NCBI RefSeq assembly: GCF_000380335.1
Contig: NC_021149.1
Location: 4,392,501 to 4,456,500 of the forward strand
Origin: Azotobacter vinelandii CA
GTDB lineage: Bacteria > Pseudomonadota > Gammaproteobacteria > Pseudomonadales > Pseudomonadaceae
Reading direction: 5' to 3'
Length of the DNA: 64,000 bases
Below, piece by piece: positions 1-64,000 of the stretch. The notes beneath the pieces are model-generated. The model made no database searches and was not told the DNA's origin. It saw only the letters and a program-made list of their open reading frames with translations. How positions within the stretch are numbered: position 1 is the stretch's first letter; each line of letters starts with the position of its first letter. Both the position numbers and the translations under genes were made by a program.

Positions 1-83
1 CCGAGCAGGCGCAGGGGCTCCACCTGTGCGGCGTGCGGCGCCGTGCCGAACAGCAGGCACAGGGCCGCCAGCCAGCGCCGCAT
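1..83 (-). CDS. Start of a secreted protein of unknown function (partial, runs off the window)
   Basis: Only the first 27 codons are present. They read MRRWLAALCLLFGTAPHAAQ and then VEPLRLL, a typical Sec signal peptide (two Arg, a hydrophobic core, cleavage after an Ala-x-Ala-like site). The ATG overlaps the parE stop codon (ATGA), so the gene is translationally coupled to parE. In Pseudomonas the gene after parE often encodes a secreted phytase/esterase-like protein. That identity is only a guess from gene order, because too little sequence is visible. Confidence 0.6.
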   Translation of the reverse strand, partial: MRRWLAALCLLFGTAPHAAQVEPLRLL

Positions 84-1975
84 CAGACCAGCACCTCGGC
101 CAGGTTGCCCTTGGTTTCCAGCCAGGACTTGCGGTCGCCGGCGCGCTTCTTCGCCAGCAGCATGTCCATGACCTCGCGGGTGCCGTCGAAGTCGTCGAGA
201 GTCAGTTGCACCAGGCGGCGGGTGTTGGGGTCCATGGTGGTCTCGCGCAGTTGCAGCGGGTTCATTTCGCCGAGCCCCTTGAAGCGGGTGACCTGCGGCT
301 TGCCGCGTTTCTTCTCGGCGGTCAGGCGTTCGAGGATGCCGTCGCGCTCGGCCTCGTCGAGGGCGTAGTGGATCTCCTTGCCGAGGTCGATGCGGTACAG
401 CGGCGGCATGGCCACATGCACGTGACCGGCCTCCACCAGCGGGCGGAAGTGGCGGACGAACAGCGCGCAGAGCAGCGTGGCGATGTGCAGGCCGTCGGAG
501 TCGGCGTCGGCGAGGATGCAGATCTTGCCGTAGCGCAGTTGCGAAAGATCCGCCGAGCCGGGGTCGATGCCGATGGCCACGGCGATGTCGTGCACCTCCT
601 GGCTGGCCAGTACCTCGCCGCCGTCCACTTCCCAGGTGTTCAGGATCTTGCCGCGCAACGGCATGATCGCCTGGAACTCCTTGTCGCGCGCCTGCTTGGC
701 GCTGCCGCCGGCGGAATCGCCCTCGACCAGGAACAGCTCGGCGCGCAGCGGGTCCTGCCCGGCGCAGTCGGCCAGCTTGCCGGGCAGCGCCGGCCCCTGG
801 GTGATCTTCTTGCGCTCGACCTTCCTGCCGGCCTTGAGACGGCGGCCGGCGTTGCTGATCGCCAGTTCGGCCAGTTGCAGGCCCAGCTCGGGGTGCTCGT
901 TGAGCCACAGGCTGAAGGCGTCCTTGACCACGCCGGAGACGAAGGCCGCCGCCTCGCGCGAGGACAGGCGCTCCTTGGTCTGCCCGGAGAACTGCGGCTC
1001 GGCGAGTTTCATCGAGAGGACGAAGGCGATGCGCTCCCAGACGTCCTCCGGCGCCAGCTTGACGCCGCGCGGCAAGAGGCTCCTGAACTCGCAGAACTCG
1101 CGCATGGCGTCCAGCAAGCCCTGGCGCAGGCCGTTGACGTGGGTGCCGCCCTGGTCGGTGGGGATCAGGTTGACGTAGCTTTCCGAGCGGAACTCGCCGC
1201 CCTCGGGCAGCCACAGCAGCGCCCATTCCACCGCCTCGCGGCTGGCGGCGAAGCTGCCGGTGAAAGGCTCCTCGGGCAGGCGGGGGAAGTCGCCGACGGC
1301 ATCCGCCAGGTAGGAGCGCAGGCCGTCCTCGTAGTGCCACTCGACCTTCTCGCCGCTGCCCTTGTCCTCGAAGCCCACCGACAGGCCCGGACAGAGCACC
1401 GCCTTGGCCTTGAGCACATGCTTCAGGCGGGCGACGGAGAACCTCGGCGAATCGAAGTACCTGGCATCCGGCCAGAAATGCACGCTGGTGCCGGTGTTGC
1501 GCTTGCCCACGCTGCCGACGATCTCCAGCTCGCTGGCCTTGAAGCCGTCGGCGAAGGCCATGCGGTATTCGTTGCCGTCGCGCCTGACCCGCACCTCGAC
1601 ACGGGTCGACAACGCGTTGACCACCGAGATGCCGACGCCGTGCAGGCCGCCGGAGAACTGGTAGTTCTTGTTGGAGAACTTGCCGCCGGCATGCAGCTTG
1701 GTGAGGATCAGTTCGACCCCCGGCACGCCTTCCTCCGGGTGGATGTCCACCGGCATGCCGCGGCCGTCGTCGATCACCTCCAGCGAATTGTCCTCGTGGA
1801 GGATCACCTGCACGGATTTCGCGTGACCGGCCAGGGCCTCGTCGACGCTGTTGTCGATCACCTCCTGGGCCAGGTGGTTGGGACGCGTGGTGTCGGTGTA
1901 CATGCCCGGGCGCTTGCGCACCGGGTCGAGCCCGGAAAGGACTTCGATGGCGTCCGCGTTGTAGGTCTGAGCCAT
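83..1975 (-). CDS. parE: DNA topoisomerase IV subunit B
   Basis: ATPase subunit of topoisomerase IV, which with ParC decatenates daughter chromosomes and relaxes supercoils in the cytoplasm. The 630-residue length is normal for ParE. The GHKL ATPase part is seen as EVIDNSVDEAL near residue 40, DDGRGMPVDIH near 68 and GGLHGVGISVVNALS near 109. The TOPRIM domain shows LFLVEGDSAGGSAKQARD and the metal-binding DADSDGLHI. It follows yqiA by 12 bp and overlaps the next gene by 1-4 bp, matching the Pseudomonas cpdA-yqiA-parE order. Nothing is unusual. Confidence 0.97.
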   Translation of the reverse strand: MAQTYNADAIEVLSGLDPVRKRPGMYTDTTRPNHLAQEVIDNSVDEALAGHAKSVQVILHEDNSLEVIDDGRGMPVDIHPEEGVPGVELILTKLHAGGKFSNKNYQFSGGLHGVGISVVNALSTRVEVRVRRDGNEYRMAFADGFKASELEIVGSVGKRNTGTSVHFWPDARYFDSPRFSVARLKHVLKAKAVLCPGLSVGFEDKGSGEKVEWHYEDGLRSYLADAVGDFPRLPEEPFTGSFAASREAVEWALLWLPEGGEFRSESYVNLIPTDQGGTHVNGLRQGLLDAMREFCEFRSLLPRGVKLAPEDVWERIAFVLSMKLAEPQFSGQTKERLSSREAAAFVSGVVKDAFSLWLNEHPELGLQLAELAISNAGRRLKAGRKVERKKITQGPALPGKLADCAGQDPLRAELFLVEGDSAGGSAKQARDKEFQAIMPLRGKILNTWEVDGGEVLASQEVHDIAVAIGIDPGSADLSQLRYGKICILADADSDGLHIATLLCALFVRHFRPLVEAGHVHVAMPPLYRIDLGKEIHYALDEAERDGILERLTAEKKRGKPQVTRFKGLGEMNPLQLRETTMDPNTRRLVQLTLDDFDGTREVMDMLLAKKRAGDRKSWLETKGNLAEVLV

Positions 1976-1987
1976 GGTTGCCTTAAT

Positions 1988-2605
1988 TCAGAGTTCGGAA
2001 AAATCGAAATCGCGCCACAGCGCGGCGTCGAAGCCGGCGAAGGCGAGCAGTTCCGGCAGGCGCCCGGCGAAGCCCTGGAAACCATGGTCGCCGCCCCGCT
2101 CGACGGCCGGCGCGCAGTGCCGGTAGTAGGCCGCGGCATCCCGCCAGTCGAGGGTTTCGTCGCCGGTCTGCAGCCACACCCGGTAGCGCGCGGGGTCCCG
2201 CGGGGGCGGCACCTCCAGCTCGGCGAGCGCCGCCAGATGGTCGACGGTCAGTTCCCAGGTCTCGCCGCTGTAGTGGTTGTGCTGCGTCCCCAGACGGCCG
2301 CCGAACAGCCGGTAGGGCCGTACCGCGGGGTTGATCAGCACGGCCCGCAGGCCGTGCCGTTCGGCCAGGTGGGTCGCATAGTAGCCGCCCAGGGAGCTGC
2401 CGACCAGCGTGGGGCGCCCCAGCTCGGCGAGCAGCGTCTCGAGCTGGGCGATCGCCCGGCGCGGATGGTGGTGCAGATCCGGCACCCGCAGCCGCAGGGC
2501 CAGGCCGAGGGCTTGCATGGCACAGGTCAGTTGCCGGGCCTTGAGGGAAGCGGACGAACTGTTGAAGCCGTGGATATAGAGAATGGACGGCACGGCGCTG
2601 GGCAT
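1988..2605 (-). CDS. yqiA: YqiA-type alpha/beta-hydrolase esterase
   Basis: Small cytoplasmic esterase of the UPF0227/YqiA family, encoded upstream of parE in many gammaproteobacteria. The protein (205 residues from the chosen start) opens with SILYIHGFNSSSAS, the oxyanion-hole region. It has the nucleophile elbow LVGSSLGGYYA (GxSxG) and a late DHGFQGF stretch that could hold the catalytic His. An in-frame ATG 45 bp upstream exists, but MPSAVPSILY is preceded by a GAGAG ribosome-binding site and matches the family start. The natural substrate is not known; short acyl esters are cleaved by relatives. Confidence 0.9.
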   Translation of the reverse strand: MPSAVPSILYIHGFNSSSASLKARQLTCAMQALGLALRLRVPDLHHHPRRAIAQLETLLAELGRPTLVGSSLGGYYATHLAERHGLRAVLINPAVRPYRLFGGRLGTQHNHYSGETWELTVDHLAALAELEVPPPRDPARYRVWLQTGDETLDWRDAAAYYRHCAPAVERGGDHGFQGFAGRLPELLAFAGFDAALWRDFDFSEL

Positions 2606-2708
2606 GACTCTCGGTCGACGGTGACGGAAGGAGAAGGCTACAAGCGGCACGCGACAGTCTCAAGTCGGCCGGCCGGTTCGCCGCCGTGCGGCATGGCCCC
2701 GCCGGGCC

Positions 2709-3518
2709 TCAGTAGCCGTCCGTGGCGTAGTCGATCCGGAAGCGGTAGCCGGTCAGCCGCGACACGCCGGTGTCCAGCCGGCCGTCGGCGTGCAGGCGCA
2801 GCCAGCGGTAGCCGGGCGCCTGGTCGCTGACCGAGAAGTCCGCGCTGCCGGGCGTGAACTGCACGCAGGTCGAGGGCGAAGCGAGCAGGCGCACGCCGCG
2901 GCGCATACGGTCGAACTCCTGGTGCACATGCCCCCAGAGCAGCGCGCGCACCTGCGGGAAGCGGTCGAGCACGGCGAACAGCGCCTCGGCGTTGCGCAGG
3001 CCGATCGACTCCATCCACTGGCAGCCGACCGATACCGGGTGGTGATGCAGGCAGACCAGATGATGACGCCCGGGCGCCTCCACCAGGGCCCGTTCGAGCC
3101 GGGCCAGTTCGTCCGCGTCGAGGAAGCCGGGCACCGCGCCGGGCAGGACCGAATCGAGCAGCACCAGGCGCCAGTCGCCCAGGTCGACGACCGGCTGGCG
3201 GCACTCGCCGCCGGCGCGCGCCAGAACCTCGGGATCGTCGTGGTTGCCGGGAAGCCAGCGCAGCGGCGCGGCGAGCGGCGCGCAGATGCGCAGGAAACGG
3301 GCGTAGGAATCGGCCGAGCCGTCCTGGGAAATGTCGCCGCTGGCCAGCACCAGGTCGATGCGCGGCTGTTCGCGGCGAACCAGTTCGACCACCCGTTGCA
3401 GGCTGTCCTGGGTCTGCATGCCGAGCAGACGCGCCTCGGCGTCGGCGAACAGGTGACTGTCGGTCAGTTGCACCACCAACAGGGAAGAATCGGTAACGGA
3501 AGGGGATGGACTCGACAA
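2709..3518 (-). CDS. cpdA: 3',5'-cyclic-AMP phosphodiesterase CpdA
   Basis: Calcineurin-like metallophosphoesterase that hydrolyses cAMP and so tunes Vfr/CRP signalling. All family metal-binding motifs are present: QLTDSHLF (DxH), GDISQDGS (GD), GNHDD (GNHD) and GHVH near residue 200. The start is placed at a TTG codon (complement of 3516-3518), because a GGAG ribosome-binding site sits six bases upstream and the following residues align with CpdA proteins. The next upstream ATG would add 27 atypical residues. It is first in the cpdA-yqiA-parE order with a 103-bp gap before yqiA. Confidence 0.92.
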   Translation of the reverse strand: MSSPSPSVTDSSLLVVQLTDSHLFADAEARLLGMQTQDSLQRVVELVRREQPRIDLVLASGDISQDGSADSYARFLRICAPLAAPLRWLPGNHDDPEVLARAGGECRQPVVDLGDWRLVLLDSVLPGAVPGFLDADELARLERALVEAPGRHHLVCLHHHPVSVGCQWMESIGLRNAEALFAVLDRFPQVRALLWGHVHQEFDRMRRGVRLLASPSTCVQFTPGSADFSVSDQAPGYRWLRLHADGRLDTGVSRLTGYRFRIDYATDGY

Positions 3519-3660
3519 GACCGTCTCCAAAAGCGGAAGCGGACCAATTATCGACCCAGGCACGCGGCCTGATAAGTCCGTACAGCGGACGTGGTTCACA
3601 GAATGCCCGCGCCGGATGCCCGGTTGTGAAGCAGTTCATCATCGTCCGTCCGTATGACAG

Positions 3661-3686
3661 GGGGATGGCGCGGGCGGGCCATCCCC
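3661..3686 (-). terminator. Hairpin after the sfnG transporter operon
   Basis: A perfect 9-bp stem, GGGGATGGC and GCCATCCCC, around an 8-base loop lies just beyond the stop of the last gene of the minus-strand operon. There is no T tract, so it is a possible mRNA 3' end or a weak terminator, not a classical intrinsic one. Confidence 0.4.
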
Positions 3687-3697
3687 GGACGGGCCGC

Positions 3698-5023
3698 TCA
3701 GGCCTCCTTGGCGCAATCGCGCGGCGCGATGCCCTTCTCGGCGGCGTATTTGCGCGAGGACGCCTCGATGATCGGCCGCAGCAGGGCGCGGTCGGCCTGC
3801 ACCCAGTCGCTGATCAGCGTCCACTTCTCGCCGTCCCACTGCTGGAAGCGCACCGCGCCGCCGCCCTCGTGGTCGGAGCAGGACAGCTTGAGCGGCTGCA
3901 CCAGCCCCTTGGCGCCGAGGGCGGCCAGGCGCGCGTCGTCCAGCTCGAGATTCTCGAGGCCCCAGCGCACCTGCTCGCCGCTCAGGGGTTGCTTGCCGAA
4001 CTTCTCCTGGGCGATGCGCAGCGCCTCGACGTTGAGGATGCCGTTGACCACGCCGAGGTTGTAGTAGACGGTGCCGAAGCGCTTCGGATCGGCCAGGTCG
4101 CCCTGGCCCTTGTCGACCACCTCCTGCCTGATGCCCTGCAGTACCGGGAAGTCGCTGCCGGACGGATGGGTGGTGATGGCGATGAAGCCCTTGGCCGCGG
4201 CGCCGGCCGGCGCGGCGTCCTCCTCGGAGTTGCTCCAGATGTTGCCGATGATCCGGTTGGCCGGGAAACCGACCTTCTGCGCGGTCTTCAACGCCACCGG
4301 GTTCATCACCCCCCAGCCGCGCAGGATCACCCAGTCGGGCTTCTCGCGGCGGATGTTCAGCCACTGCGACTGCTGCTCGTTGCCCGGATGCGGCACCTCC
4401 AGCAGGGTCAGCGCGAAGCCGTATTTCTCCGCGAGGGTCTTCAACACCTCGTTGGTTTCCTTGCCGTAGGGCGAGCCGTGGTAGAGGGTGACGATCTTCA
4501 GGCCCTTGAGCCTGTCCAGGCCGCCGGCCTGCTGGCCGATGTAGTTGACGATCGCCGACACTTCGGAATACGGGTTGAGCTGCAGCGGGAAGGCATAGGG
4601 GAACACGCTGCCGTCGGTGGAGTCGGTGCGCCCGTGGTTGATGGTGATCAGCGGCAGCCTGTCGGCGGTGGAGCGGTCCAGGGTGGCGTAGGCGATGCCC
4701 ACCGACAGCGGGTTGGTGGCCGCCGCCGGCGCGCCGTTCAGGCCGCCCTTCAGGCGTTCGTAGCACTCGACGCCCTTCTCCACCACGTATTCGGTCTCGC
4801 ACTCGCTCCAGGTCAGCTTGACCCCGTTCACTCCACCGTTGGCGTTGACGTACCTGAGATAGTCGATGAAACCGCCGAAGAAACCGGTGCCGCCGGCGGC
4901 GTAGGGGCCGACCCGGTAGCTCTGCAGCGGGAAATACTGTTCGCCTCCGGCCTGCGCGGCGAAGGCCGCGCCGCCCAGGCTCAGGGCCAGCGCCAGACGG
5001 CTGGCGAAACTGCGCTCGAACAT
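3698..5023 (-). CDS. Branched-chain-amino-acid-type ABC transporter substrate-binding protein
   Basis: Periplasmic binding protein (441 residues, Peripla_BP_6/LivJ fold) serving the LivH/LivM permease encoded just upstream. The start at MFERSFASRLALALS is supported by AAGGA eight bases before the ATG and by the signal peptide it begins (cleavage near AFAAQA-GGEQ). It is one of four close paralogues in the window. All four keep the same cysteines: CETE(Y/W), ECYER, SCSDHEGGG and the C-terminal PRDC, suggesting two disulfides. The operon begins with sfnG under a sigma-54 promoter, so the ligand is more likely an organosulfur compound than an amino acid. That is inference. Confidence 0.88.
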   Translation of the reverse strand: MFERSFASRLALALSLGGAAFAAQAGGEQYFPLQSYRVGPYAAGGTGFFGGFIDYLRYVNANGGVNGVKLTWSECETEYVVEKGVECYERLKGGLNGAPAAATNPLSVGIAYATLDRSTADRLPLITINHGRTDSTDGSVFPYAFPLQLNPYSEVSAIVNYIGQQAGGLDRLKGLKIVTLYHGSPYGKETNEVLKTLAEKYGFALTLLEVPHPGNEQQSQWLNIRREKPDWVILRGWGVMNPVALKTAQKVGFPANRIIGNIWSNSEEDAAPAGAAAKGFIAITTHPSGSDFPVLQGIRQEVVDKGQGDLADPKRFGTVYYNLGVVNGILNVEALRIAQEKFGKQPLSGEQVRWGLENLELDDARLAALGAKGLVQPLKLSCSDHEGGGAVRFQQWDGEKWTLISDWVQADRALLRPIIEASSRKYAAEKGIAPRDCAKEA

Positions 5024-5087
5024 CGTGATTGTCCTTGGAAATGGATGAAGGTCGGGGCCGGAGCGGCGTCCGGTGGTGCTTGGCAAG

Positions 5088-6155
5088 TCAGTGGCGCAGC
5101 GGCCAGATCCGCGCGCGCTCGCGCAGGCGCTGCCAGAGGCGGGCGAGGCCTTCCGGCTCCTTGATCAGGAAGACGACGATCAGCGCGCCGAAAACGATCT
5201 TCTGCAGGTTTTCCAGTTGGCCGGCGTCGATCAGGCCGCCCGGCAGCAGGCCGGCGAGGTTCGACAGCAGCAGCGGGAACAGCACCATGAAGGCCGCGCC
5301 GAGGAAGTTGCCGAGAATGCTGCCCAGCCCACCGATGATGACGATGAACAGCACCTGGAACGAACGGTTGAGATCGAAGCCGTGCGGCTCCACGGTGCCC
5401 AGATAGGCGAAGGCCCACAGCGAGCCGGCGACGCCGAGGAAGAAGCCGCTGATGGCGAAGGCCAGCAGTTTGGTCTTCAACAGCGGGATGCCGATCACCG
5501 CGGCGGCGGTGTCCATGTCGCGCACCGCCATCCAGTTGCGGCCCAGCTCGCTGCGCACCAGGTTGTGGCCGAGCCAGAACAGCGCCGTCACCACGCCCAG
5601 GGTCAGCAGGTAGCGTCCGGCCGGCGTGCCGAAGTCGATGCCGAAAATCTCCAGCTTCGGCGCGCTGATCACCCCGGAGGCATCGTAGTTGGAGAACCAG
5701 CCGAAGCGGGTCAGCGCCCACGGCACGAAGAACTGCGCGGCCAGCGTCGAGACGATCAGGTAGAAACCCTTGATGCGCAGGCTCGGCAGGCCGAACAGCA
5801 GCGCCACCAGCGCGGCGACCAGCCCGCCGAGCAGCAGGCTGGCCGGCAGCGGCAGGCCCGGCACGCGCAGCTCGAAGTTGTAGGCGGCGAAGGCGCCCAC
5901 CGCCATGAACGCCGCCGAGCCCAGGGACAACTGGCCGGCGTAGCCGGTCAGCAGGTTCAGCCCCAGCCCGGCCAGCGACAGCACCAGGAAAGGAATCAGG
6001 ATGGCGCCGAACCAGTAGTCGTTGCCCAGCCAGGGCACCACGGCGAAGGCGAAGACCAGCAGCAGGGCCAGGCCGAGGCGGTCCTGGCGCAGGCGGAACA
6101 CCCGGCGGTCGTCGGCATAACGGCTGCTGAACTGGCCGGCTTCTCGATAGAGCAT
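5088..6155 (-). CDS. ABC transporter permease, LivM family
   Basis: Inner-membrane permease (355 residues) of the high-affinity branched-chain-type ABC family. Many hydrophobic segments are visible, including LVLSLAGLGLNLLTGYAGQLSLG, the family hallmark near residue 75, and FLGVAGSLWAFAYLGT near residue 265. It has an N-terminal extension of about 35 residues before the first membrane span. It lies 12 bp after livH and 64 bp before the binding-protein gene. The family normally pairs with LivH and two ATPases; only LivG is encoded in this cluster. Confidence 0.93.
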   Translation of the reverse strand: MLYREAGQFSSRYADDRRVFRLRQDRLGLALLLVFAFAVVPWLGNDYWFGAILIPFLVLSLAGLGLNLLTGYAGQLSLGSAAFMAVGAFAAYNFELRVPGLPLPASLLLGGLVAALVALLFGLPSLRIKGFYLIVSTLAAQFFVPWALTRFGWFSNYDASGVISAPKLEIFGIDFGTPAGRYLLTLGVVTALFWLGHNLVRSELGRNWMAVRDMDTAAAVIGIPLLKTKLLAFAISGFFLGVAGSLWAFAYLGTVEPHGFDLNRSFQVLFIVIIGGLGSILGNFLGAAFMVLFPLLLSNLAGLLPGGLIDAGQLENLQKIVFGALIVVFLIKEPEGLARLWQRLRERARIWPLRH

Positions 6156-6167
6156 GGGAAAGACTCC

Positions 6168-7049
6168 TTACACGCGCTCGATGGCGCGCTCGCCGAACAA
6201 CCCCGCCGGACGCACCAGCAGGAACAGCAGGGCCAGCACATAGGGGAACCAGTTCTCGATGCCGCCACCGACGAAAGGTCCCAGATAGACCTCGGCGAGC
6301 TTCTCCGAAGCGCCGACGATCAGGCCGCCGGCGATGGCCCCGCCGATCGAGGTGAAGCCGCCGATGATCAGTACCGGCAGGGCCTTGAGCACCACCAGCG
6401 ACAAGGAGAACTGCACACCCAGGCGCGCCCCCCACAGGAGACCGGCGACCAGGCCGACGAAACCGGCCACCGCCCAGACCACGGCCCAGATGCGCTGCAG
6501 GCGGATGCCCAGCGCCAGCGCCGCCAGCGGGTCGTCGGCCACCGCGCGCAGCGACAGGCCGATGCGGGTCTTGTTGAACAGCAGCGAGAGCACCGCCACC
6601 AGCACGGCGGCGGTGCCGGCGGCGAACAGGTCGAACTGCGACAGCAGCAGGCCGCCGATCTCCAGCGGCTCGTCGCCGATGCCCAGGTCCAGGCCGTGCA
6701 CCTGGGCGCCCCAGAGCGCCTGGGCGAAGCCTTCGAGCATGTACGACAGGCCGAGGGTGGCCATGAACAGGGTGATCGGCGAGCGGTTGACCAGCGGGCG
6801 CAGCACCGCGCGCTCGATCAGCAGCGCCAGCGCCACCATGGCCGCCAGGGTGACCAGAAAGGCCAGGACGAAGGGCACGCCGCGTTCGAGCAGGCTGACG
6901 AAGGTCAGCGCGGCGAACAGCACCATCGCGCCCTGGGCGAAATTGAACACGCCCGAGGCCTTGTAGATCAGCACGAAGCCGATGGCGACCAGGGAATACA
7001 TCACCCCCGCCAGCAGCCCGCCGATCAGCACTTCGAAGAAAAACTCCAT
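6168..7049 (-). CDS. ABC transporter permease, LivH family
   Basis: Inner-membrane permease (293 residues) that pairs with the neighbouring LivM. Family signatures include GGLLAGVMYSLVAIGFVLIY at the N terminus, GVFNFAQGAMV, and the cytoplasmic loop GLSLRAVADDPLAALALGI that contacts the ATPase. The start MEFFFEVLIGG has AGGAG before it. A longer in-frame start at 7115 would only add residues encoded by the upstream repeat region. The gene is separated from livG by the tandem repeat array at 7091-7360, as in the second cluster. Confidence 0.93.
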   Translation of the reverse strand: MEFFFEVLIGGLLAGVMYSLVAIGFVLIYKASGVFNFAQGAMVLFAALTFVSLLERGVPFVLAFLVTLAAMVALALLIERAVLRPLVNRSPITLFMATLGLSYMLEGFAQALWGAQVHGLDLGIGDEPLEIGGLLLSQFDLFAAGTAAVLVAVLSLLFNKTRIGLSLRAVADDPLAALALGIRLQRIWAVVWAVAGFVGLVAGLLWGARLGVQFSLSLVVLKALPVLIIGGFTSIGGAIAGGLIVGASEKLAEVYLGPFVGGGIENWFPYVLALLFLLVRPAGLFGERAIERV

Positions 7050-7090
7050 ATCCACTCCTGTCGCCTGTTGTACGCAGACGGTTGAAACGG

Positions 7091-7360
7091 CCCTCTCCCC
7101 GGCCCTCTCCCGCAAGCGGGAGAGGGAGTACAGCCCTGTCGCTCCCCTCTCCCACCTGCGGAAGAAGGAGTACAGCCCCGTCGCTCCCCTCTCCCACCTG
7201 CGGAAGAAGGAGCACAGCCCCGTCGCTCCCCTCTCCCACCTGCGGAAGAAGGAGCACAGCCCCGTCGCTCCCCTCTCCCACCTGCGGAAGAAGGAGCACA
7301 GCCCCGTCGCTCCCCTCTCCCACTTGTGGGAGAGGGGCCGGGGGAGAGGGAAAACGGCCC
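7091..7360. repeat. Tandem 42-bp repeats with a GC-rich palindrome between livG and livH
   Basis: The livG-livH gap holds the palindrome CCCTCTCCCGC/GCGGGAGAGGG (7091-7126) followed by four nearly identical 42-bp units (7129-7170, 7171-7212, 7213-7254, 7255-7296) and a diverging fifth. The array ends in the hairpin CTCTCCCACTTGTGGGAGAG near 7315-7335. Because 42 is a multiple of three, frames run open through it on both strands, but no gene is evident. Related motifs recur at 23495-24128, 32627-33058 and 40891-40914. Confidence 0.9.
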
Positions 7361-7383
7361 ACTCCCCTCCAGGAAGAAAGACC

Positions 7384-8166
7384 TCAGTGCCGCGTGCCCA
7401 GATAGGCGGCGATCACCTCGGGATCGCGGCGCACCGCGTCCGGCGGGCCGTCGCCGATCTTGCGGCCGTAGTCGAGCACCACCACGTGGTCGGAAATCCC
7501 CATCACCACGCCGATGTCGTGCTCGATCAACACCACCGTGGTGCCGAACTCGCGGTTGGTCTCGACGATGAAACGGCTCATCTCGCGCTTCTCCCCGGCG
7601 TTCATGCCGGCCATCGGCTCGTCGAGCAGCAGCAGGCGCGGCTCGGCGGCCAGCGCGCGGGCCAGCTCGACGCGCTTCTGCAGACCGTAGGGCAGCCGGC
7701 CGACGACGGCGTCGCGCCACGGCTGCAGGCGCAGGAACTCGATCACCCGCTCCGCCGCCTCGCGCTGGCGATCCTCCTCGGCGGCGGCGCCCGGCGTGCG
7801 CAGCGCCTGGCCGAGCCAGTGGCCCTGGCGCCGCAGGTTGCGCCCGGTGAGCACGTTGTCGAGCACGCTCAGGCTTCTGAACAGCGCGATGTTCTGGAAG
7901 GTCCGGGCGATCCCCAGCTCGGCGGCCTGATGCGGCCGCATCCGCGGCCGCTCGACCCGGTCGAAGCGGATCTGCCCCTCCTGCGGCCGGTACACGCCGT
8001 TGATGACGTTCAGCAGCGAACTCTTGCCCGCGCCGTTGGGGCCGATCAGCGCGCAGATCTCGCCGTCGGCCACGGCGAAACTGATATTGGAGATCGCCTT
8101 GACGCCCTTGAACGCCAGGGAAATGTTGTCCAGCTCGAGCAACGGCTGGCTCGTCGGATAGGACAT
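7384..8166 (-). CDS. ABC transporter ATP-binding protein, LivG family
   Basis: Cytoplasmic ATPase (260 residues) energising the LivH/LivM permease. Walker A is GPNGAGKSS near residue 42, the signature region is LPYGLQKRVELARAL, a departure from the usual LSxGQ, Walker B is LLLLDEP, and VVLIEHDIGVVM carries the switch His. The C-terminal VIAAYLGTRH ending is typical of LivG. The same LPYGLQ/LAYGLQ variant occurs in the paralogue at 33068-33856. No LivF lies in this cluster, so a partner may come from the livF at 24175-24951. Confidence 0.93.
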   Translation of the reverse strand: MSYPTSQPLLELDNISLAFKGVKAISNISFAVADGEICALIGPNGAGKSSLLNVINGVYRPQEGQIRFDRVERPRMRPHQAAELGIARTFQNIALFRSLSVLDNVLTGRNLRRQGHWLGQALRTPGAAAEEDRQREAAERVIEFLRLQPWRDAVVGRLPYGLQKRVELARALAAEPRLLLLDEPMAGMNAGEKREMSRFIVETNREFGTTVVLIEHDIGVVMGISDHVVVLDYGRKIGDGPPDAVRRDPEVIAAYLGTRH

Positions 8167-8181
8167 GCGCGGGGCTCCTCG

Positions 8182-9336
8182 TCAGACCGGTTGCGGACCG
8201 CCGGCGACCCAGCCGTCGACGGACGGCAGCGGATGCACGGGCGGACTGTGCCATTCGGATGGATCGGGCCAGGCGCGTACCGCGACGCCCAGCCCGGCGA
8301 AGAACGCTTCGGCGTCCCGCGGCAACGGTTCGCCCACCAGCAGCGGCGTGCGGGTGCGGGAAAAGCCCAGCACGTCGCGCAGCGGCCGGCGCACCAGCCA
8401 GTGGCCGAGCGTCTGGCGCAGCAGGCCGGGTCGCCGGGCCAACGCCCAGTCCACCAGATGCCGCGACACGCTGCCCGGCTGCGGCAGGCGGGCCAGCGCC
8501 AGTTCGTGCAGGCGACCGTAGGTTTCCCGGGTGCCGGCCACCAGGGTCGGTCCCAGCTCGCGGCGGTCGTTGTCGCGGGTGGCGAGGCTTTCCGGGAAGT
8601 TCAGGCGGAAGCCGGCGATCAGCCAGGGCGCCAGCAGGTAGCGGGCCTGGCCGCCGGCGGCGAAGGCGCGCGCCGCCAGGGCCTCCTCCTGCGCTCCGAG
8701 CCGCTCGGCCTGCACCAGTTGCCGGCCCTGGCGCAGCAGTTCGTCATGGCCGATGAGCTGCCGCTCGCTGCGCCCGCTGGCGCCCCTGCGGTAGAAGGCG
8801 AAGGCGCCGCGCCCGGCCTGGGCCTGCGGCTCCGGCTGCGCCGGACGCAGCCCGGCCAGCAGGCGGGCGTAGTCCTGCTCTCCCTCCTGCGCCCGCACCC
8901 CGCGCGCCTCGGCGTAGATCGTCAGGCGCGGAGCGAGCCCGGCGCCGCGCAGGCGCTCCAGCTCATCCAGAGTCTCGGCGAAGACGAAGTCCGGTTGCAG
9001 TTCGCGCAGCAGTTCCCGTTGCCCGGCGGCCTCCGCCAATGGATCGAAGAGCGCCGCCACCCCGCCCAGCCACTGCGCGGCCAGCGCCGCCAGCAGCGCC
9101 TCGGGACGCGGCCGGCTGAGGATCACCAGCAGGGAATCGCCGGCGAAGCCGCGCACCTGCAGCGCGCTGGCCAGACCGCGCACCTCGCCGGCCACCTGCG
9201 TCCAGGTGCGCGCCTGCCAGATGCCCAGGCGCTTGTGGCGCAGGGCGATGCTCTCGCCCTGCTGCTGCGCCTGCCAGCGCAGCCAGTCCGGCAGGGTGGC
9301 GGGGACGCGCTCCCCGCCGTCCGCGAAGCGAACCAT
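8182..9336 (-). CDS. Degenerate acyl-CoA synthetase-like protein (N-terminal AMP-binding region only)
   Basis: This 384-residue protein resembles the first half of FadD15-type long-chain acyl-CoA ligases, which are normally about 600 residues. LPDWLRWQAQQQGESIALRHK, the IWQARTWTQVAGEVRGLA stretch (40-56) and FRLNFPES (243-250) followed by ELGPT (260-264) all align with the ligase family. The ATP-binding P-loop, normally SGTTGxPKG, reads YRRGASGRSERQL at 182-194, and the entire C-terminal adenylation part is missing. It therefore probably cannot activate acids. It sits 3 bp after sfnG and 15 bp before livG. A similar stripped-down paralogue is at 33853-34812. Confidence 0.75.
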   Translation of the reverse strand: MVRFADGGERVPATLPDWLRWQAQQQGESIALRHKRLGIWQARTWTQVAGEVRGLASALQVRGFAGDSLLVILSRPRPEALLAALAAQWLGGVAALFDPLAEAAGQRELLRELQPDFVFAETLDELERLRGAGLAPRLTIYAEARGVRAQEGEQDYARLLAGLRPAQPEPQAQAGRGAFAFYRRGASGRSERQLIGHDELLRQGRQLVQAERLGAQEEALAARAFAAGGQARYLLAPWLIAGFRLNFPESLATRDNDRRELGPTLVAGTRETYGRLHELALARLPQPGSVSRHLVDWALARRPGLLRQTLGHWLVRRPLRDVLGFSRTRTPLLVGEPLPRDAEAFFAGLGVAVRAWPDPSEWHSPPVHPLPSVDGWVAGGPQPV

Positions 9337-9339
9337 GGC

Positions 9340-10434
9340 TTATGCCGCGCTCTTCTCGGCGGCCCGCTTGGCCTCCAGCTCGCGCACCAGCGGCAGCACC
9401 TTCTCGCCGAAGTAGGCGACCTCCTCCTGGAAGTGCAGGAAACCGCTGAGGATCAGGTCCACGCCCACCGCCTTGAGGGCGACGATGCGCTCGGCGATCT
9501 GCTGCGGGGTACCGATCAGGTTGGTCTTGAAGCCGTCGTTGTACTGCACCAGATCCTCGAAGGTGGACTTGGCCCAGTTGCCCTCGCCTTCCGGGCTGGC
9601 CGCACCGGCCTGGCGGACCTCGTGGCCGAAGGCCCTGACCGCTTCGGGATCGGCCTTGGCGAGGATCTCGGCCAGCACGGCCCTGGCCTCCTCCTCGGTG
9701 TCGCGGGCGACGATGAAGGCGTTCACGCCGACCTTGACCTTGTGGTCGTTGGCCGCGGCCTTGGCGCGCAGGTCGTCCACCTGGGCCTTGATCCCTTCCA
9801 CGCTATTGCCGTTGGTGAAATACCAGTCGGCCGCCCGCGAGGCCATGTCGCGCGCCGCGCGCGAACTGCCGCCCTGGAAGATCTCCGGGCGCGGCTGCTG
9901 CAACGGCTTGGGCTTGAGGCTGTAGTTGTGGAAGCGGTAGAAGTCGCCCCGGTAGCTGAAATCGTCCTGGGTCCAGATGCCCTTGAGCACCTCGATGAAC
10001 TCCTCGGAACGCCGGTAGCGCTCGTCGTGCTCCAGCCAGGGTTCGCCGATGGCGGTGAACTCGCTGCGGAACCAGCCGGAAACGATGTTCACCGCGATAC
10101 GCCCGCCGGTGAGATGGGAAATGGTGGAGATCTGCTTGGCCAGCACCGCCGGATGCCAGGGCCCCGGCAGGATCGCGGCGATCACCCGCAGCTTCTCGGT
10201 GGAAGCCAGCAGCGCGTGGCTGATGGCCACCGATTCGTGCTGGTACTCGGCGCCGTAGCCGGCGGTGAAGCGGATCTGCGACAGCGCGTATTCGAAGCCG
10301 GCCTTCTCGGCGATCCTCGCCAGTTCGCGGTTGTAGTCGATGTCCCAACTGGTGCGTTGCTCGATCTTGCTGACGACGAGGCCGCCGCTGACGTTGGGTA
10401 CCCAGTAGGCGAACTTGATCGGTTCCTGACTCAT
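9340..10434 (-). CDS. sfnG: FMNH2-dependent dimethylsulfone monooxygenase
   Basis: Two-component luciferase-like monooxygenase that oxidises dimethylsulfone to methanesulfinate with reduced FMN, part of dimethyl sulfide and sulfone use. The sequence is strikingly like Pseudomonas putida SfnG along its whole length (364 residues here), including KFAYWVPNVSGGLVVSKIEQ, QIRFTAGYGAE, GGRIAVNIVSGWF, EIFQGGSSRAARDMA and NLIGTPQQIAERI. The start MSQEP has GGAG eight bases upstream. It is the first gene after a -24/-12 promoter (10508-10523) and heads an operon with ligase-like and transporter genes. No flavin reductase is nearby. Confidence 0.94.
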   Translation of the reverse strand: MSQEPIKFAYWVPNVSGGLVVSKIEQRTSWDIDYNRELARIAEKAGFEYALSQIRFTAGYGAEYQHESVAISHALLASTEKLRVIAAILPGPWHPAVLAKQISTISHLTGGRIAVNIVSGWFRSEFTAIGEPWLEHDERYRRSEEFIEVLKGIWTQDDFSYRGDFYRFHNYSLKPKPLQQPRPEIFQGGSSRAARDMASRAADWYFTNGNSVEGIKAQVDDLRAKAAANDHKVKVGVNAFIVARDTEEEARAVLAEILAKADPEAVRAFGHEVRQAGAASPEGEGNWAKSTFEDLVQYNDGFKTNLIGTPQQIAERIVALKAVGVDLILSGFLHFQEEVAYFGEKVLPLVRELEAKRAAEKSAA

Positions 10435-10507
10435 GGCATGTGCTCCAAGACTAAGAAGGTGGCTGGAAAACGCCGGGCACCGTGACGGCACCCGCCGAAG
10501 ACCTTAG

Positions 10508-10523
10508 AGCAGCAGCCGTGCCA
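10508..10523 (-). promoter_or_regulatory. Sigma-54 (-24/-12) promoter of sfnG
   Basis: Read on the minus strand the site is TGGCACGGCTGCTGCT, matching TGGCACG-N4-TTGCW with one mismatch in the -12 box. The invariant GG and GC have the correct 12-bp spacing. It ends 73 bp before the sfnG ATG. SfnG of P. putida is known to be controlled by the sigma-54 activator SfnR, which agrees with this reading. Confidence 0.85.
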
Positions 10524-10578
10524 ACAGGAAAATCGGCTTAAAAATCAGCATCTTGAAAAGAGCGAGCGGATTCTGGCG

Positions 10579-10626
10579 GTGTTCTTGCCGACGCAAGCTG
10601 TTGCGCAGGTGCTGCCCGGCGGACAG
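10579..10626 (-). promoter_or_regulatory. Candidate SfnR enhancer sites upstream of sfnG
   Basis: A distal element GTGCTG-CCCGGC-GGACAG (10609-10626) lies with its near edge 86 bp from the -24 box. A weaker GTGTTC-TTGCCG-ACGCAA (10579-10596) is 30 bp closer. The distal arms are identical to those at 17166-17183. Assignment to SfnR is inferred from the shared geometry at other promoters in the window. Confidence 0.55.
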
Positions 10627-10710
10627 CGTTTGCGCGCCGCGTCCGAACCTGTGCGGTACGTCTCCCGGGCGGAAAGCCATGGGCTGGGAATCGCTTGCCG
10701 GCAATCGAAC

Positions 10711-10726
10711 GCATCGTATCCGATGC
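10711..10726 (+). promoter_or_regulatory. Candidate autoregulatory operator of the hipB-like gene
   Basis: A perfect inverted repeat GCATCG-TATC-CGATGC lies 45 bp before the hipB-like start, with further TGCAT-containing sequence between it and the gene. HipB-type antitoxins usually repress their own promoter by binding TATCC-containing palindromes, and TATCCGATGC fits loosely. Confidence 0.45.
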
Positions 10727-10771
10727 ATATGCTAGTGTTAGGCCAAAACTGCATTGTATAGAGTGCATCCG

Positions 10772-11029
10772 ATGAGCATCGAAACCCTTGGCCGACTGGT
10801 GCGCCGGCTCCGCCGGGAGAAGGGCCTGTCCCAGCAGGCGCTGGCGCAGCGCCTGGGCATGAGCCGTGCGACCATCTCCGGGCTGGAGAACAACAGCGTG
10901 CACGAGGTCGGCATACGCAAGATCGAGGCACTGCTCAACCTGCTCGGCCATTCGTTGACGGCCGAACCCCTGCGCGGACGCTCGACCCTGGACGAAGTCG
11001 TGAAGGAAGGTTTCCATGGCGATCGATGA
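10772..11029 (+). CDS. HipB-like XRE-family transcriptional regulator (antitoxin)
   Basis: Small helix-turn-helix protein (85 residues) of the Cro/C1 type. The HTH covers roughly residues 5-60, with KGLSQQALAQRLGMSRATISGLEN as recognition unit, followed by a short tail. It overlaps the hipA-like frame by 14 bp, the standard arrangement of hipBA toxin-antitoxin operons, so it is read as the antitoxin and autorepressor. A TTG 18 bp upstream is an alternative start. Since the adjacent hipA is truncated, the gene may now act only as a regulator, or be a relic. Confidence 0.82.
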   Translation: MSIETLGRLVRRLRREKGLSQQALAQRLGMSRATISGLENNSVHEVGIRKIEALLNLLGHSLTAEPLRGRSTLDEVVKEGFHGDR

Positions 11030-11603
11030 GGGCCTGCCGGTGATCCTGGACAACCGGCTCGTCGGCCGCCTGGCGCGAAGCGACGCCGACCGGCGCGACA
11101 CGCGCTTCCGATACGAAACCGCCACCGACCCGCGCGATGCGGTGTCGTTGCCGATGCCCGTGCGAGGCGACGAATACCCCTGGCCGCGCGGCGTCCACCC
11201 GGTGTTCGAGATGAACCTGCCCGAGGGCTATCTGCGCCACAACCTCGCCAGGATGTTCTCGAAGGCGATCCGCGGATTCGACGACTACGACCTGCTGGAG
11301 ATCGTCGGCCCCTTCCAGTTGGGCCGTCTCGGAGTCGGAGCCATTCCCGAGCAGGGCATGCCGGACATCAGCATCGGCGAACTGCTGCTGCACGATGGCG
11401 CCGAGGGACTGTTCGACGACCTCATGGCGAAATATGCCCGCTATTCCGGCATTTCCGGCGTCCAGCCGAAGGTACTCCGCGAAAGCCCTCCCCCGACTGA
11501 GCGCCGGCGCCCCGGCCCCGCTCAGTCTCCCGGCCGCCGGCCGACGAAGCTGAACACCAGCACCAGCAGGATCAGCGCCCCGGTGGCGACCTGCTGCCAG
11601 TAG
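11016..11603 (+). pseudogene. Truncated hipA-like toxin kinase (N-terminal domain only)
   Basis: HipA kinases are about 430-440 residues; here only the first roughly 154 can be aligned. PVFEMNLPEGYLRHNLARMF (63-82) and YSGISGVQPKVL (143-154) are the N-terminal subdomain and the entry to the kinase fold. After that the frame reads low-complexity Pro/Arg sequence and runs into the 3' end of the convergent permease gene until a stop at 11603. The kinase core, with ATP-binding and catalytic Asp motifs, is absent. The break near 11480 abuts the transporter operon ending at 11522, suggesting a rearrangement removed the rest. Confidence 0.8.
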
Positions 11604-12505
11604 AAGCTCCAGCCGATCAGCAGCAGGCCGTTGGCGGTGACGTTGAGAAACAGCACGCCGAGCAGCGTGCCGGGGATGTTCGCCCGGCCGTGGCGGTTCA
11701 GGGTGGCGCCGATGAACACCGCGCCGATGGCGTTCATCAGGAAGGCGTTGCCGGACATCGGCACGTAGGCGTTCACCGTCGCCGCCAGCAGGATGCCGGC
11801 CAGGGCGCAGGCGAAGGCGCCGGCGACGAACACCCAGGCGGCGATGCGCCGTTCCGCCAGGCCCGAATAGCGCGCCACCAGCGGCTGGTTGCCGAGCGCC
11901 AGCACCTGCCGGCCGAAGCGCCCGCGGGCCAGCGCCAGACCGTAGACGGCCGCCAGCGCGGCGACCGCCAGCAACGGCAGCGGCACGCCGAAAAACCGCG
12001 CGCCGGCCAGATCCGGCCGCGCCTCGGGCGCCAGGTAATTCGGCTGACCGCCGTCGGACAACAACTGCTGCGCGCTGGTGCCGATGAACAGGCTGCCGAG
12101 GCTGGCGAGGAACGGCGAGATGCGCAGCCCGGCGATCAGCCCGGCGTTGCCGGCGCCGACCAGGGTGCCGGCCAGCAGCGCGCCGCCGAGCGCCAGCGGC
12201 AGGCCGGACCCGGCGTTGAGCAGGGCCACGAAGGCCAGCGCGGAGAAGTCCAGCGCCGTGCCCACCGAGAGGTCGATGCCGCCGGCGGCGATGGCACAGG
12301 TCATGCCGATGGCGACCATGGCCAGCAACACGAAGTTGTTGAGCAGCAGGCTGGACAGGTTGCCGAGGCTGAGAAAACCCGGCGCCGCCAGCGCGAAGAA
12401 CGCCAGGATGGCCACGAACAGCGCCGGCAGCGCCAGGCGCAGCGCCGCCCGCCGGGACGGCCACGACAGGCGCGCGGGGCGCGGGTCGAGGTAGGAATCG
12501 CTCAT
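11522..12505 (-). CDS. Sugar-type ABC transporter permease (RbsC/BPD_transp_2 family), second copy
   Basis: Inner-membrane permease (327 residues) with about eight to ten hydrophobic segments. The family hallmark AAGGIDLSVGTALDFSAL is near residue 75, followed by ANIPGTLLGVLFLNVTANGLLLIG near the C terminus. It lies 1 bp after the other permease gene and is last in a five-gene operon. The two permeases probably form a heterodimer served by the ATPase at 13468-15018. The family normally carries pentoses, but the sigma-54 promoter shared with sulfur genes argues for another cargo. Confidence 0.92.
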   Translation of the reverse strand: MSDSYLDPRPARLSWPSRRAALRLALPALFVAILAFFALAAPGFLSLGNLSSLLLNNFVLLAMVAIGMTCAIAAGGIDLSVGTALDFSALAFVALLNAGSGLPLALGGALLAGTLVGAGNAGLIAGLRISPFLASLGSLFIGTSAQQLLSDGGQPNYLAPEARPDLAGARFFGVPLPLLAVAALAAVYGLALARGRFGRQVLALGNQPLVARYSGLAERRIAAWVFVAGAFACALAGILLAATVNAYVPMSGNAFLMNAIGAVFIGATLNRHGRANIPGTLLGVLFLNVTANGLLLIGWSFYWQQVATGALILLVLVFSFVGRRPGD

Positions 12506-12506
12506 C

Positions 12507-13487
12507 TCAGGGCTCCTTGCGCGACAGGCCGGACAGGGCGACCACCAGCAGGATCAGCACGCCCTGCAGGCCGTTGACCCAGAAGCTGGAAATGTTCAGC
12601 AACTGGAAACCGTTGATCATGAAGCCCACCAGCAGGGTCGCCAGCAGCGTCCCGCCGATGCTCGGCCGCAGGCGCCGGGAGAAGATCGTGCCGAGGAAGG
12701 CGATGGCCACCACCGACAGCAGCATCTCCCCGGACCCCGTGGTGCTGCCGCTGAACCAGGCCGCCGAGCAGAACGCCGCGAGGCTGCCGCACAGGCCGCT
12801 GATCAGGTAGCTGGCGAACACATGGCGGCGCACCGCGATGCCGGCGGCATGCGCCGCCTCCGGGTACTCGCCGACGGCGTACAGGCGCAGGCCGAAGGGC
12901 GTGCAGTCGATCAGCAGGATCAGCAGCGCGGCGACCCCCAGCAGCACCCAGGCCAGCGCCGGCACGCCGAGCCAGACGCCGAAGGCCAGCCATTCCAGCA
13001 GCGGCGAGGCGCTCGGCAGCACGGTGTTCTCGGTCAGCACCAGCTCCAGCCCGGCCACCAGGTTCATGCTGGCCAGGGTCGCCAGCAGCGGCGGCAGGCG
13101 GAAGCCGACCACCACCAGGCCGTTGAGCAGGCCCACCGCCAGCCCCGTGGCGAGGGTCAGGCCGATACCGGCGAAGGCGCCGTAGCCGGCATTGTCGAGG
13201 GTCGCGTAGACCGCCGCGGAAAGCCCCAGGTTGGCCGCCACGGACAGGTCCAGCCCGCCGGACAGCACGTTGGAGCCGCCGCCGACGATCACCGTGGTGA
13301 GGCCGAAGGCGAGGATGCCGAGGATCGCCGACTGGGCCAGCACGTTGGCCAGATTGCCCGGCGCCAGGAAGTTCGGCGCGCCCAGGGCGAAGACCAGGAG
13401 GATGGCGGCGAACGCCAGCAGGGCGCCGCGGCGCAGCAGCAGCGTGCCCAGGCGCGGGCGGGCCGCTTCAACCGGGGATGGATTCAT
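12507..13487 (-). CDS. Sugar-type ABC transporter permease (RbsC/BPD_transp_2 family), first copy
   Basis: Inner-membrane permease, 326 residues, with GGGSNVLSGGLDLSVAANLGL near residue 70 as the family signature. The inserted SNVLSG before GLDLSVA is slightly unusual. Ends in a short Arg/Lys cytoplasmic tail. It overlaps the ATPase gene by 20 bp and is followed after 1 bp by the second permease, so the three are translationally coupled. Substrate unknown; see the operon's two binding proteins. Confidence 0.92.
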   Translation of the reverse strand: MNPSPVEAARPRLGTLLLRRGALLAFAAILLVFALGAPNFLAPGNLANVLAQSAILGILAFGLTTVIVGGGSNVLSGGLDLSVAANLGLSAAVYATLDNAGYGAFAGIGLTLATGLAVGLLNGLVVVGFRLPPLLATLASMNLVAGLELVLTENTVLPSASPLLEWLAFGVWLGVPALAWVLLGVAALLILLIDCTPFGLRLYAVGEYPEAAHAAGIAVRRHVFASYLISGLCGSLAAFCSAAWFSGSTTGSGEMLLSVVAIAFLGTIFSRRLRPSIGGTLLATLLVGFMINGFQLLNISSFWVNGLQGVLILLVVALSGLSRKEP

Positions 13488-15018
13488 GGACGGAAGTCTC
13501 CTGCTGTGCGACGGCGCCGGTGGCGACGGCCAGCAGCTTGTCGCTGTCCGCCTCGCCGGCCTCGAAACGGGCGGCGATCCGCCCGCGGTGCATGACGTGG
13601 ATGCGCTCGCAGAGGCCGAGCAGCTCCGGCAGGTCGGACGAGAGGATCAGCACCCCGGCGCCCTCCCTGGCCAGTTCGCCGATCAGCCGGTAGATCTCCG
13701 CCTTGGCGCCGATATCGATGCCGACGCTGGGCTCATCCAGCAGGTACAGGCTGGAACGGCGGGCGAACCACTTGGCCAGCGCCACCTTCTGCTGGTTGCC
13801 GCCGCTGAGCTGGCGCACGGTGGCCTGCGGGCCGGCGCTCTTGATCCGCAGCCGCTCGATCAGGCCGAGCGTCTCGCGCCGCTCCGCGCGTCGCGACAGC
13901 AGGCCGAAGCGGGAGAAACGCGGCAGTGCCGCCAGGGTGACGTTCTCCTGCACGCTCAGGTCCAGGGCCACGCCCTGCCGGCGGCGCTCCTCGGGCAGCA
14001 GCGCGATGCCCTCGGCCACCGCCTGGCGTGGCGTGCGCAACGCCAGCGGACGGCCGTCCAGGCGCACCTCGCCGGTATCCGGCGGGGCCAGGCCGAACAA
14101 GCTCTTCAAGAGCTCCTTGGCGCCGGAACCGACCAGCCCGGTGAGGCCGACCACCTCGCCGCGGCGCACCCTCAGGTCGATGTCGCGATAGGCCCGCCCG
14201 CGTCCCAGGCCGCGCACCTCCAGCAGCGGCGCGCCGGGCGCCGGCGCGCTCTTCGGGTACAGCTCGCCGACCTCGCGGTTGACCATCAGCCGGGCGATCC
14301 GCTCCGGCGAAGTGGCGCGTGGATCGACCTCGGCCACGTCGCGGCCGTTGCGCAGCACCGTCACCCGGTCGCAGAGCGCCTCGATCTCCTGCAGGTAGTG
14401 GGAGATGTAGACGATCGCCAGGCCCTCGTCGCGCAGGCGGCGGACGATGCACAGCAACCGCTCCACTTCGCTGCGCACCAGCGCCACGCTGGGCTCGTCG
14501 AAGACCAGCACGCGCGGCTTGACGATCAGCGCGCGGACGATCTGCAGCACCTGCTGTTCGGCGCTGCTCAGTTCGCCGACCAGCGCGCCGGCCGGCAGGC
14601 GCAGGCCGAACCAATGCTCCAGCAGGCGCTCGGCCTCGCGCCGCTGGGCGCGGCGGTCGAGCCAGGGGCCGAGCCGGCGTTCCTGGCCGAAGAACAGCGC
14701 CTCGTCGACCGTGAAGCCGGCCGGCAGCAGGCGCTCCTGGTGGATGAAACGGATGCCCAGGCGCTCCACCTGGCGCGGATCGAAATGCGCATGCGCGCGG
14801 CCGTCGACCAGCAGGCTGCCGGCGTCCGGCCGGTGGATGCCGGCCAGCACCTTGATCAGCGTCGACTTGCCGGCGCCGTTCTCGCCCACCAGCCCGTGCA
14901 CGCTGCCGCGCCGCACGCGCAGGCTGGCGCCGTCCAGCGCGCGGGTGGCGCCGAAGCGCTTGACGATGCCGCGCAGTTCCAGGACGACCGCCTGCGGCGG
15001 CGTTTCGGCGGCGCTCAT
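13468..15018 (-). CDS. Sugar-type ABC transporter ATPase with two nucleotide-binding domains (RbsA/MglA family)
   Basis: 516-residue duplicated ATPase. Domain 1 has Walker A GENGAGKST near residue 45, the signature ELSSAEQQ, and Walker B VLVFDEP. Domain 2 has a degenerate P-loop, GLVGSGAKELLK, which is normal for this family, an intact LSGGNQQKVALAKW and YLLDEPSVGID. It overlaps both neighbours (the binding protein by 4 bp and the first permease by 20 bp). In the ribose family only one of the two sites hydrolyses ATP efficiently, which the degenerate second P-loop supports. Confidence 0.94.
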   Translation of the reverse strand: MSAAETPPQAVVLELRGIVKRFGATRALDGASLRVRRGSVHGLVGENGAGKSTLIKVLAGIHRPDAGSLLVDGRAHAHFDPRQVERLGIRFIHQERLLPAGFTVDEALFFGQERRLGPWLDRRAQRREAERLLEHWFGLRLPAGALVGELSSAEQQVLQIVRALIVKPRVLVFDEPSVALVRSEVERLLCIVRRLRDEGLAIVYISHYLQEIEALCDRVTVLRNGRDVAEVDPRATSPERIARLMVNREVGELYPKSAPAPGAPLLEVRGLGRGRAYRDIDLRVRRGEVVGLTGLVGSGAKELLKSLFGLAPPDTGEVRLDGRPLALRTPRQAVAEGIALLPEERRRQGVALDLSVQENVTLAALPRFSRFGLLSRRAERRETLGLIERLRIKSAGPQATVRQLSGGNQQKVALAKWFARRSSLYLLDEPSVGIDIGAKAEIYRLIGELAREGAGVLILSSDLPELLGLCERIHVMHRGRIAARFEAGEADSDKLLAVATGAVAQQETSVHESIPG

Positions 15019-16022
15019 GCGTCGCCCCGGAGACGCTTGACCTCGTCGACGTTGTCCGCGGTGGTCAGCAGGGTGTCGACGAAGGTTTCCCGCGGCAGAT
15101 CGCGCTCACCGGCCAGGTAGCGGGCGACGTTGTGCACCGCGATGCGGCCGATCAGCGCCGGCTGCTGCGCCACCACCGCCGCCACCGGACTGTCCGGCCG
15201 TTTGAGCAGTTCCAGCACCTCGGGCGTGCCATCCACGCCGTAGGTGCGGATCTCTTTGCGCCCGGCCTCGATCAGCGCCTGGCTGGCGCCGAGTTGCGGC
15301 AGGTCCCAGGCGGTCCAGATGGCGTCGATTTCGCCCTTCGGGTACTTGTTGAGCAGCGCGGCGACCTGCGCGCGGGCGTCCTGCACGGTGTTGGGGATGA
15401 CGTCGCGCAGCTCCGGCTGGAGGAATTCGATCTGCGGGTAGTACTTGGTCACCAGCCTCAACTGGTCGTAGCGGATACCGCAGCTCGGCACCCCGTAGAA
15501 ACCGTTGAAGACCAGCACCCGGCCCTTGCCGCGCAGGTCCGCCACCAGCTTCTTGGCCAGCACCAGTCCGGTGCTCCAGTTGTCCGCCGACACCGTGTTG
15601 ACGGCGTGCTGCGAGGGCACCTCGATGGTGAACAGCGGGATGCCGGCGGCGGCGATGCGCTTGAACCAGGGATCGATGATGCTCAGGGTGCCGAGGGTGT
15701 GGATCACCGCGTCGGGCTTCTGGGTCACCAGGTTCTGCAACTGGGTGACCAGCGCCTTGTCGTTGCGCCCGGCGTCCAGGGTGATCGGCGTGCCGCCCAG
15801 GCGCCGCACCTCCTCCACCTGCGCCTGGAAGGCGCGGCTGTCGAAATAGATGCTGGTGCCCACGGTGCTGATGGCGATGCGCTTGCCGGCCAGCGAGGGC
15901 GCTTCGCCCTCCGCTGCGGCTTGCGTCGTGGCCCGCGCCAGGGGCGCGGCCAGCCCCAGCGCCAGCAGCGCCGAGGAGGCGCCGAGCAGGGCGCGCCGGG
16001 AAATGCCGTCGTGTTCGTTCAT
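15015..16022 (-). CDS. Sugar-type ABC substrate-binding protein with a Tat-like signal
   Basis: 335-residue periplasmic binding protein (Peripla_BP_4 fold). The N terminus contains SRRALLGASSALLALG, a twin-arginine export signal, unlike the plain Sec signal of its tandem paralogue. The mature parts of both proteins share SLAGKRIA, GGTPITLDAGRND, FNGFYGVP, LQPELRDVIPNTVQDARAQ and TYGVDGTPEVLELLKR, so they are a duplication. The start ATG overlaps the stop of the upstream copy (ATGA). Two receptors for one permease pair suggest two related ligands. Ligand not identifiable from sequence. Confidence 0.9.
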   Translation of the reverse strand: MNEHDGISRRALLGASSALLALGLAAPLARATTQAAAEGEAPSLAGKRIAISTVGTSIYFDSRAFQAQVEEVRRLGGTPITLDAGRNDKALVTQLQNLVTQKPDAVIHTLGTLSIIDPWFKRIAAAGIPLFTIEVPSQHAVNTVSADNWSTGLVLAKKLVADLRGKGRVLVFNGFYGVPSCGIRYDQLRLVTKYYPQIEFLQPELRDVIPNTVQDARAQVAALLNKYPKGEIDAIWTAWDLPQLGASQALIEAGRKEIRTYGVDGTPEVLELLKRPDSPVAAVVAQQPALIGRIAVHNVARYLAGERDLPRETFVDTLLTTADNVDEVKRLRGDA

Positions 16023-17005
16023 TGGTCGCCTCGCAGTCGGTTGACTTGGTCCAGGTTGTCGCGGGTGGTGAGCAGCGTCGCCACGTGGGTTTCCTTCGGC
16101 AGGTCGCGCTGACCGGCCAGATAGCGGGCGACGTTGCGCACCGCGGTGCGGCCGATCAGCTCCGGCTGCTGGGCGACCACCGCGCCGACCGGCGAATCCG
16201 CCCGCTTGAGCAGTTCCAGCACCTCGGGGGTGCCGTCGACGCCGTAGGTGCGGATCTCGCTGCGCCCGGCGTCGATCAGCGCCTGGCTGGCGCCGAGCTG
16301 GGGAATGTCCCAGGCGGCCCAGATCGCGGCGATCTCGCCCTTCGGGTACTTGTTGAGCAGCGCGGCGATCTGCGCGCGGGCGTCCTGCACGGTGTTGGGG
16401 ATGACGTCGCGCAGCTCCGGCTGGAGCACCTTCAGCCCCGGCCGGGCGGCCAGCACCTTCTGCAGTTCGTCGTAGCGGATGGCGCACACCGGCACGCCGT
16501 AGAAACCGTTGAACACCAGGATGTTGCCCTGGCCGCCGGTGTCCTGCGCCAGTCGCTCGGCCAGCGCGCGGCCGGCCGCGTGGTTGTCGGAGGTGGTGTT
16601 GTTGAGGCTGTACTGCGAGGGCACGTCGATGGTGAACAGCGGGATGCCGGCGGCGCTGATGCGCCTGAGCCAGGGATCGATGACGCTCAGGGTGCCGAGG
16701 GTCTGGATCACCGCGTCGGGCTTCTGGGTCACCACCGTTTGCAACTGGGTCACCAGGTTGCGGTCGTTGCGCCCGGCGTCCAGGGTGATCGGCGTGCCGC
16801 CCAGGCGCTTTATCTCGTCCACCTGGGCCTGGAACGCCTTGATGTCGAAGTAATGGCTGGTCCCGGTCATGCTGACCGCGATGCGCTTGCCGGCCAGGGA
16901 CGGCACCTGTGCGCCGTCGTCGGCCGGGGCCGGCGCGGCGCCCAGCAGCAGGGAGAACAGGGTGAGCAGGCGCAACGGCGCCCGCAGGCGGGTGAGCGGA
17001 TTCAT
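16019..17005 (-). CDS. Sugar-type ABC substrate-binding protein with a Sec signal
   Basis: First gene of the operon, 328 residues from MNPLTRLRAPLRLLT, which has AAGGA before the ATG. The signal peptide ends near APAPA-DDG. The Peripla_BP_4 fold is recognisable from KRIAVSMTGTSHYF, TLDAGRNDRNLVTQLQ, AAGIPLFTIDVPS and GVDGTPEVLELLKR. It is the paralogue of the next gene. The promoter region carries a strong -24/-12 site at 17066-17081 and the same enhancer-like elements as sfnG, so expression probably rises during sulfate limitation. An organosulfur ligand is therefore more plausible than a sugar, though unproven. Confidence 0.9.
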   Translation of the reverse strand: MNPLTRLRAPLRLLTLFSLLLGAAPAPADDGAQVPSLAGKRIAVSMTGTSHYFDIKAFQAQVDEIKRLGGTPITLDAGRNDRNLVTQLQTVVTQKPDAVIQTLGTLSVIDPWLRRISAAGIPLFTIDVPSQYSLNNTTSDNHAAGRALAERLAQDTGGQGNILVFNGFYGVPVCAIRYDELQKVLAARPGLKVLQPELRDVIPNTVQDARAQIAALLNKYPKGEIAAIWAAWDIPQLGASQALIDAGRSEIRTYGVDGTPEVLELLKRADSPVGAVVAQQPELIGRTAVRNVARYLAGQRDLPKETHVATLLTTRDNLDQVNRLRGDQ

Positions 17006-17065
17006 GGGGGGTCCTTGTGTACGGGGCACTGGCGCTACCGGAGCGGCAGCCGCCGGAAGCCACGG

Positions 17066-17081
17066 AGCAGAGCCCGTGCCA
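17066..17081 (-). promoter_or_regulatory. Sigma-54 promoter of the sugar-type ABC operon
   Basis: Minus strand reads TGGCACGGGCTCTGCT, a near-perfect TGGCACG-N4-TTGCW with GG and GC at the right spacing, 60 bp before the ATG at 17005. It differs from the ligase/transporter promoter at 34889-34904 (TGGCATGGGCTCTGCA) at only two positions. Confidence 0.85.
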
Positions 17082-17135
17082 ACCGGGAAAACCCCGAGCG
17101 ATCAACGACTTGGCGAACGGCGCCAAGCCCCCGCG

Positions 17136-17183
17136 CTGTCCCCGCCGGGGCAAGTTGCTGAACGAGTGCTGCGCGACGGACAG
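17136..17183 (-). promoter_or_regulatory. Candidate SfnR enhancer sites for the sugar-type ABC operon
   Basis: Distal element GTGCTG-CGCGAC-GGACAG (17166-17183), near edge 85 bp from the -24 box, has the same arms as the sfnG distal site. A weaker CTGTCC-CCGCCG-GGGCAA (17136-17153) is 30 bp closer. Spacing matches the other promoters. Confidence 0.6.
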
Positions 17184-17353
17184 CCACGGGCGTGGGCACG
17201 GCGCTTCGGCTGTCGCCAGAGCCTGGGTGGATGGCCGAAGCCATCCACCGTGGTGGGCAAGCCTGCGGCGTTGCCCACCCTACGACTGCGCGATGGACAA
17301 CGGGGCTTCGGATGGCCATCCGCTGGCATGGCTCCCGCCAGGACAGCGCGGCG
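17184..17353. repeat. Intergenic hairpins between two divergent sigma-54 control regions
   Basis: The 531-bp divergent gap 17006-17536 has no convincing gene. Between its two enhancer blocks are a perfect 9-bp hairpin GTGGATGGC-CGAA-GCCATCCAC (17227-17248) and the element GGTGGGCAA...TTGCCCACCCTACG (17252-17284). That second element recurs at 24994-25026 and looks like a dispersed REP-type repeat. The hairpins could insulate the two promoters or mark old insertion points. Confidence 0.7.
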
Positions 17354-17401
17354 CTGTTGCCCTGGCCGCAGTCCGCCAGCAAGTTGCCCCGCAGGCAACA
17401 G
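17354..17401 (+). promoter_or_regulatory. Candidate SfnR enhancer sites for the sfnB pair
   Basis: CTGTTG-CCCTGG-CCGCAG (17354-17371) lies 84 bp and TTGCCC-CGCAGG-CAACAG (17384-17401) 54 bp before the -24 box at 17455. The first has a perfect left arm and the second a perfect right arm of CTGTTG-N6-CAACAG. The 30-bp offset is the one seen at other promoters here. Confidence 0.65.
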
Positions 17402-17454
17402 GGAAAACCGCCCGAAAATAGCTGGAGCCCGCATGAATGCCGGGTTCGGCGAGT

Positions 17455-17470
17455 GGGCATGGCCTGTGCA
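17455..17470 (+). promoter_or_regulatory. Sigma-54 promoter of the sfnB pair
   Basis: GGGCATGGCCTGTGCA: GG and GC are in register with TGGCACG-N4-TTGCA, with T-to-G at the first base, C-to-T in the -24 box and T-to-G in the -12 box. It ends 66 bp before the ATG at 17537. Confidence 0.75.
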
Positions 17471-17536
17471 GAAGGCTTGCCAACAGCCCGGCGGCCCGTA
17501 CGGTCGCCGCGATCGGTCCAACTCAGGAGCCTTCCC

Positions 17537-18775
17537 ATGACCGCCCAGCAACATCCGCTAGCTCTATCCACCGGCACCGACTACGAACGCCTGGCCGAGC
17601 GTTTCCGGCCGATCTTCGCGCGCATCGCCGAAGGCGCCGTCGAGCGCGAGCGCAGCCGCGGCCTGCCCTACGAACCGCTCAAATGGCTCACGGAAGCCGG
17701 CTTCGGCGCCGTGCGCGTGCCGCTGGAATACGGCGGCGCCGGCGCCTCGCTGCCGCAACTGGTGCAACTGCTGATCGAGCTGGCCGAGGCCGACTCCAAC
17801 GTGCCGCAGGCGCTGCGCGGCCACTTCGCCTTCGTCGAGGACCGCCTCAACGCCCACGCCGAGGCCCGCCAGGACAAGTGGTTCCGGCGCTTCGTCGCCG
17901 GCGAACTGGTCGGCAACGCCTGGACCGAGGTCGGCGCGGTGAAGATCGGCGAAGTCGGCACCCGGGTCAGCCGCCGGGGCGACCAGTGGGTGGTCAACGG
18001 CCACAAGTACTACAGCACCGGCAGCATCTTCGCCGACTGGATCGATGTGTACGCCCAGCGCGACGACGACGGCCGCGACGTGATCGCCGCGGTCAGCACC
18101 CACCAGAGCGGCGTGCGGCAAAGCGACGACTGGGATGGCTTCGGCCAGCGCACCACCGGCAGCGGCAGCTCGGTGTTCGACGACGCGGTGGTCGCCGAAG
18201 AGAACATCATCGACTTCTCCAGCCGCTTCAAATACCAGACCGCGCTCTACCAACTGGTGCTGATCGCCGTGCTGGCCGGCTCCGGGCGCGGCGCGCTGCG
18301 CGACTTCGCCAGCGAGGTGCGCCAGCGCACGCGCATCTACAGCCACGGCAACGCACCGCGGGTCAGCCAGGACGCGCAGATCCAGCAGGTGATCGGCAAG
18401 GCTGCCGCCCTGGTCTACGCCGCCGAGGCCACCGCCCTGCGCGCCGCCGTCCCGGCCCAGCGCGCCTACGAAACCCGCTTCGGCGGCGACGAGCGGGCCG
18501 AGCACGACGCCAACGTCGCCGCCGAACTGGAATCGGCCAAGGCCCAGGTGGTGATCGCCGAGCTGATCCTGCGCGCCACCAGCGACCTGTTCAACGCCCT
18601 CGGCGCCTCCGCCACCAGCGAGGCCAGGCAGCTCGACCGCCACTGGCGCAACGCGCGCACCGCCGCCTCGCACAACCCGCTGATCTACAAGGAACGCATC
18701 GTCGGCGACTGGGAGATCAACGGCACCGAGCCGCCCTACGTCTGGCAGATCGGCAGCGGCCCGAGCGCCGCCTGA
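17537..18775 (+). CDS. SfnB/DszC-like flavoprotein of the acyl-CoA dehydrogenase fold
   Basis: 412-residue cytoplasmic flavoprotein, probably an FMNH2 or FADH2-using monooxygenase of the DszC/SfnB group and not a fatty-acid dehydrogenase. The acyl-CoA-dehydrogenase N, middle and C domains are recognisable. GFGAVRVPLEYGGAGAS is near residue 55, NGHKYYSTGSIFADW near 154, DDWDGFGQRTTGSGSSVFDD near 197 (flavin loop), and LDRHWRNARTAASHNPLIYK near 370. The start MTAQQ has AGGAG upstream. It precedes sfnB by 45 bp under one sigma-54 promoter. The sulfur substrate is unknown. Confidence 0.85.
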   Translation: MTAQQHPLALSTGTDYERLAERFRPIFARIAEGAVERERSRGLPYEPLKWLTEAGFGAVRVPLEYGGAGASLPQLVQLLIELAEADSNVPQALRGHFAFVEDRLNAHAEARQDKWFRRFVAGELVGNAWTEVGAVKIGEVGTRVSRRGDQWVVNGHKYYSTGSIFADWIDVYAQRDDDGRDVIAAVSTHQSGVRQSDDWDGFGQRTTGSGSSVFDDAVVAEENIIDFSSRFKYQTALYQLVLIAVLAGSGRGALRDFASEVRQRTRIYSHGNAPRVSQDAQIQQVIGKAAALVYAAEATALRAAVPAQRAYETRFGGDERAEHDANVAAELESAKAQVVIAELILRATSDLFNALGASATSEARQLDRHWRNARTAASHNPLIYKERIVGDWEINGTEPPYVWQIGSGPSAA

Positions 18776-18820
18776 GCCGGCTTCCCCTTCACCGAACGTC
18801 ATGCACGAAAGGAAATCCCC

Positions 18821-20065
18821 ATGAGCGAACCGCAAGCCCCGGCCCGCCCGGCCGATCCCTACCTGCAAGCGCTGCCGCAGCAGCCGGCGCATCGTATCCG
18901 CAGCGACGCCGAGGCCATCGAGATCGCCCGCGCCCTGGCCGCCGACTTCGCCCGCGAGGCGGCCCAGCGCGACCGCGAGCGGCGCCTGCCGGTGGCGGAA
19001 CTGAACGCCTTCTCGCAGAGCGGCCTGTGGGGCATCACCGTGCCCCGCAGCCATGGCGGCGCCGAAGTCAGCTACCGGACCCTCGGCGAAGTCATCAAGA
19101 CCGTCGCCGCCGCCGACCCGTCGCTGGCCCAGTTGCCGCAGAACCACCTGGCCATCGTCGACCACATCCGCCTCGACGGCAGCGAGGAGCAGAAACGCTA
19201 CTTCTTCGGCCTGGTACTGGACGGCGTGCGCTTCGGCAACGCTTTCTCCGAGCGCAACAGCCGCACCGTGGCCGACTTCGAGACGCGCCTGAGCCCGGAC
19301 GGCGAAGGCTTCTTCCGGGTCGACGGGCAAAAGTTCTACTCCAGCGGCGCCCTGCTCGCCCACTGGGTTCCCACCGTCGCGGTGGACAGCGAGAAACGCG
19401 CCTTCCTGGCCTTCATCCGGCGCGACGCCGAGGGACTGGAGGTGATCAACGACTGGTCCGGCTTCGGCCAGCGCACCACCGCCAGCGGCACCGTGCTGGT
19501 GAACAAGGTGCGCGTCCCGGCCGGGCACCTGCTGCCGGTCCACCAGGCCTTCGAGCGGCCCACCGCCGCCGGGCCGATCTCGCAATTCCTGCAGGCCGCC
19601 ATCGACGCCGGCATCGCTCGCGGCGCGCTGGCCGAGACCCAGGAACAGGTGCGCCGCCACGCCCGCCCCTGGCTCGACTCCGGCCTCGAACACGCCTGGC
19701 AGGACCCCTACACCCTGCAGCAGATCGGCGACCTGCAGATCCGCCAGCGCGCCGCCGAAGCGGTGCTCGACCTGGCCGCCGACAGCATCCAGCTCGCCGT
19801 CGCCAATCCCGACGAGGACACGGTGGCCGCCGCCTCCATCGCCGTGGCCGAGGCCAAGGTGCTCACCACCGAGGCGGCCATCCTCGCCAGCAACAAGCTG
19901 TTCGAGCTGGCCGGCACCCGCTCCACCCTGGAGGAGTACAATCTCGACCGCCACTGGCGCAACGCCCGCACCCACACCCTGCACGATCCGGTGCGCTGGA
20001 AGTTCAGTATCATCGGCGACTACTACCTCAACGGCGTCAAGCCGGCGCGCCACCCCTGGCTGTAG
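18821..20065 (+). CDS. sfnB: SfnB-family sulfur acquisition oxidoreductase
   Basis: 414-residue acyl-CoA-dehydrogenase-fold flavoprotein, very similar to the SfnB sulfur-acquisition family. AHRIRSDAEAIEIARALAADF near residue 25, SGLWGITVPRSHGGAEVSY near 68, GQKFYSSGALLAHW near 170, DWSGFGQRTTASGTV near 212 and LDRHWRNARTHTLHDPVRWK near 376 are hallmarks. In P. putida, sfnB lies with sulfone and sulfonate genes and is induced without sulfate; its exact reaction is unsettled. A good ribosome-binding site (AAAGGAA) precedes the ATG, and a hairpin follows the stop. Confidence 0.88.
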   Translation: MSEPQAPARPADPYLQALPQQPAHRIRSDAEAIEIARALAADFAREAAQRDRERRLPVAELNAFSQSGLWGITVPRSHGGAEVSYRTLGEVIKTVAAADPSLAQLPQNHLAIVDHIRLDGSEEQKRYFFGLVLDGVRFGNAFSERNSRTVADFETRLSPDGEGFFRVDGQKFYSSGALLAHWVPTVAVDSEKRAFLAFIRRDAEGLEVINDWSGFGQRTTASGTVLVNKVRVPAGHLLPVHQAFERPTAAGPISQFLQAAIDAGIARGALAETQEQVRRHARPWLDSGLEHAWQDPYTLQQIGDLQIRQRAAEAVLDLAADSIQLAVANPDEDTVAAASIAVAEAKVLTTEAAILASNKLFELAGTRSTLEEYNLDRHWRNARTHTLHDPVRWKFSIIGDYYLNGVKPARHPWL

Positions 20066-20070
20066 AAGAC

Positions 20071-20097
20071 CCTCCCGCCGCCTCCGGGCGGCGGAGG
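20071..20097 (+). terminator. GC-rich hairpin after sfnB
   Basis: CCTCC and GCCGCC arms pair with GGCGGC and GGAGG around a short loop directly after the sfnB stop. No T run follows, so it may act as an mRNA-stabilising 3' structure or a weak terminator. Confidence 0.45.
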
Positions 20098-20170
20098 CTT
20101 CGCCAATGCGCAACTGTGGCGGCGGGCGACGGACGCTAAGCTGGGCCCGTCTTCCCCACGAGAAACCGCC

Positions 20171-21130
20171 ATGCAGCCCAGCCTTCTCCTCGCCTCACGT
20201 GTTTCCGAATCCTTTCATCAACGCCTGCGAGCCCGCTTCGGGGTGATCGAGGCGGCGAGCGCCGACTTCGACGCGGCGGTCGCCGCCCTAACGCCGGAGC
20301 TGGCCGGAGACATCCGCATCGTCGTCGCCTTCGGCTCGACGCGCATGCCGGCGGCATCACTGGCCCGGCTGCCGCGCCTGGAACTGATCTGCTGCCTGGG
20401 CAGCGGCTACGACGGCATCGACCTGGATCACGCCAGGCAGCGCGGCATCGTCGTGACCAACAGTCCCGCGGCGAACGCCGCGAGCGTGGCCGACCTGGCG
20501 ATGGGCCTGCTGATTTCCAGCGTCAGGAACCTGCCCGCCGCCCGCCAGTACCTGGAAGCCGGGCGCTGGCAGGGCAATGCCGGCGAGCGCATGCCGCCCG
20601 TGCGTGGCCTGGGCGGCCGCCGGCTGGGCATCTGCGGCCTGGGCGCCATCGGCCTGAACGTCGCCAAACGCGCCGCGGCCTTCGACATGGAGGTCGGCTA
20701 CCACGGCAGGACGGCCCGCCCGGAACATCCCTATCCCTACTTCGAGTCCATCCTGCGGCTGGCCGAATGGGCCGACGTGCTGGTCGTCTGCCTGCGCGCC
20801 GACGCCGCCACCTACCACGCGATAGACGCCGCCGTGCTGCGGGCGCTGGGCCCGCAGGGGTTCCTGGTCAACGTCTCGCGCGGCACCACGGTGGACGAGC
20901 AGGTCCTGCTGGAAGCCCTGAAAAACGGCTGGATCGCCGGCGCCGGGCTGGATGTCTACGAGCACGAGCCGGCGATTCCCGCCGAACTCTTCCGGCTCGC
21001 CCACGTGACCCTGACGCCACACATCGGCGGCGCCACCCTCGAAGCGGCGCAGGAACAGGAAGCCTGTGTCCTGGCCAATATCGAGGCGTACGCGGCGGGA
21101 CAGCCGCCGCGCACGCCGGTACCGCTGTAG
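20171..21130 (+). CDS. D-isomer-specific 2-hydroxyacid dehydrogenase
   Basis: 319-residue NAD(P)H-dependent enzyme of the glyoxylate/hydroxypyruvate reductase group, interconverting 2-keto and D-2-hydroxy acids in the cytoplasm. The Rossmann motif GICGLGAIGLNVAKR is near residue 157. Catalytic residues appear as Arg in NVSRGTTVDE, Glu in DVYEHEPA and His in TPHIGGAT, in the canonical order. Catalytic-domain segment LELICCLGSGYDGIDL is near residue 70. It stands alone between sfnB and the BON gene with its own short leader, so a link with sulfur metabolism is not indicated. Substrate not assignable. Confidence 0.9.
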   Translation: MQPSLLLASRVSESFHQRLRARFGVIEAASADFDAAVAALTPELAGDIRIVVAFGSTRMPAASLARLPRLELICCLGSGYDGIDLDHARQRGIVVTNSPAANAASVADLAMGLLISSVRNLPAARQYLEAGRWQGNAGERMPPVRGLGGRRLGICGLGAIGLNVAKRAAAFDMEVGYHGRTARPEHPYPYFESILRLAEWADVLVVCLRADAATYHAIDAAVLRALGPQGFLVNVSRGTTVDEQVLLEALKNGWIAGAGLDVYEHEPAIPAELFRLAHVTLTPHIGGATLEAAQEQEACVLANIEAYAAGQPPRTPVPL

Positions 21131-21470
21131 CCGCCCCGGCGGCGGCCGGGAAAGCGCGGAACCGGCAGGCGCCCGGCCGGCCGCGATGACCCCTGCGACT
21201 CGGGGCCCGTTTTCCCGAGTCGCTCTTCCATTTCGCCCTTGCCATTCGAGCGCGAATCCGCCGCGAACGCCCGGAACGACGGGAAAGTTCGCTGGCGCAT
21301 CATCGAATGCCGAATGACAGCGGAACCCGGGACAACCCGATTGCAAACCGATGGCGAAGTGGAACCCGCCATTCGGCGGCCCGGACTTTCACAGAACTTA
21401 CCAAGTCCCGAGGGAGTCCATGGTTGTGTTGACACGCTGTAATTCCCCGAGAAGAACAGGAGTGAACACC
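21131..21470. other. Gap without a convincing gene before the BON-domain gene
   Basis: This 340-bp stretch is GC-rich in the first half and more mixed in composition toward 21300-21470. Short open frames in it have no recognisable domain. The ribosome-binding site of the BON gene (AGGAGTG, 21459-21465) closes it. No promoter can be called with confidence. Confidence 0.6.
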
Positions 21471-21833
21471 ATGAAAAAACACCCTTGGGCCTATGTCGCC
21501 ATCACTGCCGCCACGGTTTTCGGCCTGTCGATGGGTACTGGCGCCAGCGCCGCCGAATCCCGGCAGACCCAACCGGTAATGCTCGCCGCCGATACCATGG
21601 AAAAAGCCGGAGACGCGGTTTCCGACACCTGGATCACCAGCAAGGTGAAATCCACCTTCCTGGCCGACAGCGATCTCGACGGCATGGATATCAAGGTGGA
21701 AACCAACCAGGGCGTGGTGTCACTGTCCGGCACGGTCAGCAGCGAGGCCGAGAAAGACCTGGCCATCCAGAAAGCCAAGAGCATCAAGGGCGTGAAGGAC
21801 GTATCCGCCGATGCCCTGCTGGTGGCCGAGTAA
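21471..21833 (+). CDS. BON-domain periplasmic protein (OsmY-like)
   Basis: 120-residue exported protein. Signal peptide MKKHPWAYVAITAATVFGLS with cleavage near GASA-AES, then one BON domain from about residue 48 to the end: DTWITSKVKSTFLADSDLDG, IKVETNQGVVSLSGTVSSEA and KAKSIKGVKDVSADALLV. BON domains bind phospholipid and OsmY-type proteins are induced by osmotic or envelope stress. One BON copy is fewer than the two in E. coli OsmY. AGGAGTG precedes the ATG. The in-frame upstream extension to 21351 has no ribosome-binding site. Confidence 0.88.
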   Translation: MKKHPWAYVAITAATVFGLSMGTGASAAESRQTQPVMLAADTMEKAGDAVSDTWITSKVKSTFLADSDLDGMDIKVETNQGVVSLSGTVSSEAEKDLAIQKAKSIKGVKDVSADALLVAE

Positions 21834-22076
21834 GCGCCGGGCCTTCCGGGACCTCATGCGCTCCCCTGGCGACGGGGAAGCGAAGTCGAGGGGGCGTGGC
21901 TGGCAGCGCCCTCGTTCGCGACACCTTCGCTCACCGTCGCCAAGCGCGGATGAACCCGCCCCAAGCGTGGCGCCCCGGAACGAATCCGTTCGCGATGCTT
22001 CGACTTCCGTCGCCGCCCCCACAGCCTTCCCCGCCGGCGAGCAGCCGGACACCCGGCAAGCGCCGGCCCGCCGATA

Positions 22077-23312
22077 TCAGGCCCGACGCGGTACGGCCAG
22101 CGACAGCGCCAGGCGGTGTCCCAGGCGCTCGCGCTTGGTTTCCAGATAGCGCTGGTTGGCCGGGTTGGCGGGCACTTCGTGGGCCAGCCGGCGCTGCACC
22201 TCGATGCCCAGATCCTCCAGGGCGCGGGCCTTGGCCGGATTGTTGCTGAGCAGTTGCACCGAACGCACGCCCAGGTGCCGGAGAATGGCGGCGGCGGCCC
22301 GATAGTCGCGGGCGTCCACCGGCAGGCCGAGGGCCCGATTGGCTTCCACCGTGTCCAGCCCGCCGTCCTGCAGGGCGTAGGCGCGCAGCTTGGCGGCCAG
22401 GCCGATGCCGCGGCCCTCGTGGCCGGTGAGATAGAGCAGCGCGCCGCGGCCTTCGCGGGCGATGCGCGCCAGCGCCAGGTCGAACTGTTCGCCGCAGTCG
22501 CAGCGCAGCGAGCCGAACGCGTCGCCGGTCAGGCATTCGGAATGCAGACGGGTCAACAGCCCCTCGCCCGCCACCTCGCCGGCGAGCAGCAGCGGGTATT
22601 CGCCGCCCTGGTAAGCGTAGAGATGCAGGCGGAATTCGCCGTGGCGGGTCGGCAGGCGGGTTTCGGCGAGCAGTCGCGGCTCCGGCGCCTGCGCACGGCG
22701 CCAGGCGATGAGTTGCTCGATGCTGACGATCGGCAGGCCGTGTTCGCGGGCGAAGACCAGCAGTTCGGGACGCCGCGCCATGCCGCCGTCGTCGTTGACG
22801 ATCTCGCAGAGCACACCGGCCGGCCGGCGCCCGGCGAGCACGGCCAGGTCCAGCGCCGCCTCGGTGTGGCCGGGACGCTCCAGCACGCCGCCGGCCCTGG
22901 CGCGCAGCGGGAAGATATGGCCCGGCCGGGCGAAGTCGTCCGGCCGCGAAGCCGGGTCGGCCAGGGCGTTGAGGGTCGCCGCGCGGTCGGCGGCGGAAAT
23001 CCCGCTGCTGGTGCCGTGGCGGTAGTCGACGCTGACGGTGAAGGCGGTCTGCCGGGACTCGCTGTTGGCCTCGACCATCAGCGGCAGTTCGAGCGCATCG
23101 AGACGCTCGCCGGGCAGCGCGACGCAGACCAGGCCGCTGCTGTGGCGGACCAGGAAGGCCATTTGTTCGGGAGTGATGGCATCGGCGGCGATGATCAGAT
23201 CGCCCTCGTTCTCGCGCTCGGTGTCGTCGACCACGACGACGAATTCGCCGCGGGCGATGGCGGCGATGGCGGCCTCGACGCTGTCGAACGAGGCTTCGGC
23301 AAGGATTGGCAT
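22077..23312 (-). CDS. ribBA: Bifunctional 3,4-dihydroxy-2-butanone 4-phosphate synthase / GTP cyclohydrolase II
   Basis: Supplies both committed precursors of riboflavin. Residues 1-205 form the RibB domain ([16 protein letters not shown] near 29, HTSSG-type region [15 protein letters not shown] near 122, [14 protein letters not shown] near 168). Residues 210-411 form RibA, with the zinc ligands in [17 protein letters not shown] and [16 protein letters not shown]. Both halves look intact, although some RibBA RibA domains lack activity. A sigma-54 promoter lies 64 bp upstream with two CTGTTG-N6 elements. Flavin synthesis is therefore wired to the same signal as the FMNH2-dependent oxygenases. 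No FMN riboswitch was seen in the leader. Confidence 0.92.
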
Positions 23313-23376
23313 GGCATGTCGACCTGTACGGGGAAAGCGGGGGCGCCCGCGGGCGCCGGTGGATGGGTCGAGCAGG

Positions 23377-23392
23377 AGCAGGTTGCGTGCCA
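23377..23392 (-). promoter_or_regulatory. Sigma-54 promoter of ribBA
   Basis: Minus strand TGGCACGCAACCTGCT matches TGGCACG-N4-TTGCW with one mismatch and correct GG/GC spacing. Its location was predicted from the enhancer pair at 23445-23492 and found at the expected distance, which strengthens the call. Confidence 0.82.
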
Positions 23393-23444
23393 GCCGCGCG
23401 GGGCGCGGATTTCCGGGGCTGGCCGGACAGCAACAGCGGGCGGA

Positions 23445-23492
23445 CTGTTGCGCTGGCGACAGTCCGTGCGAATGCTGTTGCCCGATGCACAC
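23445..23492 (-). promoter_or_regulatory. Candidate SfnR enhancer pair upstream of ribBA
   Basis: CTGTTG-CGCTGG-CGACAG (23445-23462) and CTGTTG-CCCGAT-GCACAC (23475-23492) start exactly 30 bp apart. Their near edges are 53 and 83 bp from the -24 box. Both have a perfect left arm. Confidence 0.7.
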
Positions 23493-23494
23493 TC

Positions 23495-24128
23495 CCCTCT
23501 CCCCGACCCTCTCCCGCAAGCGGGAGAGGGAGAAGGCCCCCGGTGCCGCTGGGGCGAAGTCCATCTCGACGCCCGGATCGTCGGCGCCACCTTGCATGCT
23601 CCCCTCTCCCCATGGGAGAGGGGCCGGGGGTGAGGGAAAACCGCCAGCGCCCTCTCCCCGGCCCTCTCCCGCAAACGGGAGAGGGAGAAGGCCCCGGTGC
23701 CGCGTACCGGGGCACAGTCCACCCCGACGCCCGGATCGTCGGCGCCGCCTTGCACGCTCCCCTCTCCCCGTGGGAGAGGGGCCGGGGGTGAGGGAAAACC
23801 GCCCAGCGCCCTCTCCCCAGCCCTCTCCCGCAAGCGGGAGAGGGAGAAGGCCCCGGTGCCGCGTACCCGGACGAAGTCCATCCCGACGCCCGGATCGCCG
23901 GCGCCACCTTGCACGCTCCCCTCTCCCCGTGGGAGAGGGGCCGAGGGTGAGGGAAAACGGCCCAGCGCCCTCTCCCCAGCCCTCTCCCGCAAGCGGGAGA
24001 GGGAGAAGACCCCGGTGCCGCGTACCCGGACGAAGTCCATCCCGACGCCCGAATCGTCGGCATCGCCTTGCATGCTCCCCTCTCCCCGTGGGAGAGGGGC
24101 CGGGGGAGAGGGAAAACGGCCAACGCCC
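23495..24128. repeat. Four tandem 159-bp repeats between livF and ribBA
   Basis: Units begin at 23495, 23650, 23809 and 23968 (155, 159 and 159 bp apart) and end about 24128. Each holds the palindrome CCCTCTCCCGC/GCGGGAGAGGG, a variable middle (GGTGCCGC...GACGCCCGGATCG), and a second palindrome CCCCTCTCCCC/GGGAGAGGGG. The longer units are 53 codons long, so frames stay open on both strands, but the encoded peptides look non-biological. It belongs to the same family as 7091-7360 and 32627-33058. Confidence 0.9.
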
Positions 24129-24174
24129 CGCCCCGACTCACACCAGAGGGAAACCGAAAGCCTGGTGAGATGCC

Positions 24175-24951
24175 CTACCCGGCCTTGCCGCCCAGGTAGA
24201 AGTGCTGGATATCCTCCCGCGCGGCCAGTTCCTGCGCCGCGCCCTCGCCCACCACCCGGCCGTTCTCCAGGATGTAGGCATGGTCGGCATGCCGCAGGGC
24301 GACGTTGATGTTCTGTTCGGCGACCAGGAAGCTCATGCCCTCCTTCTCGTTGAGCTGGGCGACGATCTCGAAGATTTCTTCGACGATGATCGGCGCCAGC
24401 CCCATCGACGGCTCGTCGAGCAGCACCAGCGTCGGCCGGGTCATCAGCGCGCGGCCGATGGCCAGCATCTGCTGTTCGCCGCCGGAGGTCAGCCCGGCCT
24501 GGGTCTTGCGCTTGGTCTTCAGGCGCGGGAACCAGGCGTAGATGCGCTCCAGTTCCCGCTCCAGCTCCTGCCGGCTCGGCCCGCGCAGGAAGCCGCCGCT
24601 GCGCAGGTTCTCCTCGATGGTCAGGTGGGCGAAGACGTGGCGGCCTTCGAGGACGTGGACGATGCCGCGCCGCGCCAGCAGGTTGGGCGCCACGCCGGCG
24701 GTGTCTTCGCCGAGAAAGCGGATGCTGCCGCGGCTGACCCGGGCGCGGTCGGCCTGAACCAGGCCGGAGATGGCCTTGAGGGTGGTGCTCTTGCCGGCGC
24801 CGTTGGCGCCGAGCAGGGCGACGATGCCGCCCCGCTCGACGCGCAGCGACACGCCGGCCACGGCGAGGATGGCGCCGTCGTAGATCACTTCGATGTCGTT
24901 CACCGCCAGCAGTTCGGCGGGGCTGGCGGCGGGTCGGGTCTGGTTGCTCAT
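24175..24951 (-). CDS. ABC transporter ATP-binding protein, LivF family
   Basis: 258-residue ATPase, second of the usual LivG/LivF pair. Walker A is LLGANGAGKSTTLK near residue 45, the signature is LTSGGEQQMLAIGRAL, Walker B is LVLLDEPSMGLAP, and the switch His position reads FLVAEQNINVAL (Gln-Asn, as usual for LivF). EGRHVFAHLTIEENL is typical of the family. It is the only livF in the window although two LivGHM sets are present. It is the last transporter gene of the 34.8-24.2 kb operon, 97 bp after the binding-protein gene. Confidence 0.93.
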   Translation of the reverse strand: MSNQTRPAASPAELLAVNDIEVIYDGAILAVAGVSLRVERGGIVALLGANGAGKSTTLKAISGLVQADRARVSRGSIRFLGEDTAGVAPNLLARRGIVHVLEGRHVFAHLTIEENLRSGGFLRGPSRQELERELERIYAWFPRLKTKRKTQAGLTSGGEQQMLAIGRALMTRPTLVLLDEPSMGLAPIIVEEIFEIVAQLNEKEGMSFLVAEQNINVALRHADHAYILENGRVVGEGAAQELAAREDIQHFYLGGKAG

Positions 24952-24993
24952 GGGAGTGTCCTCTGCGTGGAAAGCGGCACCGGCGGTGCCGAT

Positions 24994-25026
24994 GGTGGGC
25001 AAGGCTGCGCCGTTGCCCACCCTACG
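24994..25026. repeat. GTGGGCAA...TTGCCCAC inverted repeat, second copy
   Basis: GGTGGGCAAGGC...GCCGTTGCCCACCCTACG in the gap before livF is nearly identical to 17252-17284. A dispersed hairpin element of the REP/BIME kind is the simplest reading. Confidence 0.65.
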
Positions 25027-25048
25027 GTTCGCGGTCTGGCGGGCGGAC

Positions 25049-26389
25049 TCAGTTCGCCGTGGCGCAATCGCGCGGGGTGATGCTTTTCTCCTTCGCGTAG
25101 GCGGCGGACTTGGCCTCGATCAGCGGCCGCAGGGTGTCGCGGTCGGCCTGCACCCAGTCGCTGACCAGCACCCATTTCTCGCCGTCCCATTGCTGCACGC
25201 GGGCGGCGCCGCCGCCTTCGTGGTCCGCGCAGCTCACCTGCAGGGGTTGCAGCAGGCCGTCGAAGCCGATCTGCTTCAGGCGCGCCGCGTCGACCTTGAG
25301 GTGCTCGAAGGCCCAGCGCCCTTCCTCGCCGTTCAGCGGCCGGTTGCCGAACTTCGCCTGACCGGCGTGCAGCGCCTCGACCACGATGGCCGCGTTGACC
25401 AGGCCGATGTTGTAGTAGACCTTGCCGAAGTAACTCGGGTCCTTGAGGTCGCTCTTGCCCTTGTCGAGGATCTGCTCGCGCAGGCGCTTGTGGATCTCGA
25501 AGCCGTCGCCGCCGGGGAACGGCGCCAGCGCCTGGTAGCCCTTGGCGGCGGCGCCCGCCGGGATCACGTCGGCCTCGGAGCCGGCCCAGACGTCGCCGAT
25601 GATGCGCTCGACCGGGAAGCCGAAGCGCGCGGCGGTCTTGATCGCCACCGGGGTCGACACGCCCCAGGTGCGCAGGAACACCCAGTCCGGCTGGAGCTGG
25701 CGCACCTGGCGCCACTGCACCGACTGTTCGTTGCCGGGGTGGGCCACCGGGATCTGGATGTTCTCGAAGCCGTACTTCTGCGCCAGCAACTCGATTGCCG
25801 CCTGGGTTTCCCGGCCGTAGGGCGAGTCGTGGTAGACGGTGGCGATCTTCTTGCCCTTGAGCTTGTCGAAGCCGCCTTCGCGCTGGGCGATGTAGTTGAT
25901 GCCCACCGAAGCCTGGCCGTAGTAGGTGAGCAGCAGCGGGAAGGCGTAAGGGAACACGCTGCCGTCGGTGGATTCGGTGCGCCCGCCGGCCGGGTCGATC
26001 AGCGGGATCTTGTCCGCCGCGCCCTTCTCCATCAGCGCGTAGGAGGCCGGGGTGCTGTGGGTGAGGAAGAAGGCCACCGGCGCGCCGTCGCGGCCGTTCT
26101 TGAAACGCTCGTAGCACTCGACGATGCGGTCGGTGCTCCATTCGGTCTCGCATTCCTGCCAGGCGATCTTCACGCCATTGATGCCGCCCTCCACCTCGTT
26201 GACGTAGCGCAGGTAGTCGATGGTGCCGGCCCACCAGGGAATGCCGCTGGAGGCATAGGGGCCGACGCGGTAGGTGGCCAGCGGAACGAACTGCTCGTCC
26301 GGCGCCGCCAGGGCGGTCGCGGGCAGGGCGGTATGGGCGCCGAGGGCGAGGGCGGCGCCGGCGAGGACGCGGCGCAGGGAGTCACGCAT
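25049..26389 (-). CDS. Branched-chain-type ABC substrate-binding protein (copy 2)
   Basis: 446-residue periplasmic receptor of the LivJ/Peripla_BP_6 fold. Signal peptide MRDSLRRVLAGAALALGAHT with cleavage near ALAA-PDE. It shares with its neighbours EQFVPLATYRVGPYASSGIP, DYLRYVNEVEGGINGVK, the paired cysteines CETEW/ECYERF, TVYHDSPYGRETQ, SCADHEGGGAARVQQWDGEKW and the ending TPRDC. GGAAG precedes the ATG. Its direct neighbour 26481-27821 is the closest copy; the binding-pocket region (residues about 100-130) differs most, as expected if ligands differ. Confidence 0.9.
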   Translation of the reverse strand: MRDSLRRVLAGAALALGAHTALPATALAAPDEQFVPLATYRVGPYASSGIPWWAGTIDYLRYVNEVEGGINGVKIAWQECETEWSTDRIVECYERFKNGRDGAPVAFFLTHSTPASYALMEKGAADKIPLIDPAGGRTESTDGSVFPYAFPLLLTYYGQASVGINYIAQREGGFDKLKGKKIATVYHDSPYGRETQAAIELLAQKYGFENIQIPVAHPGNEQSVQWRQVRQLQPDWVFLRTWGVSTPVAIKTAARFGFPVERIIGDVWAGSEADVIPAGAAAKGYQALAPFPGGDGFEIHKRLREQILDKGKSDLKDPSYFGKVYYNIGLVNAAIVVEALHAGQAKFGNRPLNGEEGRWAFEHLKVDAARLKQIGFDGLLQPLQVSCADHEGGGAARVQQWDGEKWVLVSDWVQADRDTLRPLIEAKSAAYAKEKSITPRDCATAN

Positions 26390-26480
26390 GATGATTCACT
26401 TCCAGGGGTCGATGATCGGGGTCTGTCGGGGTTCTGGCTTGCCCATCTCCCGTGGCCGGGTCGAGGGCGGGTGTGGCTTC

Positions 26481-27821
26481 TCAGCCGTCGGCGCGGCAGT
26501 CGCGCGGCGCGATGCCCTTTTCCTTGGCGTAGACGCCGGACTTGGCTTCGATCAGCGGACGCAGGGTCTGGCGGTCGGCCTGCACCCAGTCGGTGATCAG
26601 CTTCCAACTGCTGCCGTCCCACTGCTGCACCTTGGCCGCGCCGCCGCCCTCGTGGTCCGAGCAGGACAGCCTGAGCGGCTGCATCAGGCCGTGGAAACCG
26701 ATGGCCTTGAGCCGGGCATCGTCGATGTCCAGGTGCTCCAGGCCCCAGCGGCTCTCGTCGCCGTCGAGCGGGCGCTTGCCGAATCTGGCCTGCCCGGCGC
26801 GGATCGCCTCGACGGCGATGGCCGCGTTGACCAGCCCGGAGTTGTAGTAGACGCTGCCGAAGCTCTTCGGGTCCTTGAGGTCGCTCTTGCCCTTGTCGAG
26901 GATGTGCTCCTTGATCTTTTTGTGGATCTCGAAGTCGGCGCCGCCCGGATAGGGGGTGAGCGCCAGGTAGCCTTTGCCGGCCGGGCCCGTGGGCAGCACG
27001 TCCTCGTCGGAGCTGGCCCAGATGTCGCCGATGATGCGCTCCACCGGGAAGCCGAAGCGCGCCGCGGTCTTGATCGCCACCGGGGTGGACACGCCCCAGG
27101 TGCGCAGGAACACCCAGTCCGGCTTCGCCTGGCGCACCTGGCGCCACTGCGCGGACTGCTCGTTGCCCGGATCGGCCACCGGGATCTGGATGTTCTCGAA
27201 GCCGTACTTCTCGGCCAGCAGCGCCAGCGGCCCCTGGGTTTCCCGGCCGTAGGCGGAGTCGTGGTAGACGGTGGCGATCTTCTTGCCCTTGAGCTTGTCC
27301 AGGCCGCCCTCGCGTCGGGCGATGTACTCGATCACCGCCGAAGCCTCGCTGTAGAAGGTCAGCATCACCGGGAAGTTGTAGGGGAACACACTGCCGTCGG
27401 TGGCCTCGGTGCGCCCGTAGCCCAGGGTGATCAGCGGGATCTTGTCGGCCGCGGCCTTGTCGGCCAGGGCGTAGGCGGCCGGCGCGCCGTTGGGCTGGTA
27501 GACCGCCACCGGCGCGCCGTCCAGGCCGTTCTTGAAGCGCTCGTAGCACTCGATGCCCTTCTCCGCCGTCCACTCGGTCTCGCATTCCTGCCAGACCAGC
27601 TTGACGCCGTTGATGCCGCCCTCCACCTCGTTGATGTAGCGCAGGTAGTCGATCATCCCGGCCCATACCGGAATGCCGCTGGAGGCGTAGGCGCCGACCC
27701 GGTAGGTGGCCAGCGGGAAGAACTGCTCGTTCGGCGCCGCCAGGGCGCTGCCGGGCAGGGCGTGGTGGACGCCGAGGGCCAGCAGGGCCACGGCGAGCTT
27801 GCGTTTCAGGGATGAGGACAT
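26481..27821 (-). CDS. Branched-chain-type ABC substrate-binding protein (copy 3)
   Basis: 446-residue periplasmic receptor, closely similar to the next gene over most of its length, which points to a recent tandem duplication. Signal peptide MSSSLKRKLAVALLALGVHH, cleavage near ALAA-PNE. Conserved pieces are YLRYINEVEGGINGVKLVWQ, CETEW, ECYERFKNGLDGAP, TVYHDSAYGRETQ, SCSDHEGGG and APRDC. It follows the DszA-type monooxygenase by 43 bp. Three receptors in one operon suggest that the LivHM channel serves several related compounds. Confidence 0.9.
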   Translation of the reverse strand: MSSSLKRKLAVALLALGVHHALPGSALAAPNEQFFPLATYRVGAYASSGIPVWAGMIDYLRYINEVEGGINGVKLVWQECETEWTAEKGIECYERFKNGLDGAPVAVYQPNGAPAAYALADKAAADKIPLITLGYGRTEATDGSVFPYNFPVMLTFYSEASAVIEYIARREGGLDKLKGKKIATVYHDSAYGRETQGPLALLAEKYGFENIQIPVADPGNEQSAQWRQVRQAKPDWVFLRTWGVSTPVAIKTAARFGFPVERIIGDIWASSDEDVLPTGPAGKGYLALTPYPGGADFEIHKKIKEHILDKGKSDLKDPKSFGSVYYNSGLVNAAIAVEAIRAGQARFGKRPLDGDESRWGLEHLDIDDARLKAIGFHGLMQPLRLSCSDHEGGGAAKVQQWDGSSWKLITDWVQADRQTLRPLIEAKSGVYAKEKGIAPRDCRADG

Positions 27822-27864
27822 GGGTTGCTTTCCGGAACCAGGAGTTGTCGGTGAATGATCCGCA

Positions 27865-29223
27865 TCACCCCCGGCGCCGCTGGGCGGCGGCCGGGTGGCG
27901 TTCGTTGAGATGCGCGGGACGGCCGGGGAACAGCCGCTCGCGCAGGGTGCCCGGCGCGTATTCGCGCTGCGCCAGGCCGCGTTTCTGCAGTTCGGGGATG
28001 AGTTGCTCGGCCACCTCGCGGAAGGTGCCGGGCAGGGTCTGGTAGATGACGTTGACGCCGTCGATCCCCGCGTCCTGCCAGCGCTCCAGCTCGTCGGCGA
28101 TGGACTCCGGCGAGCCGACCAGGCGCGTGCCGGCGTAGGCGCGCGCCAGATCCGCCACCGTGGCGCGCTGGCCGGGATTGGCCTCCTCGAAGAAGCGCAG
28201 GATGCCCTGCACGCCCTCGACCTCCAGCTCGTCGATGGGCTGCTCGGGCTCCAGCAGGCCGAGGTCGATGCCGAGGTCGCGGCTGATGTGCGCGGCCAGC
28301 CCGTCGACGCAGAGCAGTTCGTCCAGCTCCCGCGCCTTGCATTGCGCTTCTTCCTCGCTGCTGCCGACGACGAACGACAGCCCCTGGATGAACAGCAGGT
28401 CGTCGGCGCGCCGGCCGGCGCGCCGCACCTGCCCGCGCACGTCCTCGATCAGCCGCCGCGCGCCTTCCGGGTGGCGGCTGGCGATGAAGGTCGCTTCGGC
28501 GTTGCGCGCGGCGAAGGCCCGTCCGGCGTACGAGGCGCCGGCCTGGAACAGCGCCGGCGTGCGTTGCGGCGAAGGCTGGCTGAGATGCGGTCCGGCGACC
28601 TTGTAGCGTTCGCCCTGGTGGTGGATGCGGTGCACCTTGAGCGGATCGGCGTAGATCCCCGCGCGCCGGTCGGCGCGCACCGCATCCTCCTCCCAGGAGC
28701 CTTCCCACAGCTTGTAGACCACCTCCATGTATTCCTCGGCCCAGGCGTAGCGCCGGTCGTGGGCGACGATGCGCTCGAAGCCGAAGTTCTGCGCGGCGTT
28801 GTGGCTGACGCTGGTGACGATGTTCCAGCCGACGCGCCCCTTGCTCAGGTGATCCAGGGTCGAGGCGCGGTGGGCGAAGTTGAACGGATGGTCCTGGAGG
28901 ATCGAACTGGTGAAGACCAGACCGAGGTCGCGGGTGGCGCCGATCAGCGCGGCGATCAGCGTCGAGGAATCGTTGATCGGCACCTGCACCGCACCGCGCA
29001 GGTAGGTGTCCCAGTTGCCCTGGTAGGACGGGTCGATGCCGATCACGTCGGCCAGAAACAGCGCGTCGAAATGGCTGCGCTCCAGCAACTGCGCCAGCTC
29101 GACCCAGGTTTCCAGGTCGTTGAAATGAATCTGCTGGCTGTCCGGGTGGCGCCACAGTCCGTGGTAGACGTGCGACACGGTGTTCATCGCGAAGCCGTTG
29201 AGAATCAGGCGTTTCCTGCTCAT
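27865..29223 (-). CDS. DszA/NtaA-family FMNH2-dependent monooxygenase (in the transporter operon)
   Basis: 452-residue luciferase-like monooxygenase of the NtaA/SnaA/DszA/SoxA group, cytoplasmic TIM barrel using reduced FMN from a separate reductase. Family marks: LNGFAMNTVSHVYHGLWRHP at the start, ALFLADVIGID near residue 55, STLDHLSKGRVGWNIVTS near 118, SQPSPQRTPALFQAGAS near 215, LVGSPESIADELERW near 375 and YAPGTLRERLFPGRP near the end. GGAG precedes the ATG. It sits between two receptor genes, so its substrate is probably what this operon imports. DszA relatives oxidise sulfones, nitrilotriacetate and similar compounds; the substrate cannot be fixed here. Confidence 0.88.
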   Translation of the reverse strand: MSRKRLILNGFAMNTVSHVYHGLWRHPDSQQIHFNDLETWVELAQLLERSHFDALFLADVIGIDPSYQGNWDTYLRGAVQVPINDSSTLIAALIGATRDLGLVFTSSILQDHPFNFAHRASTLDHLSKGRVGWNIVTSVSHNAAQNFGFERIVAHDRRYAWAEEYMEVVYKLWEGSWEEDAVRADRRAGIYADPLKVHRIHHQGERYKVAGPHLSQPSPQRTPALFQAGASYAGRAFAARNAEATFIASRHPEGARRLIEDVRGQVRRAGRRADDLLFIQGLSFVVGSSEEEAQCKARELDELLCVDGLAAHISRDLGIDLGLLEPEQPIDELEVEGVQGILRFFEEANPGQRATVADLARAYAGTRLVGSPESIADELERWQDAGIDGVNVIYQTLPGTFREVAEQLIPELQKRGLAQREYAPGTLRERLFPGRPAHLNERHPAAAQRRRG

Positions 29224-29264
29224 GGTGATCTCCGGCGCCCGAGGCGCGAAAAGGGAATCTCGGT

Positions 29265-30599
29265 CTACAAGGGCCGGCCGCAGTCGCGCGGGGCGATGCC
29301 CTTCTCCTTGGCGTGGCGGGCGGCGCCGGCGTCGATCAGCGGACGCAGCAGGTCGCGCTCGGCGACCACCCAGTCGCTGACCACCGTCCATTTCTGTCCG
29401 TCCCACTGCTGCACGCGCACCGAACCGCCGCCCTCGTGGTCGTCGCAGGTGACCTCGAGCGGTTGCAGCAGGCCCGTGGCGCCGAGGGCGGCGATGCGCG
29501 GCTCGTCCAGGCTCAGGTTCTCGAAGCCCCAGCGGGCTTCCTCGCCGTTCAGGGCCTTGACGCCGTATTTCTCCTGGGTCTTGCGCAGCGCCTCGACCAT
29601 CAGGATTCCCTGCATCACGCCGGAGTTGTAGAACACGCTGCCGAAGCTGTTCTTGTCGCGCAGGCTGCTCTTGCCGGCGTCGACGACCGCCTTGCGGATG
29701 CCCTGCAGTACGGGGAAATCGGTGCCGCTGGGGTTCGGGGTGATCGCCTTGTAGCCCTTGGCCGAGGCGCCGGCGGGAATCACGTCCTCTTCCGAGGCCG
29801 ACCAGATGTCGCCGATCAGCCGCTCGGCGGGCAGGCCGAAACGCACCGCGGTCTTGATCGCCACCGGCGTCATCACCCCCCAGCCGCGCAGGAACACGTA
29901 GTCCGGCTTGTGCTGGCGGATGCCGCGCCACACCGCGGTCTGCTCGTTGCCGGGCAGCGGGATCGGCACCTGGATGTCCTCGAAGCCGTACTTCTCGGCC
30001 AACAGCTTCATCGAAGCGATGGTTTCCCGGCCGGGCGGCGAGTCGTTGTAGGCGGTGACGATCTTCTTGCCCTTGAGCTTGTCCGCCCCGCCCTCGAGCT
30101 GGGCGATGTAGTTCACCACCGAGGACGACTGGCTGTAGAAGTTGGCCATGATCGGGAAGTTGTAGGGGTAGACCGCGCCGGCGGTGGCATCGGTGATGCC
30201 GTAGCCGATGGTCACCAGCGGAATCCGGTCCTGCTCGGTGCGCTCGGCCAGCGCCGCGGCGATGGGCCCGGACAGCGGGAAGAAGAACGGCGTGGGTGAG
30301 CCGTTGCGGCCGTTCTTCATCTGCTCGTAGCACTCCACGCCCTTGTCGGCCAGCCAGCCGGTCTCGCACTCGCTCCAGGTCAGCCGCACGCCGTTGATGC
30401 CGCCCTGGGTCTCGTTGACGTAGGTCAGGTAGTCGATGATGCCGTCGAACAGCGGGATGCCGCTGGAGGCGTAGGGGCCGACGCGAAAGCTCGGCAGCGG
30501 AATGTACTGTTCGAGGTCGGCGGCCCGGGCCGGCGGCGCGGCCTGGAGGGCGAGCGCCAGGGCGCCGGCGCCCAGGGTGCATTGCAGGGTCTTGCGCAT
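29265..30599 (-). CDS. Branched-chain-type ABC substrate-binding protein (copy 4)
   Basis: 444-residue periplasmic receptor with signal peptide (MRKTLQCTLGAGALALALQA, cleavage near ARAA-DLE). It has the same cysteine set as the other three copies: CETGW, ECYEQ, TCDDHEGGG and APRDC. In the segment RGWGVMTPVAIKTAVRFG it resembles copy 1 (RGWGVMNPVALKTAQ) more than copies 2 and 3, which have RTWGVSTPV. It lies 61 bp after livM and 41 bp before the DszA-type gene. Confidence 0.9.
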   Translation of the reverse strand: MRKTLQCTLGAGALALALQAAPPARAADLEQYIPLPSFRVGPYASSGIPLFDGIIDYLTYVNETQGGINGVRLTWSECETGWLADKGVECYEQMKNGRNGSPTPFFFPLSGPIAAALAERTEQDRIPLVTIGYGITDATAGAVYPYNFPIMANFYSQSSSVVNYIAQLEGGADKLKGKKIVTAYNDSPPGRETIASMKLLAEKYGFEDIQVPIPLPGNEQTAVWRGIRQHKPDYVFLRGWGVMTPVAIKTAVRFGLPAERLIGDIWSASEEDVIPAGASAKGYKAITPNPSGTDFPVLQGIRKAVVDAGKSSLRDKNSFGSVFYNSGVMQGILMVEALRKTQEKYGVKALNGEEARWGFENLSLDEPRIAALGATGLLQPLEVTCDDHEGGGSVRVQQWDGQKWTVVSDWVVAERDLLRPLIDAGAARHAKEKGIAPRDCGRPL

Positions 30600-30660
30600 G
30601 TCGTTCTCTTTCTCGGGTTGCGCGTCTCCTTCCCGTCGCCGGGTCAGGCGGTCGTCGGGT

Positions 30661-31719
30661 TCAGAATCTCAGGGGCCAGGCTTTCAGCCGTTCGCCCAGG
30701 TTGGCCAGCAGGCGGATCAGTCCCTCCGGTTCCTTGACCAGGAACCAGATGATCAGCACGCCGAAGATGATCTTCTGCAGGTTCTGCAACTGGCCGGCGT
30801 CGACGTTGCCGCCCAGCAGGCCCTGGCCGATCTGGTTGAGCAGCAGCGGCAGCAGGCTGATGAAGGCGGCGCCGACGAAATTGCCGGCGATGCTGCCCAT
30901 GCCGCCGATGATGATGATGAACAGGATCTGGAACGAACGGTTGATGTCGAAGCTGCCGGCGCTGGCGGTGCCCAGGTAGGCGAAGGCCCAGAGCGCGCCG
31001 GCCACGCCCAGGTAGAAGGAGCTGACGGCGAAGGCCAGGCGCTTGTAGCCGTCCACCGGGATGCCGATCACCGCGGCGGCGGTGTCCATGTCGCGGATCG
31101 CCATCCAGTTGCGGCCGATCTGGCTGCGCACCAGGTTGACCGCCACCCAGGTCAGCAGCGTCACGCAGCCCAGCACCAGCAGGTAGCGGCCGGCCGGCGC
31201 GTGCAGGTCGAGGCCGAACAGCTCCAGGCGCGGCGCGCTGATGGTTCCCGAGGAGGCGTGGTTGTAGAACCAGGGGAACTTGGTGAACACCCATTCGAGG
31301 AAGAACTGTGCCGCCAGGGTGGTGACCATCAGGTAGAAGCCCTTGATGCGGTTGCTGGGGATGCCGAACACCAAGCCGACCGCCGCGGCGATCGCCCCGC
31401 CGCCGGCCAGCGCCAGCGGCAACGGCAGCCCCGGCACGCGCAGCAGCAGGCCGTAGCTGGCGAAGGCGCCGACCGCCATGAAGCCGGCCGCGCCCACCGA
31501 GGTCTGCCCGGTGTAGCCGGTCAGCAGGTTGAGGCCGAGCCCGGCCAGCGACAGCACCAGGAAGGGGATCAAGATCGCGTTGAGCCAGTAGTCGTCGCCC
31601 AGCCAGGGCACCAGGACGAAGGCGACCGCCAGCAGGATCGCCAGCGGCCAGGGCGCGCGGCGCTCCTGCAGTTCCAGCGGGGCGCCGTCGTGGGAAGCGG
31701 GAAGGTGAGTCGTGGTCAT
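30661..31719 (-). CDS. ABC transporter permease, LivM family (second cluster)
   Basis: 352-residue inner-membrane permease, paralogue of 5088-6155. Shared features are WLGDDYWLNAILIPFLVLSL near residue 40, GLNLLTGYTGQTSVGAAGF near 65, LGVAGALWAFAYLGTA near 265 and IIGGMGSIAGNFVGAAF near 295. The gene follows livH by 4 bp and precedes a receptor gene, exactly the order of the first cluster. The two clusters thus descend from one ancestral cassette. Confidence 0.93.
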   Translation of the reverse strand: MTTTHLPASHDGAPLELQERRAPWPLAILLAVAFVLVPWLGDDYWLNAILIPFLVLSLAGLGLNLLTGYTGQTSVGAAGFMAVGAFASYGLLLRVPGLPLPLALAGGGAIAAAVGLVFGIPSNRIKGFYLMVTTLAAQFFLEWVFTKFPWFYNHASSGTISAPRLELFGLDLHAPAGRYLLVLGCVTLLTWVAVNLVRSQIGRNWMAIRDMDTAAAVIGIPVDGYKRLAFAVSSFYLGVAGALWAFAYLGTASAGSFDINRSFQILFIIIIGGMGSIAGNFVGAAFISLLPLLLNQIGQGLLGGNVDAGQLQNLQKIIFGVLIIWFLVKEPEGLIRLLANLGERLKAWPLRF

Positions 31720-31723
31720 GGCG

Positions 31724-32605
31724 TCACACTCGTTCGATGGCGCGCTCGCCGAACAGGCCGGCGGGGCGGATGTAGAGGAAGACCAGGGCGAGGAAATAGG
31801 CGAACCAGGGGGTGATGCCGCCGCCGATGTACGGGCCGAGATAGACCTCGGCGAGGTTTTCCGCCGCGCCGACGATCAGCCCGCCGGCGATGGCCCCGCC
31901 GATCGAGGTGAAGCCGCCGATGATCAGCACCGGCAGCGCCTTGAGCACCACCAGCGACAGCGAGAACTGCACGCCCTGGCGCGCGCCCCAGAGGAGTCCG
32001 GCGACCAGCCCGACGACGCCGGCCACCGCCCAGACGATCTGCCAGATGCGGTTGAGGTTGATGCCGATGGACAGCGCGGCGCGGGTGTCGTCGGCCACCG
32101 CGCGCAGCGACACGCCGATCCGCGTGCGGTTGAACAGCAGCGCCAGCACCGCCACCAGCACTGCCGCGGTAGCCGCCGCCACCAGGTCGAACTGGCTGAC
32201 CATCACCTCGCCGAGAAACAGCGGCACGTCCTCGATACCGAGATCCAGCGCGCGTACCTGGGCGCCCATCAGCCCCTGCGCCAGCCCCTCGATGACGAAC
32301 GACAGGCCGAGGGTGGCCATGAACAGGGTGATCTGCGAACGGTTGACCAGCGGGCGCAGCACCGTGCGCTCGATGACGATGGCGCCGATGGCCATCACCA
32401 CCACGGTGAGCAGCAGCGCCAGGGCGAAGGGCAGCCCCTGCTCCTGCAGGCTGACGAAGGTCAGCGCGGCGAACAGCAGCATGGCGCCCTGGGCGAAGTT
32501 GAACACGCCGCTGGCCTTGTAGATCAGCACGAAGCCGATCGCTACCAGCGAATACATGGTGCCGGCGAGCAGGCCGCCGATCAGGGTTTCCAGAAAGAAA
32601 GTCAT
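31724..32605 (-). CDS. ABC transporter permease, LivH family (second cluster)
   Basis: 293 residues, the same length as the copy at 6168-7049 and nearly identical in the membrane core (YSLVAIGFVLIYKASGVFNF, GVSLRAVADDTRAALSIGI, VVLKALPVLIIGGFTSIGGA). The start MTFFLETLIGG has AGGAG upstream. Longer in-frame starts lie inside the repeat array and are not credible. The 462-bp gap to livG contains the 92-bp repeats. Confidence 0.93.
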   Translation of the reverse strand: MTFFLETLIGGLLAGTMYSLVAIGFVLIYKASGVFNFAQGAMLLFAALTFVSLQEQGLPFALALLLTVVVMAIGAIVIERTVLRPLVNRSQITLFMATLGLSFVIEGLAQGLMGAQVRALDLGIEDVPLFLGEVMVSQFDLVAAATAAVLVAVLALLFNRTRIGVSLRAVADDTRAALSIGINLNRIWQIVWAVAGVVGLVAGLLWGARQGVQFSLSLVVLKALPVLIIGGFTSIGGAIAGGLIVGAAENLAEVYLGPYIGGGITPWFAYFLALVFLYIRPAGLFGERAIERV

Positions 32606-32626
32606 CTCGACTCCTGAATATTTTCC

Positions 32627-33058
32627 TCGTCCACCTGTGGGAGAGGGAAAACGAAAAGCGCCCTCTCCCCGGCCCTCTCCCGCAGGCGGGAGAGGGAGAA
32701 TTGGCTTGCCATTTCCCTCCGTCCACCTGTGGGTGAGGGAAAGCGAAAAGCGCCCTCTCCCCGACCCTCTCCCGCAAGCGGGAGAGGGAGAATTGGCTTG
32801 CCATTTCCCTCCGTCCACCTGTGGGTGAGGGAAAGCGAAAAGCGCCCTCTCCCCGGCCCTCTCCCGCAGGCGGGAGAGGGAGAATTGGCTTGCCATTTCC
32901 CTCCGTCCACCTGGGGGTGAGGGAAAGCGAAAAGCGCCCTCTCCCCGGCCCTCTCCCGCGAGCGGGAGAGGGCGAATTGACCCCTCGTCCCCCTGTGGGA
33001 AGGAAGCGGCTCCGACACTCCCCTCGCCCACTTGTGGGAGAGGGGCCGGGGGAGAGGG
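32627..33058. repeat. Four tandem 92-bp repeats between livG and livH of the second cluster
   Basis: Units start at 32627, 32719, 32811 and 32903. Each holds a hexamer-rich lead (CGTCCACCTGTGGG), GAAAGCGAAAAGCGC, the palindrome CCCTCTCCCGC/GCGGGAGAGGG, and GAATTGGCTTGCCATTTCCC. The array ends in the hairpin CCCACTTGTGGG followed by GAGGGGCCGGGGGAGAGGG near 33028-33058, as in the first cluster. It occupies the same livG-livH position as the 42-bp array at 7091-7360 but with a different unit. Confidence 0.9.
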
Positions 33059-33067
33059 AGAAAGCCG

Positions 33068-33856
33068 CTAATGCCGCGTCCCCAGGTAAGCGGCGATCAC
33101 CTCGGGATTGGCCTGCACCTCGGCCGGCGTGCCGTCGCCGACCTTGCGCCCGTAGTCGAGCACCACCACGTGGCCGGACAGGCCCATGACCACCTTGATG
33201 TCGTGCTCGATCAGCACCACGGTGGTCCCCAGGTCGCGGTTGACGTCGGCGATGAAGCGGCTCATCTCCTGCTTCTCCTCGGCGTTCATCCCGGCCATCG
33301 GCTCGTCGAGCAGCAGCAGGCGCGGTTCGGCGATCAGCGCGCGGCCCAGTTCGACGCGCTTCTGCAGGCCGTAGGCGAGGCTGCCCACCGCCACCTCGCG
33401 CCAGGGTTGCAGTTCGAGAAATTCGAGGATCGCCTCGGCCCGCTCGCGAAACCGGCGCGCCTCGCGGCGCGCGTCCGGCAGGCCGAGGGCCTGGGCGAAG
33501 AAGCCGCTGCGCATGTGCCGCGAAAGGCCGGTGAGCAGGTTGTCGATCACGCTCATCTTCTTGAACAGGGCGTTGTTCTGGAAGGTGCGGCCGATGCCGC
33601 GGCGCGCCGCCTCCAGCGGGTGGATACGGCGGAAATGCTCGCGCTCGAAGACCACCTCGCCGGAATCCGGCCGGTACACGCCGTTGAGGATGTTCAGCAG
33701 CGAACTCTTGCCGGCGCCGTTGGGGCCGATCAGCGCGCAGATCTCGCCGCGGCGCACCTCGAACGACAGGGCGTTGATCGCCTTGACGCCCTTGAACGAC
33801 AGGGAGATGTCGCGGACTTCGAGGATCGCCTCGGCGGCGGAAACGGCGGCATTCAT
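33068..33856 (-). CDS. ABC transporter ATP-binding protein, LivG family (second cluster)
   Basis: 262-residue ATPase. Walker A GPNGAGKSS, signature region LAYGLQKRVELGRAL, Walker B LLLLDEPMAGMN, His switch in VVLIEHDIKVVM, C-terminal VIAAYLGTRH. Its start codon overlaps the stop of the ligase-like gene upstream (ATGA), so the two are translationally coupled. Close paralogue of 7384-8166, with the same non-standard YGLQ signature. Confidence 0.93.
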   Translation of the reverse strand: MNAAVSAAEAILEVRDISLSFKGVKAINALSFEVRRGEICALIGPNGAGKSSLLNILNGVYRPDSGEVVFEREHFRRIHPLEAARRGIGRTFQNNALFKKMSVIDNLLTGLSRHMRSGFFAQALGLPDARREARRFRERAEAILEFLELQPWREVAVGSLAYGLQKRVELGRALIAEPRLLLLDEPMAGMNAEEKQEMSRFIADVNRDLGTTVVLIEHDIKVVMGLSGHVVVLDYGRKVGDGTPAEVQANPEVIAAYLGTRH

Positions 33857-34812
33857 GCGACCTGCTCCCGCGTCGCGAGCCGGACCGGCGACGGCCGCGC
33901 CAGCGGCGGCGGCAGGTCGCCGGGCAGGATGCGTTCGAGACGCTGCAGGCCGAGCAGCCCGCGCAGCCGCGCCGCGATCCAGCGCCGCGCGCCGCGCTCG
34001 GGGTCTTGCAGGGCCCAGTCGCTCAGGCGCCGCGTCCAACTGCCGGCGGGCGCCAGGCGCCGTTCGATCTCGGCCTCCAGCGCCTGCCGGCGGCTTTCCG
34101 AGAGCAACAGGCCGGTGGGCGCGATGTCGCGGCGGTCGCGCGCCGCCGACTCGCTGTTCTCCGGGAAGGCGAAACCGGTGCCGCTGTCCAGCCAGTGACG
34201 CAGCAGCAGGCCCAGGCCCTCGGGCCACTCGGTGCCCTCCTCGCTCCACAGCGTTTCCTGGTCGCGGACTTCACTCCACGGCAGCGGCAACGGCGCGAGC
34301 GGCCCGCCTCCGTCCAGCGCGGCCAGCGGCAGCACCCGGCAATTGCCCTGGCGGCGCTGCGCCGAGCGGGCGGAAAACACCAGCAGTTCGTGCGGCAGAT
34401 CCCGCGCGGCATCCAGCCAGCGCGACACGCCCTCGCGGCTCTGCACGAAGGCATGGCTCGGCCGCAGGCGCAGCAGCAGGTCGCGCAGCTCGTCGCCCGC
34501 CGCCAGCCGGCAGGCGGAAACCACCCGGCCACCGGCGGCCCTGGCCGCCAGGGCGAGCAGGATCGCCGTCGGCTCCAGGGCGCCGCTCAGCGCCAGGCGC
34601 GAGCCGGGCCCGAAGCCCTGGCGCTGCAGCGCCAAGCCCAGCCGGGCGACCTCATGCTGCGCATCGACCCAGCGCCAGGCCTTCCAGCGGCCGTGGCGCT
34701 TGTGGCGCAAGGCGATCCGCAGCGGCCGCTCGGCGGCCCAGCGCCCCAGGCGTTCGAGGGCATCGTCGGGCAGGACATCGAGTCCGGGCGGATTCGGCTC
34801 GTGCACGCTCAT
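33853..34812 (-). CDS. Degenerate acyl-CoA synthetase-like protein (second copy)
   Basis: 319 residues from the ATG that has GGGAGGA six to seven bases upstream. RIALRHKRHGRWKAWRWVDA near residue 32 and FAFPENSESAARDRRDIAPT (214-233) align with FadD15-type ligases. The ATP-binding loop has decayed to LWSEEGTEWPEGL (188-200), and all C-terminal catalytic motifs are absent. It is more divergent than 8182-9336 but occupies the equivalent position: directly before livG and overlapping it. Preservation of two shortened copies in two operons argues for a non-catalytic role, for example as a transporter partner. First gene after the sigma-54 promoter at 34889-34904. Confidence 0.72.
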   Translation of the reverse strand: MSVHEPNPPGLDVLPDDALERLGRWAAERPLRIALRHKRHGRWKAWRWVDAQHEVARLGLALQRQGFGPGSRLALSGALEPTAILLALAARAAGGRVVSACRLAAGDELRDLLLRLRPSHAFVQSREGVSRWLDAARDLPHELLVFSARSAQRRQGNCRVLPLAALDGGGPLAPLPLPWSEVRDQETLWSEEGTEWPEGLGLLLRHWLDSGTGFAFPENSESAARDRRDIAPTGLLLSESRRQALEAEIERRLAPAGSWTRRLSDWALQDPERGARRWIAARLRGLLGLQRLERILPGDLPPPLARPSPVRLATREQVA

Positions 34813-34888
34813 TGGCATTCCTCCCGGCGGGCGGGCGCCCGCCTTGCAAGTGACTTCCCGTGCCGCAGGGCACGCCTGTGGAGTCGGT

Positions 34889-34904
34889 TGCAGAGCCCAT
34901 GCCA
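34889..34904 (-). promoter_or_regulatory. Sigma-54 promoter of the 10-kb transporter/monooxygenase operon
   Basis: Minus strand TGGCATGGGCTCTGCA, with two mismatches to TGGCACG-N4-TTGCA and correct GG/GC spacing, 76 bp before the first ATG. AT-richer DNA (34905-34945) separates it from the enhancer sites. Confidence 0.84.
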
Positions 34905-34957
34905 AAACACAATCCTTTGATATACATGGAATTTTTCCGGTATTTCGGGCGGCTCGG

Positions 34958-35005
34958 CTGATGCTCGGGGCACAGCCTGCTGATCGGCTGTTGCCTGCCG
35001 GACAG
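34958..35005 (-). promoter_or_regulatory. Candidate SfnR enhancer pair for the 10-kb operon
   Basis: CTGATG-CTCGGG-GCACAG (34958-34975) and CTGTTG-CCTGCC-GGACAG (34988-35005) lie 54 and 84 bp from the -24 box, offset 30 bp. The block around them (CTGCTGATCG between the sites) is nearly repeated at 37930-37940, so the two control regions share an origin. Confidence 0.68.
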
Positions 35006-35039
35006 TTGCCGGCGCCGTTTCTCCCGCCGCGGGCGGAAC

Positions 35040-35075
35040 GAAAAAAGCCGGCGGCGCATGACTGCGCCGGCCGGC
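35040..35075 (-). terminator. Intrinsic terminator after the DszA/flavoprotein operon
   Basis: On the minus strand a strong stem (GGCGCA/TGCGCC extended by GCCGGC on both sides with one bulge, loop of four) is followed by six T. It lies 37 bp after the stop at 35113 and isolates this operon from the next enhancer region. Confidence 0.85.
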
Positions 35076-35112
35076 CACGGGGGAAGTACCTGCGGTTCGC
35101 GCCGAGGGCGTC

Positions 35113-36351
35113 TCAGAAATAGGCGTTGCGCGGCAGCTCCCGGCCGTTCACCTCGTAGTCGCCGATGGCCCGCGCCTTGTAGAGCGTCGGGTTGTGCGAG
35201 GCCAGGGTGCGGACGTTGCGCCAGTGCCGGTCGAGCTGCGCCGACTGGCGCGCCGCCGAGGAACCGCCGACCTCGAACAGCAGGCTGGCCGCGCGCAGGG
35301 CCAGGGCATCCACGCTGACCTTGGCCTGCGCCGCGCGCAGCGAGGATTCGTGGCCGAGTTGCGGATCGACCTCGCCACCGACGCCGGAGGCGAAGGCGCG
35401 GTCCAGCGCGTCCGCCGCCGCCAGCACTATGGCCTCGGCGGCGAAGGCCGTGCTCGACAGTTCGCCGACCACCTGCAGCAGTTGCGGGTCCTCCGCCGGC
35501 CGGGCGGCCGCGGCGTGGCTGAAGGTTCGCGCCCGCCCGTGCAACAGCGCCGCGGCATCGCTCACCACGTTGCGCAGGATGCCGGCGATGACGCCGTGCA
35601 GATAGAGCTGCGCCAGCGCGTTGAACTGGTTCGCCGTATCGCGCCGGACCACCTCGTCGGCCTCGACCCGCACGTCGTCGAAGTGGGTCGTGCCGCTGCC
35701 GGTGTACTTCTGGCCGATGCCGTCCCAGTCGTCGACGATGCGCAGCCCCGCCCGTCCGGTCGGGACGATCGCGCCGGCCGGGCTGCCGTCTTCGAGGGAA
35801 GCGGTCACGTACACCCAGTCGGCGTACAGGGTGCCGGTGCTGAAGTACTTGGTGCCGTTCAGGCGGAAGCCGTCGCCGTCCGGCGACAGGCGCGTCTCGA
35901 ACGCGTAGTTGCCCACGGGTTTGCTCGACAGCTCGGTGTAGGCGTTGCCGAAGATTTCCCCGGCCGCCACCCGGCGCAGGCGTTCGTCGCGCACGGCGCC
36001 GGCCGGCGCGCGCAGGAACTCGTCGGTCAGCAGGTAATGCGCGCGCAGGATGTGCGCGACGTCCGGATCGGCCTCGGCCAGGCGAATGACCACCCCGAAC
36101 AGTTCGCGCAGGCTGGCGCCACCGCCGCCGCTCTCGCGCGGCAGGCGCAGCGCGCCCAGCCGCGCCCGGCGGATCAGCGCCAGGGCGCGCCAGGGATGGC
36201 CCTCCTGGCCGGGCTTGCGGCGTTCCTCGGCATCCCGGGCGATTTCCGCCAGCAAGGGTTCCAGTTCCGGGGCGTCGGGTCCCAGGGGACCGTCGAAGGC
36301 CGCTTCCGCCGCAGCGCCACCGGTCTTCGCCAAAAGCGTCTGGCTCGTCAT
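35113..36351 (-). CDS. SfnB/DszC-like flavoprotein paired with a DszA-type monooxygenase
   Basis: 412-residue acyl-CoA-dehydrogenase-fold protein. LGALRLPRESGGGGASLREL near residue 69, GTKYFSTGTLYADWVYV near 168, DDWDGIGQKYTGSGTTHFDD near 207 (flavin loop) and LDRHWRNVRTLASHNPTLYK near 378 place it with DszC/SfnB-type flavin monooxygenases. GGAGGAG sits just before the ATG at 36351; an in-frame ATG 18 bp upstream overlaps the preceding stop and is less likely. It is co-transcribed with 36369-37772. A DszC-like plus DszA-like pair recalls the dibenzothiophene pathway, but the substrate is unknown. Confidence 0.85.
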   Translation of the reverse strand: MTSQTLLAKTGGAAAEAAFDGPLGPDAPELEPLLAEIARDAEERRKPGQEGHPWRALALIRRARLGALRLPRESGGGGASLRELFGVVIRLAEADPDVAHILRAHYLLTDEFLRAPAGAVRDERLRRVAAGEIFGNAYTELSSKPVGNYAFETRLSPDGDGFRLNGTKYFSTGTLYADWVYVTASLEDGSPAGAIVPTGRAGLRIVDDWDGIGQKYTGSGTTHFDDVRVEADEVVRRDTANQFNALAQLYLHGVIAGILRNVVSDAAALLHGRARTFSHAAAARPAEDPQLLQVVGELSSTAFAAEAIVLAAADALDRAFASGVGGEVDPQLGHESSLRAAQAKVSVDALALRAASLLFEVGGSSAARQSAQLDRHWRNVRTLASHNPTLYKARAIGDYEVNGRELPRNAYF

Positions 36352-36368
36352 GCTTCGCTCCTCCGCCA

Positions 36369-37772
36369 TCAGGCGCCGACCGATTCGGGGCGCTGCGCGC
36401 GCAGCGCCGCCAGGTCGCGGTAGCGGGCACCCGGATGGTTGTCCGGCAGGCGGGGACCCGCGCCGAACAGTTTCTCGCGCAGGGTTCCCGGCGCGTAGTC
36501 GGTCTTGAACACGCCGCGTTTCTGCAACTCGGGCACCAGCAGCTCGACCACGTCGACGAAGGTTTCGTGGCTGACCGCGTAGGCCAGGTTGAAGCCGTCC
36601 ACGTCGGTTTCCTCGACCCACTCCTGCAACTGGTCGGCCACGGTCTGCGGGCTGCCGACGAACAGCGGGCCGAAGCCGCCGATACCGACCCAGTCGGCCA
36701 GTTCCCTGACCGTCCACTGCTTGCTCGGATCGGCCGTGGAGAAGGCTTCGACCGCCGACTGGATGGCGTTGGTATGGATGTGCTTGAGCACCTGGTCGGG
36801 CTGGTACTGGCCGAAGTCCAGCCCGGTCCAGCCGGAGATCAGCGCCAGCGCGCCCTCGTAGCTGACGTACTGCTTGTAGTCGCGCCACTTGGCCTGGGCC
36901 TCGGCGTCGGTCTCGCCGAGGATCACCGTCTGCAGGTTGAGGATGCGGATCTGGTAGGGGTCGCGTCCGGCCTCGACGGCGCGCTGGCGGATGTCCGCCA
37001 CGGTCTTCTTGAGCACGGCCTTGGACGGCGCGGCGACGAACACGCATTCGGCGTGCTCGGCGGAGAAGCGCCGGCCGCGGCTGGAGGCGCCGGCCTGGAA
37101 GAGCACCGGGGTACGCTGCGGCGAGGGTTCGCAGAGGTGGATGCCGGACACCTGGAAGTGTTCGCCCCGATGGTCGATCTCGTGGACCTTGGCCGGATCG
37201 GTGAACAGCCGGCGCTCGCGGTCGCGGATCACCGCGCCGTCTTCCCAACTGCCTTCGAGCAGCTTGTAGATCACTTCCAGGTATTCGTCGGCATGGTCGT
37301 AACGCTCGTCGTGACCGCTCAGCGCCTGCTGGCCGAGGCTGCGCGCGCCGCTGTCCAGGTAGGAGGTGACGACGTTCCAGCCGACGCGGCCCTTGGTCAG
37401 GTGGTCCAGGGTCGACAGGCGGCGGGCGAACGGATAGGGATGCTCGAAGGCCAGCGAGGCGGTCAGGCCGAAGCCGAGGTGTTCGGTGACCAACGCCATC
37501 GGCGTGATCAGCGCCAGCGGATCGTTGACCGGCACCTGGGTGGACTGGCGGATCGCCGCCTCGCCGTTGCCGTTGAGCACGTCGTAGATGCCGATCACGT
37601 CGGCGATGAAGATGCCGTCGAGCTTGCCGCGTTCGAGCAGCCTGGCCAGGTCGGTCCAGTACTCCAGGTCCTTGTACTGCCAGGCGCGGTCGCGCGGGTG
37701 CGCCCAGAGGCCGGGGGACTGGTGACCGACGCAGTTCATCTCGAAAGCGTTGAGGACGATTTTGCGGGACAT
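36369..37772 (-). CDS. DszA/NtaA-family FMNH2-dependent monooxygenase
   Basis: 467-residue luciferase-like monooxygenase. NtaA/DszA hallmarks: LNAFEMNCVGHQSPGLWAHP near the start, GIFIADVIGIYDV near residue 55, LSTLDHLTKGRVGWNVVTSY near 118, EPSPQRTPVLFQAGASSRG near 217, FVGSPQTVADQLQEWVEE near 370 and DYAPGTLREKLFGAGPRLPD near 425. It is first in a two-gene operon with an SfnB-like flavoprotein, under a -24/-12-like promoter 69 bp upstream. Together they could oxidise and cleave a C-S or C-N bond; the substrate is not predictable. Confidence 0.88.
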   Translation of the reverse strand: MSRKIVLNAFEMNCVGHQSPGLWAHPRDRAWQYKDLEYWTDLARLLERGKLDGIFIADVIGIYDVLNGNGEAAIRQSTQVPVNDPLALITPMALVTEHLGFGLTASLAFEHPYPFARRLSTLDHLTKGRVGWNVVTSYLDSGARSLGQQALSGHDERYDHADEYLEVIYKLLEGSWEDGAVIRDRERRLFTDPAKVHEIDHRGEHFQVSGIHLCEPSPQRTPVLFQAGASSRGRRFSAEHAECVFVAAPSKAVLKKTVADIRQRAVEAGRDPYQIRILNLQTVILGETDAEAQAKWRDYKQYVSYEGALALISGWTGLDFGQYQPDQVLKHIHTNAIQSAVEAFSTADPSKQWTVRELADWVGIGGFGPLFVGSPQTVADQLQEWVEETDVDGFNLAYAVSHETFVDVVELLVPELQKRGVFKTDYAPGTLREKLFGAGPRLPDNHPGARYRDLAALRAQRPESVGA

Positions 37773-37841
37773 GAGGTTCTCCTAGGGATGCGCGAAGGCG
37801 ACTGCACCGGCGATGCCGCCGGCGCTGGCTGTCTGCACTGT

Positions 37842-37857
37842 TTCAGGAACCGTGCCA
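37842..37857 (-). promoter_or_regulatory. Sigma-54-like promoter of the DszA/flavoprotein operon (atypical -12)
   Basis: Minus strand TGGCACGGTTCCTGAA has a perfect -24 box, but the -12 box has GA where GC is usual. Support comes from the enhancer pair at the standard distance and from the 69-bp leader. Activity should be lower or need stronger activation. Confidence 0.6.
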
Positions 37858-37911
37858 CCCTAAAAAACTTCTTATATTCAATAAGATACGACGCAGGCGA
37901 AGCGCCGGCCG

Positions 37912-37959
37912 GTTTTGCCTGGGATACAGTCTGCTGATCGACTGTTGGGCCGCGCACAC
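37912..37959 (-). promoter_or_regulatory. Candidate SfnR enhancer pair for the DszA/flavoprotein operon
   Basis: GTTTTG-CCTGGG-ATACAG (37912-37929) and CTGTTG-GGCCGC-GCACAC (37942-37959) are offset by 30 bp and lie 55 and 85 bp from the -24 box. The stretch between and around them mirrors 34958-35005. Confidence 0.62.
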
Positions 37960-37997
37960 TTGCCAGGCAAACACTGTCGGCGGATGTCCGCCGGCGG

Positions 37998-39332
37998 TCA
38001 GCGCAGGCTCAGCGGGTATTCGACGATCAGGCGCAGTTCGTCGATGTCGGCTTCGGCGGTGTGGTCGCCGTTGACCCGGTGGGTGGCCTGCAGGATCTTG
38101 AAGGTCAGGTCCTTGGCCGGCCCGGACTGCACCACGTAGCTGATCCAGAAATTGCGCTCCCAGTGGCGGCCGTCGCGGATGTTCTGGTAGGCGGCGTAGC
38201 CCGGCCCGACCTTGCTGCCGTCGATGTCGGTGCCGCGCAGGTAGCGGGCGATCAGCGTCAGGCCGGGCAGGCCCAGGGCGGCGAAATCGTAGTCGTAGCG
38301 CAGCATCCAGGTGCGCTCGTTGGGGTTGTTGAAGTCGGAGACCTGCGAGCCGGTGTTGAGGAAGAAGTCCCAGGTGTTCCACAGGTAGTCGAAGGGCGAG
38401 TCGTCGTCGATCCGCGTGTGGGTCAGGGTCAGCGCGTGAGGGCCGTGGGTCGCGCCGACGTGGGCGCTCCAGGAATCGTTGTCGATGTCGCCGAGCAGCG
38501 ACTTGCCGGTGTCGCGGGTGCGGATGTACTTGAAGCCGGTGTTGAAGCCCCAGCCGCCGCCCAGCGGCTGTATCCAGTCGCCGTAGAGGGCGGTCTGGTT
38601 CCACACGTCGTCGAGCCGGCCGTGGTGCAGGCGGAAGAAGAAGCGGCCGTCGTACTTGTAGTCGGCGCCGCCGTAGATGAAGTCGTCGGCCTCCTTGAAG
38701 CGCCCGCCGTAGGCGGTGCCCAGATCGCCGTTGTGGGCGGTGGCCGAGCGGTCGCTGCCGGACTCCACCTTGCCGCCCACCAGGGTCAGGCCCTCGATCG
38801 AGGTGTTCTCGAAGAATGCGCCGCGAAAACTCTGCGGCAGCAGGCGGGTATCGCTGGCGTTGATCACCGGGCTGGCCGGCCGGTAATCGCCGTAGCGCAG
38901 CACGGTGTCCTCGAACAGGCGCAGCTTGAGGGCGACGTCGACCTTGCCGAAGTCGTCCTTGGGCTTGCCGTCGAAGTTGTAGCCGCGCCGCGGGATCAGG
39001 CCGTTGCCGGCGTTGCTGTCGCCGACCTGGCCGTCGCCGCCGTCCAGCTTCCAGCCGAACAGGCCGCGCACATCCAGGCCGAAACCGACCGGGCCGGGCG
39101 TGAAACCCGACTCGAAGGTGGCGGTCACCCCGTGCGCCCACTCGGCGCGCATGTGCTTGCTCTCGCCGGTCTGCGGGTTGCGGAACCCGCTGTCGTTGCG
39201 AAAGTCCTGGCGCATGTAGAAGTTGCGGTTGAACACCTTGAAGGTGGAATCCTCGAAGAAGCCCTCGCCGGCGGCGAGCGACGGCAGGGCCAGAGCGATG
39301 GACAAGGAAAGGTAGCGGACGGGGCTGTGCAT
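37998..39332 (-). CDS. OprD-family outer-membrane porin
   Basis: 444-residue outer-membrane beta-barrel for small-molecule entry. Signal peptide MHSPVRYLSLSIALALPSLA with cleavage near AAG-EGF, then FFEDSTFKVFNRNFYMRQDF and GVTATFESGFTPGPVGFGLD, both typical of OprD. The alternating aromatic strands end in LIVEYPLSLR. OprD channels are selective for amino acids, aromatic acids or related anions. Here it has its own sigma-54-like promoter with the SfnR-type element, so it probably admits an organosulfur compound. Specific ligand unknown. Confidence 0.92.
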   Translation of the reverse strand: MHSPVRYLSLSIALALPSLAAGEGFFEDSTFKVFNRNFYMRQDFRNDSGFRNPQTGESKHMRAEWAHGVTATFESGFTPGPVGFGLDVRGLFGWKLDGGDGQVGDSNAGNGLIPRRGYNFDGKPKDDFGKVDVALKLRLFEDTVLRYGDYRPASPVINASDTRLLPQSFRGAFFENTSIEGLTLVGGKVESGSDRSATAHNGDLGTAYGGRFKEADDFIYGGADYKYDGRFFFRLHHGRLDDVWNQTALYGDWIQPLGGGWGFNTGFKYIRTRDTGKSLLGDIDNDSWSAHVGATHGPHALTLTHTRIDDDSPFDYLWNTWDFFLNTGSQVSDFNNPNERTWMLRYDYDFAALGLPGLTLIARYLRGTDIDGSKVGPGYAAYQNIRDGRHWERNFWISYVVQSGPAKDLTFKILQATHRVNGDHTAEADIDELRLIVEYPLSLR

Positions 39333-39391
39333 GGATCTGTTCCTGTGGCTGATCGTGGCGCCCTCCTCCGTGGAGGCGCGCCAGCTAGCAG

Positions 39392-39407
39392 CTCAATATC
39401 CATGCCA
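39392..39407 (-). promoter_or_regulatory. Sigma-54-like promoter of the OprD porin (atypical -12)
   Basis: Minus strand TGGCATGGATATTGAG: good -24 box and TT-G in the -12 box, but GA in place of GC. It lies 59 bp before the porin ATG. The enhancer-like site at 39490-39507 is at the usual 83-bp distance. Confidence 0.58.
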
Positions 39408-39489
39408 GGAAAAAATCCGTTTTTATTCAAATATTTAAATCAAAAGGCCGGACTCCGGCGAATACCCTCAGCAGCAAAGTGCCCATTCG

Positions 39490-39507
39490 CTGTTGCCCGC
39501 CGGGCAG
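39490..39507 (-). promoter_or_regulatory. Candidate SfnR enhancer site upstream of the porin
   Basis: CTGTTG-CCCGCC-GGGCAG, perfect left arm and CAG at the right end, near edge 83 bp from the -24 box. The second site expected 30 bp closer (about 39460) is not clear. The rest of the 282-bp gap is AT-rich (39410-39445). Confidence 0.55.
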
Positions 39508-39614
39508 CGGCGCCGGGGCGGGTCCGCTACCTGCGAAAGCAGATTCATCCGCGATGATCGGTGCCACCCCGCGGTTCCGGTCGCGAATGAATGCCCCCTT
39601 GCGGGAGCCGCCGC

Positions 39615-40805
39615 TCAGAGCCGCTCCAGCGCCTGGACGAAATCGTCGACGATGTCCCCGGCCTCCTCGATGCCCACGGAGACGCGCACGGTGCCGTCGT
39701 GGATGTCCAGGGCGGCGAGGACTTCCGGCGCCAGGGCGCGGTGCGAGGTCTTGCCCGGATGGCTGATGCTGGTCGCCACGCCGGCCAGCGAGGGGGCGAA
39801 CACCGCGAGGCGCAGCGCGCGGATCAGCCGGTCGACCTCGGCCAGGCCGCCGTCGAGGGTGAAGCTCAGCATGCCCGAGCAGCCGTCGGGGAACAGTCGC
39901 CGGGCCAGGGCGTGGTCGGGGTGCGAGGGCAGGCCGGGGTAGTGGACCCGGAGCACCTTCGGATGGGCTTCGAGCGCCTCAGCCAGCGCCTGGGCGTTGC
40001 GCGAGTGGGCCTGCATGCGCAGGGCCAGGGTCTTGGCGCCGCGCAGGGTCAGCCAGGCCTCGAAGGGGCTGGCGCTGCCGCCGGCGTTGATCTGGAAGCG
40101 CCGCGCCCGCTCGACCCATTCGGCGTCGCCGGCGAGGATGCCGCCGGTGGCGTCGCTGTGGCCGTTGAGGTACTTGGTGGTGCTGTGCAGCACCAGGTCG
40201 GCGCCGTGGTCCAGCGGACGGAACAGCGCCGGCGAGAGGAAGGTATTGTCGACCAGCAGCTTGAGCCCGTGTTTCTTCGCCAGTGTGGCCAGCGCCGGCA
40301 CGTCGCTGACCCGCACCAGCGGGTTGGAGGCGGTTTCCGTGTAGATCAGCCGGGTGCGCGGACCTATCGCCGCCTCCACCGCGGCCAGATCGCCGATGTC
40401 CACCAGGCTGGAGGCGATGCCGAGGCGGCCCAGTTCCTTCTCGATCAGGCTCTGGGTGGTGCCGTACAGCTCGCGGCTGGCGATCAGGTGGTCGCCGGCC
40501 TCCAGGTTGCCGAGCAGCGCCGCGCCGATCGCCGCCATGCCGGAGGCGCCGAACAGCGCCGCTTCGCCGCCCTCCAGGGCGAGGATCAGCGCTTCCAGCG
40601 CGGCCGGATTGGGATTGCCGATGCGCGTGTACATGTAGTTGTCGGGATTGCCGGCGAGGAAGTCGTCGACCTGCGCCAGCGAGTCGTAGACGAACACCGA
40701 GGTCTGGTAGATCGGCAGGGTCTTGGCATGGGTGACCATCTGCCGGTCGATTTCGTTGCCCGCGTGCACGGCGCGGGTGGAAAAGCCCTGGGGGATCTTG
40801 AACAT
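39615..40805 (-). CDS. Cys/Met-metabolism PLP enzyme (O-acylhomoserine sulfhydrylase or related gamma-lyase)
   Basis: 396-residue pyridoxal-phosphate enzyme of the transsulfuration family, cytoplasmic tetramer. GFSTRAVHAGNEIDRQ at the N terminus, YTRIGNPNPAALEALILALE, GASGMAAIGAALLG and the PLP lysine in LHSTTKYLNGHSD near residue 205 are clear. VFAPSLAGVATSISHPGKTSH is near residue 335. In the ssuD operon its likely job is to fix released sulfide or thiol into homocysteine, methionine or a related thiol. Sulfhydrylase, cystathionine gamma-synthase and methionine gamma-lyase cannot be told apart reliably from sequence alone. Confidence 0.86.
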   Translation of the reverse strand: MFKIPQGFSTRAVHAGNEIDRQMVTHAKTLPIYQTSVFVYDSLAQVDDFLAGNPDNYMYTRIGNPNPAALEALILALEGGEAALFGASGMAAIGAALLGNLEAGDHLIASRELYGTTQSLIEKELGRLGIASSLVDIGDLAAVEAAIGPRTRLIYTETASNPLVRVSDVPALATLAKKHGLKLLVDNTFLSPALFRPLDHGADLVLHSTTKYLNGHSDATGGILAGDAEWVERARRFQINAGGSASPFEAWLTLRGAKTLALRMQAHSRNAQALAEALEAHPKVLRVHYPGLPSHPDHALARRLFPDGCSGMLSFTLDGGLAEVDRLIRALRLAVFAPSLAGVATSISHPGKTSHRALAPEVLAALDIHDGTVRVSVGIEEAGDIVDDFVQALERL

Positions 40806-40890
40806 GACGGGATTCCGGGGACGGGGATCGGGGGAAACAGGATAGGGGATCGGGCGCGGGGCGCGGGAGTCGCTGCGGACGCCTCGAGCG

Positions 40891-40914
40891 CCCTCTCCCG
40901 CCCGCGGGAGAGGG
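40891..40914. repeat. Single copy of the CCCTCTCCCGC palindrome
   Basis: CCCTCTCCCG-CCCG-CGGGAGAGGG in the 141-bp gap between the sulfhydrylase and amidohydrolase genes. It is the core of the arrays at 7.1, 23.5 and 32.6 kb and may form a stable mRNA hairpin separating the two genes. Confidence 0.75.
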
Positions 40915-40946
40915 ATGGGGAGAGGGCAAGGGGAAGCTCGGCGGCC

Positions 40947-41798
40947 CTACTTCGCCAGGCCGAACAGCCGCGCGGCATTGTCGTGGAGCAGCTTGTCCAG
41001 CACGTCCTCGCGAAAGCCCAGGGCGAGGAAGTCGTCGATGGTCTGGCGGATCGGCCGGAACGGGTAGGACGAGCCGAACAGCAACTGCTCGCCGAGAAAG
41101 CCGTTGGCCGCCTGCACGTAGGCCGCCGTGCCCGGTTGGAACAGGTACATGTCCGGCACAGCGAGGATGTTCTCGTAGCGGAAGGCCACGCCGATCAGTT
41201 GCTGCACGTTCGGCCAGTAGCCGTGGTAGCAGACGATCGGCAGCGTCGGGAAGCTGCGCGCGACCTTGGCCAGCCGGCCGGGGTCGTTGAACGCCGGGTC
41301 GGGGGTGGTCGGCCCGGACATCAGGAACAGCGGGATCTTGCGTGCCGCCAGGTGCTCGTAGACTGGGAAATACAGCGGATCATCCGGGTGCCGGGCCGGT
41401 TCGCCGAAGCCCGGCTCCAGGTCGATGCCGGACAGGCCGAGTTGGTCGATGGCGCGGTCGATCTCCTCCACCGCGCCCTCGATGCCCTGCAGCGCCGGAT
41501 CGATGCCGGCGATGCCGAGCAGTTCGTCGTGGCCGTGGACGATCTCGTGGATGAAGTCGTTGGGCAGGTGCTGGGACGGAGTGTGCCGGCCGACCACCAC
41601 CGCCTTCTCCAGCCCGGCGTCGCGCACCTCGGCGAGAAAGCCCTCGGCGCTCAGCGAACGCTCGAAGTGCGCGTCGTCGCCACGGGTGCCGACCCGCCGG
41701 TTCAGCCAGCGCGCGGCGGCGTGCTCGGGCGAGCCTGGGGTGGCGCCGAAGAAGTCGTGTAGGTACGCCGGCCGGCAGCGCATGTCAATGACCTTCAT
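40947..41798 (-). CDS. Amidohydrolase_2-family protein lacking usual metal ligands
   Basis: 283-residue TIM-barrel protein of the amidohydrolase 2 (ACMSD/PDC-hydrolase) family. The fold is clear from [12 protein letters not shown] at the start, [18 protein letters not shown] near residue 130, [13 protein letters not shown] near 160, [20 protein letters not shown] near 190 and [11 protein letters not shown] near 245. The canonical N-terminal HxH is replaced by RCR, and the catalytic Asp of FGSDYPF is Ser. It may thus be metal-independent or non-catalytic. It overlaps ssuD by 4 bp (ATGA) and precedes the sulfhydrylase. Role in sulfonate use unknown. Confidence 0.78.
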
Positions 41799-42928
41799 GC
41801 GGCGGCCTCGCTCTTGGTGGCGCGCACGTCGAAGGCGCCGCCGGTCAGTTCCTCCTCGACGGTCACCGGCTGCTTGCCGGGCAGCAGCGGGAACACCAGT
41901 TCGGCGAAGCGAATGGCCTCCTCCAGGTGCGGATAGCCGGAGAGCACGAAGCTGTCGACGCCGAGGTCGGCGTATTCCTTGAGGCGCGCGGCCACGGTCT
42001 GCGGGTCGCCGACCAGCGCGGTGCCGGCGCCGCCGCGCACCAGGCCGACCCCGGCCCAGAGGTTGGGGCTGACTTCCAGTTTGTCGCGCCGCCCGCCGTG
42101 CAGCGCGGCCATGCGCCGCTGGCCCTCGGAGTCCATGGCCGCGTAGTTGGCCTGGGCCTTGGCGATGGTCTCGTCGTCGAGATGGCTGATCAGCTTCTCG
42201 GCGGCGGCCCAGGCTTCCTCGTTGGTCTCGCGCACGATCACGTGCAGGCGCACGCCGAAGCGCACGCTGCGCCCGTACTTCTTCGCCCGCTCGCGCACGT
42301 CGGCGATCTTCTCGGCCACCGCCGCCGGCGGTTCGCCCCAGGTCAGGTAGGCGTCGACGTGCTTGGCCGCCAGTTCGTGGGCCGCCGGCGAGGAGCCGCC
42401 GAAATACAGCGGCGGATAGGGTTGCTGCACCGGCGGGAAGAAGTTCTTCGCGCCCTCGACGGTGACGTGCTTGCCGGCGAAGTCGACGGTCTTGCCCTGC
42501 AGCAGGTCGCGCCACACGGTGAGCACTTCGTCGGCCGCCTCGTAGCGCTCGTCATGGTCGAGGAACACACCGTCGGCGGCCAGTTCGGTGGCATCGCCGC
42601 CCGGCACCACGTTGAGCAGCAGGCGGCCCTTCAGCGCCTGGTCGAGAGTGGCGGCCTGGCGCGCGGTGGCGGTCGGGCCGCTGACCGAGGTGCGCAACGC
42701 CACCAGCAGCTTGATGCGGCTGGTCACTGGCACCAGGCTGGCCGCCGTCACCCAGGGGTCCAGGCAACTGCTGCCGGTGGGGATCAGCAGGCCGTCGTAG
42801 CCGAGGCTTTCGGCGGTCACGGCGATCTGCCGCATGTATTCGTTGGTCGCCGGGCGGCCGGAGGAAGACTTGCCGAGATAGCGGGTATCGCCGGAAGTGG
42901 GAAGGAACCAGAAGATGTCCAGACTCAT
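41795..42928 (-). CDS. ssuD: FMNH2-dependent alkanesulfonate monooxygenase
   Basis: Cleaves alkanesulfonates to aldehyde and sulfite with FMNH2 and O2. The 377-residue protein follows E. coli SsuD closely: [19 protein letters not shown] at the start, [14 protein letters not shown] near residue 47, [19 protein letters not shown] near 168, [18 protein letters not shown] near 220, [15 protein letters not shown] near 245 and [20 protein letters not shown] near 287. MsuD (methanesulfonate) is the close alternative, but these segments fit SsuD better. No ssuE reductase or ssuBC transporter lies nearby. A sigma-54 promoter is 53 bp upstream. Confidence 0.9.
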
Positions 42929-42981
42929 GAATGCGTGCCTCAGGATGAATGCGGGCGCAGCGATGCGCGGTCCATCCTTCC

Positions 42982-42997
42982 GGCAAGCCCCATGCCA
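42982..42997 (-). promoter_or_regulatory. Sigma-54 promoter of the ssuD operon
   Basis: Minus strand TGGCATGGGGCTTGCC, an excellent match to TGGCACG-N4-TTGCW (perfect TTGC), 53 bp before the ssuD ATG. Unlike the others it lacks clear enhancer elements at 54 and 84 bp. The nearest are at 43150-43212. Confidence 0.84.
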
Positions 42998-43149
42998 GAG
43001 CGCACCGGCGACTTCCGCAGCAAAGAAAATTGCGGCGAAATATCGGAAGACGGCAAACAAGAAACGCGATCTTGCAGAAAAAGCCCAACGGATCGCGGAG
43101 CATGCCGGCCCCCTCGTCCGCCGCCGTTACCGCCAGTGCTGCGGGATAT

Positions 43150-43212
43150 CTGTCCTCCCGGCAACACTTTGCGGAGCAAGTGTTGCAGGAGAAACAGTTG
43201 CCCGAGCAACAG
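43150..43212 (-). promoter_or_regulatory. Cluster of SfnR-type elements in the ssuD-msuC divergent region
   Basis: CTGTCC-TCCCGG-CAACAC (43150-43167), GTGTTG-CAGGAG-AAACAG (43180-43197, 30 bp further) and CAGTTG-CCCGAG-CAACAG (43195-43212). The first two keep the 30-bp offset of other pairs but lie about 153 and 183 bp from the ssuD -24 box, roughly 100 bp farther than standard. Confidence 0.5.
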
Positions 43213-43249
43213 TTGAGCCCGCCCAGGCGACAACCTTGCCGAATCCCTT

Positions 43250-43312
43250 AAGCAAATAACAAAAAGATATTTAATCTTGAATTTTTATATCGCCTAGATT
43301 AGCCACATCGAT
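43250..43312. other. AT-rich island in the ssuD-msuC divergent gap
   Basis: The 612-bp gap 42929-43540 has no gene. Amid GC-rich DNA it holds a sharply AT-rich segment (runs such as AAATAACAAAAAGATATTTAA). It lies between the two enhancer clusters, so it could be a bend/IHF region or a site for the sulfur regulator CysB, which favours AT-rich targets. No specific motif can be assigned. Confidence 0.5.
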
Positions 43313-43357
43313 TCTTCGGGCCAGCCGACCGCGATGCGCCAGCCCGGGAGCGGCCAA

Positions 43358-43432
43358 CTGTTGGCTCGACAACAGTCGATCAAGTGTTGCCCCGGCAACA
43401 GCGATTCAACAATGCAGTACCGGAGGCAACAG
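43358..43432 (+). promoter_or_regulatory. Three SfnR-type enhancer elements upstream of msuC-sfnR
   Basis: CTGTTG-GCTCGA-CAACAG (43358-43375, perfectly symmetric), GTGTTG-CCCCGG-CAACAG (43384-43401) and CAGTAC-CGGAGG-CAACAG (43415-43432). The last two end 84 and 53 bp before the -24 box, the same spacing as elsewhere. The perfect palindrome defines the consensus. Sites before the sfnR operon imply autoregulation. Confidence 0.75.
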
Positions 43433-43484
43433 GAACGGCTTGGTGAAATTCGCCAAGCCGTTGATTCGAAAGCACTTCCTGGCA

Positions 43485-43500
43485 TGGCACAGGGATTGCC
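43485..43500 (+). promoter_or_regulatory. Sigma-54 promoter of msuC-sfnR
   Basis: TGGCACAGGGATTGCC matches TGGCACG-N4-TTGCW except for A at the seventh base and C at the last. The start codon of msuC is 40 bp downstream. Confidence 0.86.
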
Positions 43501-43540
43501 GTCATTGGGGCCAGTCGAACCACAGCCAGAGGAACAGCGT

Positions 43541-44728
43541 GTGACCGCCATCCAACAACCCAAGGTTCTGCCGCCCCTGCAGATCGCCCGCAAACTGGCC
43601 GCCGAATTCGCCGAGACCGCCGCCGAGCGCGATCTGCAGGGCGGCACGCCGAAGGCCCAGCGCGATGCCCTGCGCCAGAGCGGCCTGCTGGCCCTGGCCA
43701 TCCCCCGCCAGTACGGCGGCCTGGGCGCCAGTTGGTGCGAGACCCTGGAGATCGTCCGCGAGTTCGCCCGCGTCGACAGCTCGATCGCCCATGTCTACGG
43801 TTTCCAGCACCTGATGCTGGCCACCGTGCGCCTGTTTTCCCGTCCGGACCAGTGGCAACCCTGGTTCGAGCAGACCGCGCGCAACCAGTGGTTCTGGGGC
43901 AACGCCCTGAACCCCCTGGATACCCGCACCATCGCCCGCCGGTTCGACGGCTGGCGCGAATTCTCCGGACGCAAGAGCTTCTGCTCCGGCTCGGCCGACT
44001 CGGAAATGCTGATCGCCTCGGCGCTCGACGAGAGCAATGGCGGCAAGCTGCTGATCGCCGCGCTGCCCAGCGGACGCAGCGGCATCACCCTGCACGACGA
44101 CTGGGACAACATGGGCCAGCGCCAGACCGACAGCGGCAACGTCACCTTCGAGCGGGTGCGCGTCGAGGAGAACGAGCTGCTGCTGGACCCCGGTCCGCTG
44201 AGCACGCCCTTCGCCTGCCTGCGCCCGCTGATCGCCCAGTTGACCTTCGTCAACCTGTTCCTCGGCATCGCCGAAGGCGCCTTCGCCGAAGCCCGTCACT
44301 ACACGCTCAAGGAAACCCGGCCGTGGTTCAAGTCCAGCGCCGCGCACATCGGCGAGGACCCCTATACCCTGCGCCACTTCGGCGAGTTCTGGGTCGGCCT
44401 GGAAAGCGTGCGCCTGCTCGCCGAGCGGGCCAATGCGCTGCTCGACGAGGCCTGGAGCAAGGAGGAACGCCTCGGCGCCGAGGAACGCGGCCGGCTCGCG
44501 GTGGCCATCGCCACCGCCAAGGTCGCCGCCAGTCGCGTCGGCCTCGAGCTGACCGGCCGGCTGTTCGAAGTCACCGGCGCCCGCGCCACTCATGCCGCCC
44601 TGCGCCTGGATCGCTACTGGCGCAACCTGCGTACCCAGACCCTGCACGACCCGCTGGACTACAAGCTCCACGAGTTGGGCGACTGGGCGCTGAACGGGAC
44701 GCTGCCGACCCCAACCTTCTACTCGTAG
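43541..44728 (+). CDS. msuC: FMNH2-dependent methanesulfinate monooxygenase-like flavoprotein
   Basis: 395-residue acyl-CoA-dehydrogenase-fold flavoprotein that strongly resembles Pseudomonas MsuC, which oxidises methanesulfinate to methanesulfonate, the product of SfnG being methanesulfinate. PPLQIARKLAAEFAETAAER, WFWGNALNPLDTRTIARRF, GRKSFCSGSADSEMLIASA, DDWDNMGQRQTDSGNVTFER and LDRYWRNLRTQTLHDPLDYK are characteristic. A GTG start is chosen because AGAGGA lies five bases upstream and alignment begins there; ATG-started extensions would run into the promoter. It is followed after 9 bp by sfnR, as in other pseudomonads. Confidence 0.88.
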   Translation: MTAIQQPKVLPPLQIARKLAAEFAETAAERDLQGGTPKAQRDALRQSGLLALAIPRQYGGLGASWCETLEIVREFARVDSSIAHVYGFQHLMLATVRLFSRPDQWQPWFEQTARNQWFWGNALNPLDTRTIARRFDGWREFSGRKSFCSGSADSEMLIASALDESNGGKLLIAALPSGRSGITLHDDWDNMGQRQTDSGNVTFERVRVEENELLLDPGPLSTPFACLRPLIAQLTFVNLFLGIAEGAFAEARHYTLKETRPWFKSSAAHIGEDPYTLRHFGEFWVGLESVRLLAERANALLDEAWSKEERLGAEERGRLAVAIATAKVAASRVGLELTGRLFEVTGARATHAALRLDRYWRNLRTQTLHDPLDYKLHELGDWALNGTLPTPTFYS

Positions 44729-44737
44729 CCGTCGACC

Positions 44738-45841
<1,104 letters not shown>

Positions 45842-45974
45842 GTCCGCCCCGGACGACGGTCAGACGGACGAAACAGGGGCCGTCCATACTGTGAGGAGCA
45901 TGCTGTCGCACGCGTCGCCGCCCGACCGTGACCCGGTCCGGCGGTGCTCCCCCGAGCCCGGTGAAGAGTCCCCG

Positions 45975-47336
45975 ATGCCTGAAATCCGCGCCCTGCCCCA
46001 GCACCGCTCCCGACCGGACCGCGCGCCCGTCAGCCTGGGCCAGGCCCTGCGCTTCTGGTTCAAGCTCGGCTTCATCAGCTTCGGCGGTCCGGCCGGGCAG
46101 ATTTCGATCCTGCACCAGGAACTGGTCGAGCGCCGCCGCTGGATCTCCGAAAGCCGTTTCCTGCATGCCCTGAACTTCTGCATGCTGCTGCCCGGCCCCG
46201 AGGCGCAGCAGCTCGCCACCTACCTCGGCTGGCTGCTGCACGGTACCCGCGGCGGGGTGATCGCCGGGGTGCTGTTCGTGCTGCCCTCGCTGTTCATCCT
46301 GATCGCCCTGTCCTGGATCTACCTCGCCTTCGGCGACGTACCGCTGGTCGCCGGGCTGTTCTACGGCATCAAGCCGGCGGTGACCGCCATCGTCGTCCAC
46401 GCCGCCCACCGCATCGGCTCGCGCACCCTGCGCAACGCCTGGCTGTGGGCGATCGCCGCGGCGGCTTTCGTGGCGATCTTCGCCCTCGACGCACCCTTTC
46501 CGCTGATCGTGCTGGGCGCCGCGCTGCTCGGCCACCTGGGCGGGCGCCTGGCGCCGGAGCTATTCGGCGCCGACAGTCATGCGGCGGCGAAACGCGACTC
46601 CGGCCCGGCGCTGATCGACGACCACAGCCCGACGCCCGCGCATGCGCGCTTCAGCCGCGCGCGGCTGGCGCGCCTGCTGCTGGTCGGCGCCCTGCTCTGG
46701 CTGCTGCCGATGGGCCTGCTGACCGCGCTCTACGGTTGGCACGGCACCCTGACGCAGATGGGCTGGTTCTTCACCAAGGCCGCGCTGCTCACCGTCGGCG
46801 GCGCCTACGCCGTGCTGCCCTACGTCTACCAGGGCGCGGTCGGCCACTACGGCTGGCTGACCCCGACGCAGATGATCGACGGCCTGGCCCTCGGCGAGAC
46901 CACGCCGGGGCCGCTGATCATGGTGGTGGCTTTCGTCGGCTTCGTCGGCGGCTACGTGCGCCAGGTGTTCGGCGCGGAGCAGGCCTTCCTCGCCGGCACG
47001 CTGGCCGCCTGCCTGGTCACCTGGTTCACCTTCCTGCCGTCGTTCCTCTTCGTCCTCGCCGGCGGCCCGCTGGTGGAGTCCACCCACGGCGAACTGAAAT
47101 TCACCGCCCCGCTGACCGCCATCACCGCCGCCGTGGTGGGGGTGATCTTCAACCTGGCGCTGTTCTTCGGCTACCACGTGCTCTGGCCCGAGGGCTCCGC
47201 CGGCCGCTTCGACTGGCCCTCGGCGCTGCTCGCCGCGGCCGCCGCCGTCGCGCTGTTCCGCTTCGGGCGCGGGGTGATCGAGGTGCTGGCGGGCTGTGCG
47301 CTGGCGGGCCTGCTGGTGCACCTGGCCTTGCACTGA
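45975..47336 (+). CDS. chrA: Chromate/anion transporter, ChrA (CHR) family
   Basis: 453-residue inner-membrane protein made of two homologous CHR halves. Half 1 contains FKLGFISFGGPAGQISILHQ and LLPGPEAQQLATYLGWLLHG; half 2 contains FFTKAALLTVGGAYAVLPYV and LALGETTPGPLIMVVAFVGF. About ten membrane segments are visible. CHR proteins expel chromate, a sulfate analogue, and several bacterial members are induced by sulfur limitation or lie next to sulfur genes. It follows sfnR by 133 bp on the same strand without a visible new sigma-54 site. Whether it moves chromate, sulfate or sulfite here is open. Confidence 0.9.
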   Translation: MPEIRALPQHRSRPDRAPVSLGQALRFWFKLGFISFGGPAGQISILHQELVERRRWISESRFLHALNFCMLLPGPEAQQLATYLGWLLHGTRGGVIAGVLFVLPSLFILIALSWIYLAFGDVPLVAGLFYGIKPAVTAIVVHAAHRIGSRTLRNAWLWAIAAAAFVAIFALDAPFPLIVLGAALLGHLGGRLAPELFGADSHAAAKRDSGPALIDDHSPTPAHARFSRARLARLLLVGALLWLLPMGLLTALYGWHGTLTQMGWFFTKAALLTVGGAYAVLPYVYQGAVGHYGWLTPTQMIDGLALGETTPGPLIMVVAFVGFVGGYVRQVFGAEQAFLAGTLAACLVTWFTFLPSFLFVLAGGPLVESTHGELKFTAPLTAITAAVVGVIFNLALFFGYHVLWPEGSAGRFDWPSALLAAAAAVALFRFGRGVIEVLAGCALAGLLVHLALH

Positions 47337-47482
47337 CGGGAAAAGAACATCCAGGGACCTATCCCGCTGGCCGGGCCGCATGCCATGCAATGATTCGCGA
47401 GGCGAAAGCGGCATCGCCGAAAGGGATGGGCGTTCGGTCCGGCGCGAACCCGGGGCTTTGCCAGGGCCGGCCCGGCACCAAC

Positions 47483-47755
47483 TTAGTTCACGGCCTCTTT
47501 CAGGCCCTTGCCCGCCTTGAAACCGGGCGTTTTCGCCGCAGCGATCTCGATCTCCTTGCCTGTCTGGGGATTGCGCCCGGTACGCGCCGCCCGCTCCTTG
47601 ACGCTGAAGGTCCCGAACCCGATCAGCCCCACTTCATGACCGGCTTTCAGCTCCGCCGTGATCGTTTCCAGCAGCGCATTGACAACCTTGGTGGCAGTGT
47701 TCTTATCGAGATCGGCGTGGGTGGATACGCTGGCGATCAGTTCGGATTTGTTCAT
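47483..47755 (-). CDS. HU-type nucleoid DNA-binding protein
   Basis: 90-residue HU-beta-like histone-like protein. [20 protein letters not shown] at the start, the beta-arm [24 protein letters not shown], and [13 protein letters not shown] at the end are diagnostic. It binds and bends DNA non-specifically in the nucleoid. It differs enough from the usual HupB (residues 10-30) to be a paralogue of the housekeeping copy, which in pseudomonads lies near lon. It is a lone gene here. Confidence 0.93.
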
Positions 47756-48475
47756 CGGGATTTCTCGGCTTGTGGCTGGTAATGGAGGACAGGGGTCCTC
47801 GGGGTGTCCGACCATACGGCATTTGTGGTCAATCGGCGATACGAATCGCGAATTCGGCCAGTGTTTTCGGTGGATTCGCCGGCTTTTGCCCAGGGCGCGT
47901 CATCGATTGTCTCCCGCGTTGCGGCAGACGGGTTCCGGTCTCAGGAGACGGCCTTCGCACGTATCGGGCCATGCCTGGCGGCCGGTTCGCCCACCGCCAC
48001 AAAATGCAAAAAACTAATTTAAGACAAAAATATATATATAAAAATAATAATAACTATAGAGAGAAATGTACTTTTACAGGGATTTTTCATAGCTGTAGTT
48101 TCGACTCCAGCCGACCCCCTCTTCCGGTTGGAGGCAACCGACCAGCCATCGACCTGGTTTCATGAAGAGGGGAACGGAATGCAAGCGCAGCCAAGCCACC
48201 GAGCCGACCTTTCCTTTGCGTACGACGAGTTTTCGTACCGCGAGTGTCCGCACGGCGCGGGCGGCCCCGGGCTCTTCGGAGCGCTCCGCTCCTCCAGCGA
48301 CTCCACCGGTATCGCCCTTCTCCGGGCGCGGCCTTCGCATCGTCGCTCCCCGGCCTCGCGGGGAGCTTTCCAGCCAATCCGGCCATCCCGCCCCCGCCAA
48401 GGCAGCCGCCCCGCGCGACTGCCGGCGCAGCGCGCCGGAATCCCTTTGCCCCAGACCAGAGGAGGTAAACGATAA
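47756..48475. other. 720-bp gap with an AT-rich control region before the second organosulfur cluster
   Basis: No gene is supported. Positions 48000-48095 are extremely AT-rich for this DNA (ATATATATATAAAAATAATA type). Positions 48120-48460 are GC-rich, with short open frames lacking any domain. A GG/GC-spaced sequence TGGCGGCCGGTTCGCC (47955-47970) only weakly resembles a -24/-12 promoter and has no CTGTTG elements upstream. The AT-rich part may hold a sigma-70/CysB-type promoter for 48476 and beyond. The ribosome-binding site AGGAGGT is near 48461. Confidence 0.55.
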
Positions 48476-49810
48476 ATGTCCAAGGCTCCCGGATCATTGA
48501 AACTGGGTTTGCTGCTCAACTCGCCGGGAGGCTCCCGAGCCGGCGTGGTGACGGCGGGTCCGGCCCGCCCGTCCCTGCTTTCCGAATACCAGGAGGCGGT
48601 GCGCCAGTTGGAGAAGGCCCGTTTCGACTTCGCCATGGTCGCCGACACGGTGTTCAGCGACGTGGACAACCTGACGCCACCACGGCCGGAACCGGTCACC
48701 CTGTTCGCGGCGCTGGCGGCCGTGACCTCCCACATCGGCCTGCTGTCCACCGTGTCCACCAGTTTCACCGAACCCTTCAACCTGGCCCGGCAGATCCTCT
48801 CCCTGGATCACTTGAGCAACGGCCGGGCGGCCTGGAACGTGGTGACCTCCAGCGCCGGCGAACGCAACTTCGGCACCACGCCCCTGCCCGCCCACAGCGA
48901 GCGCTACCGGCGCGGGCTGGAATACGTCGAGGTGGTGCGCAAGCTGTGGGACTCCTGGGAAGAGGACGCGCTCTACCTGGATACCGACCGGAGACTCGCC
49001 GTCGATGCCGGCAAGGTGCACAGGATCGACCACCGGGGCAAGTTCTTCTCCGTGGAAGGCCCGCTGAACCTGTCCCGCTCGCCACAGGGCCAGCCGGTGC
49101 TGTTCCAGGCCGGCTCGTCGGAGGACGGCAAGGCGTTCGCGGCGCATTTCGCCGAGGGCGTCTACACCGCCCAGCACACGCTGAAGGAGGCCCGGCAGTT
49201 CTACGACGACCTCAAGGAAAAGACCCGTCGCGCCGGGCGCAATCCCGACCACATCAAGATCCTGCCCGGCCTCAGCACCCTGATCGGCGACACCGAGGAG
49301 GCGGCCCGGCGTCTGGACGAGCAACAGTTCGAGGCCTCCGGCCGCAGCGCCGTCCAAGCCCTGGAAAGCAACCTGGGCGGCATCGATGTGAGCGACCTGG
49401 ACCTGGACCAGAGGATTCCCGCGGAACGCCTGCCCGCCCTGCTCAGCGTCGAGGGACGCCAGAGCCGCTACGGCATCTTCCGCCAGCGCGCCCTGGAGGA
49501 AGGCTGGACGCTGCGCCAGTTGCTGAAGCTGCAGGCGGCTTCCGCCGGGCACGGGCGGATCGTCGGCACGCCGGAACAGGTGGCCGACCGCATCCAGGAA
49601 TGGTTCCTCAACGGCGCCGCGGACGGCTTCATCGTCATGCCGGGCCAGGGCCCGGAGGGCAGCACCCTGTTCGCCGAGCAGGTGGTGCCGATCCTGCAGC
49701 GGCGCGGCCTGTTCCGTACGGACTACGAGGCCGGCACCCTGCGCGGCAACCTGGGGTTGCCCATTCCCCGGAGCCACTACGGCGGCTGGCGGAAAGTGGC
49801 CGGGGAATGA
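48476..49810 (+). CDS. DszA/NtaA-family FMNH2-dependent monooxygenase (second organosulfur cluster, copy 1)
   Basis: 444-residue luciferase-like monooxygenase. SLDHLSNGRAAWNVVTSSAG near residue 111, NLSRSPQGQPVLFQAGSSED near 200, GRNPDHIKILPGLSTLIGDT near 255, IVGTPEQVADRIQEWFLNGA near 362 and RRGLFRTDYEAGTLRGNLGL near 408 are DszA/NtaA hallmarks and closer to true DszA than the copies at 27.9 and 36.4 kb. AGGAGGT nine bases before the ATG is the strongest ribosome-binding site in the region. It is followed by a TonB receptor and a second DszA-type gene. Confidence 0.9.
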   Translation: MSKAPGSLKLGLLLNSPGGSRAGVVTAGPARPSLLSEYQEAVRQLEKARFDFAMVADTVFSDVDNLTPPRPEPVTLFAALAAVTSHIGLLSTVSTSFTEPFNLARQILSLDHLSNGRAAWNVVTSSAGERNFGTTPLPAHSERYRRGLEYVEVVRKLWDSWEEDALYLDTDRRLAVDAGKVHRIDHRGKFFSVEGPLNLSRSPQGQPVLFQAGSSEDGKAFAAHFAEGVYTAQHTLKEARQFYDDLKEKTRRAGRNPDHIKILPGLSTLIGDTEEAARRLDEQQFEASGRSAVQALESNLGGIDVSDLDLDQRIPAERLPALLSVEGRQSRYGIFRQRALEEGWTLRQLLKLQAASAGHGRIVGTPEQVADRIQEWFLNGAADGFIVMPGQGPEGSTLFAEQVVPILQRRGLFRTDYEAGTLRGNLGLPIPRSHYGGWRKVAGE

Positions 49811-50102
49811 TGCGGAAAGTCGTTTTTCCCGTACCGATCACAAGGAGAGGAATTATCGACCGATAGTTCGAGCGGCCATGTTTTCCATGGTCGCTTCATA
49901 TGAATAAAACGGCCGAAGTTCCCGACGACCGCTTCAAGGTTATTCGATAGAAACCGCGAAAAACGCGGTAAGGCGAATCATTGCCCGCTTACGGGGATTT
50001 CCATCGATCGAAAAGTCGATCCGCATTGGTTTTTCCATGTTGGAAAGTTGCCTGGACAGATCCTCGTAACAGGCGGGGCCGCCGAAACAAGGAGTTCGCA
50101 CG

Positions 50103-52250
50103 ATGAATGAGATCGCCCGTCCGACATCGTTCCGGGACGGCCTGTTCCGGGGTTCGCCGGGCAAAGTCGCCATGGCCTTGTTATTGGCCCATGGGCAATT
50201 GTACGCGCAGGAGGACAAGAACGAAGAAAACCCCACCCTGGGCACGGTGGTCGTCCAGCATGAAAGACTGACCCCGGCGGAACAGGCCAGGACCCGGATC
50301 GAAAACATTCCGGGCGGCGCCAGCGTCGTCGACAGCGCCCAGGTGGAACTGGGCAAGGCGGCCACCGTGCAGGACATCCTGGCCTATCAGCCGGGCGTAT
50401 TCGTGCAGAGCGTCGGCGGCAACGATGCCATCAAGGTGTCCATCCGCGGCTCCGGCATCCAGTCGGCGCCGGGCAACATGACCGAGGGGATCAAGTTTCT
50501 TTTCGACGGCCTGGCGCTGACCGGGCCGGGCGGCACCTCCTATGAACTGTTCGAGCCGCTCGGACTCGACCATACGGAAGTGCTGCGCGGCGCCAACGCC
50601 TTCGACTACGGCGCGGTGACGCTGGGCGGCGCGATCAACTTCGTCAGCGCCAACGGCCTGAACGCGCCGGGCACCCGGGTGCACGTCGAAGGCGGCAAGT
50701 ACGGCTACCGCAAGGCGTTCGCAGGCACCGGCGGTACCCTGGGCGACGCCGACTACCATTTCAGCGTGAAGGAATCCCGCCGCGACGGCTTCCAGCGGCA
50801 GACCTTCAAGCGGGCCGAGGGCCTGTCGGCCAACCTGGGCTACCGCTTCAGCCCCGACCTGGAGTCGCGGCTGATCCTGCGCTACAACGAGGAGTTCCAC
50901 GAGCAGTCCGCGCCGCTGACCCGCGCCCGGTTGCACCACGATCCCTCGGACACCACCAGCGCCTACCGGGTCTCGCGCAGCAACGTGGACAAGTACGGCT
51001 CCTTCCTGGCCGGCCTCAAGACCACCTGGCAGATCGACGACCATTCCCTGCTGGAAGTCGGGCTGGCCTACTACAAATACCCACAGAAACTGAACCGCTA
51101 CAGCACCACGCCCAGCACCTCGGATTACCGCGACCTCAACCCCTCGATCCGCTACATCCGCAACGACACCCTGTTCGGCCTGCCCAGCGAGACCATCGCC
51201 AGTTGGTACTACACCCGGCACGTCAAGGGCGAGACCGACGCCTACCAGAGGAACGCCGACGGCTCCCTGACCCATACCAAGAAGAGCCGCTACAAGGGCT
51301 CCTACGACAACGTGTTCGTGCTGGGCAATACCCTGGACCTGACCCGCGACCTGAAACTGCTGACCGGGCTCACCGCCATCCAGGTCCGGCGCGACGTCGA
51401 GTTGGCGTATTCGGCGGCACCGATCAACAGCGGCTACTCCGACCGGGTCAACTACGACAACTGGAGCCTGGCACCGCGCCTGGGGCTGAGCTGGCAGCTC
51501 AACCCGACCCTGCAGGTGTTCGCCAACGCCAGCCGCTCGATCAACCCGGTGGCCACCTGGGGCTACTCGCCTTCCACCTTCAGCACCGCGGTCAACTTCG
51601 TCAAGCAGTTGGAGGAGCAGAAGGCGAACACCCTGGAAGTGGGTCTGCGCGTCAAGACGGAGCGCCTCGACGGCAGCCTGGTTCTCTACCGCTCCTGGCT
51701 GCGCGACGAACTGCTGACGGTGGAACTCAGTCCCACCACCGAGACCTCCTCGGCGCTGGTCACCACCTCCAACGCCGACAAGACCATGCACCAGGGCGTG
51801 GAGGCCGGACTGGCGGCGACCCTGTGGGAGCATGGCGGCCACCGCTTGAGCCTGCGCCAGGCCTACACCTTCAGCGACTTCCGCTTCCGTGGCGACGACT
51901 CCTTCGGCTCCAACTACCTGCCCAACGTGCCGCGCCACATCTATCAGGCCGAACTGCACTACCAACAGGCCGGCGGCTTCTACGCCAGCCTGAACGTGCA
52001 GGCCCGTTCCGACTACTACATCGACTACGCCAACACCTTCAAATCCAACGGCTACGCCCTGCTCGGCGCCCGCCTGGGCTACCAGGCGCCGCAGCGCAAA
52101 TGGTCGGTGTTCCTGGACGGCAGCAACCTCACCGACCGCGAATACGCCTCCAGCACCAACGTCGTCTACGACGCCCAGGGCAAGGACACGGCGTCCTTCT
52201 ATCCCGGCGACGGCATCGGCGTGGTGGCCGGCCTCGACTTCCGTTTCTGA
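50103..52250 (+). CDS. TonB-dependent outer-membrane receptor
   Basis: 715-residue TonB-dependent transporter. Signal peptide to about residue 35 (HGQLYAQ), TonB-box-like GTVVVQHE near residue 47, plug domain about 60-170 (IENIPGGASVVDSAQV, SIRGSGIQSAPGNMTEGIKF, LRGANAFDYGAVTLGGAINF), then a 22-strand-type barrel ending in GLDFRF with terminal Phe. AAGGAG precedes the ATG. Lying between two DszA-type monooxygenase genes with an SsuA-like lipoprotein downstream, it more likely imports a bulky organosulfur compound or sulfate ester than an iron siderophore. Inference only; no Fur box was seen. Confidence 0.9.
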   Translation: MNEIARPTSFRDGLFRGSPGKVAMALLLAHGQLYAQEDKNEENPTLGTVVVQHERLTPAEQARTRIENIPGGASVVDSAQVELGKAATVQDILAYQPGVFVQSVGGNDAIKVSIRGSGIQSAPGNMTEGIKFLFDGLALTGPGGTSYELFEPLGLDHTEVLRGANAFDYGAVTLGGAINFVSANGLNAPGTRVHVEGGKYGYRKAFAGTGGTLGDADYHFSVKESRRDGFQRQTFKRAEGLSANLGYRFSPDLESRLILRYNEEFHEQSAPLTRARLHHDPSDTTSAYRVSRSNVDKYGSFLAGLKTTWQIDDHSLLEVGLAYYKYPQKLNRYSTTPSTSDYRDLNPSIRYIRNDTLFGLPSETIASWYYTRHVKGETDAYQRNADGSLTHTKKSRYKGSYDNVFVLGNTLDLTRDLKLLTGLTAIQVRRDVELAYSAAPINSGYSDRVNYDNWSLAPRLGLSWQLNPTLQVFANASRSINPVATWGYSPSTFSTAVNFVKQLEEQKANTLEVGLRVKTERLDGSLVLYRSWLRDELLTVELSPTTETSSALVTTSNADKTMHQGVEAGLAATLWEHGGHRLSLRQAYTFSDFRFRGDDSFGSNYLPNVPRHIYQAELHYQQAGGFYASLNVQARSDYYIDYANTFKSNGYALLGARLGYQAPQRKWSVFLDGSNLTDREYASSTNVVYDAQGKDTASFYPGDGIGVVAGLDFRF

Positions 52251-52269
52251 CCCAGCAAGGAATCCTCCG

Positions 52270-53616
52270 ATGACGAGCGAAAAACGCCAACTGCGCCTTG
52301 GCGCCTTCCTGTTCACCCCGGGCAACCAGATCGGCGGCTGGCGCCATCCGCGCGCCGTGCCGGAAACCGACCTGGACTTCTCCCGCTACATCCAACTGGC
52401 GCAGACCGCCGAGCGCGGCAGGCTGGACACCCTGTTCTTCCAGGACACCGTGGGCATCTCCGCCGACACCCTGGCCGACGGCGGCAATTCCGGCTACGGC
52501 CGGGCGGCCTGGCTGGACCCGCTCTCCCTGATCGCGGCCCTGGCCGCGGTGACGCGCCATATCGGCCTGGTCGCCACCGCCACCACCACCTACAACGAGC
52601 CTTACCACGTGGCCCGCAAGTTCGCCACCATCGACCACATCAGCGACGGCCGCGCCGGCTGGAACCTGGTGACCTCGCAGATTGAGGACGAGGCCGGCAA
52701 CTTCGGCTTCGACCGGCACCTGGCCCATGCCGAGCGTTACGCACGGGCCGAGGAGTTCTACGACGTGGTGCGCGGCCTCTGGGACGGCTGGGAGGAAGGC
52801 GCCCTGCTGCGCGACAAGGCCGGCGGCCGCTACATCGACGCTACCAAGATCCATCCCCTGAACCACCGGGGCGAACGCTTCAAGGTACGCGGCCCCCTCA
52901 ATGTCTCCCGCTCGCCCCAGGGCCGGCCGGTGGTTTCCCAGGCCGGCGCCTCTCCGGCCGGACGAGAGCTGGCGGCCCGCGGCGCCGACATCGTGTTCAC
53001 CGCGGCGCAGACGCTGGAAGAAGCCCAGGCCTTCTACGCCGACGTGAAGCGGCGCGCCCGCGCCCATGGCCGCGACCCGGAGGACATCAAGATCCTGCCC
53101 GGCCTGCTGCCGGTCATCGGCGCCACGCAAAGCGAGGCCCGGGAGAAATACCAGGAACTGCTCGACCTGCTGCCCGCGGACCTGGACGCCAAGCCCCTGC
53201 AACGGCTGGCCGGCGAGCTGGATCTGTCCAGCTACCCGCTGGACGGCCCGCTGCCCGAGCTGCCCTACAACAACTCCGCGCACGGCCGCCAGCAACTGCT
53301 GGTGGACCTGGCCCGCCGGGAAAACCTGAGCATCCGCCAGTTGGCCCGGCGCTTCGCCCTGGCCGGCGGGCACCAGGTGGTCTACGGCACGCCGGAGACC
53401 ATCGCCGACCACCTGCAGCACTGGCTGGAGGAGCGCGGCGCCGACGGCTTCAACCTGCAGTTCCCCTTCTTTCCGGCCCCGTTGGAGGAGTTCGTCGATC
53501 AGGTGGTGCCGGAACTGCAGCGGCGCGGCATTTTCCGCCGCGAATACGAAGGGCGCACGCTGCGCGAAAACCTCGGCCTGGCGATCCCGCAGAACCCCTG
53601 GACCGCCGCCCGCTGA
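52270..53616 (+). CDS. DszA/NtaA-family FMNH2-dependent monooxygenase (second organosulfur cluster, copy 2)
   Basis: 448-residue luciferase-like monooxygenase, paralogue of 48476-49810. LGAFLFTPGNQIGGWRHP at the start, TLFFQDTVGIS near residue 57, ATIDHISDGRAGWNLVTSQI near 122, NVSRSPQGRPVVSQAGASPA near 213, VYGTPETIADHLQHWLEERG near 378 and RRGIFRREYEGRTLRENLGL near 423 are typical. It lies 19 bp after the TonB receptor gene and 43 bp before the lipoprotein gene, clearly one operon. Confidence 0.9.
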   Translation: MTSEKRQLRLGAFLFTPGNQIGGWRHPRAVPETDLDFSRYIQLAQTAERGRLDTLFFQDTVGISADTLADGGNSGYGRAAWLDPLSLIAALAAVTRHIGLVATATTTYNEPYHVARKFATIDHISDGRAGWNLVTSQIEDEAGNFGFDRHLAHAERYARAEEFYDVVRGLWDGWEEGALLRDKAGGRYIDATKIHPLNHRGERFKVRGPLNVSRSPQGRPVVSQAGASPAGRELAARGADIVFTAAQTLEEAQAFYADVKRRARAHGRDPEDIKILPGLLPVIGATQSEAREKYQELLDLLPADLDAKPLQRLAGELDLSSYPLDGPLPELPYNNSAHGRQQLLVDLARRENLSIRQLARRFALAGGHQVVYGTPETIADHLQHWLEERGADGFNLQFPFFPAPLEEFVDQVVPELQRRGIFRREYEGRTLRENLGLAIPQNPWTAAR

Positions 53617-53659
53617 AGCAGGGCCGGACGGCTCCCCTTCGAGCAACAGGAAATCCCCC

Positions 53660-54727
53660 ATGAGCATGATCGCAAACCTGCCCGGCAGACTCCTGATCCT
53701 CCTCTCGCTGGCGCTGCTGGCGGCCTGTGGCGCGGACCCCGAGCCGCCCCGCCCGTCCGCCGGCGAGGCGCCGGACCTGTCCGGGGTGGTGCTGCGGGTC
53801 GGCGCGCCGAACAAGATCGGCAACCGTCCCTACCTGCAGGTGGCCGGGCAACTGGAGAACCTGCCCTACCGCATCGAATGGTCGGAATTCTCCGCCACTC
53901 CGGCGCTCCTGGAGGCGCTGCGCGGCGGCAACATCGACATCGGCGGCAACGGCGGCTCCACCGGCATCCTCTTCGAGGTCGCCAACAACACCGACAGCGG
54001 CATCAAGGTGATCGCCGCCGGACGCGCGGTCTCGACGGGCGCCGGCGCCGCCATCCTGGTGCGCGGCGACTCGCCCTACAAAGGCATCGCCGACCTCGGG
54101 GGCACCCGCTTTTCCGTGGTCAAGGGCACCGGCAGCCAGTACCTGCTGGGCCAGGCGCTGAAAAAGGAAAACCTCGGCCTGGACGACCTGCAACTGCTCC
54201 ATTTGACCAACGACGCCGCCCTGGCCGCCCTGCTCGCCGGACACATCGACGCCTGGGCCACCTGGGACCCCCAGGCCAGCGTGCTGCAGTCGCACCCCGA
54301 CCTGCGCCTGCTGGGCTGGATCGGCAACCCGGACGACTCCTGGACCATCCAGTACGCCTCGCAACAAGCCCTCGACGATCCCGGCAAACGCGCGGCGATC
54401 GCCGACTTCCTGGGGCGCCTGGCCTATTCCACGGTCTGGGTCGGCCGCCATCCCGAGCAATGGGCCGAGGTCAGCGGGCAACTGACCCGGATCGATCCGG
54501 CCGTGATGCTCGGGATCGCCCGCAAGACGCGTACCGAATACGGCCTGGACGGGGAACAGCGGACGGCGCTGGAAGCCTCCTTCCGGCGCGAGGCCGATTT
54601 CTGGCGGAGCATCGACGTGATCGGCGCGGCCCCGGAGATTCCCCGGCTGTTCGACCACCGCTTCAACGAACGGATGCTCGAAGCCACCCGCCGGGCCCGA
54701 CAGACACTCGGCGAAACCGCGCCGTGA
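53660..54727 (+). CDS. SsuA/TauA-type aliphatic-sulfonate-binding lipoprotein
   Basis: 355-residue ABC substrate-binding protein of the NMT1/SsuA family. Unlike usual SsuA it is a lipoprotein, with lipobox LALLAACGAD near residue 20. LRVGAPNKIGNRPYLQVAGQ, ALRGGNIDIGGNGGSTGILF, YKGIADLGGTRFSVVKGTGS and HIDAWATWDPQASVLQSHPD are the family segments, matching the GDSP...DLKGKKVA pattern of sulfonate binders. No SsuB or SsuC partner is encoded in the window, so it must work with a permease elsewhere, or act as a capture protein behind the TonB receptor. Confidence 0.87.
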   Translation: MSMIANLPGRLLILLSLALLAACGADPEPPRPSAGEAPDLSGVVLRVGAPNKIGNRPYLQVAGQLENLPYRIEWSEFSATPALLEALRGGNIDIGGNGGSTGILFEVANNTDSGIKVIAAGRAVSTGAGAAILVRGDSPYKGIADLGGTRFSVVKGTGSQYLLGQALKKENLGLDDLQLLHLTNDAALAALLAGHIDAWATWDPQASVLQSHPDLRLLGWIGNPDDSWTIQYASQQALDDPGKRAAIADFLGRLAYSTVWVGRHPEQWAEVSGQLTRIDPAVMLGIARKTRTEYGLDGEQRTALEASFRREADFWRSIDVIGAAPEIPRLFDHRFNERMLEATRRARQTLGETAP

Positions 54728-54756
54728 CGATCGATCCACGTCGAAAAGGAACCACC

Positions 54757-55587
54757 ATGCCCCAGACCCGCCGCTTTCCCCAGAGCATCTACGCCCTGCC
54801 CCTGGCCGACAACCGCCTGCGCCTCGACCGGGTGCCGCGACAGGCCGATCCGCTCGCCGAGCGCCTGCACCGGCGCCAGCGCCTGGCCGGCGCCTTCCGG
54901 CTGTTCGCCCGGCTGGGCTTCGAAGTGGGGGTGGCCGGGCACTTCACCGCCCGCGACCCCATCGAGACCGACCATTACTGGATCAACCCGCTGGGCGTGC
55001 CCTTCTCCCAGCTCCGCGTCTCGCACCTGCTGCGGGTCGATGGCGAAGGCCGGGTGGTGGAAGGCGACGGCCCCCTCAACAGCGGCGCCCTGAAGCTGCA
55101 CTACCACCTGCAGAAGGCCCGCCCGGAGGTGGTGGGCATCGCCCACCTGCACGGCCTGCACGGTCGCGCCTGGTCCGCCCTGGGCCGCCCGTTCGAGCCG
55201 CTGACCGCCGAGTCGGCGGCCTTCTCCGGCAGCCAGGCGATCTTCCGCCGCCACGACCTGCGCGACGAACAGGGCAACCCGGAACGCCGCCCGGAACGGC
55301 TGACCCGGGCCTTCGTGGACAGCTTCGCCGACAACGACCTGCTGATCTGGCAGAACCACGGCCTCTGGACCACCGGCGCCAGCGTGGAAAGCGCCGCCTG
55401 GCGCAGCATCCTGGCGGACGACAGCGCCCGCACCCACCTGCTGGCCTACGCGGCGGGACGGCCGGTCATCCCCGACGCCGCGCTGGCGGCGGCCTCCATC
55501 GCCCCCGACAAGGAACTGGCCGACTGGCTGAACTTCCTGCCCCTGTGGGACCGGATCAGCGCCGAGGAGCCGGACCTGCTGGACTGA
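54757..55587 (+). CDS. Class II aldolase/adducin-family protein
   Basis: 276-residue zinc-dependent aldolase-fold protein. Metal ligands appear as His in GIAHLHGLHGRA (residues about 128-139) and in IWQNHGLWTTGASVESAAW near 190. An upstream GVAGHFTARDP (about 61) is the phosphate/substrate loop. AAAAGGA precedes the ATG. Adducin-like proteins of this type act as aldolases, epimerases or decarboxylases on small hydroxy acids. In this operon it may process the carbon skeleton left after desulfonation. The substrate is unknown. Its end overlaps the convergent LysR gene by 32 bp. Confidence 0.87.
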   Translation: MPQTRRFPQSIYALPLADNRLRLDRVPRQADPLAERLHRRQRLAGAFRLFARLGFEVGVAGHFTARDPIETDHYWINPLGVPFSQLRVSHLLRVDGEGRVVEGDGPLNSGALKLHYHLQKARPEVVGIAHLHGLHGRAWSALGRPFEPLTAESAAFSGSQAIFRRHDLRDEQGNPERRPERLTRAFVDSFADNDLLIWQNHGLWTTGASVESAAWRSILADDSARTHLLAYAAGRPVIPDAALAAASIAPDKELADWLNFLPLWDRISAEEPDLLD

Positions 55588-56500
55588 ACGGCATCCCGCC
55601 GCATGCCGGGGCCTGTCCCGGACACAGATATGCGACGAGGCGGCGGATGGCCGTATCGCCCGCCTCATGGCGGCGCAGGCACACGCGCAGATCCCGCCGG
55701 GCCCAGGCATCCCGCAGGGATACGCTGGCGAGCGCCATCGTCTGCGCGGCACGCCTGGCGGTGGTTTCGGGGACGATGCCGATGCCGACGCCCGCCTGGG
55801 CCATCAGGCAGATGGCGTCGAAGCTGCGGAGCTGAACCCGCAAGCGCAGCCTGCGGCCTTCCCGCAACGCCCGGTCCGCGAGGAATCGCTGCAGTGCGCT
55901 CGCCCGATCGAGACCGATGAAGTCACGCCCCAGGACATCGGCGAAAGCGATGGAGGAGGCGCCGGCGAGCGGGTCGCGCGACGACGCCACGATCACGAAA
56001 CGATCCGAGCGGAACGGCAGGGTCGACAGCGCGCCGGTATCGACGGTCCCGGCCACGATGCCGATATCGGCGGCGCCTTCCGCGACCAGGCCGACGATCT
56101 CGTCGCTGAGCCGTTCCTGGAGATCGACCGTCGTGCCGGGATGGGCGGCCAGGAAGCGACCGAGGACCTCCGGCAGGAACTCGGTCAGCGCATTGGTGTT
56201 GGACAGCAGCCGGACATGGGCGCCGGCGCCTCCCGAAAAGGCGCCCAGTTCCTCGTGCATCCGGTCGGCCCGCGCCAGCAGGCTGCGCGCATGGGCGAGC
56301 AGGGTGTGTCCGGCCGGCGTCAAGGTCACGCCCTGGCGGCTGCGCTCCAGCAGGCGGGTTCCGAGCATGGCCTCCATGCCACGCACCCGCGTGCTGGCCG
56401 CCGCCAGCGCCGTATGCGCCCGGACCGCGCCGCCCGTGATGCTGCCGGCTTCGGCGATGTGGCGAAACAGGTCGAGATCCGCGAGATCGAGGCGGGCCAT
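55556..56500 (-). CDS. LysR-family transcriptional regulator
   Basis: 314-residue LTTR. The N-terminal winged HTH spans residues about 1-60: ADLDLFRHIAEAGSITGGAV followed by AAASTRVRGMEAMLGTRLLERSRQ; the co-inducer domain starts near residue 90 (VRLLSNTNALTEFLPEVLGRF, AADIGIVAGTVDTGALSTLP, ICLMAQAGVGIGIVPETTA). The start at 56500 has AAGGA before it; open-frame extensions run into the divergent gene and are not credible. It is divergent from a DASS-type transporter, which it most likely regulates through the palindrome at 56505-56527. The effector is presumably the transported anion. Confidence 0.92.
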   Translation of the reverse strand: MARLDLADLDLFRHIAEAGSITGGAVRAHTALAAASTRVRGMEAMLGTRLLERSRQGVTLTPAGHTLLAHARSLLARADRMHEELGAFSGGAGAHVRLLSNTNALTEFLPEVLGRFLAAHPGTTVDLQERLSDEIVGLVAEGAADIGIVAGTVDTGALSTLPFRSDRFVIVASSRDPLAGASSIAFADVLGRDFIGLDRASALQRFLADRALREGRRLRLRVQLRSFDAICLMAQAGVGIGIVPETTARRAAQTMALASVSLRDAWARRDLRVCLRRHEAGDTAIRRLVAYLCPGQAPACGGMPFSPAGPAPRR

Positions 56501-56504
56501 GGCG

Positions 56505-56577
56505 ATCCTTCGTTTTTCGCGAAGGATACCATGCGAAATCACGGATTCTTCGTCCCATGAGCCGGCATTATCCTTCG
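56505..56577. promoter_or_regulatory. Candidate LysR operator between lysR and the DASS transporter
   Basis: Perfect inverted repeat ATCCTTCG-N7-CGAAGGAT (56505-56527) overlaps the regulator's own leader, and a third half-site ATCCTTCG lies at 56570-56577, just before the transporter gene. LTTRs typically bind such a primary palindrome plus a secondary half-site. Confidence 0.6.
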
Positions 56578-56606
56578 CGGACCGGGAATGACGACGAGGC
56601 CTCGCG

Positions 56607-57905
56607 ATGATGGAAGAAGCATGGACGGGCGCCGCCCTCGTCGCCCTGACGATCGGCCTCTGGGCGACCGCGCGACTGCCGGAGTATCTCGTCGCGCTGC
56701 TGTTCTTCGCGGCTGCCGCGATCCTGCGCCTCGCTCCGCCCGATATCCTGTTCTCCGGCTTTTCGTCCGCGGCGTTCTGGCTGGTCCTGAGCGGCTTCGT
56801 GCTGGGGACCGCCATCCGCAAGGTCGGCCTGGCCGACCGGATCGCCCGGACACTGGCCATCCACCTCGCCGGCTCCTGGCCCCGCCTAGTCGGCGGCGTG
56901 GTCTTGCTGAGCTACGCCCTGGCCTTCGTCATGCCGTCCAACATGGGGCGCATCGCCTTGCTGATGCCGATCGTCATGGCCCTGGCCGAGCGCGCCGGCC
57001 TGGCCGAAGGCAGCCGCGGTCGCATCGCCCTGGCGCTCGCGGTCGGCTTCGGTACCTTCCAGTTGTCGGCCAGTATCCTGCCCGCCAACGTTCCGAATCT
57101 GGTCATGGTCGGCGCGGCGGAAAGCGCCTTCGGCGTGCACCTGTCCTACCTGCCATACCTGCTGCTGCACGCGCCGGTACTCGGCGTGCTCAAGGGGCTT
57201 GTCCTGGTGGCCTGTCTCTGCCTGCTGTTTCCCGCCAGGCCACGGCCCATCGAGGCGCCGCCACCGGCCGAGGCATTGAGCCGCGACGAGAAACGCCTGG
57301 GATCGCTGCTGATCGCCACGCTGGCGCTCTGGATGAGCGATGCCGTGCACGGTGTTTCGCCGGCCTGGATCGGCCTGGCCGCCGCCTGCCTCTGCCTGCT
57401 GCCGCGCATCGGCTTCCTGAACGGCGAGGAATTCGCCGCGGGCGTCAATGTCCGCACCTGTATTCATGTGGCCGGCATCCTGGGCCTGGCGGCTTTCGTG
57501 AGCCATTCCGGACTGGGGACCGTCATGGGCGAATGGCTGTTGCGGATTCTGCCGCTCGATCCGGCCAGGCCGGGAAACAGTTTCGGCGCCCTGGTGGGCC
57601 TGGCCAGCGCGCTCAACTTCGCGGTCACCGCCAACGGCGTGCCGGCCTTGTTCACACCGCTCGCGCAGAGCCTGGCCGACGCGTCCGGTCTACCCCTGCC
57701 TGCCGTGCTGATGGCGCAGGTGATCGGTTATGCCACGCCGCTGCTGCCCTACCAGGCAGCGCCGATCGTCGTCGCCATGGGCATGGGACAGGTAGCGGCC
57801 AGGGATGGCATCCGGCTTTGCCTGGCGCTCGCCGCCATCACCTTCCTCCTGCTGGTCCCCCTCGATCATGGCTGGTTCGTCCTGCTGGGCTGGATACCTC
57901 GCTGA
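56607..57905 (+). CDS. SLC13/DASS-family anion transporter
   Basis: 432-residue inner-membrane protein with about 11-12 hydrophobic segments. It resembles sodium-coupled dicarboxylate/sulfate transporters of the ArsB/NhaD-like ion transporter superfamily: FSSAAFWLVLSGFVLGTAIR near residue 50, VMPSNMGRIALLMPIVMALA near 108 and QLSASILPANVPNLVMVGAA near 152 (SNT-like loop), VIGYATPLLPYQAAPIVVAM near 370. ATG codons at 56607 and 56610 are equivalent starts, with GAGG upstream. Sulfate, tricarboxylate or other anion cannot be distinguished. Divergent LysR partner. Confidence 0.85.
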   Translation: MMEEAWTGAALVALTIGLWATARLPEYLVALLFFAAAAILRLAPPDILFSGFSSAAFWLVLSGFVLGTAIRKVGLADRIARTLAIHLAGSWPRLVGGVVLLSYALAFVMPSNMGRIALLMPIVMALAERAGLAEGSRGRIALALAVGFGTFQLSASILPANVPNLVMVGAAESAFGVHLSYLPYLLLHAPVLGVLKGLVLVACLCLLFPARPRPIEAPPPAEALSRDEKRLGSLLIATLALWMSDAVHGVSPAWIGLAAACLCLLPRIGFLNGEEFAAGVNVRTCIHVAGILGLAAFVSHSGLGTVMGEWLLRILPLDPARPGNSFGALVGLASALNFAVTANGVPALFTPLAQSLADASGLPLPAVLMAQVIGYATPLLPYQAAPIVVAMGMGQVAARDGIRLCLALAAITFLLLVPLDHGWFVLLGWIPR

Positions 57906-57918
57906 GCGGCGCAAGGTC

Positions 57919-58281
57919 CTAAGCATTCGGCAGGTGGCCGAGATCGACCGGATCGCCCGGGCGCAGGCCCAGCTTGTCGCGGATATCCCGGAACATGGCG
58001 TCGTATTCGCCATGCTCGCGCAGGACCGGCCCGAAGCGCGGATGCAGGCCGTTGCGCACGGCGATCCGGGTCAGCGCGTTGAGGAAGTCGAAGGCCATGT
58101 CGCGGTGCAGCTCGCACTCCTCCGCGAAGGGCCGGCCGTCGATCTCGCCCTCCATGCGCATGTGCAGCATCGCCCCCTCCCTGGCGTCTTCGCGCACCTC
58201 GTAGTAGACGTCGCAGATGAAGGCCTGGCGGTTGAGCTTGTCCACCTTCTGCTCGCGATGCGCATGACCGGGTGTGAACAT
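57919..58281 (-). CDS. DUF5064-like small cytoplasmic protein
   Basis: 120-residue soluble protein with no signal peptide or membrane segment. FTPGHAHREQKVDKLNRQAF, CDVYYEVREDAREGAMLHMR, MEGEIDGRPFAEECELHRDM and AFDFLNALTRIAVRNGLHPR resemble the Pseudomonas-restricted DUF5064 family as I remember it; function unknown. GAGGAGG lies seven bases before the ATG, so it is a real, well-translated gene. It is convergent with the DASS transporter and divergent from the DUF3141 gene. Confidence 0.8.
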   Translation of the reverse strand: MFTPGHAHREQKVDKLNRQAFICDVYYEVREDAREGAMLHMRMEGEIDGRPFAEECELHRDMAFDFLNALTRIAVRNGLHPRFGPVLREHGEYDAMFRDIRDKLGLRPGDPVDLGHLPNA

Positions 58282-58523
58282 GGGAGCCTCCTCGTGGTAC
58301 GGGAAGCCCGGACCGGGCTTCGCCCGGATTCAGTGTAGGCAGCCCGCCCGCGTCAGCGCCGGTGGGGCGACATCCGGCAGGGCCCGACGCCGCGCGCCGG
58401 CCGGAGGCCATGCACCACCGATCAGCGAACCCCGCCGGGCCAGGTCGAAGGCGACGAACGGCATGGCCGGGACGGCGCCGCCACCTAGACTCTGCCCCGA
58501 AATACGCTCAAAGGGGCATGAGC

Positions 58524-60836
58524 ATGGAGTTCGCAGCCCGGCTGACACGCAGCCACGCCATTTCCACCAAGACCCGGCATCTCTTCGAGAAGCGCGCCCG
58601 GACGGCCCAAGAACGGTTTCAGGAACGGATGCGCAAGGCCTGGGAACGGGAAATGGCCGACGCGTCGGCCGATCCCCCCGCCCCCTGGACCCTGTGGAAC
58701 GACTGGTGCCGCTATGGCCTGGACGTCGCGCAGCGCTCGATCCTGTTCTGGGACACGCTGCGCCAGCGCGGCGACAACTATCTGGAACACGTGCGCCAGG
58801 GCCAGCCGCCCCTGCTGCATTTCGAGCATGAAACGGTGCTGGACGGGCGCACCTTCGCGCGCCCGGTCAACTACGCCCTGTTGCGCATCCTGCCGCCGGC
58901 CGGCATGGAGGCGGACCCGCGGCAGCGCCCCTACCTGATCATCGACCCGCGGGCCGGACACGGGCCCGGCATCGGCGGCTTCAAGGACGACTCCGAGGTG
59001 GGGGTGATCCTGCGCGAGCGACACCCGGTGTACTTCGTGGCGTTCTTCCGCCTGCCGGAGCCGGGCCAGAGCCTGCTGGACGTGTGCGCCGCCGAGCAGG
59101 TCTTCGTGCGCAAGGTGCGCGAACTGCACCCGGACAGCCCCAAGCCGGCGCTGGTCGGCAACTGCCAGGGCGGCTGGGCGACCATGATGCTGGCCGCCAC
59201 CGACCCGGACAGCGCGGGGCCGGTGGTGATCAACGGCGCGCCCATGTCCTACTGGGGCGGCGCCTGGCGGGAAGGCGAAGGCGACAATCCGATGCGCTAC
59301 GCCGGCGGGCTGCTCGGCGGCACCTGGCTGGCTTCCCTGGCCTCCGACCTGGGCAACGGTCTGTTCGACGGCGCCCATCTGGTGGAGAACTTCGAGAACC
59401 TCAACCCCGCCAACACCTACTGGGACAAGTACTACCACCTGTTCGCCAACATCGACGGCGAACCGCCGCGCTTCCTCGAATTCGAGCGCTGGTGGGGCGG
59501 CTACTTCCTGATGAACCGCGAGGAGATCGAGTGGATCACCCGCAACCTGTTCGTCGGCAACCGGCTCTGGTCCGGCGAGACCGGCGCCGGCCGGGGCAAG
59601 CCGGTCTTCGACCTGCGCGACATCAAGTCGCCGATCGTCCTGTTCGCCTCCCTGGGCGACAACATCACGCCGCCGCAGCAGGCCTTCAACTGGGTCGCGG
59701 ACATCTACGCCAGCACCGAGGAAATCAAGGCGCGCGGCCAGATCATCGTCGGCCTGCTGCACCAGGACATCGGCCATCTGGGGATCTTCGTCTCCGGCCG
59801 GGTGGCCAGGAAGGAACACGCGCAGATCGTCTCGGTGCTCAAGTCCATCGAAATGCTGCCGCCGGGCCTGTACGGCATGGCCATCCACGAGCGTCCCGGC
59901 GCGGGCGGCAAGCTGGAATACGAGGTGGAGTTCCACGAGCACCGCCTGGAAGACGTCTCCGCCCGCCTCAACCGCCTGCAGCGGGTCGACGAGAAGCCCT
60001 TCGAGGCGGTGGCCGCGCTGTCCGAGTTCAACCAGCGCGGCTACGAGCTGTTCCTCCGCCCCCTGGTACGCCTCATGGCCAGCGAGCGCTCCGCCGAGCT
60101 GATGCGCCAGTTGCACCCGCTGCGCCTGCAGCGCTGGGCTTTCTCGGCGCGCAATCCCTGGCTCTGGTGGCTGGCCCCGGCCGCCGCGGCGGTCAGGAAG
60201 CAGCGCCAGGCGCCGGTGGCGAGCCGGGACGACCTGCCCCACCACGGCGAGCGGCTCGCCTCCGAACTGATCAGCGCGTCCCTGGACCATTACCGGGCGC
60301 TGCGCGACGCCGCCGGCGAGGCGCTGTTCTTCCAGACCTACGGCAGCCTGTTCTCCCTGATCCTCGACGAGAGCCCGCCCCCCGCGGCGTCGGCCGAAGC
60401 GCAGGAACTGCCCTTCGTCCAGGAAGCCCTGGACGCCATCGGCGAGGGCGGTTACGACGAGGCCTTCGCCCGGGTCGCCGCCCTGCTCGCGCGCAAGGAC
60501 GAACTGTCCCTCGCACGACTGGTGACCAAACAGGAAATCGTCCGCGACTACGCCGACCTGCTGCCCCGCCTGCCGCCCGAGACCTGGCGGCGCATCCGCG
60601 GCGAGCAGGAAATCATCGTCAACTACGCGCGCGAACAGGCCCTCGCCACCCTGCCCGCCCTGCTGGCCGGGCCGGCCGAACGCGAGCGGCTGCTGACCCT
60701 GCTGGAGCGCCTGGCGGCGGACGAGCGCGTCCGCCGCTCCGAGCCCAGCGCCGAACAGCGAGCCATGCTCGAACGCATCCACGACGTGCTGGGCCGCGCG
60801 CCCGCCGTCGGGCAGCCCACGGCCAGGAGCGCCTGA
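58524..60836 (+). CDS. DUF3141-family alpha/beta hydrolase (PHA-synthase-like)
   Basis: 770-residue cytoplasmic protein. Residues about 110-460 form an alpha/beta hydrolase with the nucleophile elbow LVGNCQGGWATMM near 212. The nucleophile is Cys, as in polyhydroxyalkanoate synthases, and IVLFASLGDNITPPQQ and LLHQDIGHLGIFVSG give the acid and His. Residues 460-770 are helical and unassigned. Start: AAGGGG lies seven bases before the ATG at 58524; the in-frame ATG at 58518 is too close. It is followed by pta-, ackA- and fabI-like genes with gaps of 24, 4 and 11 bp, a set likely handling acyl-CoA and acyl-phosphate pools. Confidence 0.88.
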   Translation: MEFAARLTRSHAISTKTRHLFEKRARTAQERFQERMRKAWEREMADASADPPAPWTLWNDWCRYGLDVAQRSILFWDTLRQRGDNYLEHVRQGQPPLLHFEHETVLDGRTFARPVNYALLRILPPAGMEADPRQRPYLIIDPRAGHGPGIGGFKDDSEVGVILRERHPVYFVAFFRLPEPGQSLLDVCAAEQVFVRKVRELHPDSPKPALVGNCQGGWATMMLAATDPDSAGPVVINGAPMSYWGGAWREGEGDNPMRYAGGLLGGTWLASLASDLGNGLFDGAHLVENFENLNPANTYWDKYYHLFANIDGEPPRFLEFERWWGGYFLMNREEIEWITRNLFVGNRLWSGETGAGRGKPVFDLRDIKSPIVLFASLGDNITPPQQAFNWVADIYASTEEIKARGQIIVGLLHQDIGHLGIFVSGRVARKEHAQIVSVLKSIEMLPPGLYGMAIHERPGAGGKLEYEVEFHEHRLEDVSARLNRLQRVDEKPFEAVAALSEFNQRGYELFLRPLVRLMASERSAELMRQLHPLRLQRWAFSARNPWLWWLAPAAAAVRKQRQAPVASRDDLPHHGERLASELISASLDHYRALRDAAGEALFFQTYGSLFSLILDESPPPAASAEAQELPFVQEALDAIGEGGYDEAFARVAALLARKDELSLARLVTKQEIVRDYADLLPRLPPETWRRIRGEQEIIVNYAREQALATLPALLAGPAERERLLTLLERLAADERVRRSEPSAEQRAMLERIHDVLGRAPAVGQPTARSA

Positions 60837-60860
60837 GCGCCCCGCCGACGGAGGTATCCG

Positions 60861-61814
60861 ATGACCGCTCCCCACGAAAAGTACCGGCGCCTGATCGACT
60901 ACTGCAGCAACCTGCCGCCGACGCCGACGGCGGTGGCCTGGCCCTGCGACCAGAGCGCCCTGGAAGGCGTGGCGGACGCGGCGAAGAGTGGCCTCATCGC
61001 GCCGATCCTGGTCGGTCCCCGCGAACGGATCGAGGCGCTGGCGGCGCAGTACGGCATCGATATCGCCGGCCTGCCGATCGAGGAGGCGCCCTACAGCCAG
61101 GCCGCCGCCGGCCGGGCGGTGGAACTGGTCCGCGAAGGCCGGGCCGAGGCGCTGATGAAGGGCAGCCTGCACACCGACGAGCTGATGAGCGCGGTGGTCA
61201 GGCGCGAGACCGGGCTGCGCACCGCGCGGCGGGTCAGTCACTGCTTCGTGATGGACGTGCCGGGACACGCGGACGCCCTGATCATCACCGACGCCGCGGT
61301 GAACATCGCGCCGACCCTGGCCGAGAAGATGGACATCACCCAGAACGCCATCGACCTGGCCCACGCCCTGCAGGTCGGCCCGGAGAAGAAGGAGGTGCGG
61401 GTGGCGATCCTCTCGGCGATGGAGACCGTCAACCCCGCCGTGCCCTCCACCATCGAGGCGGCCGCCCTGTGCAAGATGGCCGACCGCCGGCAGATCACCG
61501 GCGCCGTCCTCGACGGCCCGCTGGCCCTGGACAACGCCATCAGCCTGGAGGCGGCGCAGATCAAGAAGATCGACTCGCCGGTGGCGGGCCGCGCCAACGT
61601 GCTGGTGGTGCCCGACCTGGAAGCGGGCAACATGCTCGCCAAGAGCCTGTCCTTCCTCGCCGGCGCGGATGCCGCCGGCATAGTGCTGGGCGCGCGGGTA
61701 CCGATCATCCTGACCAGCCGCGCCGACTCGCTGACCACCCGCATGGCCTCCTGCGCGGTGGCCACCCTGGTGGCCAAGGCCCGGCGCGAAAGCACCGGCA
61801 AGGTGATCGGGTGA
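60861..61814 (+). CDS. Phosphate acetyl/butyryltransferase-family enzyme
   Basis: 317-residue single-domain phosphotransacylase (acyl-CoA + Pi to acyl-phosphate + CoA). The family segments are EALMKGSLHTDELMSAVV near residue 94, FVMDVPGHADALIITDAAVN near 129, ITGAVLDGPLALDNAISLEA near 212 and VAGRANVLVVPDLEAGNMLA near 240. It lacks the N-terminal domains of the large Pta (about 700 residues) and is closer to Ptb and to the C-terminal part of MaoC-Pta fusions. With the adjacent acetate kinase it can convert acyl-CoA to acid plus ATP, or the reverse. Confidence 0.9.
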   Translation: MTAPHEKYRRLIDYCSNLPPTPTAVAWPCDQSALEGVADAAKSGLIAPILVGPRERIEALAAQYGIDIAGLPIEEAPYSQAAAGRAVELVREGRAEALMKGSLHTDELMSAVVRRETGLRTARRVSHCFVMDVPGHADALIITDAAVNIAPTLAEKMDITQNAIDLAHALQVGPEKKEVRVAILSAMETVNPAVPSTIEAAALCKMADRRQITGAVLDGPLALDNAISLEAAQIKKIDSPVAGRANVLVVPDLEAGNMLAKSLSFLAGADAAGIVLGARVPIILTSRADSLTTRMASCAVATLVAKARRESTGKVIG

Positions 61815-61818
61815 AATC

Positions 61819-63003
61819 ATGCAGAACGTCATCCTGGTCCTCAATGCCGGCTCGTCGAGCCTCAAGTTCTCGCTCTTCGCCGAGCGTCCCGACGAACTGG
61901 CGCTGCAGTTGCGCGGCCAGATCGAGGGACTCGGCGGAGCACCGCACTTCGTCGCCAAGGACCCCGCGGGCACGATCCTCGGCGAGCGGCGCTGGGCCGA
62001 CGGCACCCGCCTCGGCCACGACGACGCGGCCCATCAGTTGGTCGAGTTCCTGCAGGATTACCGGGACCGCTACCGGCTGACGGCCGTGGGCCACCGCGTG
62101 GTCCACGGCGGCCAGGAGTTCTCCCGGCCGGCGCGGGTGGACGGCGAACTGCTGGAGAAGCTCGAAAAGCTCGTTCCGCTGGCGCCGCTGCATCAGCCGT
62201 ACAACCTGGCGCCGATCCGCGCCGTGGCCGCGCGGGCGCCGCAGCTTCCGCAGGTGGCCTGCTTCGACACCGCCTTCCACCGCCGCCAGCCCGAACTCGC
62301 CCAACTGTTCGCCCTGCCGCCGGCCATCACCGGGCGCGGCGTGCGCCGCTACGGCTTCCACGGGCTGTCCTACGAATACATCGCCGGCGTGTTGCCGCGA
62401 CTGGCCCCCGAGGCGGCGGGCGGGCGGGTGGTGGTCGCCCACCTGGGCAACGGCGCCAGCCTGTGCGCCCTGCTGGCCGGCCGCAGCCTGGCCAGCACCA
62501 TGGGTTTCACCGCCGTCGACGGCCTGCCCATGGGCACCCGCTGCGGCGCCATCGACCCCGGGGTGATCCTCTACCTGATGGACGAGCTGAAGATGGACGC
62601 CCGCGCCATCGAGCGGCTGATCTACAAGGAGTCCGGGCTGCTCGGCGTGTCGGGGATCTCCAGCGACATGCGCGAGCTGCTGGCCAGCGACGCGCCCGGC
62701 GCCGCCCTCGCCGTGGACCTCTTCGTCTACCGCATCGGCCGCGAGCTGGGCTCCCTGGCCGCGGCCCTGGGCGGGCTCGACGCTCTGGTGTTCACCGCCG
62801 GCATCGGCGAGCACGCGGCAACGATCCGCGAGCGCGTCTGCCGCGACGCCGCTTGGCTCGGCGTGGAGCTGGACAGCGCGGCGAACGCGGCCGGCGGGCC
62901 ACGGATCAGCAGCGCCGCCAGCCCGGTATCGGCCTGGGTGGTGCCCACCGACGAAGAACTGATGATCGCCCGCCATACCCGGCAGGCGCTCTCGCCATCC
63001 TGA
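61819..63003 (+). CDS. ackA: Acetate kinase family (acetate/propionate kinase)
   Basis: 394-residue ASKHA-fold kinase interconverting acyl-phosphate + ADP and acid + ATP. VILVLNAGSSSLKFSLFAE at the N terminus, GHRVVHGGQEF near residue 92, ACFDTAFH near 150, RYGFHGLSYEYIAG near 175, VVAHLGNGASLCALLAGRS near 204 and TRCGAIDPGVILYLMDELK near 236 are all intact, as are the late FTAGIGEHAATIRERVC residues. It starts 4 bp after the phosphotransacylase gene. It may favour longer acids than acetate given its partner; not resolvable here. Confidence 0.94.
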   Translation: MQNVILVLNAGSSSLKFSLFAERPDELALQLRGQIEGLGGAPHFVAKDPAGTILGERRWADGTRLGHDDAAHQLVEFLQDYRDRYRLTAVGHRVVHGGQEFSRPARVDGELLEKLEKLVPLAPLHQPYNLAPIRAVAARAPQLPQVACFDTAFHRRQPELAQLFALPPAITGRGVRRYGFHGLSYEYIAGVLPRLAPEAAGGRVVVAHLGNGASLCALLAGRSLASTMGFTAVDGLPMGTRCGAIDPGVILYLMDELKMDARAIERLIYKESGLLGVSGISSDMRELLASDAPGAALAVDLFVYRIGRELGSLAAALGGLDALVFTAGIGEHAATIRERVCRDAAWLGVELDSAANAAGGPRISSAASPVSAWVVPTDEELMIARHTRQALSPS

Positions 63004-63014
63004 GGACGACGGAT

Positions 63015-63797
63015 ATGTCAGAGGAAACTCCCCGCCCGCTGCTGCATGGCGCCAGGGCGCTGATCACCGGCGTGGCCAACGAGCACTCGATCGCCTACGG
63101 CTGCGCCAAGGCCTTCGCCGAGCTGGGCGCCGAACTGGCCATCACCTACGCCAACGACAAGACCCGCGGCTACGTCGAACCCCTGGCCAGGGCTCTGAAG
63201 GCGCCGATCTTCATGCCGCTGGACGTGACCCGCCACGAACAGCTCGATGCCGTGTTCGAGACGATCGCCGAACAATGGGGAAGCCTGGACATCCTGGTGC
63301 ATTCCATCGCCTGGGCGCCCAAGGAGGACCTGCAGGGCGGCCTGCTCGACTCCTCGGCGGCCGGCTTCGGCCTGGCCATGGACATCTCCTGCCACTCCTT
63401 CGTGCGCATGGCGCGCCTGGCCGTGCCGCTGATGAGCAACGGCGGCACCCTGCTCGCCATGAGCTACCACGGCGCGCAGAAGGTGGTGCCCAACTACAAC
63501 CTGATGGGGCCGGTGAAGGCCGCGCTGGAGGCGTGCTGCCGCTACCTGGCCTACGAACTCGGCCCCAGGGGCATCCGCGTACACGCCATCTCCCCCGGTC
63601 CCTTGAAGACCCGCGCCGCCTCCGGCCTCAAGGATTTCGACCTGCTGCTCGGCGAGGCCGCCCAGCGCGCGCCCCTGGGGGAACTGGTGGACATCATGGA
63701 CGTGGGCGTCACCTGCGCCTACCTGGCCAGCCCCTATGCCCGCCGCCTGTCCGGCGAGACGCTGTACGTGGACGGCGGGCTGAACATCATGGCCTGA
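63015..63797 (+). CDS. fabI: Enoyl-ACP reductase (FabI type)
   Basis: 260-residue short-chain-dehydrogenase-fold NADH enzyme reducing enoyl-ACP. ALITGVANEHSIAYGCAKAF near residue 14 is the FabI cofactor signature; SIAWAPKEDLQGGLLDSSAA near 96, the catalytic YNLMGPVK (Tyr-x6-Lys) near 156-163 and ISPGPLKTRAASGLKDFDLL near 190 complete it. In pseudomonads the housekeeping fabI is near ppiD, so this copy, at the end of a DUF3141-pta-ackA set, is probably a paralogue. GAGG precedes the ATG at 63015. Confidence 0.9.
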   Translation: MSEETPRPLLHGARALITGVANEHSIAYGCAKAFAELGAELAITYANDKTRGYVEPLARALKAPIFMPLDVTRHEQLDAVFETIAEQWGSLDILVHSIAWAPKEDLQGGLLDSSAAGFGLAMDISCHSFVRMARLAVPLMSNGGTLLAMSYHGAQKVVPNYNLMGPVKAALEACCRYLAYELGPRGIRVHAISPGPLKTRAASGLKDFDLLLGEAAQRAPLGELVDIMDVGVTCAYLASPYARRLSGETLYVDGGLNIMA

Positions 63798-63811
63798 GCG
63801 CCGCGCCAAGC

Positions 63812-64000
63812 ATGGGCATCCTGAACGGACGGTCGTCGAACCCGGCAAGCGGCGGAGCGCGCTCCCGGCGCCCGTGGCGTTCGCTCGCCGCTCCGCTCGC
63901 CGGCCTCGCCCTGCTCGCCGGTTGCGGGGAAACCGCCGCCCCGCCGGCGCGCCCACCCACCGAGGTGACCGCCATCACGCTGGCCGCGCGGGATACCCCG
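63812..64000 (+). CDS. N terminus of a lipoprotein, probably an RND/HlyD efflux adaptor (partial)
   Basis: 63 codons are visible up to the window edge. After a basic N terminus (RSRRPWRS) a hydrophobic stretch ends in the lipobox LALLAGCGE (Cys near residue 39), followed by a Pro-rich linker and PPTEVTAITLAARDTP. That last pattern is the usual start of MexA-type periplasmic adaptor subunits. It lies 14 bp after fabI and may be co-transcribed. Assignment is tentative because only the leader is present. Confidence 0.65.
   Translation, partial: MGILNGRSSNPASGGARSRRPWRSLAAPLAGLALLAGCGETAAPPARPPTEVTAITLAARDTP

Follow-up and report, generated by a model that had tools for sequence, protein, structure and literature searches.

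The DNA analysed is a 64,000-nt stretch of Azotobacter vinelandii CA (GCF_000380335.1, NC_021149.1, positions 4,392,501-4,456,500, forward strand), referred to below as the window. Within it lies an island of genes for which an earlier note had read nine -24/-12 promoters, and -24/-12-like sequences are indeed present at all nine positions. The core at 17455 is weak (GGGCAT-N5-GTGC), and those at 37842 and 39392 are off consensus at -12 (TGAA and TGAG, respectively). The promoters and the sfnC-sfnR unit are as follows, with E values for matches to the promoter profile R1 described below:

10508-10523, minus strand: -24/-12 promoter of sfnG, TGGCACGGCTGCTGCT; R1 E 3.0e-13
17066-17081, minus strand: -24/-12 promoter of an ABC operon with two Peripla_BP_4 proteins and sugar-type ABC genes (16019-17029, 15015-, 13468-15018, 12507-13487, 11522-12505); R1 E 3.1e-13
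17455-17470, plus strand: weak -24/-12 sequence, GGGCATGGCCTGTGCA, upstream of an SfnB-like gene ending at 18775
23377-23392, minus strand: -24/-12 promoter of a second ribBA copy
34889-34904, minus strand: -24/-12 sequence upstream of branched-chain-type (liv-type) ABC genes (24175-34249); R1 E 7.7e-12
37842-37857, minus strand: -24/-12 promoter of an NtaA/DmoA-type LLM monooxygenase (36369-37772); R1 E 2.1e-12
39392-39407, minus strand: -24/-12 promoter of an OprD-family porin (37998-39332); R1 E 3.6e-9
42982-42997, minus strand: -24/-12 promoter of an SsuD-type alkanesulfonate monooxygenase, the only one of the nine to break the distance rule
43485-43500, plus strand: -24/-12 promoter of the sfnC-sfnR unit; R1 E 4.7e-13
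43541-44728, plus strand: sfnC, an SfnB/DszC/MsuC-type flavin oxidoreductase that scores under the NCBIfam cut-offs
44738-45841, plus strand: SfnR, a sigma54 activator with an AAA+ domain from residue 25, GAFTGA and a C-terminal HTH

The sfnR gene is located directly downstream of the SfnB/DszC-type gene, with the SsuD-type gene nearby. Its product had been described as a sigma54 activator without a sensor domain, which agrees with a PF00158 match at residues 25-187 and the lack of any sensor domain match. Proteins with 80-81% identity occur in genomes of named Pseudomonas sp. No NCBIfam model names SfnR, and no SfnR model above cut-off came out of NCBIfam; the name rests on gene context and literature. 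The start of sfnC is likely the GTG at 43541, as the profile matches start at residue 74-82 of the longer open reading frame.

Eight of the nine promoters are preceded by an 18-mer dyad resembling CTGTTG-N6-CAACAG at 82-85 bp, measured as the number of bases separating the 18-mer from the T of TGGC; the 83-86 bp given previously reflects a one-base difference in counting. Several of these dyads are weak by eye, because a simple count gives 1-4 mismatches in 12 positions. Scored with a matrix derived from 16 sfnG sites in other genomes, with the window flanks (1-9000 and 46000 to the end) as background, they reach 9.4-22.2 bits, each with p<=0.0016:

10609-10626, minus strand: sfnG dyad at 85 bp, CTGTCCGCCGGGCAGCAC, 13.6 bits; CAACA third half-site 11 bp on
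17166-17183, minus strand: dyad of the 17066 operon at 84 bp, 9.7 bits, p=0.0011; CAGCA half-site
17354-17371, plus strand: dyad of the sfnB-like promoter at 83 bp, 16.5 bits; CAGCA half-site
23475-23492, minus strand: ribBA dyad at 82 bp, 13.3 bits
34988-35005, minus strand: dyad of the liv-type operon at 83 bp, 17.0 bits; CAGCA half-site
37942-37959, minus strand: LLM gene dyad at 84 bp, 9.4 bits, p=0.0016; CAGCA half-site
39490-39507, minus strand: oprD dyad at 82 bp, 13.5 bits
43384-43401, plus strand: sfnC dyad at 83 bp, 22.2 bits; CAACA half-site

At the sfnB-like promoter the enhancer part alone is matched by R1 (profile positions 1-75, E 6.2e-5). The palindrome at 43358-43375 (plus strand, CTGTTGGCTCGACAACAG), which had been taken to define the arms, is perfect as claimed, but it sits at 109 bp of the sfnC promoter, not at 83. 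The window contains 47 dyad matches with at most 3 mismatches, against 16.7 expected and a maximum of 28 in 100 shuffles, while a plain mismatch count over the whole genome gives no excess at <=2 mismatches (259 versus 267 for the reversed pattern); the dyad signal is thus local and positional. The plain genome-wide count, being blind to position, was discarded as a test, and matrix and profile tests were used instead.

A second element, closer to the promoter, had been claimed for seven of the promoters. A convincing second dyad, at 52-54 bp, is found in five of the eight (p<=0.003), and the matrix leaves this position unconvincing for sfnG (p=0.15), the 17066 operon (p=0.05) and oprD (p=0.20). 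The five are:

17384-17401, plus strand: second dyad of the sfnB-like promoter at 53 bp, 9.7 bits
23445-23462, minus strand: second ribBA dyad at 52 bp, 19.4 bits
34958-34975, minus strand: second dyad of the liv-type operon at 53 bp, 12.6 bits
37912-37929, minus strand: second LLM gene dyad at 54 bp, 12.2 bits
43415-43432, plus strand: weaker sfnC dyad at 52 bp, 8.2 bits, p=0.0029

At promoters elsewhere, a dyad spacing of 30-31 bp was counted 12 times over 39 promoters. The second dyad is optional, and the two-dyad rule is corrected in this respect. The more constant partner of the main dyad is a single CARCA half-site one turn (11 bp) past the inner arm, present in 33 of 39 promoters; it had been missed before and is new here.

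The ssuD promoter has no dyad at the rule distance (matrix, p=0.86). Instead, it is preceded by a triple array:

43150-43212, minus strand: three ssuD dyads, 152, 182 and 197 bp away from the -24 box; the outer pair overlaps with a 15-bp offset

This array is kept in relatives, at 151/181/196 bp in genome G001 and 153/183/198 bp in G003. A core promoter 83 bp from the 182-bp dyad was sought by eye and rejected, as it offers only a TGG/GC pair with the wrong spacing. Among the sfnG genes of the family, the dyad lies at 82-87 bp in 48 of 75 and at 72-73 or 97-99 bp in 17 more, and some sfnG promoters have it at 129-176 bp. With these cases and ssuD, a fixed distance is too strong a claim. The -24 box also varies. 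Ten sfnG promoters of genus g6 carry TTGG-N10-TTGA, a form recognised after the strict scan had missed them. For 20 further sfnR operons the strict TGGCA gave no -24 box; TGGTAC was adopted after the data had been seen, with the distance untuned, and with this box 16 of the 20 genomes show the code ahead of sfnR, which would imply autoactivation.

Between the dyads and the -24 box, many promoters contain a putative IHF site. Of 48 promoters, 24 match the IHF consensus with at most 1 mismatch, where 2.5 would be expected, and 21 of these matches lie at 17-19 bp from the -24 box in one orientation. In the window, four of the nine promoters have such a match at 17-19 bp and a fifth has a perfect one elsewhere:

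10543-10555, minus strand: sfnG IHF-consensus match, 1 mismatch, near edge 19 bp from the -24 box
17100-17112, minus strand: IHF-consensus match of the 17066 operon, 1 mismatch, 18 bp
39425-39437, minus strand: oprD IHF-consensus match, 1 mismatch, 17 bp
43454-43466, plus strand: perfect sfnC IHF-consensus match, CAAGCCGTTGATT, 18 bp
34910-34922, plus strand: perfect IHF-consensus match of the liv-type operon, opposite orientation, 5 bp

Three of the nine window promoters have no IHF consensus within 3 mismatches, and a loose pattern finds no IHF-like site at any of the 16 sfnR-operon promoters. The IHF-like site at 17-19 bp, new here, appears as a frequent part of the layout that is lacking at other promoters.

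The link between dyad and promoter was examined in the loci of the family. Among 399 sigma54-like sites, in a set that includes the matrix training sites and 15 loci (L268-L282) fetched for profile matches, 91 dyads lie at 80-87 bp and none at 74-79 or 88-94 bp. A cleaner scan of 23 loci with 56 sigma54-like hits gives 24 dyads at 80-85 bp and none at 60-79 bp, and 286 sigma54-like hits in 77 unrelated control loci have no dyad at 20-250 bp. Sulfate-starvation genes are normally under CysB, and in genus g15 each of the 10 code-bearing sfnR-operon promoters has a TATAA-like box immediately upstream of its dyads, which would fit dyads that are sites of a LysR-type regulator such as CysB at sigma70 promoters, with accidental -24/-12 matches. 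The locking of the dyads to the -24/-12 sequences, seen with three different -24 box forms, makes this highly improbable.

Related genomes keep the code upstream of sfnG, sfnC, sfnB-type, oprD, LLM, ribBA and further genes. The ribBA promoter, predicted in the earlier note from its enhancer pair, recurs with the same -24/-12 sequence and dyads at 81/51 bp in G001, and dyads at 82/52 bp precede a ribBA of 89% identity in G012. The sfnB-like genes of three loci (L203, L279, L032) have a -24/-12 sequence of related form with dyads at 84-85 bp. In Cupriavidus (L033) only the enhancer part is matched (E 7.5e-5), with a perfect dyad. Since several targets are paralogous within one cluster and some sfnG promoter spacers are alike, the layout could descend by duplication from a single ancestral promoter, with its exact geometry owing nothing to selection. 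This is quite unlikely, as the spacer sequences differ between targets while the positions of dyad, half-site and IHF-like site are constant, and as the code also precedes unrelated genes (OprD and OmpW porins, ribBA, SsuA-type binding proteins, AMP-binding enzymes) in distant genera.

Profile R1 spans 118 positions and derives from 36 promoters of other genera that had been selected for a dyad at 79-87 bp (40 were found, of which one was dropped as chance and three near-duplicates were left out). Among the best 150 of 3184 candidates scored in the 5.37 Mb genome, six matches cover at least 111 of the 118 positions (E 3e-13 to 3.6e-9), and all six are inside the island, around sfnR. Across 298 family genomes, with the best 12 candidates per genome and stricter filters, a match (E<=1e-6) is found in 90 of 111 genomes with an SfnR homologue (E<=1e-95) versus 1 of 187 without; candidate pre-selection may have caused misses. 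Leaving out the training genomes and the own genus, the counts are 64 of 85 versus 1 of 186; related genomes are not independent in these counts, and regulator and targets may share inheritance. The exceptions are 21 of the 111 homologue-bearing genomes, in which no match reaches the cut-off, and, conversely, G073, which has a match and no homologue. Where sfnR is present and sfnG absent, 27 of 37 genomes have a match, and G211, the only genome with sfnG but no sfnR homologue, has no profile match among the matches listed, and its sfnG lacks a dyad within the 1.1 kb preceding it. The presence of the code goes with sfnR, not with sfnG.

The code could have a different reader among the sigma54 activators, whether a paralogue (e.g., the one encoded at 2235455 of the genome) or a group of SfnR-type proteins, with sfnR just a co-regulated neighbour. 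SfnR has 26 other matches in the genome, including one with 55% identity across residues 3-343, and at least G085, G101 and G107 have a profile match although their best homologue is only 61-64% identical with a different recognition helix, so that several SfnR-type proteins may recognise the code. Nevertheless, this alternative is unlikely: the helix of the 55% paralogue reads SRHALRTLL, against SRNVTRAQL in the island SfnR, whose helix is close to those of SfnRs from other genera; the six strong matches all surround the island sfnR; and the sfnR unit itself bears the code, here and in other genomes.

With the sequence elements, their positions, their conservation and their co-occurrence with sfnR, the island is very probably an SfnR/sigma54 regulon for obtaining sulfur from organosulfur compounds, with predicted SfnR binding and sigma54 dependence. 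Of the island-wide SfnR regulon with a promoter grammar put forward earlier, the sigma54 promoter set and a positional code that tracks the SfnR homologue stand, and the strict two-site, fixed-distance form falls. When sulfate is short, SfnR would bind a composite enhancer, consisting of the dyad TGTTG-N6-CAACA, centred ∼92 bp upstream of the -24 box, a direct CARCA half-site one helical turn closer to the promoter and, in some cases, a second dyad displaced by 30-31 bp (three turns) in the same direction. Having no sensor domain, SfnR would act in proportion to its own amount. At many promoters IHF would bend the DNA ∼24 bp upstream of the -24 box, bringing the SfnR ring on the enhancer into contact with the waiting sigma54 polymerase. 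The products would comprise FMN monooxygenases, SfnB-type oxidoreductases, porins and ABC importers, and the second ribBA copy could supply flavin. As the sfnC-sfnR unit has the same promoter, SfnR activation would feed itself.

In P. putida, CysB activates sfnECR, and SfnR, bound downstream of the start site, represses it. The sfnR operons of g15 contain an overlapping dyad pair, 15 bp apart, past the TATAA-type box, with the inner dyad 83-84 bp from the sigma54 promoter. It is conceivable, though doubtful, that SfnR is a two-way switch on its own operon. A single bound array of SfnR would then close the CysB/sigma70 promoter while activating the sigma54 one, so that control of the operon passes from CysB to SfnR and the cell is locked into an organosulfur programme that sustains itself via a near-rigid enhancer-IHF geometry.

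If the SfnR regulon reading holds, a sequence rule predicts SfnR-responsive genes in hundreds of genomes, and the sulfur-starvation programme gains flavin supply (ribBA), porins and ABC importers. The promoters form a natural set for testing the positions of enhancer, half-site, IHF site and core in sigma54 activation, and autoactivation of a sensorless activator becomes testable. The layout is not described in the literature searched, a body that lay apart from the primary SfnR papers.

CbrB of P. putida is a Pseudomonas sigma54 activator with many direct targets that responds to carbon limitation (PMC6296734). The proposed island regulon resembles the CbrB regulon in having a sigma54 activator with many targets; the signal differs. 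Other parallels are P. putida SfnR and P. aeruginosa SfnR2, with which the island shares a sensorless sigma54 activator beside msu/sfn genes, an sfnG-type target and sulfate-starvation genes. SfnR activates sulfone genes in P. putida; its regulon there reportedly consists of sfnFG, sfnECR and sfnAB (Endoh 2003, Endoh 2005, Habe 2007 and Kouzuma 2008 are said to treat it, and Lundgren 2019 to treat SfnR2). The list of putative targets is much longer in the island, where it takes in ABC operons, the OprD porin, LLM genes and ribBA, and the sfnC-sfnR unit there has a sigma54 promoter. IHF-assisted sigma54 promoters are known from nifH and Pu, and the island promoters are like them in having a putative enhancer ∼100 bp upstream and, at some of them, an IHF-like site between enhancer and -24/-12. 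Unlike in the nifH/Pu type, the IHF-like site of the island type, missing at other promoters of the set, keeps, where present, a near-constant position and orientation across genes and genera.

Each of the nine -24/-12-like sequences claimed in the earlier note was found in the window, which comprises bases 4392501–4456500 of a 5.37 Mb genome assembled as a single contig. The note had also described a CTGTTG-N6-CAACAG-like dyad, the putative SfnR site, at eight of these promoters; this number stands, with the near edge now placed 82–85 bases from the T of TGGC. Because fitting was to be avoided, a symmetric weight matrix was trained exclusively on 16 sites upstream of sfnG in other genomes. 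With the window flanks as background, the best matrix scores at 80–86 are 9.4–22.2 bits at eight window promoters (p≤0.0016 each), and the site fails at the ssuD promoter (p = 0.86). Matches of at least 9 bits over the nine promoters number eight in the 80–86 bin and four in the 52–58 bin; each remaining bin contains at most one, but three occur at 269–275. The original observation holds, on stronger grounds than the note gave for it, and its interpretation as an SfnR/sigma54 regulon is largely right once its statements on the second site, on the distance and on how many elements there are have been corrected.

Among 56 sigma54-like matches at 23 loci, dyads of at least 11 bits are found at 80–85 (24) and 50–54 (six), with none at 60–79. 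A larger collection comprises 399 non-redundant matches; here dyads occur at 80–87 (91), 50–54 (15), 72–73 (five), 97–99 (24) and 108–110 (seven), and are absent from 74–79 and 88–94. Against the peak at 80–87 (91/399), 286 matches at 77 unrelated loci show no dyad anywhere from 20 to 250. At own-genome loci beyond the island, the run of sulfur-scavenging genes in the window, 47 matches include no dyad at 80–87 and five at other distances. The dyad lies at 82–87 in 48 of the 75 sfnG genes: 34 came from the strict scan, two were second candidates, two more are the window's own and that of locus L186, and in ten, of genus g6, a dyad at 84 was identified by reading the sequence. Other sfnG genes have it at 72–73 (five), 97–99 (12) or 129–176 (five), or weakly at 81 (one), and four of the 75 have no dyad-bearing promoter. 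Over the sfnG genes and the 399 matches, the distance is therefore narrow and discrete, yet not invariant.

Newly recognised elements of the layout are a CARCA half-site and a positioned IHF-consensus match, although some parts (the sites at sfnFG, perhaps IHF) may already be described (Endoh 2003/2005; Habe 2007; Kouzuma 2008; Lundgren 2019). Of 39 promoters outside the genus, 33 have the half-site eleven bases beyond the inner arm of the dyad, versus at most five at any other offset; six of eight window promoters have it as well. A second dyad three helical turns inward is counted 12 times at 30–31 spacing over the same 39 promoters. IHF-consensus matches with at most one mismatch occur in 24 of 48 promoters, versus 2.5 in shuffles, and 21 of the 24 have their near edge at 17–19 bp in a single orientation. 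Such matches are present in the window at sfnG, the 17066 operon, oprD and sfnC; the liv-type operon has a perfect match at 5 bp facing the other way, the LLM gene promoter one with two mismatches, and the sfnB, ribBA and ssuD promoters none within three mismatches.

A sequence-only profile of 118 positions, trained on 36 promoters that all come from outside the window's genus, gives six matches spanning at least 111 positions in the own genome, with E-values from 3.0e-13 to 3.6e-9, all inside the island:

Promoters in the window with long profile matches
10508, sfnG
17066, operon
43485, sfnC
37842, LLM gene
34889, liv-type operon
39392, oprD

Next come the sfnB-like promoter, matched in its enhancer part (E = 6.2e-5), and the ribBA promoter, matched in part (E = 0.30). 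Beyond the island the best matches are promoter halves, the strongest at E = 1.2e-4, and a single long match (profile positions 1–106) has an E-value no better than 0.31. As far as this profile sees, the regulon of the genome would coincide with the island. The SfnR paralogue at locus L112 (55% identical), whose recognition helix differs, has a weak partial match (E = 0.1) divergently upstream.

In the family set of 298 genomes, 111 encode an SfnR homologue (E≤1e-95) and 75 SfnG (E≤1e-140). Profile matches (E≤1e-6) are found in 91 genomes, 90 of the 111 with an SfnR homologue versus one (G073) of the 187 without; the Fisher p-value of 2e-42 overstates the evidence because the genomes are related. 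After removal of the training genomes and the own genus, the counts are 64/85 versus 1/186. When sfnR is present and sfnG absent, 27 of 37 genomes match, and G211, which alone carries sfnG without an sfnR homologue, shows neither a profile match nor a dyad upstream of sfnG. The best SfnR homologue of at least three genomes with a match (G085, G101, G107) belongs to a second class, 61–64% identical. A Cupriavidus basilensis genome (loci L033 and L308), whose SfnR is 61% identical, contains the perfect dyad CTGTTGCCGGCGCAACAG and a CAACA half-site, matching the enhancer part only.

In other genomes, the genes behind a dyad at the set distance encode SfnG, SfnC, SfnB-type proteins, OprD and OmpW porins, the LLM protein, RibBA, MsuE-type FMN reductases, SsuA-type binding proteins and AMP-binding enzymes (one of three under the Pfam cut-off); first genes were assigned mechanically and several were given no name. 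The island ribBA (22077–23297) is a second copy under a sulfur-starvation promoter and would supply flavin to the FMN monooxygenases; elsewhere the genome encodes another RibBA-like protein (42% identity), at position 640645, and, at 645299, a RibA-like one. The operon at 11522–17029, also under a dyad at the set distance, encodes two Peripla_BP_4 binding proteins with sugar-type ABC permeases and an ATPase, and genes for three Peripla_BP_6 binding proteins and for an LLM monooxygenase lie at 25049–30599, inside one branched-chain-type ABC cluster.

The window sfnC and sfnR are separated by 10 bases downstream of one -24/-12 box, and their promoter carries dyads at 83, 109 and 52 and a perfect IHF match. 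A chromate-transporter family gene (45891–47336) lies immediately 3′ of sfnR. Among the matches listed, 14 genomes, including the window's, have a same-strand match 1.2–3.1 kb upstream of sfnR. In 16 of 20 further genomes a dyad lies 82–84 bp from a TGGTAC-type -24/-12, 1.3–3.2 kb upstream of sfnR; all 16 promoters have the CARCA half-site, and a search with a loose pattern finds an IHF-like site in none of them. We infer that sfnR is part of the transcript from these promoters. In genus g15 all ten such promoters contain a second dyad overlapping at a 15-bp offset, with a TATAA-type box immediately upstream of the pair. The ssuD upstream region contains an overlapping pair (43180–43212) with the same offset as in the g15 sfnR-operon promoters, but 182–197 bp from the -24 box. 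The sfnECR operon is reportedly repressed by SfnR bound downstream of the start site and activated by CysB. The g15 layout, a TATAA-type box followed by the dyad pair, fits that report, and suggests that the dyad array also drives a second, sigma54 start.
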